Assembly: GCA_963971405.1 (NCBI GenBank)
Contig: OZ020488.1
Span: 6,265,261-6,329,260, forward strand
Length of the DNA: 64,000 bases
Direction of reading: 5' to 3'
From: Psococerastis gibbosa
Taxonomy: Eukaryota > Arthropoda > Insecta > Psocodea > Psocidae
In this document: positions 1 to 64,000 of the stretch, in pieces
How the letters are laid out: the number at the start of each line of letters is the position of its first letter
Position numbering within the stretch: the stretch's first letter is position 1
Notes under the pieces: model-generated
Databases searched by the model: none
Told to the model about the DNA's origin: nothing
What the model saw: only the letters and a program-made list of their open reading frames with translations
Program-made: the position numbers and the translations under genes

Positions 1-1276
1 CTTACTTGCAGAACCGACAAACCGGTAACAGTCCGATAAAACGGGAAGATTCACACAATACTGAGAATACAAGTATGGTATTATGACTTTTATACATCAA
101 CATACTTCATACTGCAGTTAACATTGAAAAGAATCAAAGGATATGAAAAGGACAAGGAATTCGAAAAAAAGAGACTGACCGACTAAACAATGGACGAACC
201 GAGTTCAAAATTTCGAATAAAAGCAAAAAAATAATATGAAAACTCAACGCAGGAGCAATAATAAAGAGACAGGTTGCGAACTCTAGCGGACAGACCGGAA
301 AGCTCAACCACGTGTTGGCCAGCGCTAAAGTGGATTACGCCTGTAAATTCATGATTATACATCCATGCACACAACCGCTCGCAATCCAATTGTAAACTAA
401 AGCTGGACTTTAAATAAGCGTCAAGTAAGTTAACGGTAAGATTACTATTTAACACAATTTGATGATCTGAAATTACTGGTTTCAAGGATTTGTCCAGATA
501 GCTAAGCCCTAAGGTCAGAGCCTGTTTAAAGAAATTTTTACTGGGCGACAAGCACGCACCTAAAAAGGGGGCGTATGCAAAGCGGTATCCAGGATTTTGT
601 CAGGGGGAGAGCATTGTGGCGAGTAGGGGGTCCCATCCCAGTGGAACTGCTTCCCTGTACCTGAGGGCTACAAACATAATTTATACTGTGATAAACTGAT
701 GCAAGGACGGGAGAGGTACCCGTATGTCTCACCCCGAGGGAAAATGTGAAAATATATATAACGATCTAGAGGTACATTTTTTCTAACGGATGTAACCTGA
801 TTGATAACCCAACGACTGATATTCCATGTCATCTTTAACAATTCAACATGTAAAGTTTCCCCTTCCCGTTGTCTTTGAACTGCCAGACAATTTTTTTCAG
901 CTTTGTTTCCCGCCAGAACTTGTTTGGGACCTTTTCCGTTTTCAAACCACACAGTGTTTTATCGCGGTTTTACTTAATATATAAAGGAAAACAATAATGT
1001 ACGGTCACGTGAGTTGGGTTGATTCATTATATAAGTTCAGTTCGTTGAAAACAATTACTTACCTACTAAATTACGTTTAATGCTGACTGTTCGAATTCCT
1101 GGTTGGCACCTGCATGAACTACACAGCGCTATACTAGATCGAAATAATAATGAATGCACAGTATTAAAATAAATAAATAACTAATCATTTATTTGCAAAC
1201 AGACCTAAAAGTTCAGTAAAATGCAAATCTGAGCAAAATGTTCCAACATTCGATCGAATTTTGAAGGATAGGCTAT
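1..1276. other. No gene recognised; AT-rich spacer
   Basis: I see no recognisable gene or complete repeat. The longest open frame (183-551, minus strand, 122 codons) has no motif I know and could be chance. At about 555-615 a stretch reading as a fragment of a G-run repeat end (reverse-complement of 'GACAAAATCCTGGATACCGC') suggests a decayed fold-back element. Confidence 0.4.
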
Positions 1277-1532
1277 AATTGAGTTGCCTATTAGCAAAAG
1301 CAATCCTGTCCACCCAGGTCGATTTTTCAGAAAACGCAAAAAACTGCTGTGCCGCAACGCCATGAGGTATAACATTACAGTTTTTAAGGCTAATTTTAAC
1401 AGTATTAGAATTGCTTTTGCGTCTCAATATCTGATTCATTGGATAGAGTATTGAAAAATAAAAAAAATGGCGCGAATATCTCAAAACTGAAAAAAATGGA
1501 GAGGATTGCTTTTGCTAATAGGCAACTCAATT
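1277..1532. mobile_element. Short fold-back (MITE-like) element
   Basis: The left end AATTGAGTTGCCTATTAGCA is repeated in inverted orientation at 1513-1532, and the match continues through AAAGCAATCC, giving arms of about 30 bp around a ~195-bp centre. This architecture is that of a non-autonomous DNA transposon. No clear target duplication was seen beyond TA-rich flanks, so the superfamily is open. Confidence 0.5.
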
Positions 1533-1630
1533 TATTATCTGAGTTTTGGCTTGTTAAATAATATAAATAAATATAAATAAAAACATTTAAGAGCTTACAA
1601 TACTGTTTTTATTGAAATATTAAGAGTGTA

Positions 1631-2301
1631 CCGCCCGTAGGAAATTGGCAGCCCGAAATTTAATACTTTTTATTTTTTATTTAATTAACTAAGCATGCTA
1701 TTAATGATTTGGCTCATCTAAGTCGTACAAGACTACTTCATGCACCATATCATAAGATATTTTTAATTTTCGAAATTGTACTGCCCCTAACCAGCTCAAG
1801 TTCGGACACTTGAATTTTTGTATCACTAATTTTATTTAACTAGGTCCTAGGAAGTGGATCATTTTCGTAGTCCTTGCAAGGATGGAAACAAATATTATCC
1901 CTGAGGTTATGCTTCCATAGATTTTAAAAATATTTTCTTCAAAATCTACCTAATGGTGCATATTTTAATGTACTATAGTCAAACAAAAATTAATCTGTCG
2001 CAATTTAAGAAAAAAAAAAATAATTTGGAAAATAAGTGTTACAAAAATTCAAGTGTCCGAACTTGAGCTGTTTAGGGTAGTAGTTTTTTTCATAAACATG
2101 CAAATATTTTATAAACAATAACTTTTCACGTATAATCGATTTTATAAGAAAACTACAATTTCGAAAACTAAAAATACCTTATTATATGATGCGTGAAGTA
2201 GTCTTCTACAACTGTGACGAGCCAAATCTTTAATAACATGCTTAGCTAATTAAATAAAAAATAAAAAGTATTAAATTTCGGGCTGCCACTTTACTACGGG
2301 C
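1631..2301. mobile_element. Large fold-back DNA element (~670 bp)
   Basis: Two long inverted arms face each other. The left arm begins CCGCCCGTAG and runs through CAGCCCGAAATTTAATAC and a TTTTTATTTAATTA stretch; the right arm ends with the complement and CTACGGGC. The match resumes deeper in the arms at AGCTCAAGTTCGGACACTTG (about 1794 and 2052). The right arm holds about 85 bp not found in the left. TGTA lies directly outside both ends (1627-1630, 2302-2305), compatible with a TA or TGTA target duplication, as in Tc1/mariner-type MITEs. No coding capacity is seen. Superfamily is an inference. Confidence 0.6.
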
Positions 2302-2639
2302 TGTACAAGTAAAAAACCCGAAAAAAGGTGTGTGGGATGATAACGGAAAAGGTCCATTGTCTTACTGCCTATTTGGCCTGGGTACACCCAACTCAAAACG
2401 ATTATACTAAATATTATATACAGGCTAATGGGCCGTGGTCGATCTGAAAGCGTACTTCCCAACTTGACTTTAGCACACGCAGCCGGGGGCGTTGATTCGT
2501 CAAACTCATCAATATTCATTAGTGTTGAGTAATGCGGATAATACTTGCAACCGAACAGCGAAGTTGCATTAGGTAGCAATTAACGGTCCAGCGGACCCTT
2601 CAATAGGTGACGTCATAGGTTAGTCAGCAAGACACACCC

Positions 2640-2905
2640 ACCGGCTTTGGCGGCAAGGTGGTAGCGTGCTTGCACTTGTGAGAGTCTCTACACACCATGA
2701 GATCGGAGATGTGTCGTAACTCGACACAAATACACATAAGTTTTACGAAGAGCCAGTAGAATCCGGGCTTATGGGCCATGGTCGATATTTACTGGTTCTT
2801 CATATGACTCCTGCCGCGAAAGCCTTTGCAGTTACATTACTTATAAGTTATTTAGTGACGCGACTGAAGAGGTTAATTGAACACATTCATTAAGTTATTT
2901 GTAAG
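2640..2905 (+). repeat. SINE S2, tRNA-like head, copy 1
   Basis: The head GGCAAGGTGGTAGCGTGCTT contains a sequence close to a pol III A box, followed by a conserved GAGATCGGAGA block and, near the 3' end, GCGACTGAAGAGGTTAATTG and ACATTCATTAAGTTATTTGT. Related copies or parts lie at 29480-29660 (minus), 30085-30205 (plus), 25768-25814 with 26584-26610 (plus, split) and 39325-39360 (minus). Repetition plus a tRNA-like head suggest a SINE; a convincing B box was not found in this copy. Confidence 0.45.
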
Positions 2906-3107
2906 CTATCAATCTGTTTATATAATAGAAAAAATACTGCGTCTTGCGGGTAGTCCAAGTGCAAGTGACATGTCATTATTCATTTATAGTGTATAATACT
3001 GGTAGGATCAGGGATGGGTAAACAAATCAAATAATTTAAGTTATTTTTAAAGTGAATTTGATTTAGTGAAGTTATCCTAGTTTAGTATAGGGGGGGGGGG
3101 GGGGGGC

Positions 3108-3175
3108 TTTATAGCCCTAACTCCACGAAGCCGGCCTAGTAATAGAACAAAAAAGTCCTTATTTATTAATTATTG
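3108..3175 (+). repeat. SINE S1 3' fragment
   Basis: CTTTATAGCCCTAACTCC followed by CCTAGTAATAGAACAAAAAA matches the 3' portion of SINE S1 at 19825-19880. The tRNA-like head is absent, so this is a partial copy. Confidence 0.5.
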
Positions 3176-3182
3176 TCTTGTA

Positions 3183-3245
3183 ATGGGTTAGTTGTAAGAA
3201 TGGGCCGAAAGGCGAAAGGAAAATAAAGACAATTTTCTTTCTTCC
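3183..3245 (+). repeat. Short LINE-tail element F, copy 1
   Basis: GGGTTAGTTGTAAGAATGGG, a GGAAAATAAAGACAATTTTC block and a TTTC-rich end recur at 45662-45736 (plus) and in diverged form at 28828-28910 (minus). It looks like the extreme 3' end of a LINE, ending in an AATAAA-like signal and a short TTTC tail. Confidence 0.5.
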
Positions 3246-3664
3246 TATTGCCTTACACAATATGCTAATTAGATAAGGTGCCGAAACATAGGAAGTAGCT
3301 TATTTGAAGTAGATTATTTGAAAGAACCATCGTAAGGCGCATATACAGTAAGAAGGGGGGAAGGAGAAATAGAAGAGTTTCAGGTAAAGGAAGATATCGT
3401 TCACTTGGTAAAAGCCCAGGGTTCGGTGGATGGGGCATGTGAAGCGATGGCCCAATACCGAGCAGATGGACGAAGGAGGAGGAAGAAGAAGATGATTCTA
3501 TTCTTGTAATTATTGCCACGGCTCGTCTCGCAACAATGCTCCTGTACTAGTGTTTTATACCGGGGGTCAAGCCTAACCTTGCCCCTCCCCCATTTGGAAA
3601 AATCTACATTGACCCTGACTGACAAGGAAATAGTTACAATAATAATAATAAAAGTTCTTTATTT

Positions 3665-4937
3665 CCAAAAGAACCGGTCCGAGTTTACTCGAACATGCTT
3701 TCCAATTTATAAATTAGTAAATATTGACATGCGTAATTGCATAGGAAATAATTTCCCTATGGTTAAATTTCAGATCCCTCGGGGGGGTTGTTTACCTCAA
3801 TATATACAGTATTAAAAACCCCTTAAAACTAAATTGCATATTTTGGAACGAACAGACCAATACATTCCTACAAGAAAATGCATTTTTGAACACTCTCCAA
3901 TATTTTTAGCCTGCAAACTATTCAATTCCCTTCCAATAGAGATAAAGGTTCTCCGCTCAAGTAAGCATTTTTTAAATCCATCTAAAAATTTTATAAATAA
4001 AGCTGACAATAAACATTTACTTCAAATATTTCAGAATTCTTCATAGATCTCTTCTCAAATAACTTTGTGCCCATCGAACCTATAGAGACGACAAGTTTAA
4101 TTGAATTTTTTTATTTTTTATTCTACTCAATTTTATACTTTATGGATTGTAAGTTAAAATAATAATAATGTTAAATTATGTATTGTACTTAACTTTTGAC
4201 CCCAGCGTGACAAGTCATTTTTGTACTTAGTGCTGGGGATTTATGCTTCGATTTTTATTGATTGTTCAATTATATATATACTTACTTACTTACTTACTTA
4301 TTGTAACAGTAGTAAATAGTAACAATATCACATGTCCCGTAATGTATTGGAGCGTGAATTTTCCATAATTTCTCAAAAAAATAATTTTTTGCACACAAGA
4401 AAATATTTTTTTGGGAACGCAACCTGCCCGTTTTTGTTATCCTATTGAACACCTAAAACATACCTGAAGGTAGAAATCATCAATAGAAAGGTTCCGCAGA
4501 AAAATTATTTTTATATGAAAATTGAGTTATTTTTATTTTTTTACCCCCAGAAGCAAACTATCAAGGGGCAAGCGACCCCCCGCATTTTGTAAACATTAAT
4601 AACGACTACAATATATGTGAATTTAAAAGAAATCGTTGGAGCCCTTTTTGAGAAAGAATTTTTTTAGACGTTTTTTTTTTTAGTTTTTTGAGAATAAACC
4701 CCCCCCCCCCCCAAATTGAGTTAGCCCAAAATAAAAATAAATGGTCCCGAGGTATGATTTTTGTAAACCTACATGCAAAATTTAAGCCCGGGAATCTACT
4801 CACAGACAGACATACAGACAGATAGAGCGACAGACGGACATTTCGTAAAAAACACTTTTTTGGGTTCCTGGGACCTTTCGAAAATTTCGACCATCACAAA
4901 GCTTTCCTTATACCTACGTTTAAATTGGAAAGCAAAA
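3665..4937 (-). mobile_element. R850 interspersed repeat, copy a (split)
   Basis: Starts with GAACCGGTCCGAGTTTACTC and the inverted motif GCTTTCCAATTTAT, and ends with AAATTGGAAAGC. The same motif in opposite orientation near both ends, and five more long copies in the window, suggest a non-autonomous DNA element of about 850 bp. The body includes a C/G run, an (ACAG)n-type microsatellite and AAACATACCTGAAGGTAGAA. A LINE 3' end (about 3801-4300) interrupts it. The orientation is set by taking the copies at 42 and 51 kb as plus. Confidence 0.65.
3801..4300 (+). mobile_element. 5'-truncated LINE 3' end (CR1/jockey-like)
   Basis: The frame 3834-4046 reads like the C-terminus of a LINE reverse transcriptase polyprotein: FLACKLFNSLPIEIKVLRSS is typical of the tail found in CR1/jockey-group elements. 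An AT-rich 3' UTR follows with a hairpin, CCCCAGC (4200-4206) pairing with GCTGGGG (4232-4238), whose loop contains CAAGTC and ACTTAGTG. It ends in a tandem ACTT tail (about 4281-4300). It sits inside R850 copy a. The target duplication is not certain. Confidence 0.7.
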
Positions 4938-5804
4938 ATACAATTATTCAACAAAATACAGTTAGGGCTCCCATGCCTTCACAGAGGCGTGTGGGATACA
5001 CCATACAAACTCCAGTTATGCTTTTAAAACTATACCTAATAACACTTGTCTCTGACTGATGTGTCTTGTCTATCCCCCCTCCCCGAATATTAACATTACG
5101 CCCCTGATATACGATATACTGTTTATAAAAATGTACCGAAATGAAATTTGAAAAAAGTATTTACTTTGAATATTGTATTTTACATTATTTACAGTAAGTT
5201 TCTGGCTTTCATCATACAGCATCTACTATAAACACATACTGTATACAAGACAAACAGTATGCTACGAAAAAAGAATACGATTTTTATCGAGGCCTACAGG
5301 AAGTTGCAGATATGTCCTTGAACTAAAGAATAAAACAATTAAAGGCTAAGAAGGGCTTATCTCACTTGAGTAAACTCCTCATATCAAATCCCATAATGTG
5401 ATTACTTTCTATAGGAGCTGCAATATCTGTTTAATAATTATTTTTAATTACTAGTTACGATAACGGTATGTGTACGGAAAACAACAGTATAGTCGACTGC
5501 AGTTTAGTGATATGTAACTCCGCACATTTTGTGTACCTCAGTCCGGATGTACATTCACCGGCATTGGATTGAATCCAACGGACTTAATCCAACGGCTCCC
5601 ATCCGACTCATGTTCCATCCTTCAGTTATTCCACAATGAACGAAACACAATGAAAATTCCACCATTCCACTAGGAGTTACACATCACTACTGCAGTCATT
5701 TCAAGCAAGGGAAATGCACGTATTGAATGCACACGGAGAACAGAGAAGAATACACATTTCCCCATAATTAAAGAGTTCTCAGGCCAGCCAGTATTTTTGC
5801 TATC
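4938..5804. other. No gene recognised
   Basis: AT-rich sequence with no long open frame, no protein motif and no inverted repeat that I could confirm. Confidence 0.4.
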
Positions 5805-6160
5805 TTCTCAGCATTTCCGCTTTAAGCAACCCTGTCAGCCTGGCGGGGGGAGTGAGTCTGTGTACTAACTTGAGGCACCTTAGAGGCAGACTCCTTCACC
5901 TCAGGGAGAAGGGGAGTTGACAAACCGCGTGGACCTCCTGATTTTAGTGGATTCCGAACCCCTTGGGGAACATAGTAAATAAAAGTCACCCAACTAATCT
6001 GGAAGTGACCATTACTCGACACGCACTACCTGGCAGTCTCAGCGCGTTATCATGTCCCACCATGTTCCCCTACCAACGCTGTGCACACTACCAAGTTTAC
6101 TGCAGTTTTGAACAGGCTCTGTTCTAGTGGATTCAACTTGATATGGCCGTGGGCACTATA
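5805..6160 (+). repeat. Interspersed repeat S3, copy 1
   Basis: A ~350-bp unit beginning near GCTTTAAGCAACCCTGTCAG and ending past a TGTGCACACTACCAAGTTT block. Related copies are at 12556-12895, 28945-29310 and 45030-45395 (plus) and about 39020-39250 and 60935-61112 (minus), with a fragment at 58025-58110. Read on the minus strand it has GGTAGTGTGCACAGCG then GTGTCGAGTCCTGG, faintly like pol III A and B boxes, so a tRNA-derived SINE is possible but unproven. There is no coding capacity. Confidence 0.6.
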
Positions 6161-6449
6161 GAAAGTAAACAGATACAATAGTAAACTGTAAACAGATTCT
6201 TAAACTTGTCAGTAGGCCGTAGCTGGAGAGCAGACTGGCTAATTAACATAGCCATTAAGAATGGCCAAGATGACGCAACGTCAAGCAAATAAACGGTTCA
6301 CGCCTATATACTTTACATGTATGAGTTAAGACTGTGATGTGATCATTCCAATGCGGCATATCGCTTGAAAGAAACATAACAGAAAAAAAAAATGCATGTA
6401 CTTCTTACAACTTCCCAGCCAATCAGCCTACAAAGCTTACAGCCTACAG
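6161..6449. other. No gene recognised
   Basis: Spacer of about 290 bp with no motif or repeat I could assign. Confidence 0.35.
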
Positions 6450-7005
6450 AGCCCGTACATACTTTCCTATATATCAAATATTGTAGTATGGGTATCGAGA
6501 CAGGTAATATGAGTAGTTACATGGTAAATAATTGTGCTAGGGTTAAATTTCGGTTGCCTCGACTTTCCCTATCCCAAAGCACTGAATTGATTGATGGGGC
6601 GATTGCATAATCAAGAACGGGTGCACCAATATAATACGAGTACAGCACAGAAATAATGGCAGGGTATGCAACGCATCAAGGATCATCCATAATTTATTTA
6701 AAAAATAACTTTTCCTCCAGAACCAAAATTTTAATCGGGAAAGCAAACGGTTCGGTTTTATTACTCTATTTAACACCTAACATACCCAAAATTAGAAAGC
6801 ATCGATAGAATGGTTATGCTGAAAATTAATTTTTTAAACAATTTTTGATGAAAATTGAGTATTTTTTATTTTTTTTTGCCCTCAGAATTAAACTATAAAG
6901 GGAGAACTACTGAATTTGTTTACATCAAGAATGACTAAAATATGTGAGAATTTAAATTGTAGGGTATGCAATGCATTCAGGCAATTTTTTCAATATGAGG
7001 GATCT
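6450..7005 (-). repeat. Divergent R850 subfamily, copy b
   Basis: Shares the order of R850 blocks: GGTTAAATTTCGGTTGCCTC, a region like AATAATGGCAGGGTATGC, then the block TTAACACCTAACATACC. It lacks the G run and clear termini. A close relative lies at 40225-41160, so this is an older subfamily rather than a decayed recent copy. Confidence 0.5.
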
Positions 7006-7032
7006 GGACCGAGAAATTAATTAATTAGCTAA

Positions 7033-8195
7033 GGCGCCCATTCCACCGACCGGCTAGGGCTATTTCCAAAAACAGTGACGTGGTAGCAGACATTCAAGAC
7101 TTAGGTTGCGTTTTTCATGGCTTCATGGACATGGCAAAATCAAACCACATGAGAATTTTTCTCTGAATAATCCAAATTATGGCTACATTCAGAAGCCCGT
7201 ATTCTCTAACATGATGCTTTACAGGGGCTATGTAATCCTGTCCCACTGCAGCAATGGAGATAGTACTGGACTTCCCACCCCTCCATGTTGCAGTGGAAAC
7301 TTCTGCAGAAATGGCATTACTAGGAGTGGAAGGGCAATTAAGAGAGACTCAGCCTCTCTGACTACGTCTGACCACTGCCTGGATATGCCAAGCGATAGAA
7401 TCCATCCAAAATACTGTTTTAGGAGGGAATTCGAAACTATATTAGGGACAATGAAAGAATGCTGCGAATCAGCAGGAATTCTCAATAGTCACACAATCAA
7501 GTGGTATACTGATGGCTCTAGGCTAGGAAGTACCAAACCAAGAACAGGCCTTGGCGTCTTTGGTCCTGGGGTTAAATATCTGGAGTCTCTTAGGGAGACA
7601 ACTATAGTCTTGCAGATTCTGCAATGAAGGTGCGGAGGACCTGCGATGCGATGCGATGCAATCGCACGAAGAAGAGCAGCATGCTCGGAAAGCTTGCAGT
7701 TACATGTAAAAGACCTACCACTTCTGAATCCCCTCAAGATCCTGGCTCTCGTGAGGGAGATAGGCCTCGAGAAAGTGATGTAGAAGTGATGTAGATACTT
7801 TGTTGTAGGGGGCACAATAGGCCAATAGGCTTAAGTGCACACAGGTAACACCTGTACCCCAACTTATATAAAAAAAAAAAAAAAATAGGTTGCGTTTCCA
7901 CCGATCTCGCATTGCAGAATGCAAATGACATTGACGGAAATTAGAATTTTTCTTTTTATCGAAATCTATTAAAATGTTTGTACTTAACATATCCCACGAC
8001 GGCATTTTTTAATTTTAGTTTGTTTGTTTGTGATTTTACTCTATGATCATTGATCAATTTTAACTATGGCATAGAGGAAAATAAACATTTCCGTCAATTC
8101 TGCGAGGTCGGTGGAAACGCCACCTAAGTCTTGAATGTCTGCTACCACGTCACCGTTTTTGGAAATAGCCCTAGCCGGTCAATGGAATGGGCACC
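7033..8195. mobile_element. MITE A1 (Harbinger-like), split by a LINE
   Basis: Terminal inverted repeats GGCGCCCATTCCACCGACCG and its complement (ending at 8195) extend about 170 bp into each arm. TAA lies directly outside both ends (7030-7032, 8196-8198), the target duplication used by PIF/Harbinger elements. There is no transposase frame. Without the 772-bp LINE insertion (7114-7885) and one copy of its 12-bp duplication, the element would be about 380 bp, like its relatives at 23.8, 27.8 and 30.9 kb. Confidence 0.8.
7114..7885 (+). mobile_element. RNase H LINE deletion derivative, copy 1
   Basis: The frame 7106-7627 contains IKWYTDGSR, the first catalytic block of a LINE RNase H domain, then GLGVFGPGVKYLES. 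The rest of the domain is missing: after TTIVLQ the DNA jumps to a downstream CNEGAED/CDAIARRRAA region that in a longer copy (10472-10883, minus) lies far beyond. The 3' UTR ends with the palindrome ACAGGTAACACCTGT and poly(A) (7871-7885). TAGGTTGCGTTT is duplicated at 7102-7113 and 7886-7897, a perfect 12-bp target duplication. The reverse transcriptase is absent. RNase H suggests the I/R1 group of LINEs. Confidence 0.85.
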
Positions 8196-8227
8196 TAACA
8201 CCCCATGTTGTTTTTAAAATTTAAGAG

Positions 8228-8578
8228 CAGGGTTTCCCGACCTTTTTTTGTCCGTGGACCACTAGATTATTATTTTATAATTTTCCATAGACCACCATGG
8301 CTGTGACAGAATATCGTTAAATTCTAGGACCAAGATTAGGTAGTTGGTGTCCACGGATACGTGCTAATATTTGATTAAATGGTTAGGACTGCCATCGGCT
8401 GGATTTTATCGTTCAGTGCCAAGTTTTAATATATTTTATTTCAAATTTCCAATAACTCAGGCTTCAGCTGTTTTATTTTCTTACAAGTATTTCTTACTTA
8501 GGCCCTGAAGTGTGTATGTGGACCACTGGCTGTTCATGGACCACAGGCTGTTCATGGACCACAGGTTAGGAGCCCCTG
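8228..8578. mobile_element. hAT-like MITE
   Basis: The ends CAGGGTTTCCCGACC and GGTTAGGAGCCCCTG are imperfect inverted repeats, followed inside by TTTGTCCGTGGACCAC and repeated TTCATGGACCACAGG. CAG...CTG ends with a 'gtccgtggaccac' interior are well known from hAT non-autonomous elements. The 8-bp flanks TTTAAGAG and CTCTAGTG match poorly, so the copy is old or the ends are slightly off. Confidence 0.6.
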
Positions 8579-9059
8579 CTCTAGTGTGTGGACATTACAT
8601 GACTGGCGGGCATTCCAACACATATGGCAGGTTCGCATGAGAAAGCCCCGTTACAAAAAGGGGGTGGCAACCTTACATAAACGTAATACAAGTGCCAATA
8701 AATTTACCTTATCAGAAGGGCATTACTTTTAAGCACTATACATTTTGTCAACGTGGTATCGAGTCAGTGAGTGGCACGTAGTAATGGTCCAACATAGCTG
8801 ATTTATGGATCCCATCCTATGTTAAGTATACATTTTCGTTTTTTTTTTTGTAGTTGTGTTCTCATTAAGCGTTATGTATGGCGCACTGCACCTTATCATA
8901 AACCAACGATCCCATTCATTGCTTTCCTGTTTATAAGTTTGTGATGATCGACATTTTCGACTTCGAGATTTCAACGGATTTAAAAGTTTCGAGGTCCAAG
9001 GCCGTAGCCAGGATAAAAAAAGGATTAAAAACCAGGAATACTAGATTGAAAACTTTAAT
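8579..9059. other. Spacer with one isolated transposon end
   Basis: No gene. At about 9000-9016 GGCCGTAGCCAGG matches one end of the H fold-back family (16022, 47721) without a partner nearby. Confidence 0.4.
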
Positions 9060-10883
9060 CAGTGTCATATTTTTTATTTTATTTTTTATTGGGGTACAGG
9101 TGTTACCTATGTGTACTTAATATTGGGCCTATTGTGCCCCCTACAACAAAGTATCTACATCACTTCCTCGAGGCCTATCTCCCTTAGGAGAGCCAGGATC
9201 TTGAGGGGATTTAGAAGCGGCAGGTGACTTTAAGAAGTACCATATTGTGACTCTGCCAAAGAAAGAAGGAGCAGTAAAATGTGAGCACCATCGAACGCTA
9301 AGTATAATGTCACACGCCTCGAAAATCCTCACAAATATTATGCTAGATAGAATTGAGCCGGTTATAGATAGAAATCTAACACACGACCAATGTGGCTTTA
9401 GGAGTGAGATAGGGACAAGAGAAGCGATTCTAGCCTTACGTTTAATCCTGGAAAAAAAGACTAAAAAAGGGTAAAGACACCTATATTGCATACGTAGATC
9501 AGGTAAAAGCATTTGACAAAATGTTGTGGAAAAAGTTGATTGAGAATTGAGGAAATCCGGGCTGAAATACAAAGATAGAAAAATCATATGGGCCCTCTAC
9601 AAGGAAGAACTGGCTATCGTCCGGTGTGGCGACTCAGAAGAAGAAACGGTAATAAAAGCCGGCGTAAGGCAAGGATGCTCACTCTCCCCTGTGTTGTTTA
9701 ACCTCTACATTCAGTATGCAATAGCAGAGATAAGAGAAGATCTGGAAGGTACAAGAGGTATACGAATGCCCGGGAAAAAAACAGATATGGTCAGGTATGC
9801 ATTGCTATGTTGGCAGAAAACGAAGAAGATCTGACCGAAGCTCTAAATGCCATGGAAAATTTACTACAAGCATACAACATGAAGATTACCAGGGCAAAAC
9901 CCAAAGTGATGGTAGTAAGTACTGACCCGAACAAGAGCACAAATATACATTTAACTGGCACTCCCATTAACAACGTCAGAACATTCACATACCTAGGAAG
10001 CAAAATTACCTCTGATGGCAGGTCTAACCAAGAGATAGAGTTGCTCTGTACGGATGTGAAACGTGGTGCATAAGTGAAAAACAACTCAAGAAGCTAGAAG
10101 TATTTGAGATGGATGGTGTTGTCGGCGCATGCTACGAATACCTTTGGCAAGCCCATGCTACAAATGAGGACGTTCTAACCAGAGTAAGCGAAAAAAGAAC
10201 TCTCCTTGCATCTATAAGTAAAAGAAGAGCTCAATAGATTGGACATTTGCTTCGACACGAAAACTTCATAAGCTGTAACTTCATAGAGGGAACAAAGGCG
10301 TCAACAGACCTGGGCGCCCAAAAAACGAGTATCTGCAGCAAGTGATGGAGGATGTAGGGGCCAAGTCATACGTGGAGCTGAAGAGGGCATGCCAGAATCG
10401 AGGGGAGTGGAGGGGCATCGAAGTCACATGTTGCTGCCAACCAGCCATCCGGCTGTAACTTGAAGAAGAAGAGGTGTTGTACATGTAACTGCAAGCTTCC
10501 CAAGCATGCTGCTCTTCTTCGTGCGATTGCATCGCAGTGAAGGAGGAAATGCTCGGGGTCCTCCGCTCCTTCATTGCAGAAGCTCTAGACTCTCGTGTCA
10601 CCTATGTTAGTCAGATGTCCATTCAAGTTGCAATGCCCATAAAGGAAACCTGTGATCACTCGCAGATGTCCCCTGTTCAAATTAATGCATTCTTGGGCTC
10701 TTTTGAGCTGGTGGCTTCCCAGGAGAATTTTGGCTTGCCGAAGGCCCGGCAATGAGGTCCAGTATTCAGCCACTTTCAGGTTCTCCTTGCCTTTAACAAA
10801 TCTGCGGGGGAGGGTTTCCCCGACACCGCAAAAAGGTTCCCATAAATGGGGAGGTAGCACCCCTTTTTGCAAGCTGGTAGGAT
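9060..10883 (-). mobile_element. RNase H LINE, longer copy, split by RTE 1
   Basis: Two pieces, 9060-9225 (3' UTR and C-terminus) and 10472-10883, form one minus-strand LINE separated by an RTE insertion. The upstream piece codes for PPHLWEPFCGVGETLPRRFV, SLPGLRQAKILLGS and NRGHLRVITGFLYGHCNLNG, the region after RNase H in I/R1-group LINEs. These parts are missing from the derivatives at 7114 and 25815. The reading frame is broken near 10540-10600. Its upstream end abuts RTE copy 2. Confidence 0.7.
9226..10471 (+). mobile_element. RTE-type LINE, copy 1, 5'-truncated
   Basis: Reverse transcriptase blocks are in order: TLPKKEGAVKCEHHRTLSIM, AYVDQVKAFDKMLWKKL, VRQGCSLSPVLFNLYI (about 9664-9711), MLAENEEDLTEALNAMENLL, then TFTYLGSKITSDG and a C-terminal RTLLASISKRRAQ-IGHLLRH. 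The catalytic YADD is lost: about 7 bases are missing after ATGCA near 9797, removing both aspartates and shifting frame. Stops also occur (9472, 9548). The element ends in GAAGAAGAAG. AGGT is repeated at 9222-9225 and 10472-10475. The endonuclease region is absent. Affinity to RTE rests on motif resemblance. Confidence 0.8.
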
Positions 10884-11336
10884 CTTCTTCAAGTTACAGC
10901 CGGATGATGGCTGGTGGCAGCAAGATATTGCAGCGATGCCTCCAGTCTCCGCGATTTTGACATGTCCTCTTCAGCTCCACATAGGACGTTATCCCCAAAT
11001 CATTTTTAACTTGTTGGAGATATTCGTTTTGCGGCCGTCCCCGTCGATTTACGCCTTCCGTCCATTCAATGATGCAGCTGACTAAGTTATCATGCCGAAG
11101 TAGGTGTCCGATCCAGCGTGCCCTCCTAGTGGATATGGATGCAACAAGGGTACTTTTTTTCATTTATTTGGGGTTGGGACTCATTAGTTACATGGTCTTG
11201 CCAAGGTATTCTCAAAATGCGGCGATAACACCACATTTCGAATGCTTCTAGTTTCTTGACCTATTTTTCGCTTATGCACCATGTTTCACATCCATATAGT
11301 AGAATGCTCCACACAAGAGACTTAAGCATTCTTTTC
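10884..11336 (-). mobile_element. RTE-type LINE, copy 2, 3' end only
   Basis: The minus-strand frame 10894-11163 reads STRRARWIGHLLRHDNL, EWTEGVNRRGRPQNEYLQQ and SYVELKRTCQNRGDWRHR, the C-terminus of the same family as copy 1 and better preserved. The tail CTTCTTC lies at the left edge. CTGGTAGGAT is duplicated exactly at 10874-10883 and 11337-11346, a 10-bp target duplication, so this is a 453-bp 5'-truncated insertion beside the RNase H LINE. Confidence 0.85.
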
Positions 11337-11346
11337 CTGGTAGGAT

Positions 11347-11711
11347 AGTTAGTTCAATTAATAATCATAGCGATCTCGATCCACTTGCACAAATATTTAT
11401 TTTGTATACTAGGTATAACTAACTATCGTACATGCATACGACTTTGCTTTAGTGTAATTTAATGTAAGCACTATTTCTGGAACCACATCTGTTGATGGTA
11501 CAATATATGATCTATTTATTATTATTAAAGCTTTTGAACCTGCCTACGAATTCCCCCATTAGTCCTTATCAAGGACAGATATGCTGGTAAGCAGGGTCAA
11601 CAGTCGGATCCAGTAGTGCATGTATTTTTAAATATCCCGTGTTATTGTGCAATCACCCGCTAGCCGCCTACAATAACCAACTGGTTTTCCATTCACCAAA
11701 CCAAGCATCAG
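11347..11711. other. No gene recognised
   Basis: Spacer. The segment 11341-11440 contains partly inverted TAGTTAGTT/AACTAACTA motifs but no complete element was recognised. Confidence 0.35.
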
Positions 11712-12346
11712 CAGCCCGATCATGGCGATTTGGGATTAGGCGGCTATTCTACTTGTCATTCTTTCTTAATTTGTGCATTAAAAAATGATACGATTTTTTT
11801 TTAATGACACTATTATGTAGAAACTTAACTTATCTATTATAAATTAAGTTATATATGGTAGAGACTTATTACTGTTGTATATCTATCATATTATAACTTA
11901 ATTTATAATAGATAAGTAAAGTATACACATAATAGTCTCCTTAAAACCAAAATCTCATCATTTCTTAATGCACAAAAGAAGAAAAAATGACAAGTGGAAT
12001 AACCGCCTTATTATGATACTGGGGTTTATTTTCTAATACCGCGGTAGTAAGGTGTCACGTGGCACTGATAAAGTATGCGCGGGAAATTCAAATTTATAAA
12101 TTATTAGAATTATTAGAATTAGAATGGTTGCATTGTTTAATAATTGAAGGAAATACTAATAAACATATACAGGTAGAATTTTAAAATATAATAAGAATTT
12201 TAATTAATGTGTCTACACCTAAAGGAGAAAAAAAATGGAAAACTCACAAAACATTAATTTATCAGTTTGAATTTGCAATTTTGCAATTGTTTAAAACAAT
12301 TGAATAAACACCAGTATATAATAATCCCAATTCGCCATGATCGGTG
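11712..12346. mobile_element. MITE B3, host of a nested MITE
   Basis: Begins CAGCCCGATCATGGCGATTT and ends in the degraded complement near CGCCATGATCGGTG. The interior GGGGTTTATTTT and GCGCGGGAAATTCAAAT match MITE B2 (48992-49374). It is interrupted at 11739-12007 by a family A-like MITE. The right terminus is eroded. Confidence 0.6.
11739..12007. mobile_element. Harbinger-like MITE A9 inside MITE B3
   Basis: Ends GGCGGCTATTCTACTTGTCA and the near complement at 11988-12007; TTA lies directly outside both (11736-11738, 12008-12010). The centre is a second palindrome around AACTTAACTTATCTATTATA. It is 269 bp long with no coding capacity. TIR style and TTA duplication tie it to family A. Confidence 0.75.
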
Positions 12347-12555
12347 ATGAGCAGGATATTTATTATCCCTTTAAAATTCACATAATTTTTTTCTGCGTAA
12401 GTAGAGAATCAGTCATCAGAAACACATGCTTACTTGCTTCACTGTTTCTAACCCCCCTCCCTCCCCCCCCCCCAGCTAAGGAAAGCAGCTGGGTAGTGTC
12501 AGGGACGGATCCAGCGCATTTGGGAAAGGTTAGTTAGTTAGTTAGTTTCTAACGC
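12347..12555. other. Spacer with C run and isolated repeat end
   Basis: No gene. A run of C at about 12457-12471 and GGGACGGATCCAGC at 12507-12520 look like the end of a G/C-run fold-back family also seen at 34626. Confidence 0.35.
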
Positions 12556-12895
12556 CTGCATTCAGCATTTCTGCTTTAAGCAACCCTGTTAGCCTGGCGG
12601 GGGGAGTGAGTCTGTTTGTTAACTTGAGGCACCCTAAGGGCAGACTCTTTCACCTCGGGGAAGGGGGAGTTGACTAACAGGGTGGACCTCCTGATTATAG
12701 TGGATTCCGAACCACTTGGGGAACATGGTAAAGTCACACGATTAAATCGGAGGTGACCAGGACTCGACTTATACTGCCTAAGCGAGTTATCATGTCCCAC
12801 CAGGTTCCCCTGCCAACGCTGTGCACACTACCAAGTTGCCGCAGTTTGAAACATGCTCTGCTCTAATGGAATCAAAATGGTAAGGCCATTGGCAT
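12556..12895 (+). repeat. Interspersed repeat S3, copy 2
   Basis: Near-complete S3 unit from about AGCATTTCTGCTTTAAGC to a TGGTAAGGCCATTGGCA end. It has small deletions relative to the copy at 28.9 kb. Confidence 0.6.
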
Positions 12896-12935
12896 TTGGG
12901 AAAGGAGCATTGTTGGTCAAAATAGAACCAACTTA

Positions 12936-13113
12936 GGCGGGTATTCCACAGGTCAAATTTCCCGTCAAATGTGATTATAAACAGTCTGCTACCATATTTT
13001 AACTTAATTTATAATAGGTAAGTTAAGTATCTACATAAAAGTCTCCTTAAATGAGGTTTTCCGTCAATGACAAAATCAAATTTGAAGTAAAATTGACCAG
13101 TGGAATACCCGCC
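12936..13113. mobile_element. Harbinger-like MITE A8
   Basis: GGCGGGTATTCCACAGGTCA at the left and its partial complement ending ATACCCGCC at 13113. The left flank is TTA and the right ATA, close to a TWA duplication with one change. Interior TTTAACTTAATTTATAATAG is shared with A9. Confidence 0.65.
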
Positions 13114-14716
13114 ATATGTAGTATTGATTAAATTATAGCGTAATAAATTAATTGGTTGGGGGGGGGGGGGCAGCTACCCCTTCTGTATCCATCCATGGGT
13201 AGTGTGGGGTTGGAGCATCCTCAACCCATTAAATTCAACGATAATAAAATATAATAAATGGCGCCTAGCCATAAGCTAAGTATGGCCGACAGCGGTGAAA
13301 CGTTCAATTGTAGTGGAAATAATGTGACCAAAGATATTAAATAGAATATATGGAACCGAACCATAAGTGATGTAAGGCCAATACCGGTGAAAAGTGAGGG
13401 GAAGTGCGGGGAAATAGCAAAGGAAACGTTTTCACGTTGCATAGGGTTCCAATATAAAAAATGAAAATGCTGGCAAAGGAAAAACAAATGAAAAATTCAA
13501 CAGGAGCCCAAGGCCCCAAGTAGCCAAACGGCCCAAACCAGCTCTTATATGGAAGTGTTAATGGCAAACTAATCAACTGCCGAATTTTTCGGTTACCCCC
13601 ATCAAAAATGCAAAACCTTCCATAAGTCAGTAATTAAAATATAAACATTTCAGAATTGCTTATACATATATGGGTACTGTATACACCTGACTTCAGCATC
13701 AGCGTCCACTAAGCTAACTGCTGCGACAAAGTGACTAAAAAGGAATGCAACGGGAAAATGGCTCAAAGCTAAAGAAAAAACAAATAAATGCATCAGAAAA
13801 TGAAGGAACGACGAATTAAACCAACAAATAAAACGCCATTTTCATCAAATAAGGCACAGTCACTTAACGGTAGAAAGATCAAAGGCATTATGCAAAAAGA
13901 GGTATAAGGCTAACAATTTTTATTTTCAATTTCGTCACGGCTGGAAATTTAATTTCTTTTTTATACTTCAATTTTAGCATTTTCATTTGGGTAGTGGAAA
14001 CTGCAAATAACCTACCGTACCTTTCACCTGAAGCGCACTCAACTATTCACATCAAGAGTGTTGATGCATAGAGCTTGAAATATATTTCTTTAAAACACCT
14101 TCACAGTTCCATTGATTAGAACACAAGTAAAGAACAACCCGTACATGCTTTCTGACTTATCATTTTTTTTTCTTTTTAAAAAAAGGTTAATGGCATTAAA
14201 CAATTTTATGCTATATACAAACGTGCTGACTTTTTCGTGAGCCTATAATTAATTACAGAACGCTGAATTTTAAGCAATAAAGCTTACCTGAGGTAGTCCA
14301 TATTAATATGTATAGTTTGAACGCAAATAAATAGGCCTTTTAGGAAAAACAACACATCGATAATTACTTAAATATTAAATTTAAATGCACACAAACGCGA
14401 AAAAATCAGTAAAAAGTCAGTTAGTAGAGGTGGTTCTTCAGCCGTTCACTGGAACATAATCCTACACGATTTATTTGAACGTTCTACTTCCACCGCGCCA
14501 GGGCGGCCTTGCAACCAACGCAAAACATTGGAATTTGTTTCAAATAAATCACAGCTCCCAATGACTAATAATAAATTACAATATATTAAATTTTGTTTGC
14601 ACTTTTTGTGCTATTAAAAGACAATTTTACGCCATGAAACAAACTTTAACTATTGTATCAAGTGGAATGCTACCTAGTGGGTTATATTTAACACTAGTAA
14701 GTACTACAATATTGTA
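13114..14716. other. No gene recognised; longest plain spacer
   Basis: About 1.6 kb, AT-rich, with a G run at 13158-13170. Minus-strand open frames at 13221-13576 are unrelated to any motif I know. I could not find a second copy in the window, so this may be unique host sequence or an old single-copy repeat. Confidence 0.35.
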
Positions 14717-15254
14717 GGGTCTTCACAGTGTTCGTGTTATCGAGTTATACCTAGTTAAGTGTGTTATATCCGCTAAGTTGGCTTAGTAATAGAACAAAAA
14801 AGTCGATATTTATTTATTTATTTATATCAAGCTAAGTTAACAGACCGATAACCCGATAACCAGCTAACCAGCGTGCTATCCTAACCCACTTCCAAGTTGG
14901 TTAACGTGTTATTTACTCAGGTTTGACCGCCGCCATCTTTGTTTTTTGTCGATTGATTTGAAAAAATTTGCAGTATTTAAATTTATTTGTATAATTTATT
15001 ATCACAAGCAATTACCGTAAATACTTAAAATTATAATAACCAAAATGAACAAAAAATATAAACAAATATGGCACTAGAATAGAGTTCTGCCACTTTCTTT
15101 AAACGCGTGCCACGAACGTCTGACTATTACCACGTTGTTTACTCAGTTAACTGTTTTCGATATAGCATGATAACTCACTCCTGAGGTCCACTCACGATTG
15201 TGTGTTAACTTGAATAGCACATCTAACTCGATAACACGAACACTGTGAAGACCC
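14717..15254. mobile_element. Fold-back MITE C1
   Basis: Ends GGGTCTTCACAGTGTTCGTG and its complement at 15235-15254, with further arm matches around GTTATCGAGTTA. A partial second copy is at 15963-16285. The centre carries part of SINE S1 (about 14775-14830: GGCTTAGTAATAGAACAAAA). The target duplication is unclear. Confidence 0.65.
14775..14830 (+). repeat. SINE S1 3' fragment inside MITE C1
   Basis: GGCTTAGTAATAGAACAAAA and a tandem ATTT tail match the SINE S1 3' end at 3150 and 19855. The head is not visible, so this is a truncated insertion or a gene-conversion remnant. Confidence 0.45.
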
Positions 15255-15520
15255 CTAATATGTGAAATTAAATGATATCTTCAAAGCCGTTTATGAGAAA
15301 ACATTTTCTTAGTCGTTTTTGGCGTTTTTTTGGGGGATATAAAAAACAAGTAAGAATGAAGAAAGAAAAAAAATCTGGACAATATTTTTGAGAACCTACA
15401 TACCGAATTTCATCAAATTCATCGAGTTACAGACAGACATTTCGTACAAACCACTTTTTGGGGGTTTTTGAGACCTCATGTAAGCAAGCCCACTGAAATC
15501 TAGAAATTTACGACTGGCAC
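15255..15520 (-). repeat. R850 fragment, copy h
   Basis: Recognisable blocks TGAGAACCTACATACCGAAT, GAGTTACAGACAGACATTTC and AACCACTTTTTGGG match the R850 left portion in minus orientation. The rest of the repeat is missing. Confidence 0.5.
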
Positions 15521-15529
15521 AAAGCATTC

Positions 15530-15700
15530 CTCCATCTTCTTCTGGCTTTACAGCTCTTGATGAGCCTTGGTCTGCTCGACAACACTCCTCTTGTGCAACG
15601 CTCCTCCATCTACGGACTCCCAACTCGCGAAGGTCAGTTTTCAACTCATCCTTCCAGCGTTTTCGAGCATTCCTTATAGAACGTATAAATATGAAAGTAA
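15530..15700 (-). mobile_element. LINE C-terminal fragment (RTE-like)
   Basis: The minus-strand frame has RNARKRWKDELKTDLRELGV and RRWRSVAQEECCRADQG. The pattern 'RPRKRWKDEL...DLRELG.RRW..VA' is the C-terminal tail of RTE-like LINEs. Relatives are at 18520-18735 (plus), 19085-19300 (minus) and 59520-59760 (plus). Confidence 0.6.
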
Positions 15701-15962
15701 AAACGAGCGTTTTCACAGCGACTTAATTTTTACACACAATCTGTCTCAGTTAACCACAAACGCGAGCCTATAGCCAAGCTAATATTTTTTTTCTACCAGT
15801 ACCTTGCGGTCATAACCGATTACGGAGGTAACCACAAGCAATCTGTGAGCCTGCGCTGAGATGTCACGGCTACAAATGTGAGTTCACATCGGTTGGAAGA
15901 TTGAGCAATTTCGAGAATGGCTAATTTGGTCATTCGAACAAATACGAAAGGCATGATTCAAA

Positions 15963-16287
15963 GGGTCTTCACAATGTCGGTGATATCGAGTGATATAGTT
16001 AGAAGTGTTATCTAAGTTCAAGGCCGTAGCCAGAGGGGGTCCGGACCCCCCCCCCAAATATTTAAATATTTGCAGCGTACACTAGATAGAATGGAGTTTT
16101 AAATATATTGAGGTTAACTCACCACTGGTGGACGTCAGGTGGACCCCCCCCATTAAATTTTTTTGCTACGGCCATGGTCAAGTTTACACACAATCGTAAG
16201 TGGACCTCGGGGTTAGTTAAATCGAAAACATTTAACAGAGTAAAAAACGTGGCAGTATTCAATTCTAGTGCCACGTGTGTCTATATT
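15963..16287. mobile_element. MITE C2, partial, host of element H1
   Basis: GGGTCTTCACAATGTCGGTG at the left matches the MITE C terminus and TGCCACGTGTGT lies near the right edge. It is split by the small fold-back H1 (16022-16173). The right terminus is missing, apparently cut by R850 copy c. Confidence 0.5.
16022..16173. mobile_element. Small fold-back element H1
   Basis: GGCCGTAGCCAG at the left and GCTACGGCC at the right are inverted, with G/C runs just inside each end. The same ends bound element H2 at 47721-48347. TCAAG occurs near both junctions, but the exact target duplication is uncertain. Confidence 0.55.
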
Positions 16288-17386
16288 TGCTTTCCAATTT
16301 ATACGTAGTATAAGGTAAGCTTTGTGATGATGGTCGAAATTTTCGATTCCCAGATTTCAACGGATTTACACGTTTTGAGGTCCCAGGAACCCAAAAAAGT
16401 GTTTTTTACGAAATGTCTGTCTGTCTGTCTGATCATCGATTTCCGGGCAAACTACTCGGTCGCTTTTGATGAAATTTAGCATGTAGGTTCACAAAAATCA
16501 TACCTCGGGACCATTTTTATTTTTATTTTGGGCCAATTGAATTTGGGGGGTTTTATTGTCAAAAAAACTCCAAAAAAACGTCTAAAAAAATTATTTCTCA
16601 AAAACGGCTCCAACGATTTCTTTTAAATGCACATACATATATTGTAGTCGTTATTAATGTTAACAAAATGCGGGGGGTCGCTTGCCCCTTGATAGTTTGC
16701 TTCTGGGCCTAAAAAAATAAAAATAACTAAATTTTAATGAAAAATGACTAAAAAATAATTTTTCTGCGAAACCTTTCTATCGATGATTTCTACCTTCAGG
16801 CATGTTTTAGGTTTTAAATTGAGTAACGAAACGGGACAGGTTGCTTTCCTAAAAAACTATTTGAAATGAAATGAAATGAAATGAAATATCGTCTTTATTT
16901 TCAGGCGAGCTTTAGCCCCGAAGGGCTACTCTTCCAGCTAACCTTCACAATTTTTTGTTTACATTAAATTTTTTTGAACAAAGATCGTTTTCCTGTAAAA
17001 AAAAAAAAGATAGCCTAAACATAAGAAAAGAAAAATTCATGCCCTCACTCATTTACTCGCACACAACATTCTCCAGAAATTGATGGCAGGCTGCCTTAAA
17101 TCTCCCCAAGCTGCTCTCGGTCCTATTTGATTTGTGCAAAAAAAATGTTTTTGAAAAAATGAACATTCACGCTCAAATGCATTGCGTGCCTTGCCATTAT
17201 TGCTGTGTGGTAATGTAATGTAATGTCTGACCTGTCTAGAATTTACTTCACCTCCAGGGACGTCAGGTAGACCCCCCCCCCCCCCCCGCGATATCGGAAA
17301 TTTAACCATAGGGAAATTATTTACCATGAAATTACACATTTTCTCTATCTACTAATTGTGATAAATTGGAAAGCATGTTCGAGTAA
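16288..17386 (+). mobile_element. R850 copy c, split by a short LINE-tail element
   Basis: Runs from TGCTTTCCAATTTATACGTA to AATTGGAAAGCATGTTCGAG. It includes the (TGTC)n stretch, TTTTGATGAAATTTAGCATG, the reversed AACCTTTCTATCGATG block and a C run before GATATCGGAAATTTAACC. The insertion at 16864-17122 interrupts it. Its right end lacks the usual CTCGGACCGGTTC extension. Confidence 0.75.
16864..17122 (-). mobile_element. Short LINE-tail (SINE-like) element T, copy 1
   Basis: On the minus strand it starts GGACCGAGAGCAGCTTGGGG, has a short open frame ending FKAACHQFLGNVVCE in its sister copy, then a pol II-style AATAAAGACGATATTTC and a (TTTCA)n tail. The sister at 32101-32355 has the same 5' end and the same tail. 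CTATTTG is duplicated at 16857-16863 and 17123-17129. It is either a SINE that borrowed a LINE 3' end or a discrete LINE derivative. Confidence 0.75.
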
Positions 17387-17518
17387 TCTTCTTTTTGTTT
17401 CATTCGTTTATTCTATTTTTATGTATTTCCAGCATTTGCTTATGTCATAATAAATTATAAAAATTGAGTATAACAATAATAATTGATACTACTTTGTCAA
17501 TCAAGACCATTTTCCTTA

Positions 17519-17680
17519 GGGGGGTATTCCATATACGTACAACGTCAATGAAAAATTGAAAAATGACGTTTTAGCAGACATTAAAGACATACTAAAAATT
17601 CTGCTACCACGTCAATTTACGTCATTTTGACGTCATTTTTCAATTTTTCGTTGACGTTGTACGTATGTGGAATGGGCACC
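17519..17680. mobile_element. Harbinger-like MITE A6 (162 bp)
   Basis: GGGGGGTATTCCATATACGT and the complement ending at ATGGGCACC form long inverted arms, including ACGTACAACGTCAATGAAAA. TTA flanks both ends (17516-17518, 17681-17683). A close relative is A7 at 41886-42027. Confidence 0.8.
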
Positions 17681-17683
17681 TTA

Positions 17684-18344
17684 ATGAAGAAGTAGGTTCT
17701 TGCAGGAATTCAAAACTTTTTTTATGGCTCGATTTTTTCAGCTGGAATATCATAATAACAACACACTATTAACATTTATTGCTCTCTGTTAGTCTTTTAT
17801 TGCTAGCATGTGAAATTTGTAAGCAAGTTGTACTATTGTACCTAGAATATGTTTTTCAACAGTTGTTTTAAACAAAATCCAATTCCACAGGAAACATCAA
17901 CCGTAGAGATAAAAAGCCTCATTAATTAGAAGAAATGTTTCTCTGCACTCTGATATGTACTATTTCACTATCACCAATAAGCCACGATTTTGGGATTCCT
18001 TTCATCTCCGATATCGTCTTTCACTTGATTTATGTACCCCTTCCTCCAACTCTCCCACCTATTCCCCCTCTATTCTCTTCTGAATGGCAAACGGGACCTT
18101 ATAAATCAATCAAAACAGGCTTACTACGGCACTGGCAGGTGTTTTCCTCTAGCAATACCCCTGTAGGTACGCAGGTACTCGTGACTTCAGACACACGGCA
18201 TCCACCGATGACTCAGCTGTTCAATTAAGTCGGATAGCAAAATGCCCGCCTGACCGCTTTGCAACAAAATATTCAGCCTCTCTCTCCTGTACATTGACTG
18301 AGTAAGACGATAATGGGCGAGTTCTAAGTAGGTAGGTCATTCAC
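17684..18344. other. No gene recognised
   Basis: AT-rich spacer. The plus-strand frame 17935-18228 is proline-rich without motifs and I do not support it as a gene. Confidence 0.35.
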
Positions 18345-18465
18345 AAATCCTGGAAGACACCTTAAGACGAGCCAGGCTCTCGTCAGTAGAGGTTCTCCAG
18401 ATTATGTGTTGTATTGGGCTGCAAGAACGCTGATGGCGGAAGCCTAATGCTATGGTGTAATTTAA
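18345..18465 (+). repeat. Unclassified repeat X, copy 1
   Basis: ACACCTTAAGACGAGCC, CTGATGGCGGAAGCCTAATG and the trailing GTAATTT recur at 44340-44485. It resembles a LINE C-terminus plus 3' end but I cannot place it. Confidence 0.4.
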
Positions 18466-18519
18466 AAAAAAAAAATTCACCGAATAACAACATCGAAATT
18501 TAGAATTAGTTGTGCTAAA

Positions 18520-18735
18520 GAAAGAAAGAACTAAAGAAAGGCGCAGAAAGCGTCATGCTGGAGAAAGGGAAGACGACTGCAGGGACGCCCACGAAACCGC
18601 TGGAAGGACGAATTCGAAGCCGTCCCCCGTGAGTTGGGAGCCCCCAGACGGTGGAGCGTCGTGCCAAACCAAGATGACTCGAAAAGGGATGTCGAACAGG
18701 CCCAACCAAAGGCTCTACGGAGTCGGAGAAAAGAA
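18520..18735 (+). mobile_element. LINE C-terminal fragment (RTE-like)
   Basis: GRPRKRWKDEFEAVPRELGA can be read across 18580-18640, followed by RRWSVVPNQDDSKRDVEQA, and then a purine-rich AAGAAAAGAAGAAGG tail. Same family as 15530 and 19085. 5' truncated. Confidence 0.6.
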
Positions 18736-18784
18736 AAGAAGAAGGATGGCGTCACGACGAAACGTTTTCATGTTAGAGAACTAG

Positions 18785-19084
18785 ACTATCAACCGAAGGT
18801 TTGAGGTTCCAGATTCAACATTACGTAAAGGAAAAAGCTTTCCGCCTGACCTGGGTCCCTCCTAACCTTACCGTCATCGATAGGGGAAAACGCGGCGGTC
18901 GGGGCGTTGGAGACCACAACACCCAAATAGAGCCGTGATCAAGAGATAGAGATGGGCCTCAGACTTGGGTAGCAGTGCCGCGGCGTTTTCTATTTTATTT
19001 TGACAAACACGGACCATGAAGGGAAAAGACTGTACCACTCTTCTTGCCACCTGCCACACCAAGTAATATTAGCCAAAATGTAAT
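18785..19084. other. No gene recognised
   Basis: Spacer of 300 bp with no motif or repeat I could assign. Confidence 0.3.
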
Positions 19085-19300
19085 CTCTAGGGCAAGCTTC
19101 CTCTTTTCCAACTGGCTCTACAGCCCTTGATGGGCTCTAGCCTGCTAGACAACACTCCAATCATCTCGGTTTTGTACAAAGCTCCGCCATCTACGGACTC
19201 TCAACTCACGAAGGTCAGTTTCCAACTCATTCTTCCAGCGTTTTCGAGGACGTCCCGCCAGTCGTCTTCCTGTCATGCTTTGTACATCTTGTTCGGGCAA
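19085..19300 (-). mobile_element. LINE C-terminal fragment (RTE-like)
   Basis: Complementary to the family at 18520 and 59520: CTTCCAGCGTTTTCGAGGAC corresponds to the 'RPRKRW' coding block on the minus strand, and GCTCCGCCATCTACGGACTC to the following 'RRWS' block. 5' truncated, tail near 19090. Confidence 0.6.
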
Positions 19301-19619
19301 GCTACACTGCGCAATAATATACAGCGATTAGCTTAAGTAGAGCAGCTGCTGGTACTAGTAGTAAACGCGCAGGTAGTGATTCAGGCACAGGTACCATGGC
19401 TTCCCTCAAACCTAACAATGAATGAAGTGTGGTAAACCAATACTTCCTTTAAAAGCAGGAGACATAGCTAACCATCCAGAGATAATTAGGTCCATTACAA
19501 ACCCCTGATTATGTGTAACCTCTATCACCGCGTGCACAGTGTTTGGACAGGATAAGATCAGGGCATGTATAGGTAGAGTAGTGGTACAGACTCTGTAGAC
19601 ATCTATGTTTGATGACAAA

Positions 19620-19714
19620 ATTTATAAATGGTTTTTGTGTGTTTATTATTGACGATTGCCGAAAGGACTGTTTTTGTGTCTTAATGGATCAATAAATTAT
19701 ATTCTATTCTATTC
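19620..19714 (+). mobile_element. LINE 3' tail with (TTCTA)n
   Basis: GCCGAAAGGACTGTTTTTGT, AATGGATCAATAAATTATAT and a TTCTA tandem tail. The same tail type closes the LINE ends at 43612 and 43962. It appears to be inserted near the 5' part of the SINE that follows. Confidence 0.45.
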
Positions 19715-19890
19715 TTTCACCTGTAGGGTTCGAGTCCCACACTTGATACTTTTTCTGGTCATGCTTCGGAGGGCATGTAAAACAGGCGGTCTTCGCGCCT
19801 TCGTAGTTGAGTGTAAGAGAGGGCTTCATAGCCCTAACTCCGCTTCTGGCTTTATAGTAATAGATCAAAAAGTCATTCTTTATTTGTTGT
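19715..19890 (+). repeat. SINE S1, tRNA-related, copy a
   Basis: GGGTTCGAGTCCCACAC (about 19726-19742) is an excellent pol III B box. It is followed by GCTTCGGAGGGCATGTAAAA, TAGTTGAGTGTAAGAG, GGCTTCATAGCCCTAACTCC and TAATAGATCAAAAAGTC. The same order appears at 58500-58660 and, reversed and split, at 54470-55430. The A box region is not clear, perhaps displaced by the LINE tail upstream. Confidence 0.65.
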
Positions 19891-20224
19891 AATGGACTAC
19901 CATTCGACAACAACAATTGATATCTGTGCTTCGCAGAGAATCAAATATCACAGGAAAACTTAGTCGTAAAGCTAACAATGATGATTTAATATTGTAAATG
20001 TTGTTGTTTGAATTAATAATAAATTTTGATTTGATGTCACAAGCAAGAAATGTTCCCGTACATTTCGATATAGGATTTTTCTTGTGTTTGTTTATCTGAT
20101 GATGGATTGTATCCGAAACTGTGGATGATTGCAATCTTACTTCTCCCTAAGAAATATATCATTTGGCCGCCTCAAAGACCGATAGGCTACAGTTTTGGAA
20201 GGTTTCGGAAGATATATTATTCTT

Positions 20225-20320
20225 ATTATGAAAAGAAGACTTTATAGTCTTATTGTTCGCCTTTTTTTTTTTGCTTTTTTGTTGCAATAAAATCGCTTTC
20301 AATTGAATTCAATTAATTTT
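20225..20320 (+). mobile_element. LINE 3' tail, same family as 40421-40950
   Basis: GAAAAGAAGACTTTATAGTC followed by TTATTGTTCGCC and AATAAAATCGCTTTCAATTG matches the 3' UTR at 40826-40905. AAGACTTTATAGTCTT is a perfect hairpin palindrome in both. The tail is ATTCA-rich. Confidence 0.55.
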
Positions 20321-20530
20321 CCACACGTCTTAGAAGAAATGCTTCTCGGTATTTTCATACATGATTTGTGCCTGTTTCTAACACTGTTTGGCCATGATTA
20401 CTGAACTTAGTCTGTAAAAAATGACAAGCAAAGAATATGTCAGAAGGAAGGAGTTCAAAAACTAAGGTGCTAGTGACATACCATGTAACAAACTGTTGAG
20501 GAGCATTTCTTCTAAGGGGATGTGTAATTT
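20321..20530. mobile_element. Fold-back MITE-like element
   Basis: CACACGTCTTAGAAGAAATG at the left is inverted at the right as AGCATTTCTTCTAAGGGGAT, with small mismatches. It is about 205 bp, without coding sequence. The target duplication is not clear. Confidence 0.45.
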
Positions 20531-20799
20531 TTTTACAGCTGTACAATGAATGTTTCCAGTGAAACTGAATTTGTTAAGCAACTGACATTGGGGGTGTCCG
20601 ATTTGCTCATAATGTACAGATTTCAAAATATTTTGTAAAACAAGTGTACTGGAAACGTGGAATTTTGAAGAAAATTACTAAAATCCTCATTTCACATCCC
20701 CAAAGATATAAAAGTGGCACGATGAAAAATTCATAAAAGTAACAAGGAGAAAAGTTACATTCCCAAAGGAGAACAAAATCCATGTTGCCGAGAAGCGTT

Positions 20800-21175
20800 T
20801 TCAGGTCGTGAAGGTCATATGGGCTCACCCTGAAAGATTGCCGCCGAAATGAAGACATCATCAGGTTGGAGATTAAGACTGCTGATGTCACTCTGAAAAT
20901 TGAGAAAGAAGGCTCGGCAGATAGCCTGGAGGAGGCACGTCCAGAGGAGAGACTAAACATCTTTATTAAAGCATATACAAAACATGGCACTCCCAGGACA
21001 TCGCCCCTGGGGAGCCCGAAGACGACACTCCTCAGAAAAATCGAATACTACCTGAGGACTCTCGTCCTAAACAAAGAAGACGCTCTTAAAAGAGCTGTCG
21101 GTCCAGAAACGCTGCTGCCGTGTCACCGGCCCACCGTCAAGACAAAGGCAACGCAAAAGTAAAAGTGAATAAAAA
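20800..21175 (+). mobile_element. LINE C-terminal fragment
   Basis: The frame 20866-21162 has SPKTTLLRKIEYYLRTLVLN and KEDALKRAV, close to the 'GRPKTTLLRKIEYDLRTLGL' tail of a LINE polyprotein; a related tail lies at 23105-23500. Upstream residues EEARPEERLNIFIKAYTKH are acidic and unassigned. Confidence 0.5.
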
Positions 21176-21689
21176 CTCGATAAAGTGCATTAAACAAATT
21201 TGATAGAATAGTACATTAGTAAATCATTATGGGAAATAGACAGCTTTTAGAGAAACCTTGCATTTTCCAAGAATTTCTCATCTGACTACTTTCGCAGCTT
21301 TGCAATGATAAATTACTAAATTTCACAAAAATACTAAATCATCCGTTGTTTACAAAATAATATGAAATCTCTCCCTTAATCCGTTAATCGGCAGCGAAAA
21401 TGTAAAATAACGGTAACTACCTCAATTCAGTCATGCGACGCAATTTCATCGCCCCCCCCCCCTTCCTTGGGGTGCACAGCTTTAAGCTAAATCAATATAC
21501 CCGATCGACACCCCCATTTCGTCACTTGCGAGTGTGAAATAGGGGTAGAGGGGTTGTAATATCTGATTTATCATACCAAATCAGCACGCACCCCTGTGTT
21601 GCGGTGGCGACAGTTGCTGCTTATGACGTTAAATATATAGTGTTGAAACGCCTTGTTTATAACTTTTCATCAGCGAAACCCATAATATT

Positions 21690-21902
21690 GTTTGCCTGGT
21701 AAAAAAGAAAACAGACCCATCGACAGACCGAGGACAACCCTCGAGGAAAGGATTGAACAACTCGCCGGAACAAGAGGGAAAACAATGGCCGAGCTCAAGG
21801 CGTTAACGTCCGACCAGGTCGAGGTCAGGAAATGGGTTCAGGGTGACCCCCCCCCCACGCTGCGCACGCGGCATTAAGGGGGAAGAAGAAGAAGAAGAAG
21901 TA
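21690..21902 (+). mobile_element. LINE C-terminal fragment with (GAA)n tail
   Basis: RPIDRPRTTLEERIEQLAGT then ALTSDQVEVRKWVQGDPP resembles a LINE C-terminus; the DNA ends in a C run, GCGGCATTAAGGGGG and (GAA)n (21883-21900), the tail type used by the RTE copies at 10461 and 10884. Confidence 0.5.
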
Positions 21903-22959
21903 AAAAAGAAAACCGAAATAAAATACTTTATTTCACCATTACATTGCAAAATTAAAAAGAAATAAAAATAACAACAATCGCAGCACCTAAAAAAACATTT
22001 CCATTCGTCCCATATCATTACCATGTAGCAATGACAAATGAAGAAGAAACAAAACTGTTGCAGTGTGCCTCCCCTAAAAATGGAAATGACCAGAAATAAA
22101 ATACAATTGGAAAAATTCCAATCCAATCCGGCCAAATCTTTTCACCACTGCGCAATGAAGAAGCAAACACGGATGCACTTAATGTAAAAAAAAATCTCCA
22201 TAGTGATTAATGAAATGAAAAATAATAATATTATTTTATTGTGTTGTTCACCTGGCCAGATAGCTTGCCCCCCCCCCCCCCCGATTATTGAAAGACCCCC
22301 TGTAAAAACTGCATGAAACAAACACTGTACTGTCTAAAAGTCCTTCAAAAACCGTTCGAGGTACATATGCTATTTACGGACTATCAGCACACTATTTTTA
22401 CATTCATGCAGACACATTAATATCGGCCTTTGAATCACAATAGAATACATAGCGAGTGTGTATAATTTAATAACCTTTACAACCATTGAAGCCTGAACAC
22501 TCATGCAACAACGAACTCAACTCAACAATCATTCCCTGCAACACATTCATTATTATCAGATTACAGAAAACAATACCTCACGTTAGTTGTACTCCAACCA
22601 TTACCGAGAAATGTGAACAGGTCTTTAGTAGAAAACTCTTTTCAATCATACCGCAAATCCCTCAAAAGAATAGTGGTATTAAGCCACTTGAGACGGCTTT
22701 TAAGATTTAAGATTGCCACTGTATCCTTGAGAGTCTTTGTATTGCACTATTGTACAAGGAGTTTTATTATTAGAAATGCAAGAATTAGCAGCTCTCCTGC
22801 AGTTTCAAGTATACAATGAATTGTATTTTCTTTCTGAATGCAGTTTATGTAATTGAGCAAATTACAACAGTTCAATATAGTAGAGATGAGCCATTCGCTC
22901 CGGCCAACGATATTTATTTGTATTCACGGTGCCACCCGAACCATATTTTTGGATCAATC
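21903..22959. other. No gene recognised
   Basis: About 1 kb of AT-rich spacer with a C run near 22268-22282. Short plus-strand frames (22486-22819) show no motif. I found no second copy in the window. Confidence 0.35.
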
Positions 22960-23075
22960 AGAGTTTCAGTCAATTGATTGTAAATTTGAGATCAGCTCTA
23001 CAATGCGGCACGGCGTCAAATGGCCTGCCAGCCAAGGACAGCAGCAGCAGCCGCCGCAGAAGAAGAAGAAGTAGT
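22960..23075 (+). mobile_element. LINE 3' fragment with (GAA)n tail
   Basis: ACGGCGTCAAATGGCCTGCC and CAGCAGCAGCAGCCGCCGCAG lead into (GAA)n. A related GGCGTCAAATGGCTCTACTG lies at 23550. Both suggest LINE C-terminal coding ends, but the frame is too short to assign firmly. Confidence 0.4.
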
Positions 23076-23104
23076 AATAATATCATTTATAATTGTTCCG
23101 TAAT

Positions 23105-23500
23105 ATTTTTACGAAGTTACTTACTTTTACTTCGCTCAATCCTCATGGAGGATCGGCGTCACGACAGCAGCGTTTCCACACAGTCCTGTTGCGTGCGTCC
23201 TCGGTTGAGAGCCCCAAACTTCTCATATCTCCGGCGATCTTTCTTCTCAGTGTAACTTTCGGCCTCCCTGGCGGTCTTCTTCCTTGTATCTCCCGGTTTG
23301 TTACTCTTTTGACTAGTTGTTTTTCATCTCTGCGTAGTACGTGTCCCCACCAGTTCAGCCTCTTTTCTCTCAGTTTCAGTTCCGTCTCGAGACTGGCCAC
23401 GACTACCTGCAGGCACACCTCTGCCGGTTCTTTCGTCGGGGTGACTGAGATGTGTGTCCCCTCTGCTCCTCCGGGACCATGGTCGCAAGTCACCTACACT
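23105..23500 (-). mobile_element. LINE C-terminal fragment, long open frame
   Basis: The minus-strand frame 23143-23493 (116 codons) reads LNWWGHVLRRDEKQLVKRV, GRRPPGRPKVTLRRKIAGDM and STEDARNRTVWKRCCRDADP, a well-preserved LINE C-terminal domain. The conserved tryptophans and the basic 'RPPGRPK' block are kept. No reverse transcriptase core remains. Confidence 0.7.
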
Positions 23501-23782
23501 CAAGCATCTACCTGCTGATCTAACAAAGAGATACTGGGAGGCTCGGCGTCAAATGGCTCTACTGCCACAGACGGGCGTGGGCTTAACTAAACTAACTATC
23601 TCTCAGTTTCTCCTATACGTCACATGTTCTCATCTCATGCCCTATGTCTTGGTTTCTAGGAAGGTCTCTCAGCATTCCACAGCAGGATCTTCCAAGCATT
23701 CACATTTCTGCTGCGTGTATACAATATTTTTACTACGTTATTTTTATTATAATACATCCAGTACACTGTATCATTCCATTAA

Positions 23783-24151
23783 GCGCCCATTCCACCGACC
23801 GGCTAGGGCTATTTACAAAAACAGTGACGTGGTAGCAGACATTCAAGACTTAGGTTGCGTTTCCACCGCATTGCAGAATTGACGGAAATGTTTATTTTCC
23901 TCTATGCCATAGTTAAAATTGATCAATGATCATACAGTAAAATCACAAACTAAAATTAAAAAATGGCGTCATGGGATATGTTAAGTACAAACATTTTAAT
24001 AGATTTCTATAAAAAGAAAAATTCTAATTTCCGTCAATGTCATTTGCATTCTGCAATGCGAGGTCGGTGGAAACGCCACCTAAGTCTTGGATGTCTGCTA
24101 CCACGTCACCGTTTTTGTAAATAGCCCTAGCCGGTCGGTGGAATGGGCGCC
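23783..24151. mobile_element. MITE A2 (Harbinger-like)
   Basis: Long inverted arms from GCGCCCATTCCACCGACCGG to the complement at 24151. One G of the left terminus is lost. The flanks are TTAA and TTAG. The centre contains GATCAATGATCATACAGT. No transposase frame. Confidence 0.8.
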
Positions 24152-24159
24152 TTAGCATA

Positions 24160-24759
24160 ATAGCCAGTCTGTCTACCACAAAGACTCCTTTAGAAGCAAA
24201 CAAAGATGAAGATAAGCTGCGATGTTTTGTGCAGTTGACAATGCACAACAACAAAATGTGTGGGCTCCCATTCAGTGCCAGCGCATGAATACGTAATGAG
24301 CTGAGAGCTCGGCCCTAATTGTAATCAAGTCCCCAGGCACATTATGAATTTATGGACAACTCGCGTGCCCCACTAATTTACTACTCCTTTTAAGGGAATG
24401 CTCCATATAGAGCCCATTACTAGAGTGTTGTTTGTTGGGCAAAACAGAGAAAAATGACGAGAAGGTTCACAGCGGGAGTCCATTTAGGAAAAATATTCAA
24501 CCAACTCTAGTCTGGCAAGCACTATTTCAGAAAAGACACATCATTACATCATTCTACAGTATAATAATAAATAAATAATAAATATTAACTTTTTTTGTTC
24601 TAACAACAGTGCTGTTAAAGGCTCAATAACAGAACGCTCATACAACATATTTTAAATTATTTATTAGTAAATTATTATTAATTACAGCTTTCATTATTTT
24701 CCAAGAGCATAAATGTCACAAGTCCCATTTTATTGGAATCAGGAACGGTGGCCTAGGAT
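24160..24759. other. No gene recognised
   Basis: About 600 bp of AT-rich spacer with no confirmed repeat. Confidence 0.3.
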
Positions 24760-25425
24760 ATTTTGAAATTAAAGTGTGAAATAGTAGGTACATTTAAAAA
24801 GTTGTAAATTAAAAAAAAAAATCTTCAAAACCAAAACTTTGCTTTGGAAAGCGCCCTGTTCTGTTTTGTTACTCCATTCATCACCTAAAGCTAAAGCATA
24901 CCTGCAGCCTGATCATGGCGATTATAATATCGGTATTTCTTTAATACCAGGGGATTAAATAAATACCGGTATTATAATCGCCATGATCAGGCTGCTGAAG
25001 TTAGAAAGCATCAATAGAATGTTTCATCAGAAATATTATTTTTCAAATATTTTTGCATAAAAATAGAGCCTTTTTTATTTTTTACGGCCTGCACATTGTC
25101 ATAGGAGATGCGGTCGCTAGCTAGTGGGGTTTGTTCACATTAATAAGTCCCAAAATATTATTTGGAAACATATAATTAGTTTTTTTCTGTGGCACAAAAC
25201 CTAAAACCTAAAATGAAATTATCCAAAAATTGGAAAAATACCACTGAACAATATTTTTGTGCCCCTACATGCCGAATTTCATCAAATAATAGTTGAACCC
25301 AAATCGAGTTACAGACAGACAGACAGTAAAAACCACTTTTTTGGTTCCTAGTCCCTCAAAACGTGTAAATCCGCTGGAATCTCGAAATCGAAAATTTGAA
25401 CTGTCCCCCAGCTTTCCATCAACAT
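24760..25425 (-). repeat. Divergent R850 copy g, split by MITE B1
   Basis: TTTTGTTACTCCATTCATCA, AAGCATACCTG / AAGTTAGAAAGCATCAATAG, then TACATGCCGAATTTCATCAA and ACAGACAGACAG match the R850 order. A 90-bp MITE sits between CATACCTG and AAGTTAG, which are adjacent in other copies (4465-4480). Confidence 0.55.
24905..24994. mobile_element. MITE B1, 90-bp perfect fold-back
   Basis: CAGCCTGATCATGGCGATTA and its exact complement at 24975-24994; arms total about 34 bp with one mismatch around a tiny centre. CTG is present at 24902-24904 and again at 24995-24997, while uninterrupted relatives have it once, so the target duplication is CTG. Related longer copies are B2 (48992-49374) and B3 (11712-12346). 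Confidence 0.8.
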
Positions 25426-25767
25426 ACACAGGAAAGTAACAATGTTAAATATGGCATGGAATATTTATTTTATGAGTCGCTGACAATGGATTATGAAAGG
25501 CCGCAAGGTGAGGAAATAGAGCATAAGCGAGCTGTCACAAACGTATATAAAATACTGCCCGTCAACACGCAGCCAATTTTTACCACACCCTCTGTTACTA
25601 CGCCACTAAGACCCATGTTCAAAAATGGACAACTTTCCAAAATAACACAAACATGGCGGGCCTCAGCCTCGCTGTCATTGGCACGGCGCATCCTCATACT
25701 CATCTAATGGAGTCTCTGCCACCATCTGTTTCTTCTTCTTCTTCAAGTTTCAGCAAGTTACACAGGT
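25426..25767. other. No gene recognised
   Basis: The plus-strand frame 25396-25707 has no motif I know. A (TTC)n stretch occurs at 25731-25745, possibly the reversed tail of an RTE-like LINE. Confidence 0.35.
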
Positions 25768-26610
25768 ATTATGTGCAGAGGCGACGGAAGAGGTTATTCG
25801 GATACATTCATTGATTTTTTTTTTTTTTTTAAATTGGGGTACAGGTGTTACCTGTGTGCACTTAAGCCTATTGGCCTATTGTGCCCCCTACAACAAAGTA
25901 GTACATCACTTCTACTTCTTCGTGCGATTGCACCGCATCGCAGGTCCTCCGCAACTTCATTACAGAATCTGCAAGACTATAGTTGTCTCCCCAAGAGACT
26001 CCAGATATTTAACCCCAGGACCAAAGACGCCAAGGCCTGTTCTTGGTTTTGTACTTCCTAGCCTAGAGTTAGTTAGTTTACGTGTCCGGGCCATCAGGAC
26101 ACGTTCCGCCAGAAAGTTGCGGCCAGAGCCTAGAGCCATCAGTAAACCACTTCATTGTGTGACTATTGAGAATTCCTGCTGATTCGCAGCATTCTTTCAT
26201 TGACCTTAAGATAGTTTCGAATTCCCTCCTAAAACAGTATTTTGGATGGATTCTATGGCCTGGCATATCCAGGCAGTGGTCAGACGTAGTCAGAGAGGCT
26301 GAGTCTCTCTTAACTGCCCTTCCACTCCTAATAATGCCATTTCGGCTGAAGTTTCCACTGCAACATGGAGGGGTGGGAAGTCCAGTACTATCTCCATTGC
26401 TGCAGTGGGACAGGATTTCATAGCCCCTGTAAAGCATCATGTTAGAGAATAAGGGCTTCTGAATGTAGCCATAATTTGGATTATTCAGAGAAAAATTCTC
26501 ATATGGTTTGATTTTGCCGTGTCCATTAAGCCATGACCAATGGTATGGTTACAGCAGGAAAAGACAGGCTGGACATTCATTGAATTGTTTGCATGTAAAT
26601 AATTAAAAAT
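25768..26610 (+). repeat. SINE S2 3' part, split by a LINE derivative
   Basis: AGAGGCGACGGAAGAGGTTA then ATACATTCATTGA (to 25814) continues after the insertion as ATTGTTTGCATGTAAATAAT (26584 on). This matches the S2 3' region at 29500-29560 reversed. The head is missing. Confidence 0.6.
25815..26572 (-). mobile_element. RNase H LINE deletion derivative, copy 2
   Basis: The minus-strand frame 26078-26440 gives MMLYRGYEILSHCSNGDSTG, MKECCESAGILNSHTMKWFT then DGSR, matching the copy at 7114, including the same internal jump after TTIVLQ. A further deletion removes part of the C-terminus (near 25918). It ends in poly(A), seen here as a T run at 25815-25830. ACATTCATTGA is duplicated at 25804-25814 and 26573-26583 (11 bp). 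Its 5' end reaches about 30 bp further than copy 1. Confidence 0.85.
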
Positions 26611-26985
26611 AAAAAATAAAAATAAAAAAAAACATTGAATTAAAAAAAAAATCTAAGAAAGTATTAAATTAGAGACCGGAGGCGGAAATGCAGGATTGCG
26701 CTTAAATAACGCGGGAGTCGTCTGGCGCAGAGTTGAAATTGGCGCGCGGCCAATCACTGTGCACAACCCATCATCATCTTTTCCAACTATATTTCCAATG
26801 TTAATTGACCCCGATTTGTTTGAATTTTACTGCTGACGGAATCAAGTGATTGGGCGGTGATAAATGCTTTCAGCAATCCAATCCAAAGTCAAGGAGGATG
26901 GTAGATTTATTATTAAATTCAAGGTGATATGCAATTTTTGAAATGTAGCTGCATTTTTCATGCTAACTTAGCAGGGGCGTCTTAA
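26611..26985. other. No gene recognised; short GC-richer patch
   Basis: A-rich to 26660, then a patch (26670-26760) with ACGCGGGAGTCGTCTGGCGC that is richer in G+C than its surroundings. No open frame or repeat identified. Confidence 0.35.
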
Positions 26986-27701
26986 GGCCCCCATACACGG
27001 TGCGTCCAAGTGGCTACGTCCATTTGGACGCACGTCCAATTTGGGAGCCCATACACGGGAGCTAAAAAACTTACGATCAGTCCACCAGCTGTTGTCTTCT
27101 GGTCCTGCGTGTTTGTATACGTGTACATTAATATTATGGATGAATTGGAACTACTGTACGCTGTAGCAGTTTGTATATACATTGAAAAAAAAGAAACCAA
27201 AAAAGAAGTGGCAGGAAGGTTGGCTTTCAAGAAGGAGGGATATCAGTCAGCACTTGAATTTGAAAAAAAAACAACTCACTTTGGAGCCTTCTGACTGGAA
27301 TAATTACCTCAGAATGGATGAATCAACCTATTTAATGTTGCTCAAAATGGTTACGCCACATATAGCAAAAAAATATACTAATTATTGCAGTTTGGACGTA
27401 GAAATGCACATACACGGTGCGTCCGCGTCCATTTGGACTTACGGTTTCCCCATACACGGTACGACCATTAAATGGACGGAGTGGACGCATGGAAAAATGG
27501 ACGCAGGCTAAAAAGTAAATGCACATACGCGGTACAACCACTAAATGGACGGGATAATGGACGGATGGACGTGGACATCAAAAAATTTGGAAATCCAACT
27601 TGGTAGCTTCCGTCCACTACGTCCAGTCGGGTTTCCCCAAACACGATGCGATTTCTGCCAGATTCTGGGCGTACGTCCATTTGGACGCATCTTGTATGGC
27701 C
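26986..27701 (+). mobile_element. Harbinger element remnant
   Basis: The left end GGCCCCCATACACGGTGCGT is preceded by TAA (26983-26985); the right end decays into TTGGACGCATCTTGTATGGC. It carries the start of a Harbinger (HARBI1-like) transposase and several copies of the palindrome GTCCATTTGGACG (about 27029, 27429, 27674) and of CATACACGGT (26992, 27413, 27453). Most of the nuclease domain is missing, so it is a deletion derivative. Confidence 0.7.
27136..27400 (+). pseudogene. HARBI1-like transposase, N-terminal part
   Basis: A start MDELELLYAVAVCIYIEKKE (27136 on) is followed, after a one-base frame shift near 27260, by WLSRRRDISQHLNLKKKQL and SDWNNYLRMDESTYLMLLKM then VTPHIAKKYTNY. This matches the N-terminus of Harbinger nucleases: acidic start, basic linker, 'hLRM....f..LL..v.p.I.k..T'. 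The DDE catalytic domain is absent. In an intact element the protein would cleave DNA together with a Myb-like partner; no partner gene is seen. Confidence 0.65.
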
Positions 27702-27761
27702 TGCTTTATTATGGGGTTTCCAACGGGCCTACTATAGCGATTACTACTGTATTAATCATAA

Positions 27762-28138
27762 GGTGCCCATTCCACCGACCGGCTAGGGCTATTTACAAAA
27801 ACAGTGACGTGGTAGCAGACATTCAAGACTTAGGCGGTGTTTCCACCGACCTCGCATTGCAGAATCGACGGAAATGTTTATTTTCCTCTATGCCATAGTT
27901 AAAATTGATCAATGATCATACAGTAAAATCACAAACAAACATACTAAAATTAAAAAGTGGCGTCATGGGATATACAAACATTTTAATAGATTTCTATAAA
28001 AAGAAAAATTCTAATTTCTGTCAATGTCATTTGCATTCTGCAATGCGAGGTCGATGGAAACGCCACCTAAGTCTTGAATGTCTGCTACCACGTCACCGTT
28101 TTTGTAAATAGCCCTAGCCGGTCGGTGGAATGGGCGCC
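27762..28138. mobile_element. MITE A3 (Harbinger-like)
   Basis: GGTGCCCATTCCACCGACCG to the complement GGTGGAATGGGCGCC. TAA flanks both ends (27759-27761, 28139-28141). It is 377 bp with arms of about 170 bp and no frame of its own. It lies only 60 bp from the Harbinger remnant. Confidence 0.85.
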
Positions 28139-28141
28139 TAA

Positions 28142-28827
28142 CCTGAGATTAAAAATATAAACAGGATAATTTTATAATGGAAAGTGTTATTCAAAATTGC
28201 TTGCTTACATTTTTAACCCCAAGAATAAGGTAATATCTTAGACCATTATTATAATACTCAAGACAAGGCATTCTAGATGCACTGCATGCACAAATTGGGG
28301 GACCAACATAATGCCTACCTTTTACCACCAGGTTATGTCATGTATATAAATAACACAAATAAAGTACTATATGGTCTGAGGGCTATTTGAATTAACTACA
28401 TGTGTAAAAGCATATCCCAAAATAAGAAACGATTAGCGACGAAACCAAAGAATTTCCCCCAACAAATAACCCTTTTTATCGAATTCTAGAGAAATTATCA
28501 AATACAGTTGATAGCAAAATTATGCATAGCTGAATTTATAATAAACCGCTTAATTCCAATCAAGGGCATAAGTAAGCAAGCTGGAATTAGCGTTAACGAG
28601 CAGGTCACCATGGGTCAAGCCAAACATTGGGCACGTCGTGACCTTATAAATAACTCACTGCCTGCTCTCAGCACTTCATAAGTGTCTGTAACTGCACTTA
28701 ACTGCTTAATTTCTGTTAGTTCCATCAGTCAACAAACTTCCGAGGCGCCAGCAGTCGTAGTACAAGGTGCCAATTTAACTTGTTCTGGGGTTAACATTGT
28801 GAACAAACTATTTTTAGAATGCAAATA
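28142..28827. other. No gene recognised
   Basis: AT-rich spacer. The frame at 28682-29074 runs through two repeats and is not supported as a gene. Confidence 0.35.
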
Positions 28828-28910
28828 TATGGAAAGAAAAGAAGAAAGAAAATTGCCTTTATTTTGTCATGGGCGAAATTTGGGCCTTCCGGCTGTACAA
28901 AGTATAATGA
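28828..28910 (-). repeat. Short LINE-tail element F, copy 3
   Basis: On the minus strand a GGCCCAAATTTCGCCCATGA block leads to CAAAATAAAGGCAATTTTCT and a TTTCTTC tail, similar to the 75-bp insertion at 45662. A (GTT)n microsatellite follows at 28918-28933. Confidence 0.45.
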
Positions 28911-28944
28911 AAGTATTGTTGTTGTTGTTGTTGATGATGATGTT

Positions 28945-29310
28945 TCCAACGCCTGCTTTCAGCATTTCTGCTTTAAGCAACCCTATCAGCCTGGCGGGGG
29001 GAGCGAGTCTGTTGTTTGTTAACTTGAGGCACCCTAAGGGCAGACTGTTTCACCTCGGGGAGAAGGGGAATTGACTGACAGGGTGGACCTCCTGATTAAA
29101 GTGGATTCCGAACCACTGGGGGAACATGGTAAAGTCACACGATTTAATCGGAGGTGACCAGGACTCGACACGCACGTAGACTGACCGGTATAGTCTAAGC
29201 GCGTTATCATGTCCCACCATGTTCCCCTGCCAACGCTGGGCACACTACCAAGTTTGCCGCAGCTTGAAACATGCTCTGCTCTCATGGAATCAACATGGTA
29301 AGGCCGTTGG
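28945..29310 (+). repeat. Interspersed repeat S3, copy 3
   Basis: Full-length S3 from CCAACGCCTGCTTTCAGC to GTAAGGCCGTTGGCA. Together with 45030-45395 it defines the unit. CCAACG at the start and CGTTGG at the end are inverted, which may be chance or a short terminal inverted repeat. Confidence 0.65.
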
Positions 29311-29479
29311 CATAAGTATTGTGAACGACCACACGTTCGACTTTTAGATTTTGTTTTTCTCAGGATCCTTGAGGTCTCCTGAGTACGACAAAGTAATTTT
29401 GTGGGTGGCGTATGATGTGCGCGTGCGTGAGTGCGTGCGGATGGTAAGCTGAGTTGGACTCCAAACTTTTTTTTTATAT

Positions 29480-29660
29480 TTATTTAAAAAAATATTAATA
29501 GCATACAAACAATTTAATCAATGTATGGGATTGACCTCTTCAGTCGCCTCTGTAGGATAGTACCCGTATTGAGTTACCACACGTCTCCGATCAATTGCAA
29601 GCACGTTACCACCTGGCCATCGAAGTCGACTACTGGGCTTTGGTAGGAACTTGTATAGAA
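29480..29660 (-). repeat. SINE S2, copy 2
   Basis: On the minus strand GGCCAGGTGGTAACGTGCTT, then GATCGGAGACGTGTGGTAAC, CAGAGGCGACTGAAGAGGTC and ATTAAATTGTTTGTATGC. This is the cleanest S2 copy and ends in an A-rich tail (29465-29495 as T/A). Confidence 0.55.
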
Positions 29661-30084
29661 ATCCGCCAACCGCGCAAAAAGGCTTGTTCAGGGGCGGAAC
29701 AGGACTTATGAATTTAAAAATCTTTTCTTAAAAATGGCTGCAACTATTTTTTGTAAACTTTCCTCAATTACAGAACTCAATACAACTGTATATGCGCGGT
29801 ATATCTGGGCACATTCAAAATGTTGAGTTTTGCCGATTTTTTGCCCTAATTTCTAATTGGATCACAGTTTAAAATTAGGTCTCAGCTGAATTATTTTATA
29901 AGAAAACTATAAGAAGCCGGACTACAATTTATGAACGTAATCCAATTAAAAAGAAATTACCCTCTACATTTTCTCCCCTTGCAAATTATTATTAGAATAA
30001 TATATAGAGTACAGCTACAGTTTAAACAGATAAGACAGAGTATATATTCATATAACAAATCTCGGCTTGTACTTTTGCTAGTTT

Positions 30085-30205
30085 ATACACACCATGAGAT
30101 CGGAGACCCGTCGAAACTGAACACAATTATTAAATTACTTCGTGAGGCAGCCGAAGAAGTAATAGAAGTAATTCGGACACATTCATTAAATTGTTTGAAT
30201 TTTAT
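30085..30205 (+). repeat. SINE S2, copy 3, partial
   Basis: ACACCATGAGATCGGAGACC, then CGAAGAAGTAATAGAAG and GGACACATTCATTAAATTGT. It shares the S2 body; the head is missing. Confidence 0.45.
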
Positions 30206-30709
30206 TAATCTAAAAAAAACTTGAAAATGGAGGTAAAGCAAAAAAGAGAAGAGCCTTCGCGATAGGTTTCCGATGAGCTACCCCCTCCCCAATGACGAAA
30301 GGGTTAGAGGGAGGGGCGGCCGGGGGAGGGGAGAGGTTATAACACCGCCAGGAGGCCCATTCCCGCCAGGTGCTTCAAACTACTTCCGGCCCCGTTCGCT
30401 TATTCAACCCCGAACGGTTGAACGTTATTTTATTATCTCCGATGGAGGCATCTTTCAACAGAAAGTATTTCACCGGGAAGAGGGGGGGGGGACATCAAAA
30501 GCAAGCCCTCTGCGACACTTTCAAACATTTGTTTCTAACGCCCCCCCCCCCCCCCCCCGCTCGTGCCTCTCCTTCTCCAAATGACGATATTTTTCGTACG
30601 ATAAAATTCAATTTATCAACAAGTCGATAGACAGTTTTGACAAGGCGTTTCTTTATTTTTATTTTTTAATGTCAATATCAGGAAATGTTTTAATATTGGA
30701 CCTTTGGGT
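30206..30709. other. Spacer with extreme G/C tracts
   Basis: No gene. Purine-rich and G-rich sequence (30300-30340) and a C run of about 17 (30541-30557). Proline-rich frames here arise from the C run. Confidence 0.35.
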
Positions 30710-30795
30710 GTGCACCGACCATGGCGTCAGGTCGGCAGAATACTAGGCCCAGAAACTAGAAGTCTCCCCCTCAGACACGAAAAACTAATTGAATG
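30710..30795 (+). repeat. Unclassified repeat Y, copy 1
   Basis: GTGTGCACCGACCATGGCGT, CCCAGAAACTAGAAGTCTCC and CAGACACGAAAAACTAA match 52632-52712. It looks like a 3' end of a retroelement; no coding part seen. Confidence 0.4.
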
Positions 30796-30945
30796 AAAAA
30801 TCAAGTACTATATGAATAATGGATGCATGTAAGTAGACTATGGAAGTATGAATGTGTAGCTAGAAATAGAATAGAAATATATTCCCCAATGTACACAAGT
30901 TACTTGTATCTGCAGTTTAGTGTAAGAAAGGGCCATTGGCCCTAA

Positions 30946-31325
30946 GGCGCCCATTCCACCAACCGGCTAGGGCTATTTACAAAAACAGTGACGTGGTAGC
31001 AGACATTCAAGACTTAGGCGGGGTTTCCACCGACCTCGCATTGCAGAATTGACGGAAATGTTTATTTTCCTCTATGCCATAGTTAAAATTGATCAATGAT
31101 CATACAGTAAAATCACAAACAAACTAAAATGAAAAAATGGTGTCATGGGATATGTTAAGTACAAACATTTTAATAGATTTCTATAAAAAGAAAAATTCTA
31201 ATTTCCGTCAATGTCATTTGCATTCTGCAATGCGAGGTCGATGGAAACGCCACCTAAGTCTTGAATGTCCGCTACCACGTCACCGTTTTTGTAAATAGCC
31301 CTAGCCGGTCGGTGGAATGGGCGCC
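30946..31325. mobile_element. MITE A4 (Harbinger-like)
   Basis: GGCGCCCATTCCACCAACCG to the complement ending GGGCGCC. TAA flanks both ends (30943-30945, 31326-31328). It is 380 bp long. Its right edge is immediately followed by the LINE at 31329. Confidence 0.85.
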
Positions 31326-31388
31326 TAACTATGCTGCTAATAAAGACTATAATTTCTAATCTTTATCCAAAGCCTTAAACTAAGAGAA

Positions 31389-32114
31389 GTGGGCCTCATA
31401 ATCTTAACAGAGGCTTTTATAAAGGAAGGTCAGACGCAAAATTTCCCTAATATACCGAATTTGGAATACATAGTCACTGGAGGAAAGATATCAAGAAACG
31501 ATGGTGTGATAATTTACTACAAAAATCAATTTAAAGTTTCACCTCTAACCCATAACATGCCTGATTGCACATCCCTCCTAATCAATGTAACATTACCAAA
31601 TGACGAGCAGGATCTCAAATTACTCGCAATATACAGATCACCATCAATAAACAATACTGAAAGATTCACAAATAGCTTAAATATACTACTAAATAAACAT
31701 AATCCTATAATAGTCGGTGACATAAACATAAATCTAAAAAACGAATCAATGAGCGAAGAATACGTCAATGTAATTTCAGAACACGGGTATATCTCTTGCA
31801 TTAATGACTACACAAGAATCACAGATAAAACTAAATCCTGCATTGACCACATCCTGATTCCTGATTCACTCTACAATGACGATGTGGTAGCACTCAACAT
31901 AAAAACATCCATAACTGACCACTACACCCAATTGCTGCACTTACCGAAAAAAACCCATAAAAGAAGCAACAACAATGTACCAAAAGAGAAACAACCTGCC
32001 CAGATAACTACAATTATTGACTACAACCAACTTTGTGAAACCCTGAAAATTGAAACCTGGACAGAAGCACTAAGGGAAGAAAACCCAGATAACTGTTACA
32101 ATGAAATGAAATGA
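31389..32114 (+). pseudogene. LINE apurinic-like endonuclease domain (partial)
   Basis: The frame keeps the C-terminal two thirds of an EEP endonuclease: LIILTEAFIK (31398-), GVIIYYKNQF, LLAIYRSPS, the catalytic IIVGDININL (aspartate and asparagine, about 31710-31740), and the closing CIDHILIP and TSITDHYTQLL with the terminal Ser-Asp/Thr-Asp-His motif. The usual N-terminal block with the first asparagine is missing because the element starts inside the domain. The last codons (NEMK) come from the inserted element. Confidence 0.8.
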
Positions 32115-32355
32115 AATGAAATATCGTCTTTATTTTCAGGCGAGCTTTAGCCCCGAAGGGCTACTCTTCCAGCTAACCTTCACAATTTTTTTGTTTACAT
32201 TAAATTTTTTTGAACAAAGATCGTTTTCCTGTAAAAAAAGATAGCCTAAACATAAGAAAAGAAAAATTCATGCACTCACTCACTTACTCGCACACAACAT
32301 TCCCCAGAAATTGATGGCAGGCTGCCTTAAATCTCCCCAAGCTGCTCTCGGTCCT
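32101..32355 (-). mobile_element. Short LINE-tail (SINE-like) element T, copy 2
   Basis: Nearly identical to 16864-17122: the same start GGACCGAGAGCAGCTTGGGG and same (TTTCA)n tail on the minus strand. TGTTAC (32094-32099) and TGTTTC (32356-32361) are a near-perfect flanking duplication. It lies inside the host LINE between the endonuclease and reverse transcriptase, so it is younger than that LINE. Confidence 0.8.
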
Positions 32356-32356
32356 T

Positions 32357-33681
32357 GTTTCGTCAGTCAATAAATTCATTACCAAATTTAAAGAGCACAT
32401 CAATAATAACACCACAATAAAATCTAAGAATGACAAAACTAACAAACTTAAAATACTGAAACCATGGATAACAGAAGACTTAGTGAAAGATATCAGATAC
32501 AGAGATAAACTCCATGAACAATGCAAAAGACAACCGTATAATAGCATACTAATAAAACATAAGAATAAATTCAGCAAAACACTGAAAATTAAAATAAAGG
32601 AAAAAAGAACAACTACTATAAAACTAAACTCCAAGAGTCAAAAAACGATATAAGAAAAACATGGAAAATTGTCAATGAACTAACACTCTCAGGAAAGAAT
32701 AGCTCACAAAAGAAACAAATAGACTCCATAAAAACTGAAAACAGAAAGATAAACGTGAAAGACGATCCACAACTTGCAGCAAACACATTTAATGAATATT
32801 TCACAAACATTGGTCATTCCCTAGCAAACAATATAACAGCCACCCCAACGCCTGAAGTGGAAATAAGTTATAAGCCTAATACTATATTTCTGACCCCGAT
32901 ATCACACGAAGACGTTCAGGACATAATAAAAAACATGAAAAAAGGCTATAGCGTGGGTTATGATGAAATTTCTATAGCAACATTAAAAATAACAGCACCA
33001 AATATCAGCAAAATATTAGCACATATTATAAACAAGACACTAAATACAGGAATATTTCCAAACGCTCTAAAAAAGGCTATCATTATACCATGTTTCAAAC
33101 AAGGAGACCGCTCAGATATCAATAATTATAGGCCTATTTCACTGATATCAAACATAAGTAAAATAGTTGAAAAAATAATCCACCAGAAAATATACCAATT
33201 CTGTGATCAGTTTAAACTTGTATCAAAAAATCAGTTTGGATTTAGAAAAAAAAAGAGCACAAGTGACGCCATCAACAAATCACTACAAACACTCCACGAA
33301 GCCCGCGAAAAAAGAAGACATTGTTTGACAATTTTTCTGGATCTCAAAAAAGCCTTCGACACAATACCCCACGCACGGCTACTTGAAAAACTTAACAAAC
33401 TAGGGATCAGGGGCATAGCTGGGGATCTCATCAAAAATTACTTAACGAATAGAAAACAATGCACAAAAATCAACAACACAATAAGCACGGAACAAATAAT
33501 GTCACTCGGAGTTCCACAAGGCACAGTATTAGCACCATTATTATTCAATTTATATCTAAATGATTTATTAGAAACAAATAGATTCGAATCAATAATTGCT
33601 TTTGCCGATGACACCTGTATCACCTGCATAGCGGATACATATCATGATTTATACACACTAGCCAACTCAGAATTTAACTAA
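32357..33681 (+). pseudogene. LINE reverse transcriptase domain
   Basis: After a lysine-rich linker (VSSVNKFITKFKEHI, then PWITEDLVKDIRYRDKLHEQ; frame shift near 32630) the main frame 32755-33681 has the RT blocks in order: FKQGDRSDINNYRPISLISN (fingers), NQFGFRKKKSTSDAI, CLTIFLDLKKAFDTIPH (catalytic Asp), VPQGTVLAPLLFNLYLNDLL and FADDT (catalytic Asp pair, about 33602-33616). All three aspartates are present. A stop follows NSEFN, after which the same frame continues IKQWLEKNRLSLNLEKT. Confidence 0.88.
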
Positions 33682-33819
33682 ATCAAACAATGGTTAGAAA
33701 AAAATAGATTATCGTTAAACCTGGAAAAGACCGTATTTGTTGATTTTTCGTCAAAAAGAGACGCTTGTACCAACAACTTGTCCATAGAAAACATAGTCCA
33801 AACTGAAACACGAAATACT

Positions 33820-34380
33820 TAGGCATCATAATAGATGAACAATTGAAATGGGAACCCCATACTCAATTGGTTGCCAACAAACTAAGAAAAACTATATATA
33901 AATTTGTCCAACTTCGTAACGTTGCACAAGAACCTCTAATTAAATCCTTTTATTACGCTATAGCGGAATCCCATCTAACATATGCAATATCAGCCTGGGG
34001 AGGTGCCTACCAAAATGTAACGGACAAAGTCAATACCGTCCAAAGAACAATACTAAAAATTATACATAAAAAGGGGACATTATATCCAACAAAAGACCTA
34101 TACATTTTAGCGGATGTCCTAGACGTTAAACAATTATATATAAAAAACTCAATAATATTAGTACGCAATCAAAAACAAAACTTAAAATCTGTACAACACC
34201 AACACAACACAAGATGGCTCCACACACATCCTTTCACACAACAAACTGTTCGAACCACAAGATCTCAACACTAATCTGAATATATAGGCATATCCTATTA
34301 CAACAAACTACCAACCCAAATAAAGTCATTAAAAAACTTCAATTGTTTCAAAAGAGCAGTTACACAATGGATAAAGACCG
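33820..34380 (+). pseudogene. LINE thumb and C-terminal region
   Basis: KYLGIIIDEQLKWEPHTQLV opens this part in a frame shifted from the RT core. SHLTYAISAWGGAYQNVTDK and VQRTILKIIHKKGTLYPTKD follow, typical of the region after RT in CR1/jockey-like LINEs. A stop at 34272 precedes YYNKLPTQIKSLKNFNCFKR, the closing motif shared with the LINE tails at 3.9, 43.7 and 47.9 kb. Confidence 0.8.
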
Positions 34381-34619
34381 AACTACTACCAACATAAAAG
34401 TATACCACCCCGTAAACACTCCACCCCCTCCCCCCCCCCCCTCCCTCCATAGCCAGATAGTATAAGTCGCACAAGGGCCCTTGCCTTGCGATATGGACTT
34501 AAGAAAACGCTGTAACATGGCATTATTGTATTGAATTGTATTATATTATATTATATTATTATACTTGGATGTCTACTTCTTTAAATTGCTATTAAAAATG
34601 GGAAAACCATAATAAGAAT

Positions 34620-34752
34620 GACAGAGACGGATCCAGCCTGATCACTTGGGGGGGGGGGGAGGTAGTTGTAATAGTTAGTAATAAATTAACATACAATAGA
34701 TTTTCTAAATTACATCTGCCTCCCCCCCCCCTCCCCCGAATCCGTTTATGTA
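34620..34752. mobile_element. Small fold-back with G and C runs
   Basis: ACGGATCCAGCCTGATCA then a G run (34650-34661) is answered by a C run (34723-34732) and CGAATCCGT. The ends ACGGATC/GAATCCGT are imperfect inverted repeats. A lone matching end is at 12507. Confidence 0.45.
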
Positions 34753-35214
34753 TGGGGTGTTGAGACTCTAGCAAAGATACGACCATTCCACCAACTATGC
34801 CAGAGCTTCAATGGTTGGAAGTAGGAAGACAAGAACCAGCACCTGCCACGATAACCAGCCACATTTTCTAACAAAGACATTCAGATAAAAACAGGACGGA
34901 CGCCAAAAATAACAAAGCCCCTCTTCGCGACCAGACAAAAGACGTCTGAATCACCAGGTTGCTAGCATGTGTGCGAGGAACAAAGCAGCCTCAAGATTAC
35001 GGGGCATTAAGGTATGGGGGAAATGAGGTGTGAGCGCACGCGTTACACGAACTCCCCAAATTATACTAAGTACCTGTGCCTGAGTCTACACACCCAGGTA
35101 CTGTGATGGCTACCGACGCGCCGACCTGGTGCCGGCCATAGCCCATGATCAGCCATCCGTTACCGCATCTAAAAGCGTTCAGATAGTACCTAGGGATAAT
35201 CCTGCATTGATAAT
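34753..35214. other. No gene recognised
   Basis: About 460 bp, somewhat less AT-rich than average, with no motif or repeat I could confirm. Confidence 0.3.
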
Positions 35215-35440
35215 AAACTGAGGGGTGAAGAAGGGGTTGTAGTCATTTAGATATTACAAAAATTTGGTCATGTGATGAGAAGCGAGAAGTATCTCCTTCT
35301 GCCTGTAATAATCCAAGGGAAGATAGGACTGAGGGTTCCCGGCAGAAGAAGAACATCCTGGTTGAAATACCTGAGGCAATGGTTTGGCAAAAGCACGACA
35401 TCCCTTATCAGAGCAGCAGTCATAAGTTATAATATTATAT
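35215..35440 (+). mobile_element. LINE C-terminal fragment
   Basis: FGHVMRSEKYLLLPVIIQGK then GRRRTSWLKYLRQWFGKSTT and SLIRAAV is the well-known C-terminal tail of an RTE/craniometazoan-like LINE ('GHVMR..KY.LL..II.GKI....GRR..SWL'). It is related to 50035-50275 and 58682-58800. 5' truncated. Confidence 0.65.
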
Positions 35441-35451
35441 ATATTATTACT

Positions 35452-35568
35452 TAGATAAGTTAAGCACTACATAATAGTCTCTTTAAAACAAAACAAACGC
35501 CAATGACAAAATTCACTGCTTCACAAGCACTTTCACAAGTGAGGCAAACGGTCGGTGGAATAGCCGCC
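35452..35568. mobile_element. Right part of a Harbinger-like MITE (A10)
   Basis: AGATAAGTTAAGCACTACAT through GGTCGGTGGAATAGCCGCC matches the right half of MITEs A8/A9; the left half is missing. The end is followed by TAT. Confidence 0.5.
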
Positions 35569-35639
35569 TATGTACGTATGTAGTGAAATGTCGCACGTCT
35601 GGAAAGTTCAATTCTACGTAGTGTAAAGCCAAAAAATTT

Positions 35640-35672
35640 CGCCCCCCCCCCCAACTGGTTACGGGCCTGTCG
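35640..35672. repeat. Isolated end of a G/C-run fold-back family
   Basis: A C run followed by AACTGGTTACGGGCC matches the right end of the small element at 36534-36632. No left partner is visible. Confidence 0.4.
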
Positions 35673-36014
35673 GTACCTATAATTAATTGAAAGTAGCGTA
35701 GGGGTTCTTCTATAAGTACTACAAATTCTTGTGCGTATGAAGTTAACTTCAATGTCCACGAGCCGGCGTGGCTAACATAGTTGAGCAGTGCGTTTCCGTC
35801 ACAACTATTGTCAAAGCAGCATTCCTATCATACCGCACAGCGCACAGACCCGTTCAAAATGACCGGGTCCAGGATGTTTATACCGATTTGACCACACCCT
35901 GTATAGGCCACGTTATCACCATCACACCTGCAGGCTTCTCACGCCAATTTAATAAGGCTGCCTCCTTTGGCCCAAAGCGCTTCGAACCCCCTTTAACTCC
36001 CCGAGCGTTACCGA

Positions 36015-36460
36015 GGAACTAAGAGCACAAAGACTCCAATGAATCGCTCACCTTTCAAGGATGCCCCCGGCCAGGGGCGACCTAGGAAGAGGTGGTCGGA
36101 CCAGCTCTTCGAGGATCTGAGAGCCTGCAGCATCCACTTTGACGCATGATCCAAGGCAACGACTCTTTACAACGCACTCACCAAGGACATACACATGAAC
36201 AAATACAAGTACACCCCTTTAGACAACACCAACAGTAACACAAGAACAGCAACATACAGGACAATTATAAGACTATGGAGCAGGGCCAAACTCAACAAAT
36301 TACAGTAATGAATTAGGTAGGCTATAGTTAGGTAGTGAGTGCTACCCTCGCACGCCGCTGGCATGAGGGGGCACTTCAACTGTATTTTGTACTTGGTTAA
36401 AAATTGTTTTATAAAAAATACACGGTTATTTTATTTATTATTATTATTGGAGGGAGAGAG
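36015..36460 (+). mobile_element. LINE C-terminal fragment with (ATT)n tail
   Basis: GQGRPRKRWSDQLFEDLRAC (36066 on) then KATTLYNALTKDIHMNKYKY and TIIRLWSRAKLNKLQ, a stop, a ~150-bp 3' UTR and a TTATTATTATTATT tail (36432-36448). It is another RTE-like family, distinct from the one at 18520. There is a stop inside the conserved part (near 36146). Confidence 0.65.
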
Positions 36461-36533
36461 TTGGCGGAGAATCGCTCGCTTTGGAGGGGCTTGGAGCCAC
36501 CAGGTACCCCTGGCGGAAACTAACCCTTCTTGC

Positions 36534-36632
36534 AGGCCCGTAACCAGGGGGGGGGGGCTACGATCCTATAGTAAATTCAATTGTATCTAATGTAAAGCCT
36601 TCGCCCCCCCCCCCCCTGGTTACGGGTCAGGC
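36534..36632. mobile_element. Tiny fold-back with G and C runs (~99 bp)
   Basis: GGCCCGTAACCAGGGGGGGG at the left and a C run with CTGGTTACGGGTC at the right are inverted repeats around ~50 bp. Ends of the same type occur at 35640, 60430 and 63849. Confidence 0.6.
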
Positions 36633-37558
36633 TTCGCATGTAAGTGTGAAATCGAAAGCAATGGAAGCAAAACCAAAGCTGTCAGTAAGAAAATCCTAAC
36701 ATTTACAAGACCAGGAAAAAAAACCTGACTTGACATTATCTTAACAATAATCAGCAAGCACATAAAGGACAAAATTTTCAACAAATGGACCATGAATACC
36801 TAATCTAAGACAGTATGGATATCTTGGCAAAACATAAGCGAGCGCAGATACGTCGGTACCCCCAACGGAAGCCAACCCTTCTTGTTTAAGTTTGAAAGGG
36901 AAGTCTTTCATAATTTCCGGTCTGAAGTTGACATTCAACAACCGAGATTCCCACCACTGACAACTTCCCCTATCTTTTTTATGCAGAGGGTGGCTAGTTT
37001 CACAATAATTTAGCTACATCATGTCGGTTTGACTTAAGACTTCTATAAGGCAGAGATGGGACATTCGCTCCCCGCTAAAATTATATATTTGAATTTCTGT
37101 GGCCACTTGCCACGCCTCCTAAGGCCAGCTATTGTAAAAATATACCACGTGGTCCCTGGATTAAAAAAAAAAATATTTTTTGCGTGCTTGTCCCATCCCT
37201 CCTATATCAAATCAAATAGCCTGTAGTATGTGGTGAATAAAACATGCAAGATAAATATTACAATGTTCAAAAAATATTAATTACTTCGGTTCAAATATAC
37301 AATAAAACTCTAGTTCATTATATTCTCACTGTATATGTAATATTGAAGAAACACAATACATTATTTATTATTATTTTTATAGTTTGACTCATCAATTACT
37401 TTAGCTGGTTCAAGTACATAAAGATATTAACACCTTAGGTACACATGCATCCGTTCTCGCCATATGACCCAGCCAGGGTCTAAGTCGTTGGTTATGGATG
37501 AGAGGTTTACTTCTGGCATTTCAAGATTGCACTCTATTTGTTTGGTAGCAACTGTTTA
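36633..37558. other. No gene recognised
   Basis: About 900 bp of AT-rich spacer without a motif, a complete repeat or a long frame. Confidence 0.35.
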
Positions 37559-37924
37559 GGCGCGGTTTCCACCGACCTGCTAGTGCTAAATACAAATACG
37601 GTGACGTGGTAACAGACATTCAAGACTGGTCCACCGACCCGAATGCAAATGACATTGACGGAAATTTGAATTTTTCTTATTATAGAAATCTATTAAAATG
37701 TTTGTACTTAACATATCCCATGAATCGTTTTTTAATTTTAGTTTGTTTGTGATTTTACTCTATGATCATTGATCAATTTTAACTATGGCATACAGTAAAA
37801 CAAACATTTCCGTCAATGCCGTTTGCATTCTGCGATGCGGTGGAAACCCCGCCTAAGTCTTGAATGTCTGTTACCAGGTCACCGTATTTGTATTTAGCAC
37901 TAGCAGATCGGTGGAAACCGCGCC
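37559..37924. mobile_element. MITE A5, variant termini
   Basis: The ends GGCGCGGTTTCCACCGACCT and the complement differ from other family A members (GGCGCCCATTCC) but the interior GTGACGTGGTAACAGACATT and TTTAGTTTGTTTGTGATTTT is shared. TTA flanks both ends (37556-37558, 37925-37927). Confidence 0.8.
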
Positions 37925-38244
37925 TTAATAGAATGTACAATAGCTTACTTACTGTTTGGCCATTTAAAAAAGGCCCCATTTTGAGAAATGTGTGTCATGT
38001 GTAAGGCAGACTTTTCTTACCTGGAAAATAAAAATAACACTAATTTTACAATTTTTCTTACATTCGGATTCCTAGATATCTAGTTCAATAACAAATAATT
38101 TACATATCGTCCGGTCGAGAATGACTGACATAGAAAATCAGGTCCGCAGGAAAAAAGATGACTCAATTTAACAGACTCATTGTTCGTCATCAATGCTCGA
38201 ATGAATCCAAAATCGTTAGGTACAGGAAACACTAGGTAGTAGGT

Positions 38245-38425
38245 AGTCTTTCTTTTTCTTTTTTCTTTTTCTTCGCTTTATCCCGGTTTGGGGTCAGCGA
38301 CACGACAGGCGATTTTGCAGGCTTTTCTATCTTGAGCTGTTGCGGCTGAGATCCCACACGCTCCCATGTCAGCTCGAATCTTCCACTCTACTGTGATCTT
38401 TGGGCGACCAACATTTCTTCTAGGT
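38245..38425 (-). mobile_element. LINE C-terminal fragment
   Basis: On the minus strand RRNVGRPKITVEWKIRADMG, ISAATAQDRKACKIACRVAD and PKPG, followed by an A/G-rich tail (here CTTTTTCTTTTTTC at 38249-38272). This is the 'GRPK...W.A.....AQDR..W....RVADP' tail of a LINE. Another family again. Confidence 0.6.
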
Positions 38426-38429
38426 AGTA

Positions 38430-39019
38430 TTTACATCCATCCATTATAAGGTGGTCTTTGGAGTCATCCATCCATCATATATACATACAGGCAGTACTCA
38501 CCTGGGAGCTAAACAACTAACACAGATCTGCTAATGGTAAAGAAAACAAGACGTATAGCGGAATGCTTATAATTGATGTACTAGGCAAGGAACAACAACC
38601 AAAGACATTATAATATGATGATTAAACAATGTCTTCCTCTCGGTTGCAGACTACGGTACCAAACAGAATTTATACCCCGGTAGCTTATAAAACAAATGGT
38701 TGCTTTAGGATGCGTTCGACATGCGTCCGGTAGTGTTTTAGAATAGAATAGAAATTTTTTTTATTACATCACACAGCCGTAGCCCTTATGTGTATAAATA
38801 TTACATAATGTAAAGCGAAAAAACAACAACAACAAACATTCCTGCTGTTTATAGCCTATTGTAACTTTTATTAAATAATTTGAATTTATAAAAAAAAACC
38901 TACCTAACTACCAAAAACCATACCATAAACGTAGCTAGGGATATCTGACAAGTATAGATAATTACTTACATACTAATACTTAAGTAATACTGTTAAGAGA
39001 TAATACCATTTAAGCCAAG
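38430..39019. other. No gene recognised
   Basis: AT-rich spacer with an A-rich ACAACAACAACAA stretch at 38823-38835. No motif. Confidence 0.3.
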
Positions 39020-39237
39020 GGCCATACCAAGTTGAACCCACTAGAGCATAGCCTATTCAAAACTGCAGCCAACTTGGTAGTGTGCACAGCGTTTGCAGGG
39101 AAACATGGAGGAACATGATAAAGCGCTGAGACTACAGTCAGTCTAAATGCGTGTCGAGTCCTGGTCACCTCCGAGTTAATCGTGTGCTGACTTCACTATG
39201 TTCCCCAAGCGGTTTAGAATCTACTACAATCACCCTG
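39020..39237 (-). repeat. Interspersed repeat S3, partial
   Basis: CCAACTTGGTAGTGTGCACA, GTGTCGAGTCCTGGTCACCT and TATGTTCCCCAAGCGG are the S3 minus strand; it stops where the (CAGT)n microsatellite and an R850 end begin. Confidence 0.55.
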
Positions 39238-39333
39238 TCAGTCAACCAGTCAGTCAGTCAGTCAGTCAGTCAGTCAATTTCGACCGTCACAAAGCTTTCC
39301 TTATACTACGTATAAATTGGAAAGCAACAAGTA
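39238..39333 (-). repeat. (CAGT)n microsatellite and R850 end
   Basis: Tandem CAGT/GTCA (about 39238-39275) runs into TTTCGACCGTCACAAAGCTT, CTACGTATAAATTGG and AAAGC, the left end of R850 in minus orientation. The microsatellite is the expanded form of the (TGTC)n stretch inside R850. Confidence 0.6.
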
Positions 39334-39360
39334 CAAGCACGCTACCACCTTGCCACCGAA

Positions 39361-40224
39361 TTGTGATAATAAAAAAAACTTTTGTACATAACGAAACACA
39401 GTCAGTTTGACACATCATTAGCCAGAAAGATAGGAGATATTCCCTCTCACCGAGGACATTTCTCTCATTTTAATTTCTGGTGCCACGTCTTCTTCGGCCA
39501 ACTGACATGCCTTCTCTCAATCAATCACATCATAAAGATACACTAACTGGAGCGGCGGGAGCCATAATATGCCTTACGAGGCACCCGTTAACCATAAGCC
39601 AACTATCAGAGATAAGTACCAACGCAAAAAATATCGAAGTCTTACACATTGCAACATAGCAGAACGGATACCTGGACCCGGTCAAAAACTCTGTACTTGG
39701 CTTGTGCAGGCTACACTTATCACTGGTTTCCACGCCAAATTGCGTACTTCTCTTGTGCAGGCTACACTAGCAGCCATATTGATAACGGTCTCCAACCATG
39801 GGATGAATCACATGCGTTGAAACCATTGCAGGATTTGTTGTTGTTTCTAATCGTCTAATGTTAGCAAGAACCAGCAATAAAGAAATCCTTGACTGGAGCG
39901 AATATCTCATCTCTCCCATACAGAACTCTACCAGAAACAATGTAATTATAAGTGAATCTACATGAGTGCCGTCACTGACCGCTGATCATCATCGCATGCA
40001 GACAACTCCAGCTCGCCAGCCTACAATCCTGGAGTGAGTCACACTGGCTAGCACTGTTATTAAAAAGAAACGTGTGACTCATAAGGGCCAGGTGATCCCC
40101 GTTTATTACTCAAAACACATTGCACCGCCTATAAAACACAATTTGTACAATCGGGGAAATTGAGGGAAAATAGAAATCAAAGCAAAAAGAACCGGCACTT
40201 ACGAGTGAGCCCTTCTTACGTTTC
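39361..40224. other. No gene recognised
   Basis: Repeated CTTGTGCAGGCTACACT (39699, 39753) suggests a short local duplication. No protein motif. Confidence 0.35.
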
Positions 40225-41160
40225 CTATTTATCATTTAGCATAGGTACCGAGATAGTAAATATGAGTAATTCTATAGTAAATAATTTTCCTAGGGTTAAA
40301 TTTCGGTTGCCTCGACATTGCCTATCCCAAAGCAGCGAATATCGATTGGATGATTCCATAGTCTATAACGGGCAGACCAATGCATTACAACACAGTAATA
40401 ATGACAGGGGATGCAATGTAAGGCAAGGCTGCATTGCATATTCTGAGACACGAAGGGCTCCTCAAGAACCTAACATTGAGGGCATGGTTGAAGGCACCAA
40501 CTCAAGAGGACGACAGAGGAAGGAGTACCTTGAGGATGCCATGAACTCATGAAGGGTGCGACACCTATAAAGGACTGAAAAGGAGCGCAAAAAACAGACA
40601 AGACACTGGAACTGCCGACCATTGGAGGTTAGGGCAGCTAGTTCACTCAGTAGCTTTAAGAAAATTATTAAACAATATATCTTAGATAACGCTTGAGACT
40701 CTCTCCGGTCTTATAATGGTGACGACAATGGATCCCCTCCCCCCCCCCTTCTTCTCTTGTTTCTTCTCTATTTAATTTTAAGCATCTATTTATTAATACA
40801 ATATGTTTGTTTTTAAGGTTAGCATGAAAAGAAGACTTTATAGTCTTATTGTTCGCCTTTTGTTTTGTTTTTATTCAATAAAGTCGTTTTCAATTCAATT
40901 CAAGAGTGGAGGAGAAAAATACAACATTCGCTGCAAGCCAATCCCAAGAAGATGCAATGTATTGAAGGTTGAATTATCAATAATTCCTTCAAAAAATCAT
41001 TTTTTGTTCAATACCATATCTTTGTTGGGAAATTAACCAGTTCTGTTTTGTTACTCTGTTCAACACCTATAAAACATACCTGAAGTAAAAAAGCCGCGAT
41101 AGAAAGGTTCCACAGTAAAAATTATTTTTTAGTAATTTTTGTAATGAAAACTTTTTATTC
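40225..41160 (-). repeat. Divergent R850 copy i, split by a LINE end
   Basis: GGTACCGAGATAGTAAATAT, GGGTTAAATTTCGGTTGCCT and AATAATGACAGGGGATGCAA continue after the insertion with TTGTTCAATACC, TTTTGTTACTCTGTTCAACA and AAACATACCTGAAGTAAAAA. Closest to copy b at 6450. A LINE 3' end with 11-bp duplications lies at 40421-40950. Confidence 0.6.
40421..40950 (+). mobile_element. 5'-truncated LINE end with possible transduced tail
   Basis: The coding remnant LHILRHEGLLKNL with downstream CDTYKGLKRSAKNRQD is a LINE C-terminus. The 3' UTR includes a C run, the palindrome AAGACTTTATAGTCTT and AATAAAGTCG, then (ATTCA)n. About 47 bp of unrelated sequence (40904-40950) follow the tail before the second copy of GATGCAATGTA (40951-40961); the first copy is at 40410-40420. 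Confidence 0.7.
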
Positions 41161-41161
41161 T

Positions 41162-41482
41162 ATGCTACAATAATATCAAGTAGAATTTTATACGTGAAAT
41201 ACTTTTGCATGAAAAAACGATATAAGCTCCTGACACCATTGATCCAATTTCAAAGTTGTTTTTTTTTGTGAAAGTGTTTGTACTTATACATATGATGCTA
41301 CAATATCAAGTAGACTTTTATACGCGAAATACTTTTCCATGAAAACAACTATAAACTTTTTACACCACTGATCCAATTTGAAAGTTTTTTTTGTGAAAGT
41401 GTTTGTACCAGCAGATGCTACAATATCAATGCTACAATATCAAGAAGGATTTTATGTGTGAAATACTTTTGTATGAAAAACT
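41162..41482. repeat. Short tandem array, unit ~120-130 bp
   Basis: ATGCTACAATATCAAGTAGA, a GAAATACTTTT-CATGAAAA block, CACCATTGATCCAATTT and TTGTGAAAGTGTTTGTAC recur in order about two and a half times; the last unit shows an extra small duplication of ATGCTACAATATCAA. Units differ by several percent, so the array is not recent. Confidence 0.7.
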
Positions 41483-41885
41483 AAACGTGTTTGTTCCATG
41501 GTTCTTGGCCAATACTGTACAATCTTTCATTGGAACTTGGCAGCTATCGTCCCATTGACTTGTATATTATGCCTGACGATACGAGAGCCCCGTATCTTAT
41601 CGCGCGGTTACACCCATCAGGTTACAATGCTATTCTACATGACTCAGTCATAAAGGTCATTGGACGGCACTGTGCACATGTGAATCACAGGTTTGCCCAC
41701 AATCATCTTGATCTCTCAATAGGCAAGCTAACCATGAAAAACAGAGATCAAGATTGAGTAGTTTACATTTATTGGTTTGTCCCTTGATAATAACTTCCAG
41801 GAAGAGCTGTTTGCCATACTGTGCAAGTCTCACACTACAAAATAAGAATTTTAAAGCCGTTTCCGACCATCGAAACTATGTTTAA
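41483..41885. other. No gene recognised
   Basis: The plus-strand frame 41491-41757 (88 codons) has no domain I know. I cannot tell whether it is a relic exon or chance. Confidence 0.3.
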
Positions 41886-42027
41886 GGCCCCCATTCCACA
41901 TACGTACAACGTCAATGAAAATTATGAAATTGATGGTGGCAGCAGAATTTTTAGTATGTAAAAATGTCTGCTGCCACCATCAATTTCATAATTTTCATTG
42001 ACGTTGTACGTATGTGGAATGGGGGCC
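41886..42027. mobile_element. Harbinger-like MITE A7, near-perfect fold-back
   Basis: GGCCCCCATTCCACATACGT and its exact complement to 42027; arms of about 63 bp pair almost without mismatch around a 15-bp loop. TAA flanks both ends (41883-41885, 42028-42030). Such perfect pairing implies a recent origin. Confidence 0.85.
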
Positions 42028-42204
42028 TAAGGGAAGCTTATCACTATTTAAGCTTTTGGGATAACTTTCTATACATATATATATATATATTTACTTAGTC
42101 TTTAGTGTCCTGTGGGCCCTCACCGTCGCCTGGGACTTTGCCAAATTTACTACTACTTGGTCTTCAAGTATATATTGCCGTGAAATGGACGATATTATAC
42201 TTTT

Positions 42205-43047
42205 TGCTTTCCAATTTATACGTAGTATAAGGAACGCTTTGTGACGGTCGAAATTTTCGATTCCGAGATTTCAACGGAATTACACGTTTTGAGGTCCCAG
42301 GAACCCAAAAAAGTGTTTTTTACGAAATGTCTGTCTGTCGTTCTGTCTGTGCGTCGATTTCCGGGCAAACTACACGGTCAATTTTGATGAAGTTCGGCAT
42401 GTAGGTTCACAAAAAGCATGCCTCGGAACATTTTTTATTTATTTGGGACTAACTTAATTTGGGGGGGGGGGGGGGTTATTCTAAAAAAACTCCAAAAAAA
42501 ACGTCTAAAAAAATTATTTCTCAAAAACGGCTCCAACGATTTCTTTTAAATTCACATATATTGTAGTCGTTATTAATGTTAACGAAATGCAGGGGGTCGC
42601 TTACCCCTTGATAGTTTGCTTCTGGGGGTAAAAAAATAAAAATAACTTAATTTTAATGAAAAATGACTAAAAAATAATATTTCTGCGAAACTTTTCTATC
42701 GATGATTTCTACCTTCAGGCATGTTTTAGGTGTTAAGTTCAGTAACGAAACCGGACAGATTGCTTTCCCAGAAAAGTATTTGGTTTTGTAAAAAAAAATG
42801 ATAGAAAATTCACGCTCAAATGCACTGCGTGCCCTGCCAGTATTGCTGTGTGGTAATGTGTTGGTCTGACCTATCTAGAATTTACCTCACCTCCAGTGAC
42901 GTCAGGTGGACAACCCCCCCCCCCCCCCCCCGAGATATCGGAAATTTAACCATAGGAAAATTATTTACCATGAAATTACTCATTTTCTCTATCTACTAAT
43001 TTTCATAAATTGGAAAGCATGTTCGAGTAAACTCGGACCGGTTCTTT
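42205..43047 (+). mobile_element. R850 copy d, full length
   Basis: An uninterrupted 843-bp unit from TGCTTTCCAATTTATACG to TCGGACCGGTTC. It has a G run (42463-42475) and a C run (42917-42932) and no open frame of note. With copy e it defines the unit. Confidence 0.8.
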
Positions 43048-43324
43048 CAAAACGAGATAAATTTTTTCCCAAAAATCAATTGGCAAAAATTTATTTAAAA
43101 ACACTAGCGGCCACATTTTTATAGGCAACCTACTACGAGTAGATATACAATACATACATTTTCCTAATCAGCATACATAATGAGCATACTAACGGTACCT
43201 AGCCTGTATATTTTGCACGTGGCTGTGTATGTTCACAAAAATTTAAGCAGTTTCCAGCGGGCAGAACATGTCCACAACCCTTTTCTATCAATCACCTAGC
43301 CGGGTGGACATTACCTTTCATTCC

Positions 43325-43612
43325 ACTGTAACCAGAATTACAACTCTGCTCAACAAACACTCACACTTAGACCCATTTTTATGATAAATTAACAGTCTAT
43401 AGAAGAAAGTGTCTTAATGTATTTGCTTGAAATTGCCTCTTTATAGGTATTTGTTTTAATACCATTGCGTCAGCATTGAATGTATTGTTTCTATTAGTTA
43501 AGTTATATTCTACTCTCAGAAGAATTTTTTTATGTTATTATTAATTTAGATTATTGTACAATGTATATGGTGAACACTGTTTTTGTACAATTAAAAACTT
43601 ATTCTATTCTAT
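43325..43612 (+). mobile_element. LINE 3' end with (TTCTA)n tail
   Basis: The end ACACTGTTTTTGTACAATTA then AAAACTTATTCTATTCTA is the tail type seen at 19714 and 43962. Upstream it is AT-rich 3' UTR without a clear coding part; the left boundary is a guess. Confidence 0.4.
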
Positions 43613-43962
43613 TTTAACCATGGAACGAGGTCAAGGACAAACTTGGTTGCCATGCAACACAAAACCCGGCGGTATGAATGTAAGCCGTCATAATATATAT
43701 ATCGGTGTGCGCATATATAACAAACTAACTAATTTAATAAAGTCAGCCAAGAACTTAGCAGAGTTCAGAAGGAGTGTTTCCTTATTCGAAAGACATTGTA
43801 CAACATCCAAGAGTTTTTTGAATAGGGAAGCACTTTGAACTTTTTTTGGATTCTGTTAAGTTCTTGACTGCATTGTACATTGTGTTAACATTTACTATTT
43901 ACATTTTACGCTATTGTATTGAAAATCGGTGCAATACAGACTTTCTATTCTATCTGTAAAAA
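43613..43962 (+). mobile_element. 5'-truncated LINE end (CR1/jockey-like)
   Basis: SRHNIYIGVRIYNKLTNLIK and AKNLAEFRRSVSLFERHC form the LINE closing motif ('GhrhYNkLP..Ik.....FK..h'). A stop, a short 3' UTR and a TTCTA tail (43950-43962) follow. It lies head-to-tail with the LINE end just upstream. Confidence 0.65.
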
Positions 43963-44339
43963 TTTGAATTTTAGCACACTCGATGGGTGCAGTATTTTGC
44001 AGTGGGATCTCTTACTATATACAATATTTATATTACTTAGTGGCTGGAAGAGGTCCGTTCGTCGGAAAGGGCCGAATTTGACGGTGTCAGTTGTTGGAAT
44101 GTTTCTTTATTCAAAAAAATAAAAAATAAAGTTTTGCTGCTATTTTGCCTCTGCTTTTCATCGTAATTTTTTCTTTTTTAAATTGATTCATAGTTTACCC
44201 TTCTTAGCCTTTAATATTTACATTTTTAAATCATTAAATACCCAGGTACCAAGCAGTGGCATAATTTAGGTTAGGAATGGGTCATGACCACCTTCATAAA
44301 CACCATCACCGTATAGGTGTAGCGGCGGAACCATTCTAC

Positions 44340-44485
44340 CTTCTGTGCGACACCCGGGAAGAAGTGGACAAGAAAACACCTTAAGATGTACCCTGCTCTC
44401 GTCAATAGCAGAGGTTCACCAGAATTAGGCTATGTATTATTGCTGCAAGAAAGCTGATGGCGGAAGCCTAATGCCATGGGGTAAT
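44340..44485 (+). repeat. Unclassified repeat X, copy 2
   Basis: ACACCTTAAGATGTACCC, then AGCTGATGGCGGAAGCCTAA match 18345-18465. The shared 3' end is GGGGTAATT. Confidence 0.4.
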
Positions 44486-45029
44486 TAAAAAAATAGCTTA
44501 ATTCATCGAGTCGCTGACCAGGAGATGCAGATTTATGGTGTTACCGTTATTTTTTATTTTTTAATGACTTCTATGGACCCAGGCCTACTTATTGTGGCCC
44601 ATTGGTCCCTTATCCAATGCCAACGACCCCATGCATTTCGGACATTATTTATTGTTTCCGTATCAATTTTTAGCCATTGGAAAACTGGTACACGTTCTCG
44701 ATGTCAACCTACACCAGCTTCAAGCGATAATTGACAAGCGGAGACAAGCTTACCATTGACGCAATGAAAAAGGCGAAAGCATGAGTTACAGATACGCACG
44801 AAAGCATGAAGTACAGATAAGAGTCTGTTGGTACCGTTACTCCACATAAAACTGCATATTCACTTTAAAAACCGCCAGAACAATGCATTTACACTACATT
44901 GCAATATCTACCAAGTCAGCATATTTGTCAGCACCTTGAGTAAACACTCTTCACGTGAGTCGTTGTTTTAATGTAAATAAGCTGTCGACAGTTTGATTTT
45001 ATCCACTATCAAATGTTGATGTTTGTTTC
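44486..45029. other. No gene recognised
   Basis: AT-rich spacer; the frame 44525-44734 has no motif. Confidence 0.3.
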
Positions 45030-45395
45030 CAATCGCCTGCTTTCAGCATTTCTGCTTTAAGCAACCCTGTCAGCCTGGCGGGGGGAGTGAGTCTGTTTTG
45101 TTAACTTGAGGCACCCTAACGGGCAGACTCTTTTACCTGGGGGGAAGGGGAGTTCGCTGACAGGGTGGACCTCCTAATTATAGTGGATTCCGAACTACTT
45201 GGGGAACATAGTAAAGTCACACGATTAAATCGGAGGTAATCAGGACTCGACGCGCACGTAGACTGACTAGTATATAGTCTCAGCGCGTTATCATGTCCCG
45301 CCATGTTCCCCTGCCAACGCTGTGCACACTACCAAGTTTGCCGCAGTTTGAAACATGGTCTGCTCTCATGGATTGAACATGGTAAGGCCGTTGAC
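45030..45395 (+). repeat. Interspersed repeat S3, copy 4
   Basis: Full-length S3 from CGCCTGCTTTCAGCATTTCT to AACATGGTAAGGCCGTTG. Very close to the copy at 28945. Confidence 0.65.
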
Positions 45396-45549
45396 TATCA
45401 AATGAACTACTAGACGCACCTTAAAAAATTCAGGTACGGCATGTCAATGCACCATACGGACAGGACATCTCCCAGGCACACAGCTGCATCCTGTGAGTCC
45501 ATTTCCATTAAAGATAGACATTCCTGGAATGCAACTCGGATGGCGGAAT

Positions 45550-47513
45550 GTTTAGCTACTCCCATATTCTTAAATGCCAATTGAAAAAAATGTGGTCAAA
45601 TCCTCTAATCAGAAAATATTGTCAATAGTCTAATGATTAGACTATAATCCTCTAATTTCAGCATGGGTTAATTGTAAGAGTAGGGAGAAAGGCCCAAAAT
45701 TCGCCCACATGGAAAATAAAGACAATTTTCTTTCTTTCTAATTTCAGCTATATAAAATATCATAAGACAGAGTTATTCAAAAAGTTTCAAAGAATTGAAT
45801 CCAATAAAAGTTGCAGCAAAATTTGAAAAAATAGTTGAGACTACTATTAAATTCAGCTACTTCCCCCAGCTATTTCTCCCATATTCTTAAATGCCAAATG
45901 AAAAAAAAATGTGGTCAAATTCTCTAATCAGAATTGTCAATAGTCTAATCCTCTAATTTCGGCTATATAAAATACCATAAGACAGAGTTAATCAAAAATT
46001 TTCAAAGAATTGAATCCAATAAAAGTTGCAGCAAAGTTTCCACAAGGTGAAGAAAATGCTAATCAAATGAAAGATACACTGGGAAATAAGATAAAAAATT
46101 TAGCAAAGGTGGTTGGAATTGTTGGAAAGAAGGTGGGGGGGGGGGGAGGGGGAGGTTGAAAAAATAGTTGAGACTACTATTAAATTCAGCTACTTCCCCC
46201 AGCTATTTCTCCCATATTCTTAAATGCCAAATGAAAAAAAAATGTGGTCAAATTCTCTAATCAGAATTGTCAATAGTCTAATCCTCTAATTTCGGCTATA
46301 TAAAATACCATAAGACAGAGTTAATCAAAAATTTTCAAAGAATTGAATCCAATAAAAGTTGCAGCAAAGTTTCCACAAGGTGAAGAAAATGCTAATCAAA
46401 TGAAAGATACACTGGGAAATAAGATAAAAAATTTAGCAAAGGTGGTTGGAATTGTTGGAAAGAAGGTGGGGGGGGGGGGAGGGGGAGGTTGAAAAAATAG
46501 TTGAGACTACTATTAAATTCAGCTACTTCCCCCAGCTATTTCTCCCATATTCTTAAATGCCAAATGAAAAAAAAATGTGGTCAAATTCTCTAATCAGAAT
46601 TGTCAATAGTCTAATCCTCTAATTTCGGCTATATAAAATACCATAAGACAGAGGTAATCAAAAATTTTCAAAGAATTGAATCCAATAAAAGTTGCAGCAA
46701 AGTTTCCACAAGGTGAAGAAAATGCTAATCAAATGAAAGATACACTGGGAAATAAGATAAAAAATTTAGCAAAGGTGGTTGGAATTGTTGGAAAGAAGGT
46801 GGGGGGGGGGGGAGGGGGAGGTTGAAAAAATAGTTGAGACTACTATTAAATTCAGCTACTTCCCCCAGCTATTTCTCCCATATTCTTAAATGCCAAATGA
46901 AAAAAAAATGTGGTCAAATTCTCTAATCAGAATTGTCAATAGTCTAATCCTCTAATTTCGGCTATATAAAATACCATAAGACAGAGTTAATCAAAAATTT
47001 TCAAAGAATTGAATCCAATAAAAGTTGCAGCAAAGTTTCCACAAGGTGAAGAAAATGCTAATCAAATGAAAGATACACTGGGAAATAAGATAAAAAATTT
47101 AGCAAAGGTGGTTGGAATTGTTGGAAAGAAGGTGGGGGGGGGGGGAGGGGGAGGTTGAAAAAATAGTTGAGACTACTATTAAATTCAGCTACTTCCCCCA
47201 GCTATTTCTCCCATATTCTTAAATGCCAAATGAAAAAAAAATGTGGTCAAATTCTCTAATCAGAATTGTCAATAGTCTAATCCTCTAATTTCGGCTATAT
47301 AAAATACCATAAGACAGAGTTAATCAAAAATTTTCAAAGAATTGAATCCAATAAAAGTTGCAGCAAAGTTTCCACAAGGTGAAGAAAATGCTAATCAAAT
47401 GAAAGATACACTGGGAAATAAGATAAAAAATTTAGCAAAGGTGGTTGGAATTGTTGGAAAGAAGGTGGGGGGGGGGGGAGGGGGAGGTTGAAAAAATAGT
47501 TGAGACTACTATT
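45550..47513 (+). repeat. Satellite array, 333-bp unit, about five units
   Basis: Units begin at about 45823, 46156, 46489, 46822 and 47155, each 333 bp, and the next start is at 47488. Each unit holds AAATAGTTGAGACTACTATT, TTCTCCCATATTCTTAAATG, TCTAATCCTCTAATTTCGGC, AAAGTTGCAGCAAAGTTTCC and a G run before GAGGGGGAGG. The last four are almost identical; one T-to-G change at about 46654 distinguishes one. A shorter, diverged leading unit (45550-45822) lacks the G-run part and holds a 75-bp insertion. Confidence 0.9.
45662..45736 (+). mobile_element. Short LINE-tail element F, copy 2
   Basis: CATGGGTTAATTGTAAGAG to ATAAAGACAATTTTCTTTCT, 75 bp, is inserted in the leading satellite unit. TCTAATTTCAG is duplicated at 45651-45661 and 45737-45747 (11 bp), showing insertion by retrotransposition. 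Confidence 0.8.
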
Positions 47514-47720
47514 ATATTCAGAAAACATTCCCCAACTTCGGGGGATATGTAAATTTCGCCCTAGTTTCCCCCAGTTCATGTCTCGCGATAGGGTGGTGTT
47601 TTTCGTGAAATAAAAATTGAAGTCTTGGAACTCTATCCTTATTATAAAAGTGTTTCCTTGCATAGAATAGTTACCATATACGGCGAAAACCATTGACATA
47701 GATCATGGATAGACAGGGGC
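47514..47720. other. No gene recognised
   Basis: Short spacer after the satellite; the array ends where ATTATATTCAGAAAACATTC replaces the unit sequence. Confidence 0.35.
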
Positions 47721-48347
47721 AAGACCGTAGCCAAGATTTTTTTTTCGGGGGGGGGGGGGGGTTAGAAATTTCATTGGATATAACATAGTGGTTTTTATTT
47801 TTCCTCTCAAAATCCGATTCTATCTAGTATCTTTATGAGCACTTTAAACAATCGCCAAATTTCAGAGCCGTCAAGGTTTTTAATGCTTTGCCTAAGGAAA
47901 TTAAAGTACGGTATTATACTGACAGTTTTTTAAAATTTAGAACAATCACAAAAAAAATAATTTATAATATGCCTTTTACTGAACTTAAAGATATTTTGAA
48001 ACGATAATGTTAAAATAAAATAATGTAAGATAAATATAATAATAAAATAAAATAATATAACTTAAATATAAATAAATGGATAAAATATTCTAAGATTTGT
48101 AAGTGTTTTAGACCATTATTTATAATTAATTGTTATGTAATGTAATATGTAATGTTTTTTGTATTGTAATTGTTATGAGGGCCACGACGCAAGTCCCCTT
48201 CACAGGGTGCACTTAGTGTGGCCCTTGGACATCTATGAATTGTATTGCGTTTTTTCTTGATTTTTCTTGATTAATAATCTAGTATTTCGGGGGGAAGGGG
48301 GGGGGTTTGAACCCCCATGAACCCCCCCCCCCTTGGCTACGGCCTTG
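47721..48347. mobile_element. Fold-back element H2, host of a LINE end
   Basis: AAGACCGTAGCCAAGATT with a G run at the left and a C run with CTTGGCTACGGCCTT at the right are inverted. CAGGGG lies outside both ends (47714-47719, 48350-48355). A LINE 3' end (47831-48276) accounts for most of the interior. Confidence 0.65.
47831..48276 (+). mobile_element. 5'-truncated LINE end (CR1/jockey-like)
   Basis: The coding tail FRAVKVFNALPKEIKV then YTDSFLKFRTITKKIIY and ELKDILKR closes with a stop. The 3' UTR has a hairpin AGGGCCAC (48178-48185) and GTGGCCCT (48218-48225) with CAAGTC and ACTTAGTG in the loop, as in the LINE end at 4200. Tail TTTTTCTTGA twice. ATCTAGTAT is duplicated at 47822-47830 and 48277-48285 (9 bp). 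Confidence 0.8.
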
Positions 48348-48566
48348 GGCAGGGGACCAGTGTAGACTCAGGACTGTATATCGAAAGGCCTGTTTTACGT
48401 TAGGTTATTTCTATTTTATTTATTTATTACATTATTACTATAATATAGGTGTATAGTATAGTAGGTCGTACCTAAAACCTCGCTAGAGATGCCCCTAACG
48501 GTTCGTGCACACGGCCCATCACTGAACTGCTACTGGGGGGGGGGGGGTCTCCCTTAGACATTGGCA

Positions 48567-48796
48567 TCTTCTCCTCGAGTTGAGCAAGTCTCAAATCGCA
48601 GATAAGGTGTAACTGTGCTAGTGGATTTCCCTCTGTAGATGGCAGTTCTTGCCGAAAGCGCTCAGGGTTTTATACTAACACAAGTGGGTTTCTTAGACAA
48701 AGTTAATTTCTTAACGATTATTTGGGTTTTACTAATTCGGGTTGTTATAACAAGTTTTTCTAAAACTCTAAGTTTTTGTTATTTTTTGTTTTTGGA
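48567..48796 (+). repeat. P-family unit, single copy
   Basis: CATCTTCTCCTCGAGTTGAG, TGCTAGTGGATTTCC, AAAGCGCTCAGGGTTTTATA and AACTCTAAGTTTTTGTTATT match each arm of the large fold-back at 62225-62661. It carries the 15-bp TGTAGATGGCAGTTC segment that the right arm there lacks. Confidence 0.65.
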
Positions 48797-48991
48797 GATG
48801 ACCCCAAAATAGGTTTGTTTATATTATTTATTTAAATACTTAAGTTAACAAGATTTGGCCCCATCAGTCGGCAGAGGACTATTTCATACGCCATTGTACA
48901 CGGTAATTTTCCTTTTTTTGTTATAATTATTCCATTAACTTGATAATTCGGTAAATTTCTGTCGCCTATCATTTTCACAGACAAACTCTTG

Positions 48992-49374
48992 CAGCCCTAT
49001 TATGGCGATTTGGGATTAACGTGACACCGGGGTTTATTCAATTGTATTAAACATATGAGTGCAAAATGCGCGGGAAATTCAAATTGATAAATTAATCTTC
49101 GGCTATATTTTTGGGGAGTTATCAATTTTTTCTTCCTTTGAAAGAGACACATCAATTAAAATTCGAACTGTTTTTCCAAATTCTACCTGTACATTTTAAT
49201 GCTTGTTACTATTTCTTCCAATTTAAAAAACAATACTCTCTTGTATTCCAATAATTTGTTAATTAGAATTTCCCGCTCATACTTTAACACCGTCACGTGA
49301 CACCTTTATTAATGAGGTACATTAAAAAATAAACCCCGGTGTTACGTTAAGCGCAAATCGCCATAATTGGGCTG
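48992..49374. mobile_element. MITE B2 (383 bp)
   Basis: CAGCCCTATTATGGCGATTT and the complement ending GGGCTG at 49374; arms continue with a GACACCGGGGTTTATT block and GCGGGAAATT. The flanks are TTG (48989-48991) and CTG (49375-49377), near the 3-bp CTG duplication of B1. Confidence 0.75.
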
Positions 49375-49377
49375 CTG

Positions 49378-50034
49378 CACGAAAAAAAAATCCTCGTAGT
49401 ACAATTTATGAAATCCCAAATGACGTTGCCAAATCTTTATAACCTATAAGCCTTAAATTAAATTTATAAAAAATCTAAACCAACCTCATTTAGTGTGATT
49501 CCGGGGTGGCCAATGTCAATGGCCAGCTTCTTAAAGTAGAATAAATTATTGTTACTGATTGTTTTGCCAACAGAGATTATTCATTGCTGCATATGCTTAA
49601 CAAAATTAGAACCAACATGACTAAAACAAAATTAATTTCATTTCATGGGAGAGGGCAATTTTAACACTGGCATTAAAATGGATTAAATAATTTCCGGGAA
49701 GTTATACTTTAAACGACATAGCAGGCCTGCAGGAGTCAAGGTATAAACCTGTAAAGTTACCCCTTCCACCAATCCAAATCTCTCCGAGAATCTGCCTGGC
49801 TAAGCCCAACAAGGAACGGATAAGCCGATCAAAGGATTCGATGGGAAGCTGGATTATATACAGCTTATCTAGAACCGATACTAAGTGTATAGACCACGGC
49901 AGCAGTCTAGAAGTCAGCCAATCAGTACTTCAAAAGCCGCAGATTAAATTAGCAATGAATAAGCTACGACGGGACGAGCGATTCCGGGCTAACGGGCCAT
50001 GGTCGATCGGAGAGCGTGCCTGCAAACTATCGGA
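49378..50034. other. No gene recognised
   Basis: AT-rich to about 49740, then mixed. GGGCTAACGGGCCATGGTCG (49986-50005) resembles GGGCTTATGGGCCATGGTCG at 2766, hinting at a further diverged repeat. Confidence 0.35.
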
Positions 50035-50275
50035 GATAGGCGATCATCATGGCAATTTGGACCTAGGAGACTGCTGCTCTAAAAGGAGAAGTCGAGCTCT
50101 TGCCAAACAACTACCTCAGGGTTTTCAATTTTCAACCAGGAGGTTCGTCTTCTGTCGGGAGCCCTCTATCATTCCTTCGATTATTACACGCAGAAGTCTT
50201 TTTTCGTTCCTCATCACATGGCCGAAGTATGCTAGTTTCTGTTTCTTAACCATCAGCAGACAACCTAGATAAAGA
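50035..50275 (-). mobile_element. LINE C-terminal fragment
   Basis: On the minus strand a FGHVMRNEKRLL-like stretch, VIIEGMIEGSRQKTNLL and then LFGKSSTSPFRAAVS and VQIAMMIAYLR. This is the same family as 35215-35440 and 58682-58800. Several frame breaks. Confidence 0.6.
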
Positions 50276-50789
50276 AGGTACACTTTGCCGCTAACCAATT
50301 TATATAGATTTTAACAAAACAAGAGATACTGCTGACAAATAAACAACTGAGAATACCCCAATTACAACACATCTAACAGGAAATTAAAAAAAAAAAAAAC
50401 GACCAGTCTTTCTGTACTAATTGCACTCATTGACGGCAATTATGAGTTCCATGCGGTCAACCATCTCAATAAAATGGCACAGGAGAATACGATTATTAAA
50501 TGGCACTAGCTACTTGCACAAGTGTGCAAATTATCAGATGGAAATCACTGGTATCCTGATGACCTGCAGGCAAACCTCTCTCAATAAACACGCATTATGT
50601 GGAATCCAGTCGGTGCGAGTGCACTTTGCAGTTTATTGTGGCCAACGGTTCCTATGTAAACACATGGAGAAACTGCCAGCTTATGCTTCTACTTATTACT
50701 AATAGTGTTAGACTCCGACACATCTACTTCTTTGAGGCCTTTATTATTATTTCTACAAATAATACAGCCTCGACCGAATTGTCACTTAC
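50276..50789. other. No gene recognised
   Basis: Spacer with an A run at 50386-50399. Open frames are short and motif-free. Confidence 0.3.
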
Positions 50790-50990
50790 ACGTTGTAGCA
50801 GGCGTCCACCTTGTCTCCTCTTTGAGTGCCTCCACCATGGCAACCTCCGTTCCCTGACTTTTCCGGTGATAGGGGCTACCTACATCTCCGCTCGAGTATC
50901 TTCGCCCCTCCTCCTCTCCGTTAGCTTAGAGCTGATGGAATGCCGTAACATCCTCAACTCCGCCACACTCAGTTGTTCTTGAACCTTCCA
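50790..50990 (-). mobile_element. LINE C-terminal fragment
   Basis: On the minus strand an RMLRHSISSKL-like segment, then AEM-VAPITGKVREWRLPWW and SKRRQGGRLLQRV. It corresponds to a 'R.R.E.IR....VAPI..KhRE.RLRWYGHV.RR' block and is related to 62930-63310. Confidence 0.55.
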
Positions 50991-51396
50991 GTAAAGCACG
51001 TTCTATCAAAGGTGGGTCCAGTAACTGTCGTATTCAATACACCATAGATTTACCACAAATGGAGGGAGTGGCCTACAGGGAGACAACAAGTCACCGACCA
51101 CTTACAGTCAAATCCGAAGGAAAATCCATCAGGCACATGTAAATAAGGTTTCCGGCAAATCCCAAAATAGATGTTAGGGGCATTCACTGTGTTTGGTTTA
51201 CCCTAAGGGATAGTAGGAAACTGAGGGAAAATAGAAAAGTATAACTCCAGTTTTTCTACGTAGAAAAATAATACCATAAGGAAACTTGTTTCTCTACGTT
51301 TCCCACTTCACCCAACCGACAGATTGGGGAACTGTACTTGGGAAATCGCAAACAGCCATATTTGTTGTTGTTTTTAACTTGAATTTTGCAATTTAT
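50991..51396. other. No gene recognised
   Basis: About 400 bp of spacer without a confirmed repeat. Confidence 0.3.
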
Positions 51397-52236
51397 TGCT
51401 TTCCAATTTGTACGTAGTATAAGGAAAGCTTTGTGATGGTCGAAATTTCTGATTTCGAGATTTCAACGGATTTACACGTTTTGAGGTACCAGGAACCCAA
51501 ATAAGTGGTTTTTACGAAATGTCTGTCTGTCTGTTCATCGATTTCCAGGCAAACTACTCGGTCGATTTGTATGAAATTGGGTATGTAGGTTCACAAAAAT
51601 CATACCTCGGGAAAATTTTTATTATTTTGGGCCAATTCAATTTGGGGGGGTTTTATTCTCAAAAAACTCCAAAAAACGTCTAAAAAAATTATTTCTAAAA
51701 AACGGCTCCAACGATTTCTGTTAAATTCACATATATTGTAGTCGATATTAATGTTAACAAAATGCGGGGGATCACTTGCCCCTTGATAGTTTGCTTCTGG
51801 GGGTAAAAAAAATAAAAATAACTAAATTTTAATGAAAAATAACTAAAAAATAATTTTTCTACGAAACCTTTCTATCGATGATTTCAACCTTCAGATATGT
51901 TTTAGGTGTTAAATTGAGTAACGAAACCGGACAGGTTGCTTTCCCAAAAAACTATTTGGTTTTGCGCAAAAAATTATTTTTTGAAAAACTGATAGAAAAT
52001 TCAAGCTCAAATGCATTGCGTGCCCTGCCATTATTGCTGTGTGGTAATTAATGTGTTGGTCTGACCTATCTAGACTTTATCTCACTTCCAGTGACGTCAG
52101 GTGGACACCCCCCCCCCCCCCGAGATATCGGAAATTTAACCACTGGAAAATTATTTACCATGAAATTACTCATATTCTCTATCTACTAATGTTGATAAAT
52201 TGGAAAGCATGTTCGAGTAAACTCGGACCGGTTCCT
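51397..52236 (+). mobile_element. R850 copy e, full length
   Basis: 840 bp from TGCTTTCCAATTTGTACGTA to CTCGGACCGGTTCC, uninterrupted, with a (TGTC)n stretch, G and C runs and AACGGCTCCAACGATTTC. Almost the same as copy d. Confidence 0.8.
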
Positions 52237-52480
52237 TTTATTTAATTTTAAAAAATGAGCTCTGACAGAAATTAATTAAAAAACAACAAAAGGAAACATG
52301 CGGCAAGAGGTGGGCTACAGCAGATGTTCATAAGTTAATAGCAAAAGGCAAAGAAACTTTGGAGGTAATGGTTAGGTTATGTTTTTCTATTTCTATGAGG
52401 TATCCTCACACTGGACTATTTCTATACTTACCATTTTCTTTATTTCCCTTTTCTATCAACACAGTGAATACCCCTATTAA
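52237..52480. other. No gene recognised
   Basis: Short AT-rich spacer. Confidence 0.3.
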
Positions 52481-52715
52481 TAATTAAACGGGGTACAAGA
52501 AAAGAGCCTCCACGAAGATCGGTTTTATTCACGTGGACAAAAAACCGATCGGGCGTACCCCGGGCAACGTTAAGTGGAAACATCTAGCGGCTAATCTTTT
52601 CACCACCGAGAAGAGACCTTCCTCTTCTTTTGTGTATGCACCGACGAAGGCGTCGGTTTGGCTGAGGCCAGAAACAAGGAGTCTCTACCCCGGACACGAA
52701 AAAATAAAGTAAGTA
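52481..52715 (+). repeat. Unclassified repeat Y, copy 2
   Basis: GGGGTACAAGAAAAGAGCCT, ATCGGTTTTATTCACGTGGA, AAAACCGATCGGGCGTACCC, then TATGCACCGACGAAGGCGTC and CGGACACGAAAAAATAAAG. The last 85 bp match 30710-30795. Perhaps the 3' end of a retroelement of unknown class. Confidence 0.4.
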
Positions 52716-53282
52716 ATAATTAACCCCAAGACGCCAGCATCATGTGATGAAATCTGCATTAAGAGGACATCAAAACCAGACGGAAGCTAAAACCAACATA
52801 CGAACAAAAAGGGTAAAGCCGCAGACATTGCATTTGCAAAAGATAACACCACGTTTCCAGCCACAAAACCGCGGATCTCACGTCTAGAAAATAGTAATTA
52901 CCCCTTCACAACTTCTCCATCTGGACAAAGACTCTCATAATCCATTAAAAAAAACAATAATAAATTAATTAATATCAACAGAATCACATCAATTGGGCAG
53001 TAGATGACAAATTTTTAATGTTCAGCTAACGTATATCCTCAATAATTTTTTATAGCTATATCTATTTAGGAAAATCAGGATTTCCACTGTCATGTAGCGT
53101 TCTTATTAGCTTACAAGCTGTAAAGGTCGCGCGTATAATGGCTGGCCTGGTACCAATGGTCCATGACTGACTCGAAAATGACGAGTATCGCGTCAATATT
53201 TTGATTAGACCGACCAAATAATATGCGGTGGAATGGGGGAAATCCAAAAGTTCTCAAGAGTTCTATTGTTAACGGAAATCTT
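52716..53282. other. No gene recognised
   Basis: Spacer without a supported feature. Confidence 0.3.
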
Positions 53283-53845
53283 CAATTTTTTTTTTTTTTT
53301 TTTTTTTAATCCCTTTCGTATCTGACCGATCAGGTGTATAGGGAGATTCCGCAGACCCTTCTTTTCCTCTACGCTACCTACGCTATGTATGTAATAATAA
53401 TAAAAATAAATGCATTACTTTCCCGACCCCAACATCAACACACAAAACACTCTTGTGTTCCAAATTTCGATTTTTTTTTTTTTTTTAAATCCCTTTCGTA
53501 TCTGACCGATCAGGTGTAGGGAGATTCCGCAGACCCTTCTTTTCCTCTACGCTACCAACGCTATGTATGTAATAAAAATAAAAATAAATACTGCATTACT
53601 TTCCCGACCCCAACATCAACACACAAAACACTCTTGTGTTCCAAATTTCGAACCACAATGACGACTATGAACTTTTACTTATCAAATAATTTTCACTTTG
53701 ACTGGACGTCATCATGTTATCGTTGATTTGAAGTCAAAAGTGATGATTACAATTATCGTAGATACGCTATTTCAGTTAGATTTTATTTCATTCCTTTGCG
53801 ACCAATATTAACTGAGATATGAATTATAAAAGGTTTTAATATTGG
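53283..53845 (-). repeat. Repeat Z1 with tandemly duplicated end
   Basis: A ~180-bp block (T run, CCCTTTCGTATCTGACCGAT, GCAGACCCTTCTTTTCCTCT, AAAACACTCTTGTGTTCCAA) is present twice in tandem, from about 53308 and 53488. The body then reads ACGACTATGAACTTT, TCACTTTGACTGGACGTCAT and GACCAATATTAACTGAGATA. All of it reappears reversed at 56010-56540. Confidence 0.75.
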
Positions 53846-54469
53846 ACCTAAATCGTGCAAGGCAAGCGACCTATTGCGTGTTGTTAACATTAATAACAAC
53901 TACAATATATGTGAATTTAAATGAAATAGGAAAGTAAAAATAGAAAATATATTTCTACTCCAACGAGCTAAGCCCAAGCATTTCTGCGATGTGCTGTAAA
54001 GGAGCGTTTTTAGCATACATAAGTCAAGGTCTGTAATGCAAGGAAATAGGTATGACAACATCCTAACTGGATTCACTCATGACTGGGAAGAATTCACTAG
54101 CGCGTTATACTCTATTCTGCTAGTTTATTAATTCACGAGTCATCACTTATAATGCTATATCTACGATTATAAAGTACGGGAGATAACCCAAAAAGTTTTG
54201 ACTTCGGCTAGGTTTTCAATGATAAGGTGCTCATAAATTCGGATTCACCCCAAACAAAATTGAGATTTTTTTCACCATTATGATTATAAATGGGTTTATT
54301 GTAATTAATTTTAATTACACATGTGTACAGGATTTTAAATGTTTGTAACAATAATAATAAATATAAAAAACGGCAAATGTACTAAAATTTACCGCTATTC
54401 TAATAACTAATTAAAATTCATTTTTTTAATCGATAGTCCCCCTATTGCGTTATCAATAAATAAAAAATG
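53846..54469. other. No gene recognised
   Basis: AT-rich. AACTACAATATATGTGAATT (53896) is an R850-like scrap. No motif. Confidence 0.35.
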
Positions 54470-55430
54470 TGCTCTACGTAAATAAATAATGACTTTTTGT
54501 TCTATTATACTAAGCGAACCTGCACTCAACTAGGAAGGCCCAGGACCACCTGCTTTACATGCCCTCCGAACAGTGGCGGCTCGTCCATAAGGGCACTGGG
54601 GCTACAGCCCTCCCATAATTTTACAGGCAAACAAAGTAATTTCCTTTTAATAATAATAATAAAATAATAATATACTATTCTGAAGAAAAATGCAACTGCT
54701 ACAATTCGGCTATGCTATGTGCGTGCTCTGGGCAACTTGGGGCAATTTTCAATTTAGCCCCGGGTCGCCATGGCAACCGAGTCAGGCAAAAGTTAAGAAG
54801 ATCGTTCGCACCATTGAAAAGGTGTACACAACTTCTCTCTTATGGACCTTGCAATGCAATTCATGCCATATGCATTTTTACATGGGCAGCGGGGCAGCGC
54901 CCCAAAAATGACTTTAAATGTTTCGTATTGATAATAACGTTGAATATTGGTATTTTTTTTAAATCATAATTATAAGAGTTATTTTTGAGAAGAGTTTCAC
55001 TATTTTGTCATGACTGATGATTATTATAAAATTTTTCAAAGAAGAATTTTTGACTAGGGAAGTCAGGTTCTGCCCAACGGGCAGGCAGGGTAATGTAAAC
55101 AAATATTACAAAAATGTAAACAGCGAGTGATAGACTTGTTTGCCACATCGAAATGCCGAAGAATCTATTTGATATTCAAGTAGTGGTAAGTTATATGCTA
55201 TTACTTTATTACAATTCGTTGCCCCACCATTTTGATACACCACGAGCCGCCACTGCCTCCGAAGCATGAAATGAAAATGAAAGAAAATGTAGTAAGTGTG
55301 CGGGACTCGAACAAACAACCTTTCGGGTGAAAATTGGAGTCAGTACCACTACTGTATATGTCCTGAGGAGAGATGAGAGGTTAGCTTCCACTAAGGATAT
55401 TTTTTGAATTTCTGCCACGTCTTTATCAAG
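54470..55430 (-). repeat. SINE S1, copy b, split by a hAT MITE
   Basis: Minus-strand SINE: ATGACTTTTTGTTCTATTAT, ACTCAACTAGGAAGGCCC and TTTACATGCCCTCCGAA lie left of the hAT element; GCATGAAATGAAAATGAAAG and GTGCGGGACTCGAACAAACA (a B box on the minus strand) lie right. The piece to 55430 includes a possible tRNA-like head. Confidence 0.65.
54571..55256. mobile_element. hAT MITE (686 bp)
   Basis: CAGTGGCGGCTCGTCC at the left and ACGAGCCGCCACTG at the right are inverted ends. CCTCCGAA is duplicated exactly at 54563-54570 and 55257-55264, the 8-bp target duplication of hAT elements. The frames at 54690-54969 have no transposase motif, so it is non-autonomous. Confidence 0.88.
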
Positions 55431-56009
55431 GGGTAAGAAAGACGTGGCTGGCAGGTGCCGCCAGAAATTCAGACAGCGAATGTCCCATTTCTCTTATATA
55501 GAACTAAAAAAAACTGAACAAATCAATGAAGTTTGAGGTATGGTCACCCCAAATACAATGAAGACCGAGGGCGAAGCAAACAAAAAACAGATATGAGAAA
55601 AATAATCAGATAATGGACTCAAAGAGTTTTTTTAAAAGCTTATGACGAATTACAAATGTCCTGAAATGCTGTTGACAGGGCGATTTGATTTAAACTAAAA
55701 ACACGACTGAGTGGATTCCTGTGATTTACAAAATACTGCCCTCCCCCCTTCCCCACGGCTCACCGGGTTTACTCTGGGTCAGCAATTTTTGTGATTGCTT
55801 CACAAGCCCACATCGCTGATAAAACTCATCTTCCATTAACATACGGCAGCAATTTGAGTTATATATTGCATTATTATGCGTAAGACGTTGAGGTCATAAG
55901 GCTGAGGATAAGAAACGGAACATACTTCAGCCATCAGATGAGGAACGAATAGTTTTTAAGGAGATTCGTCTCCTTATTGAGACGACGACCAATGTTCGAC
56001 TTATATATA
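55431..56009. other. No gene recognised
   Basis: Contains a small inverted pair CCACGTCTTT/AAGACGTGG near 55413-55450. (TA)n and (TATG)n microsatellites lie at 56002-56033. Confidence 0.35.
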
Positions 56010-56540
56010 TATATATGTATGTATGTATGTATATCGAATTTAGGAAACACTCTAACTTCCGTAAATATTATCCGATTTTGATGAAACTTGGCACAAAAAT
56101 GGATCTTACAAATGTCTTGATCGAGTTCGTTAACCAGCTAAATCCATCATTTTGTTCCAAGATGCTGGTCGATTGAAACTTTATAAAATTCATATCTCAG
56201 TTAATATTGGTCGTAGAGGAATGAAATAAAATCTGACTGAAAGGCCGTATTATTATCTACGATAATGGTAATAAACACTTTTTACGACAAATCAACGATT
56301 TCAAGATGGCGTCCAGTCAAAGTGAAAATAATGTGATACATAATTAAAAGATCATAGTCGTCAATGTGGTTCAAAATTTTGAACACAAGAGTGTTTTGTG
56401 TATTGATGTGATCGGGAAAGGAATTAAGTATTTTTTATTTTTATTACATAAACAGCGTAGAGGAAAAGCGGGGTCTGCACTTGCATGGAATCTCCCTACA
56501 CCTGATCAACCAGAGCCGAAAGGGATTTTTGTATTACAGA
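56010..56540 (+). repeat. Repeat Z2
   Basis: CTAACTTCCGTAAATATTAT, GATTTTGATGAAACTTGGCA, AACGATTTCAAGATGGCGTC, then GAACACAAGAGTGTTTTGTG, CAGCGTAGAGGAAAAGCGGG and GAGCCGAAAGGGATTTTT. This is the reverse orientation of Z1 with one copy of the terminal block instead of two. Confidence 0.65.
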
Positions 56541-57012
56541 AACATGCCATTTCGTCAGTAGACAGTATGTTCGAAAAATAGCTTTTTGCACTACAGAATC
56601 ATGCTATTTCTTCAATGAACCAATGGAAAGACATATACGGGATTCAACCATCCTTTCAGTGGCTCTCAAGTGCATTTTCCAGTACCGGGAAATTCGATAC
56701 ATCTCCCTCCCCCCCCCCTTTCCTATCCAACACTTCAACCGTCTTTTTCCTGTTGTTACTCCTCTCCCAGCAGCTTTTCCGTCTGCATTTTGACATGAAA
56801 CGCTTATTTCCGCTGCGGAATGGTGAAATCAATTCGGTAAATATGAAGCGTCAACCCTATTATTATCAGCAGTGTGGACCTGTCAACTAGCAGCAACATT
56901 TTTCACTTCATACTGTCAATTTTTACGACAATTGAATTTGTGTTATCATATTGAAACGCGTTTTTGACGGGAGAAGTCAGAAAAGAATTTTCTTTTAGTT
57001 TGGTTTACGATT
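56541..57012. other. No gene recognised
   Basis: Spacer with a C run (56710-56718). The frame 56615-56890 is a chance frame across it. Confidence 0.3.
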
Positions 57013-57877
57013 AAAAGAACCGGTCCGAGGTTACTCGAACATGCCTTCCAATTAATCAATTAGTAGATAGTGAAAATGTACTTTAGTACTTTCATGGTAA
57101 ATAATTTTCCTATAGTTAAATTTCGGACATCTCGGGGGGGGGGGGGGGGTCCATCTGACGTCACTGGAGGTGAGGTAAATTCTAGACAGGTCAGACATTA
57201 CAGTACATTACCACACAGCAATAATGGCAGGGCACGCAATGCATTTGAGCGTAAATGTTCATTTTTCAAAAACAATTTTTTTTGCACAAACCAAATAGTT
57301 TCTTGGGAAAGCAACGTGTCCGGTTTCGTTACTCAATTTAACACCTAAAACATGCCTGAAGGTAGAAATCATCGATAGAAAGGTTTCACAGAAAAATTAT
57401 ATTTTAGTAATTTTTCATTAAAATTTAGTTATTTTTATTTTTTTACCCCCAGAAGCAAACTATCGAGGACCAAGCGACCCCCCGCATTTTGTTAACATTA
57501 ATAACGACTACAATATATGTGAATTTAAAAGAAAGCGTTGGAGCAGTTTTTGAGAAACAATGATGTTTTTAGACGTTTTTTTGGGATTAAAATCCCCCCA
57601 AATTGAGTTAGCACAAAATAAAAAAAATGGTCTCGAGGCATGTTTTTGTGAACCTACATGCAAAATTTCATCAAAATCGGCCGAGTAGTTTGCCCGGAAA
57701 TAGATGAACAGACAGACAGACAGACAGCCAGACAGAGCGACAGACAGACATTTCGTAAAAACCACTTTTTCGGGTTCCTGGGACCTCAAAACGTGTAATT
57801 CCGTTGAAATCTCGGAATCGAAATTTTCGACCATCACAAAGCTTTCCTCATACTACGTATAAATTGGAAAGCAAAAA
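57013..57877 (-). mobile_element. R850 copy f, full length
   Basis: 865 bp from AAAGAACCGGTCCGAGGTTA to TAAATTGGAAAGCAAAAA, reverse of copies d and e. It has a long (ACAG)n-type stretch at 57709-57750 and a G run at 57135-57149. Confidence 0.8.
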
Positions 57878-58499
57878 GAGTGGGTTCTCATAAGAATTGG
57901 AATCTGGGTGGTACTTACTTGTGGGTGTTGCCTCTCGCATTATGGCAATTTTTGAACGACAAAAGTATAGGTCGTAAGATTAAACTCTACTACTCTTACA
58001 TCTAGGAATGTTTGTTTGCTTTCCAATGCCTACTTTCAGAATTTCTGCTTTAAGCAACCCTGTCAGCCAGGCGGGGGACTAAGTCTGTTTCTTAACTTGA
58101 GCCCCCCTTTATATTGGTATATATAACACTGACATTAAATTAACTTTGGTTCAAGAGGTAACCTCCTCGTTATAACAGAAATTAGAGGATATAGAAAAAC
58201 TGGGCTAGGCGAGATTTTCTACATCCTCTAATTTCGGTTGAGACACCCACAATTTATAAATACATACAGTGATTTTGGAGTGACAAAAGTCAGGACATGT
58301 AAGCTGGCCATTCACCAGGGCTCCAAACGGACTCGCGCCAAGCCAAATGGCGCGTCCTGTTCCATTTGGCGTTAGCGCCATTTAGAGGGGTCATCACGAC
58401 TATGCTGAACCAGTCGCTCCAAATCTTTCAAATTGTACAGTGTAAAAGTACCTCTTCCATATCGTCACACTGTACAATTTGAAGTGGTACGAACTCTGA
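57878..58499. other. Spacer with small inverted repeats
   Basis: An S3 fragment (58025-58110), a short palindrome TTAGAGGAT/ATCCTCTAA (58184 and 58215) and a pair TTCAAATTGTACAGTGT/ACACTGTACAATTTGAA (58427 and 58467). No gene. Confidence 0.4.
58427..58484. repeat. Perfect 17-bp inverted repeat
   Basis: TTCAAATTGTACAGTGT and its exact complement are separated by 24 bases. It may be the smallest fold-back element in the window or a hairpin; no duplicated flank was seen. Confidence 0.5.
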
Positions 58500-58660
58500 C
58501 TTTCCCCCAATAGTATGTTGGTTCCAGCCCCACACTGGCTACATTTTAAGGCCATGCATCGGAGGGCATGTAAAGGAGGCGGTTCCGGGGCCTTCCTGGT
58601 TCAGTTCAAGGGGGTGCTTTATTGTCCGAACTCTGCTAGCATAACGCTCTATTTTTCTTT
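58500..58660 (+). repeat. SINE S1, copy c
   Basis: GGTTCCAGCCCCACACTGG (a decayed B box), GCATCGGAGGGCATGTAAAG, GCGGTTCCGGGGCCTTCC and CAAGGGGGTGCTTTATTG follow the S1 order. Confidence 0.6.
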
Positions 58661-58681
58661 ACATGTCTCTCCTAGCGAGCC

Positions 58682-58800
58682 TTGGCGATCATCATAGCAA
58701 TTTGAACCTTAGAGACTGCTGCTCTAAAATAGGAACTCGTGCTTTTGTCTAGCCAATGCCTCAGCTTTTTTAACGAGGATGTCCTTCTTCTTCTTCTTCT
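58682..58800 (-). mobile_element. LINE C-terminal fragment
   Basis: GCGATCATCATAGCAATTTG and GAGACTGCTGCTCTAAAA match 50040-50085, coding on the minus strand for RAAVSKVQIAMMIA. A (TTC)n run (58786-58800) follows. Confidence 0.5.
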
Positions 58801-59519
58801 CTTTCCTTAGATTGTAACACACAGAAGGCGATGCCCCCCCCTCAAATGGCAGAAAGAATGTCCGTTTCCGTTTCTAAAAAAGGGTATATTGTAGCAGGAT
58901 GGAGGACAATGAATGAATGCTGTGATGTAGATATGATCGGAGAGTGTCAAAGAATTGGTCACATGCAATTGACCAGCCAGACAGGGTCAACAGCTAGTTC
59001 CCATCGATCTCCGCCAATCAACGCTCATACACCAGCTAAACAAACACAGTCATTTCAGAAAATATCTCGGCTAACGAATATCCAACCTTTTTTCGTCTGT
59101 TTCCATTGCAGCCCCCCTCCCCCGCCCGGATATTTATAGTAGATGGTATTGAACTTTGCAGACGTGCCACCTTTTAGCACTGTGGTATCACAGCGCCCCT
59201 CCCCCCCCCCTTAAAAATTGCCTTTCTCCAAAAGTTTTCTAAGTGAAAATTCTTGTGTGAGGGCTTTGAAAATCAGATCCGAATCTTTCTGTATGATGAA
59301 AAGCACCACTATCCACTTTGTCCGGAGGCAACTTGGTGTTGTGGTTGTCCGCTAGGTGTATTTAGTCTCACTCGCCTTCAGGTATCAGGGAAGAGTGAGA
59401 CATACACTATATTCTCGCTTTAACGAGCCCCGAAATGCGTTTGGCTACCACGCTGGTCCCCTGTATTAACTTAACTCGACTCTTAACTACGGATTACTAT
59501 TTTACATTGTGAACAACCC
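58801..59519. other. No gene recognised
   Basis: The plus-strand frame 58831-59139 has no domain I recognise and ends in a C run; I do not support it as a gene. A second C run lies at 59199-59210. Confidence 0.35.
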
Positions 59520-59760
59520 TATTGTGCGCAGCGCATAAGATGGCTGGGACACTTCGTAAGAAGGTCAGACGACCGCATGCCTAAAAAGATGTACAAAGCA
59601 AGCATGACAGGGAAACGACTGGCCGGACGTCCTCGAAAACACTGGAAGCGGTGAGTTGGAAACGGTGAAACTGGGAGTCCGTAGATGGTGGAGCGTTGTA
59701 CAAACCCAGATGACTGTTGCCGCTCATCAATGGCTGTACAGCCAGAAGCAGAAGAAGAAT
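59520..59760 (+). mobile_element. LINE C-terminal fragment (RTE-like)
   Basis: CAQRIRWLGHFVRRSDDRMP then KKMYKASMTGKRLAGRPRKH is a clean LINE C-terminus; a stop follows WK. Downstream DNA (GTAGATGGTGGAGCG, AGCAGAAGAAGAA) matches the family at 15530, 18520 and 19085 and ends in a GAA tail. Confidence 0.7.
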
Positions 59761-60429
59761 ACCCCATTGCGTATAAATCTCGAACGCCATGGCTCCAGTC
59801 CACAAGCAAGCCCTAAGGTTAATCAAAGAATAGCTGAAAGAATAAACAAGCCCCGAACCTCCCCCATGAAAAATGTACTCGCTCCCACAACAACCCTTAA
59901 TCTCGACAAACGTGCCCAATCAAACATGAAGCCTATACCGCTACTTTTCGTCAATGCACCTCTGTTATCACCAAGAACACCCAACCTGAGACAAGTCACG
60001 AACCCAAGCAGACCACTACATTGATGTTGCATTCCTTTTATCTATGGTCTGGTAGTAAACGTGGCGGCAGCCGCACCTACAGTTGATAAAAGTAACAATA
60101 CCGTACCTAAAACAGCCAGGTATGTGACCTATTTCCAGCAGTAAGGTCATTTAGGGTACAATATAAGCCTAGGGTATAAATTGAAAATGGTTGGACTGGA
60201 GAAGGTAATAAGATAATAGACTTTAAGGCAAAGAATTGCTATTGGCATTGTTTGGGGAAACACAGTGCTTCTTATTGGAAATAATGGCATGCAGTCCAAG
60301 AAATTTGAACGTTGAACACCCGACTTTTTCCTAAATATGTCTAATGGCGTCAAAGACCGTATAAATTTTACAGTTTGCCAAATCTACTGGACTGCTGGGA
60401 GTCACCTTGATTTTTCTGCTGTGACGCTA
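59761..60429. other. No gene recognised
   Basis: The frame 59656-60024 extends past the LINE end without motifs. Nothing else assigned. Confidence 0.3.
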
Positions 60430-60590
60430 GCCCGTGCCCAGGATTTTATTGGGGGGGGGGGGGGGGACAAGAACCAACTTTTTTATAATATGATACATCC
60501 GTAGTAATTTTAGTAGTATTAGCTAAAACTCTTACATTATTTATTATTTTCTTAATCAAATTTGGGGGGGGGCATGACCCTTACTCAACT
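60430..60590 (-). repeat. G-run repeat W, copy 1
   Basis: GCCCGTGCCCAGGATTTTAT, a G run of about 16 (60450-60465), then (on the minus strand) ACTACGGATGTATCATA, TTAGCTAATACTACT and ATAATAAATAATGTAAGA. The same blocks occur in plus orientation at 63849-64000. Confidence 0.5.
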
Positions 60591-60934
60591 CTGCGTAGTT
60601 TTACTGTAGCAGGACATAATTTTGAGCGTGTTAGTTCTCTCCCCTATTTAAAGCACTCTAAAACGACCTAATTGACAACAGCAAGGCCGTCAACAGAATA
60701 GGTAGTAGGTGCCACGTCACTACCTCAAAGCCAAATACAGGAGCTAATAAATTATATGAGGCCATTATTTCCTAGCCTAATGGACAGTACTGCTGCCGGT
60801 AGTGTGTAATCAAGCAGTAAGGAAATGAGTAACTATACCTAGCTATAGTTTATTAGGTATTTAACTCATCATTATGCAAGCATGGTAACTTTATGGGACA
60901 GCAGTACTCGTACTATATACAATATATATGCCGG
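60591..60934. other. No gene recognised
   Basis: Spacer of about 340 bp. Confidence 0.3.
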
Positions 60935-61112
60935 CCGCCTTACCAAGTTGAATCTAGCGGACCAGAGCAGGTTCAAAGATGCAGATAACTTGGTAGTGTG
61001 CACAGTGCCGATAGGGAAACATGGTAGGACTTGTCCTGGTCACCTCCGAACTAATCGTGTGACTTCACTGCGTTTCCCAAGTGGTTCGGAATCCACTATA
61101 ATCAGGAGGTCC
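60935..61112 (-). repeat. Interspersed repeat S3, internally deleted
   Basis: CCGCCTTACCAAGTTGAATC, AACTTGGTAGTGTGCACAGT, TCCTGGTCACCTCCGAACTA and AATCCACTATAATCAGGAGG match the S3 minus strand; the middle part with the GCGCGTTATCATG region is missing. Confidence 0.5.
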
Positions 61113-62224
61113 CCTGTCCTATGGGCCCACACCGTGGCCTGGGACTGTGTCCAACCATACTACTTCTACTAACTATATACAATATACTACTCAGAGGCGT
61201 AAAGTTTTAGAATGATGGCGGGGGAAAAACTAAGTAGACCTTATGACGTCATCAGGCAGGATAAGGAAAAATTGAAAATATAAGAGAGAAAAAATAGTAG
61301 GGTTTTACGCATTTTAATAGTAGTAAAGTATAGCTCTTTAGATTTAACAAAGCTAAAAAAGGAATGCCTATATTCATATTGCTGCAAAGGGGACCATGAA
61401 GTATGAACCACGTCTTATAATGCTCGAGGCAGGGGGGGGGGGGCAAGTTGGACCGTGCCATTACTACTACCGGACTACTATAGGAGGGCATTTGGAGCCT
61501 TATAAAAATCGAATAAACTCTGTGTGTGTGATCCAAGTGCCATCATATCGTGGTCGGGTGGCTCTTGAGCCTCTTTCACTCTTTGACTTATTGGGTGCGG
61601 CTCTTCCCTATATGACCGGTTCTATACACAAAAATTAAAAAGGCAATGAACATAGCACATCCTGTTGGAAATAGTTATGGTAAAACGTTGGATTTGGCGA
61701 AAGCGTACTGAAGCGCTACCTGAGTAATTACGTGTTACCCCCTCAAGCCGAAGAGTGGGAGGGTGGCACATCAAACTATTATAAATAAAACAATTTTTAA
61801 AATGCATACATGAGCATACTTTTTTTCTGCTTTTGCTGGTATCTACAATGGCCTTTTTCTTCGCGGCTTCACCTCTGCGTCAGTTGTAAAATTATAAATA
61901 CTTTAGTACCACGTTTTTGCTAATTATAGTTTAAAGTACAATAAAAACTGGTAAGTTTAACGAACAGGCTACTCGAATCAGTTGGAAGTGAAGGCCGGAG
62001 CGTTTAATGGGGCTTCAAATCAACTGCAGCCAATTATCGCCGACACCGCACTCTGTCTCGCTTGATGGCACAATGTTGTCATATAACACCACTCCAGCCT
62101 ACACCAAGATGTACGCCTTTCGTAAATAAATAAATGAGGAGTATGCATGCAAAAGGCGATTTGTCACTAGAAACTGTAAATACAAGAGAGACAAAAGACG
62201 TCTGCAGGGAATTCCTATCCCTTC
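61113..62224. other. No gene recognised
   Basis: About 1.1 kb. A G run lies at 61431-61442. Frames at 61252-61638 and 61622-61807 lack motifs. The region differs from all repeats I tracked, so it may be unique sequence. Confidence 0.35.
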
Positions 62225-62661
62225 AATAAACAAAAAATAAAAAAAACTTAGAGTTTTAGAAAAACTTGTTATAACAACCCGAATTAGTAAAGTCCAAATA
62301 ATCGTTAAGAAATTAACTTTGTCTAAGAAACCCACTTGTGTTAGTATAAAACCCTGAGCGCTTTCGGCAAGAACTGCCATCTACAGAGGGAAACCCACTA
62401 GCACAGTTACACCTTATCTGCGATTTGAGACTTGCTCATGCATGCATCTTCTCCTCGAGTTGAGCAAGTCTCAAATCGCAGATAAGGTGTAACTGTGCTA
62501 GTGGGTTTCCCTCTTGCCGAAAGCGCTCAGGGTTTTATACTAACACAAGTGGGTTTCTTAAACAAAGTTAATTTCTTAACGATTATTTGGGTTTTACTAA
62601 TTCGGGTTGTTATAACAAGTTTTTCTAAAACTCTAAGTTTTTTTTATTTTTTGTTTATTAA
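62225..62661. mobile_element. Large fold-back of two P-family units
   Basis: Two ~215-bp arms, head to head, meet at about 62440-62460 (GCATGCATCTTCTCCTCGAG). The outer ends AATAAACAAAAAATAAAA and complement match exactly. The left arm carries a 15-bp segment (GAACTGCCATCTACA) that the right arm lacks. CTATCCCTTCAA occurs at 62215-62226 and again at 62704-62715. A single unit is at 48567. No coding sequence. Confidence 0.75.
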
Positions 62662-62715
62662 AATGAAATACCACGAAGTCACGAGTAATCTAATTATTTA
62701 TGTCTATCCCTTCAA

Positions 62716-62929
62716 AAATTATGACTTTCATGACTACCTAAGTAAAAAATTATGACCAATTTATGGCCAAAAATTTGCATATACGCAATATTGTCCATGT
62801 GTCAATCCATGTGGCAATCGCCTAAGAGAAGGCACTCTAACCAAACCAAGGCGTCAGGCCTGGCCAGCCGGCTGTAATTAGATTGGCCAATCTATAAATG
62901 TATGGATCTAATAAAAGATAACAATGGTG
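62716..62929. other. No gene recognised
   Basis: Short spacer. Confidence 0.3.
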
Positions 62930-63310
62930 TAACGGTTAGGGCGTCCCCCTTAAGCGACGCACAGCAGCAAGGCTCGGCCGCTGTGACAAGAGCACGAGGG
63001 CAAATCAACGAGGACATCCGAGCGGAGATGCAAGTAGCACCGATCACCGATAAAGTCAGGGACTGGGGGGGGGGGGGGGGTGCGGCCATACGCTAAGAAG
63101 AGAAGATGGACACCTGCTACAGCGTGTGAGGGACTACACGGAGGAGGGCCCAAGACCTATAGGACGACCGAGGATGCCCCTTGAACGAAAGTGAGGTACG
63201 ACCTCAGGACCCTCGGTCTCTCGCCGGATGATTCCCAAAACAGAAACACCTGCAAATTTAAGATCCGTGCCGCCGACCCCGTGGGAGAGATAAGGGGCCG
63301 TTAAAGTAAA
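62930..63310 (+). mobile_element. LINE C-terminal fragment
   Basis: NEDIRAEMQVAPITDKVR (63009 on) is followed, past a G run (63064-63080), by a REDGHLLQRVRDYTEEGP-like segment and by VRYDLRTLGLSPDDSQNRNT with IRAADPVGE in other frames. This is a LINE C-terminus with several frame breaks, the same family as 50790-50990. Confidence 0.6.
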
Positions 63311-63848
63311 GTAACTCTCAACTCCGCACATAGGGTATAACTGAATATCAAACAGTATTAGAGTAAAATTAATTGTTAAAAAAAAAAAAAAATGCATTGT
63401 TTGCACTTTTGAACACTTATTTTCAAAAATATTTTTGGCCGGTCAGAATTCTAGTGCCACGACTTTATTTTCCGCCAAAATTCAAATCAATTTTAATTTA
63501 ACGTAGTAAGCTGGAAAAGTACTTTTGTTTCATTAATATACATAAAATGTGACCTTTTATGAAAAATATGACTGCGAATATCAATACATAATACATCTAC
63601 ATTAAGGGTTGTAATATTTTAATTAATTAAATAAATTAAATTAATTTACGCGTTTTGCACCAAACTAATATTTGTATTTTGTAGCAGTCAAGTCAATGCG
63701 AAGATTCCAGTGATACCACCAACTAAAAAACTATTTTTATACTGTATGAATATTATTAAATCGCCCTAGGCCCTTATCTCGCTGTACCCGTATTATTATT
63801 ATTATTTCAATAAAGACTTTATTATTATTATAGAATTCAATGGTTTTC
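63311..63848. other. No gene recognised
   Basis: AT-rich spacer; an ATTATT microsatellite with AATAAAGACTTTATTATT (63791-63830) may be a LINE tail. Confidence 0.35.
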
Positions 63849-64000
63849 ATAAAGGGTCAGGCCCGTACCCAAGGGGGGGGGGGCGGCAAGGGGGCCATCG
63901 CCCCACCTAAATTTGATAAAAAGTAATAAATAATGCAAACTTTTAGCTAAAACTACTGAAATCACTACGGATGTAGCTATCATTTTTAAAAATTTATGTT
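63849..64000 (+). repeat. G-run repeat W, copy 2, cut by window end
   Basis: AGGCCCGTACCCAAGG, a G run, AAATTTGATAAAAAGTAATA, TTTTAGCTAAAACTACTGAA and CACTACGGATGTAGCTATCA match 60430-60590 reversed. The element runs past the end of the window. Confidence 0.5.

Follow-up and report, generated by a model that had tools for sequence, protein, structure and literature searches.

Two LINE copies with an identical internal deletion junction at different target sites in a 64,000-nt window

The window analysed here is the whole stretch of 64,000 nt, to which all copy counts refer. It contains two internally deleted LINE copies on opposite strands, named c1 and c2, and two related fragments, c3 and c4 (Table 1). 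Positions and strands of c1 and c2, as proposed in the initial annotation, were confirmed by sequence and BLAST. Within the window, ARAGORN detected no tRNA and no Rfam match reached the gathering score. The pol III head of a SINE (derived from tRNA, 7SL or 5S) would belong to the true 5' end of the source, which lies beyond what c1 and c2 show.

Table 1. Coordinates of the LINE copies, related fragments and their features within the window
Feature	Position	Strand	Basis or remark
c1, LINE copy truncated at the 5' end and deleted internally, A-tailed	7114..7885	+	sequence, BLAST, alignment
5' target-site duplication of c1, TAGGTTGCGTTT	7102..7113	+	second copy 7886-7897; alignment and uninterrupted site in three host-repeat copies
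RT C-terminal-like stretch, CFTGAM..PTAAMEIVLDFPPLHVAVE	7115..7361	+	putative; motif-based
RNase H-like domain start, WYTDGSR..TTIVLQ, cut off at junction	7502..7616	+	weak Pfam match
Shared deletion junction in c1	7612..7620	+	right side starts TTCTGC at 7617 (alignment)
Shared 20-bp deletion, then extra GCGRT units	7640..7659	+	parsed by eye from sequences and alignments
11-bp tandem duplication, AGTGATGTAGA twice	7774..7795	+	alignment
c4, 3' end of related LINE copy without 11-bp duplication	9068..9225	-	BLAST, alignment
c3, related LINE fragment retaining sequence missing from c1 and c2	10472..10883	-	sequence, BLAST, alignment
c2, second LINE copy with internal deletion, A-tailed	25815..26572	-	sequence, BLAST, alignment
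Shared junction in c2	25967..25969	-	equals c1 7615-7617 (alignment)
Private insertion of c2	26060..26135	-	58 bp (26126-26069) between 9-bp direct repeats CTCTAGGCT, ends in AACTAACTAA

The first coding remnant of c1 is a frame that, from its motifs, we take to be the putative C-terminal part of a reverse transcriptase (RT); this stretch had no match in Pfam or in the PDB. Stops at 7164, 7212 and 7359 are common to c1 and c2, and a further one at 7233 occurs in c1 only, so that all three c2 stops of the ungapped block are present in c1 too. The stop at 7359 may already lie beyond the frame change that precedes RNase H, and this frame change is common to both copies since the block is ungapped. 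The second remnant, the start of a putative RNase H domain, matched positions 4-26 of the 141 positions of Pfam RNase_H (E 0.3; 11.7 bits, below the cut-off of 25.8), a match absent with a longer query, and retrieved five PDB sequences at E 0.84 to 2.7, none of them an RNase H. LINEs whose ORF combines RT and RNase H presumably form the I/R1/LOA-like group. In c1, no stop interrupts the RNase H frame from 7079 to 7627, and in both copies this frame crosses the RT-like stretch without a stop. Among 5000 randomisations of each type, it stayed open in 39 with shuffled bases, 346 with synonymous codons re-drawn and 157 with codon order shuffled. The open frame in c1 and c2 weakens any argument built on the shared stops. 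Differences between c1 and c2 fall on codon positions one to three 2, 1 and 6 times in the putative RT frame and 4, 1 and 2 times in the RNase H frame. The third-position excess of the former (six of nine; binomial p about 0.04) is of the kind that a degree of coding constraint would produce, and leaves room for a coding source.

In a global alignment, c1 and c2 show 23 differences over 651 aligned bases, and the alignment passes through the junction without a gap, which bears out the proposal that both copies jump at the same base. The junction reads ACTATAGTCTTGCAG-ATTCTGCAATG in c1 and ACTATAGTCTTGCAG-ATTCTGTAATG in c2; it causes a frame shift inside RNase H that leads to a stop after ILQ. 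Differences flank it closely on both sides (7592, 7622 and 7630), so that no homogenised tract is present right at this point. Among the copies that BLAST found to span both sides of the junction in the window, two of two carry the deletion.

Compared with c3 and c4, c1 and c2 have three more indels in common, which makes four with the junction, and this at different target sites. One is the 20-bp deletion, another the adjoining gain of GCGRT units (two in c1 and one in c2 relative to c3, as parsed by eye). The third is the 11-bp duplication, of which c2 retains GTAGAAGTGATGTA, spanning the duplication joint, and c4 has a single unit. By alignment counts, c2 has a private deletion of 106 bp and a private insertion of 67 bp (58 bp plus the 9-bp repeat). 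A possible origin of the insert from another repeat of the window was rejected, as only words of 9-11 bases matched elsewhere. Inside the element, c1 holds all of c2 except this insertion and the first 36 bases of c2 (26572-26537), which match neither the upstream flank of c1 nor the rest of the window (E up to 1e-3). Since c1 keeps the 106 bp missing from c2, parts of which are also present in c3 and c4, c1 cannot derive from c2.

The match between c3 and c1 starts at TTCTGC (7617 in c1, 10581 in c3), and BLAST extends it with gaps to 10591. Nothing in c1 corresponds to the remaining 292 bases of c3 (10592-10883), whose score of 19 is close to the mean of shuffled sequences (18.7; maximum 25); hence, c3 holds sequence missing from c1 and c2. 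The claim that c3 retains what the jump removes was thus correct, its description as the longer copy was not: with 412 bp, c3 is not longer than c1. It stops short of the left breakpoint, carries a private stop ahead of SFCNEGAED and lacks a LINE 3' end and an A tail. Since this 3' end is missing and c3 is enclosed by two copies of a different repeat in inverted orientation, we rejected c3 as a plain LINE insertion. The fragment c4 is a fourth relative, absent from the initial annotation.

Both c1 and c2 show a target duplication, a 3' A tail and 5' ends that differ between the copies, as expected for target-primed reverse transcription. The duplications, announced as 12 and 11 bp in unrelated hosts, were recovered by alignment at these lengths; that of c2, TCAATGAATGT, lies at 26583-26573 and 25814-25804. 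A MITE-like repeat is split by c1, and three other copies of this repeat run uninterrupted through the site, thus representing an empty site for c1. When the flanks of c1 were joined, omitting the second target-duplication copy and two further bases, they aligned along all four host-repeat copies tested. Self-BLAST (E up to 1e-8) matches c1 to c2 inside the element only. For the 500-bp 3' flanks, the local alignment score was like that of shuffled sequences (reached by 117 of 200 shuffles); for the 500-bp 5' flanks it was slightly high (28 versus a shuffled mean of 20.3; reached by 2 of 200). On the self-BLAST and these flank scores, segmental duplication as the origin of the pair was rejected.

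We consider it quite probable that c1 and c2 are two separate insertions, by target-primed reverse transcription, of RNA from one already deleted LINE lineage. That a single deleted source was copied at least twice had been suggested before, and is well supported by the junction, the three additional indels, the different target duplications, the flanks without BLAST match and the empty site of c1. Missing from this source would have been the bulk of the RNase H domain together with some of the C-terminal region, a loss that may have occurred at a TGCAG microhomology. The source would have been transcribed, and the protein of an intact relative would probably have copied its RNA in trans via the common 3' end and A tail. 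The pair had also been called a non-autonomous family. Non-autonomy of the source is likely on the sequence evidence, because the jump puts RNase H out of frame and stops are common to both copies in the putative RT frame; as to the family, c1 and c2 are known as two copies in the window, with a deletion that probably preceded transposition. There is a modest chance that they represent an abundant, recently active LINE subfamily without RNase H and the CCHC-like C-terminal region, shortening stepwise toward a SIDE, with c2 as a further-deleted sublineage.

Rather unlikely is a source that was an autonomous LINE subfamily merely devoid of RNase H, c1 and c2 being ordinary 5'-truncated copies made in cis. 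Neither copy has a recognisable parental 5' end, so both are silent on the source's endonuclease and on the bulk of its RT, and the open RNase H frame and the third-position excess would suit a coding source. Against this stand the common stops in the putative RT frame, the common frame change before RNase H and the frame shift at the junction itself. We also regard as very improbable that c1 was less deleted, or not deleted at all, when it inserted, decayed at its site and then served as the template of c2, so that a deleted element was copied once. The near-complete inclusion of c2 in c1 would allow for this, but the first 36 bases of c2 are not explained by the upstream flank of c1. Spread of the junction by gene conversion, conceivable for copies separated by about 18 kb within one region, has an equally slim chance in view of the three other common indels and the differences on both sides of the junction. 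Still less credible is that the jump results from splicing of the LINE RNA, repeated each time on transcripts of an intact source: the upstream edge is TTGCAG, and human LINE elements can be spliced, as noted in the helena study (PMC2330053), but the other common indels and stops would be left unexplained, and c3 upstream of the right edge appears purine-rich by eye, without a pyrimidine tract. Independent deletions at a hotspot, for which the possible TGCAG microhomology might speak, can practically be dismissed, as four separate indels agree.

Sequence searches retrieved no relative from the viral or genome contig collections, among the matches listed. In the viral contigs, a junction 21-mer and a 19-mer of the 3' region had no match each, none of nine pattern matches to the c3 peptide was confirmed, and the degenerate pattern TGHCxLNxHL was absent; in the genome contigs it occurred at 19 loci, all with bacterial titles. 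The degenerate PTAAME pattern hit at least 120 stretches in viral contigs. A tblastn search with three peptides against 139 loci gave nothing convincing; the best match (E 0.012, locus L085) overlaps, in a different frame, a stretch called DNA methylase by Pfam. Four LINE peptide words had no match in a literature search.

The pattern itself is already known, and c1 and c2 are probably an ordinary though neat example of it. For helena, a LINE-like element of Drosophila simulans, groups of copies with the same indels are described to cluster in the tree (PMC2330053). The likeness lies in identical indels in separately inserted copies; however, helena is another element in another host and was studied on many cloned sequences from several populations as opposed to two copies here. 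SIDEs are, like c1 and c2, internal-deletion derivatives of non-LTR elements that retain the parental 3' end (PMC3414825, PMC6740152). Reliance on the machinery of R2 or R1 is assumed for the R2 and R2/R1 SIDEs (PMC3414825), and Persaeus is a SIDE derived from the CR1 element Zenon, in which the region affected by the deletions is bounded by a 5-bp direct repeat (PMC6740152), comparable to the possible 5-bp microhomology at the c1/c2 junction. TbRIME and Ag-Sponge, named in PMC3414825, may also be counted among the closest systems. Several copies with the same deletion, as expected of a SIDE, are present in the form of the two spanning copies of the window. In contrast, SIDEs are short, with the 5' end joined to the 3' end, whereas no 5' end is seen in c1 and c2, and RT-like and RNase H-like stretches are still present in them. 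Spreading deleted LINE lineages are called rare in both SIDE papers (PMC3414825, PMC6740152). As two copies, c1 and c2 provide a clean small example of a deletion dated before transposition, nothing more; if many copies carry all four indels, they would add a further case of such a spreading lineage.

We consider it likely that the two internally deleted LINE copies, c1 and c2 (23 substitutions over 651 aligned bases), are separate insertions derived from one LINE lineage that already carried the deletion. The evidence comes from the window itself and from searches of other sequence collections, where no relative appeared among the matches listed. Across the junction both read ...ACTATAGTCTTGCAG ATTCTG[C/T]AATGAAG... 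in a gap-free alignment, with TTCTGC beginning at 7617 in c1; the left-hand frame runs through WYTDGSRLGSTKPRTGLGVFGPGVKYLESLRETTIVLQ and ILQ into a stop, and the right-hand frame, offset by one, encodes CNEGAED. To the left of the junction, the sequence has a weak match to positions 4-26 of Pfam RNase_H (E 0.3, under the cut-off); for a longer query containing the same stretch, Pfam did not list RNase_H and returned only a sub-threshold match to Tachystatin_A. From TTCTGC onward, the related LINE fragment c3 can be aligned to c1; as the aligner places them there are 90 matches and 9 mismatches, some indel edges being scored as mismatches. The 292 bases of c3 before TTCTGC have no counterpart in c1. 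In this part c3 encodes EPFCGV..QAKILLGSHQLKRAQECINLNRGHLRVITGFLYGHCNLNGHLTNIGDTRV, a stop and then SFCNEGAED; we take this to be the end of the RNase H domain and the tail from an I/R1/LOA-like LINE, for which Pfam gave no confirmation. The fragment c3 stops short of the left breakpoint. Two inverted copies of a different repeat (10046-10469 and 10883-11299, 73% alike) closely enclose c3, both ending in TAACTTGAAGAAGA on the side facing it.

Both c1 and c2 end in an A run. That c1 is an insertion is well shown, because other copies of its host, a MITE-like repeat of ~390 bp with inverted ends that is split by c1, run through its site: the c1 flanks, joined with omission of the second duplication copy and two further bases, align along all four other copies (370 to 379 of 379 bases spanned), and CTTAGGTGGCGTTTCCA is uninterrupted and in matching orientation in the three of these four that were read at the site. 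The insertion status of c2 rests on its duplication, its A tail and its unmatched flanks. No BLAST match between the flanks of c1 and c2 was found at E up to 1e-8; their 5' flanks score slightly over shuffles (2 of 200 score at least as high), which counts against separate insertions from one lineage. The initial annotation was right and careful in describing a common junction at the same base, with 12- and 11-bp duplications.

Positions of the LINE copies, their target duplications and the host repeat
Feature	Position (strand)	Sequence or size
c1, internally deleted LINE copy	7114-7885 (+)	
c1 target duplication	flanks 7114-7885 (+)	TAGGTTGCGTTT, 12 bp
c2, internally deleted LINE copy	25815-26572 (-)	
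c2 target duplication	flanks 25815-26572 (-)	TCAATGAATGT, 11 bp
c3, related LINE fragment	10472-10883 (-)	
c4, 3' end of related LINE copy	9068-9225 (-)	
MITE-like repeat, at least 5 copies	7032-8196 (split by c1), 23779-24155, 27746-28142, 30942-31329, 37552-37931	

The further proposal in the initial annotation of one deleted source, copied at least twice, is well supported, and three common indels can be added to the junction that it named. By inspection, 20 bases following GGAGGACC in c3 are missing from both copies, and beside this deletion c1 has two and c2 one extra GCGRT unit relative to c3; gap placement here differs among alignment programs, but in net length c1 is shorter by 10 and c2 by 15. 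Within the 3' region, AGTGATGTAGA is doubled in c1 and single in c4, and c2 retains GTAGAAGTGATGTA, a sequence across the joint of the duplication, despite a deletion just upstream. Of 95 columns compared with c4 in this region, the A tail being counted in, c1 and c2 share a difference from c4 in 10, c1 alone differs in 3, c2 alone in 1, and 81 are the same. The 74 columns compared with c3, which include unrelated bases left of the junction, give 18 shared differences, none private to c1, 3 private to c2 and 53 identities.

In the simplest history, a LINE lineage would have lost most of its RNase H, gaining the other three indels at once or afterwards; the deleted lineage would then have been transcribed and inserted at least twice, and another 106 bp would have been lost by c2 or a sub-source. 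An intact relative probably copied the deleted RNA in trans.

Reading frames bear on the state of the source. Within a 410-bp ungapped block, stops in the putative RT frame, assigned by motif, are common to both copies at 7164, 7212 and 7359, and c1 alone has another at 7233; stop 7359 may lie past the frame change. The 16 substitutions of the block are distributed over codon positions 1, 2 and 3 as 2, 1 and 6 in the RT frame and as 4, 1 and 2 in the RNase H frame. The RT-frame excess at third positions (binomial p about 0.04) agrees with this being the coding frame but may also point to constraint acting on the source, which would argue against a long-dead one and suit an autonomous LINE subfamily without RNase H. 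This excess slightly lowers our confidence in the already-deleted lineage, which we still rate as likely, and slightly raises that in the autonomous source, which keeps a small share of probability. If the RT frame is wrong, the argument from the shared stops falls, but the shared indels still stand. A further point against our reading is that the RNase H frame is open across the RT-like stretch in c1 and c2, which is unusual among base shuffles (39 of 5000 open) and less so with the RT protein kept (346 of 5000) or codons shuffled (157 of 5000).

Descent of c2 directly from c1 is unlikely because of the first 36 bases of c2, which are absent from c1 and have no other match within the window (E up to 1e-3). 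The reverse is ruled out, as c1 retains 106 bp lost from c2, parts of which also occur in c3 and c4. A private 58-bp insert of c2, lying between 9-bp repeats (26060-26135), has AACTAACTAA at its end and could represent the insertion of a very short retroelement; no further copy was found within the window.

Copying of an already-deleted lineage is an event ordinary in kind. For helena of D. simulans, PMC2330053 describes copies with the same indels clustering in the tree, suggests that the indels preceded amplification, and mentions help in trans; the case of c1 and c2 is of this type. SIDEs, as described for R2/R1 (PMC3414825) and for CR1 in Lepidoptera (Persaeus, PMC6740152), join 5' and 3' ends, whereas no 5' end is visible in c1 or c2, which we therefore do not file as SIDEs. 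The non-autonomous LINE-derived family put forward in the initial annotation is a plausible candidate.

The window, probably animal DNA, has a G+C content of 38.9%, an N count of zero and, by self-comparison, a high repeat content. Open frames of 253, 362 and 155 codons at 31353-34274 resemble, by eye, an endonuclease and a reverse transcriptase from a different LINE, and a 333-bp unit forms a tandem array at 45823-47521 (5.1 copies, 99% matches).
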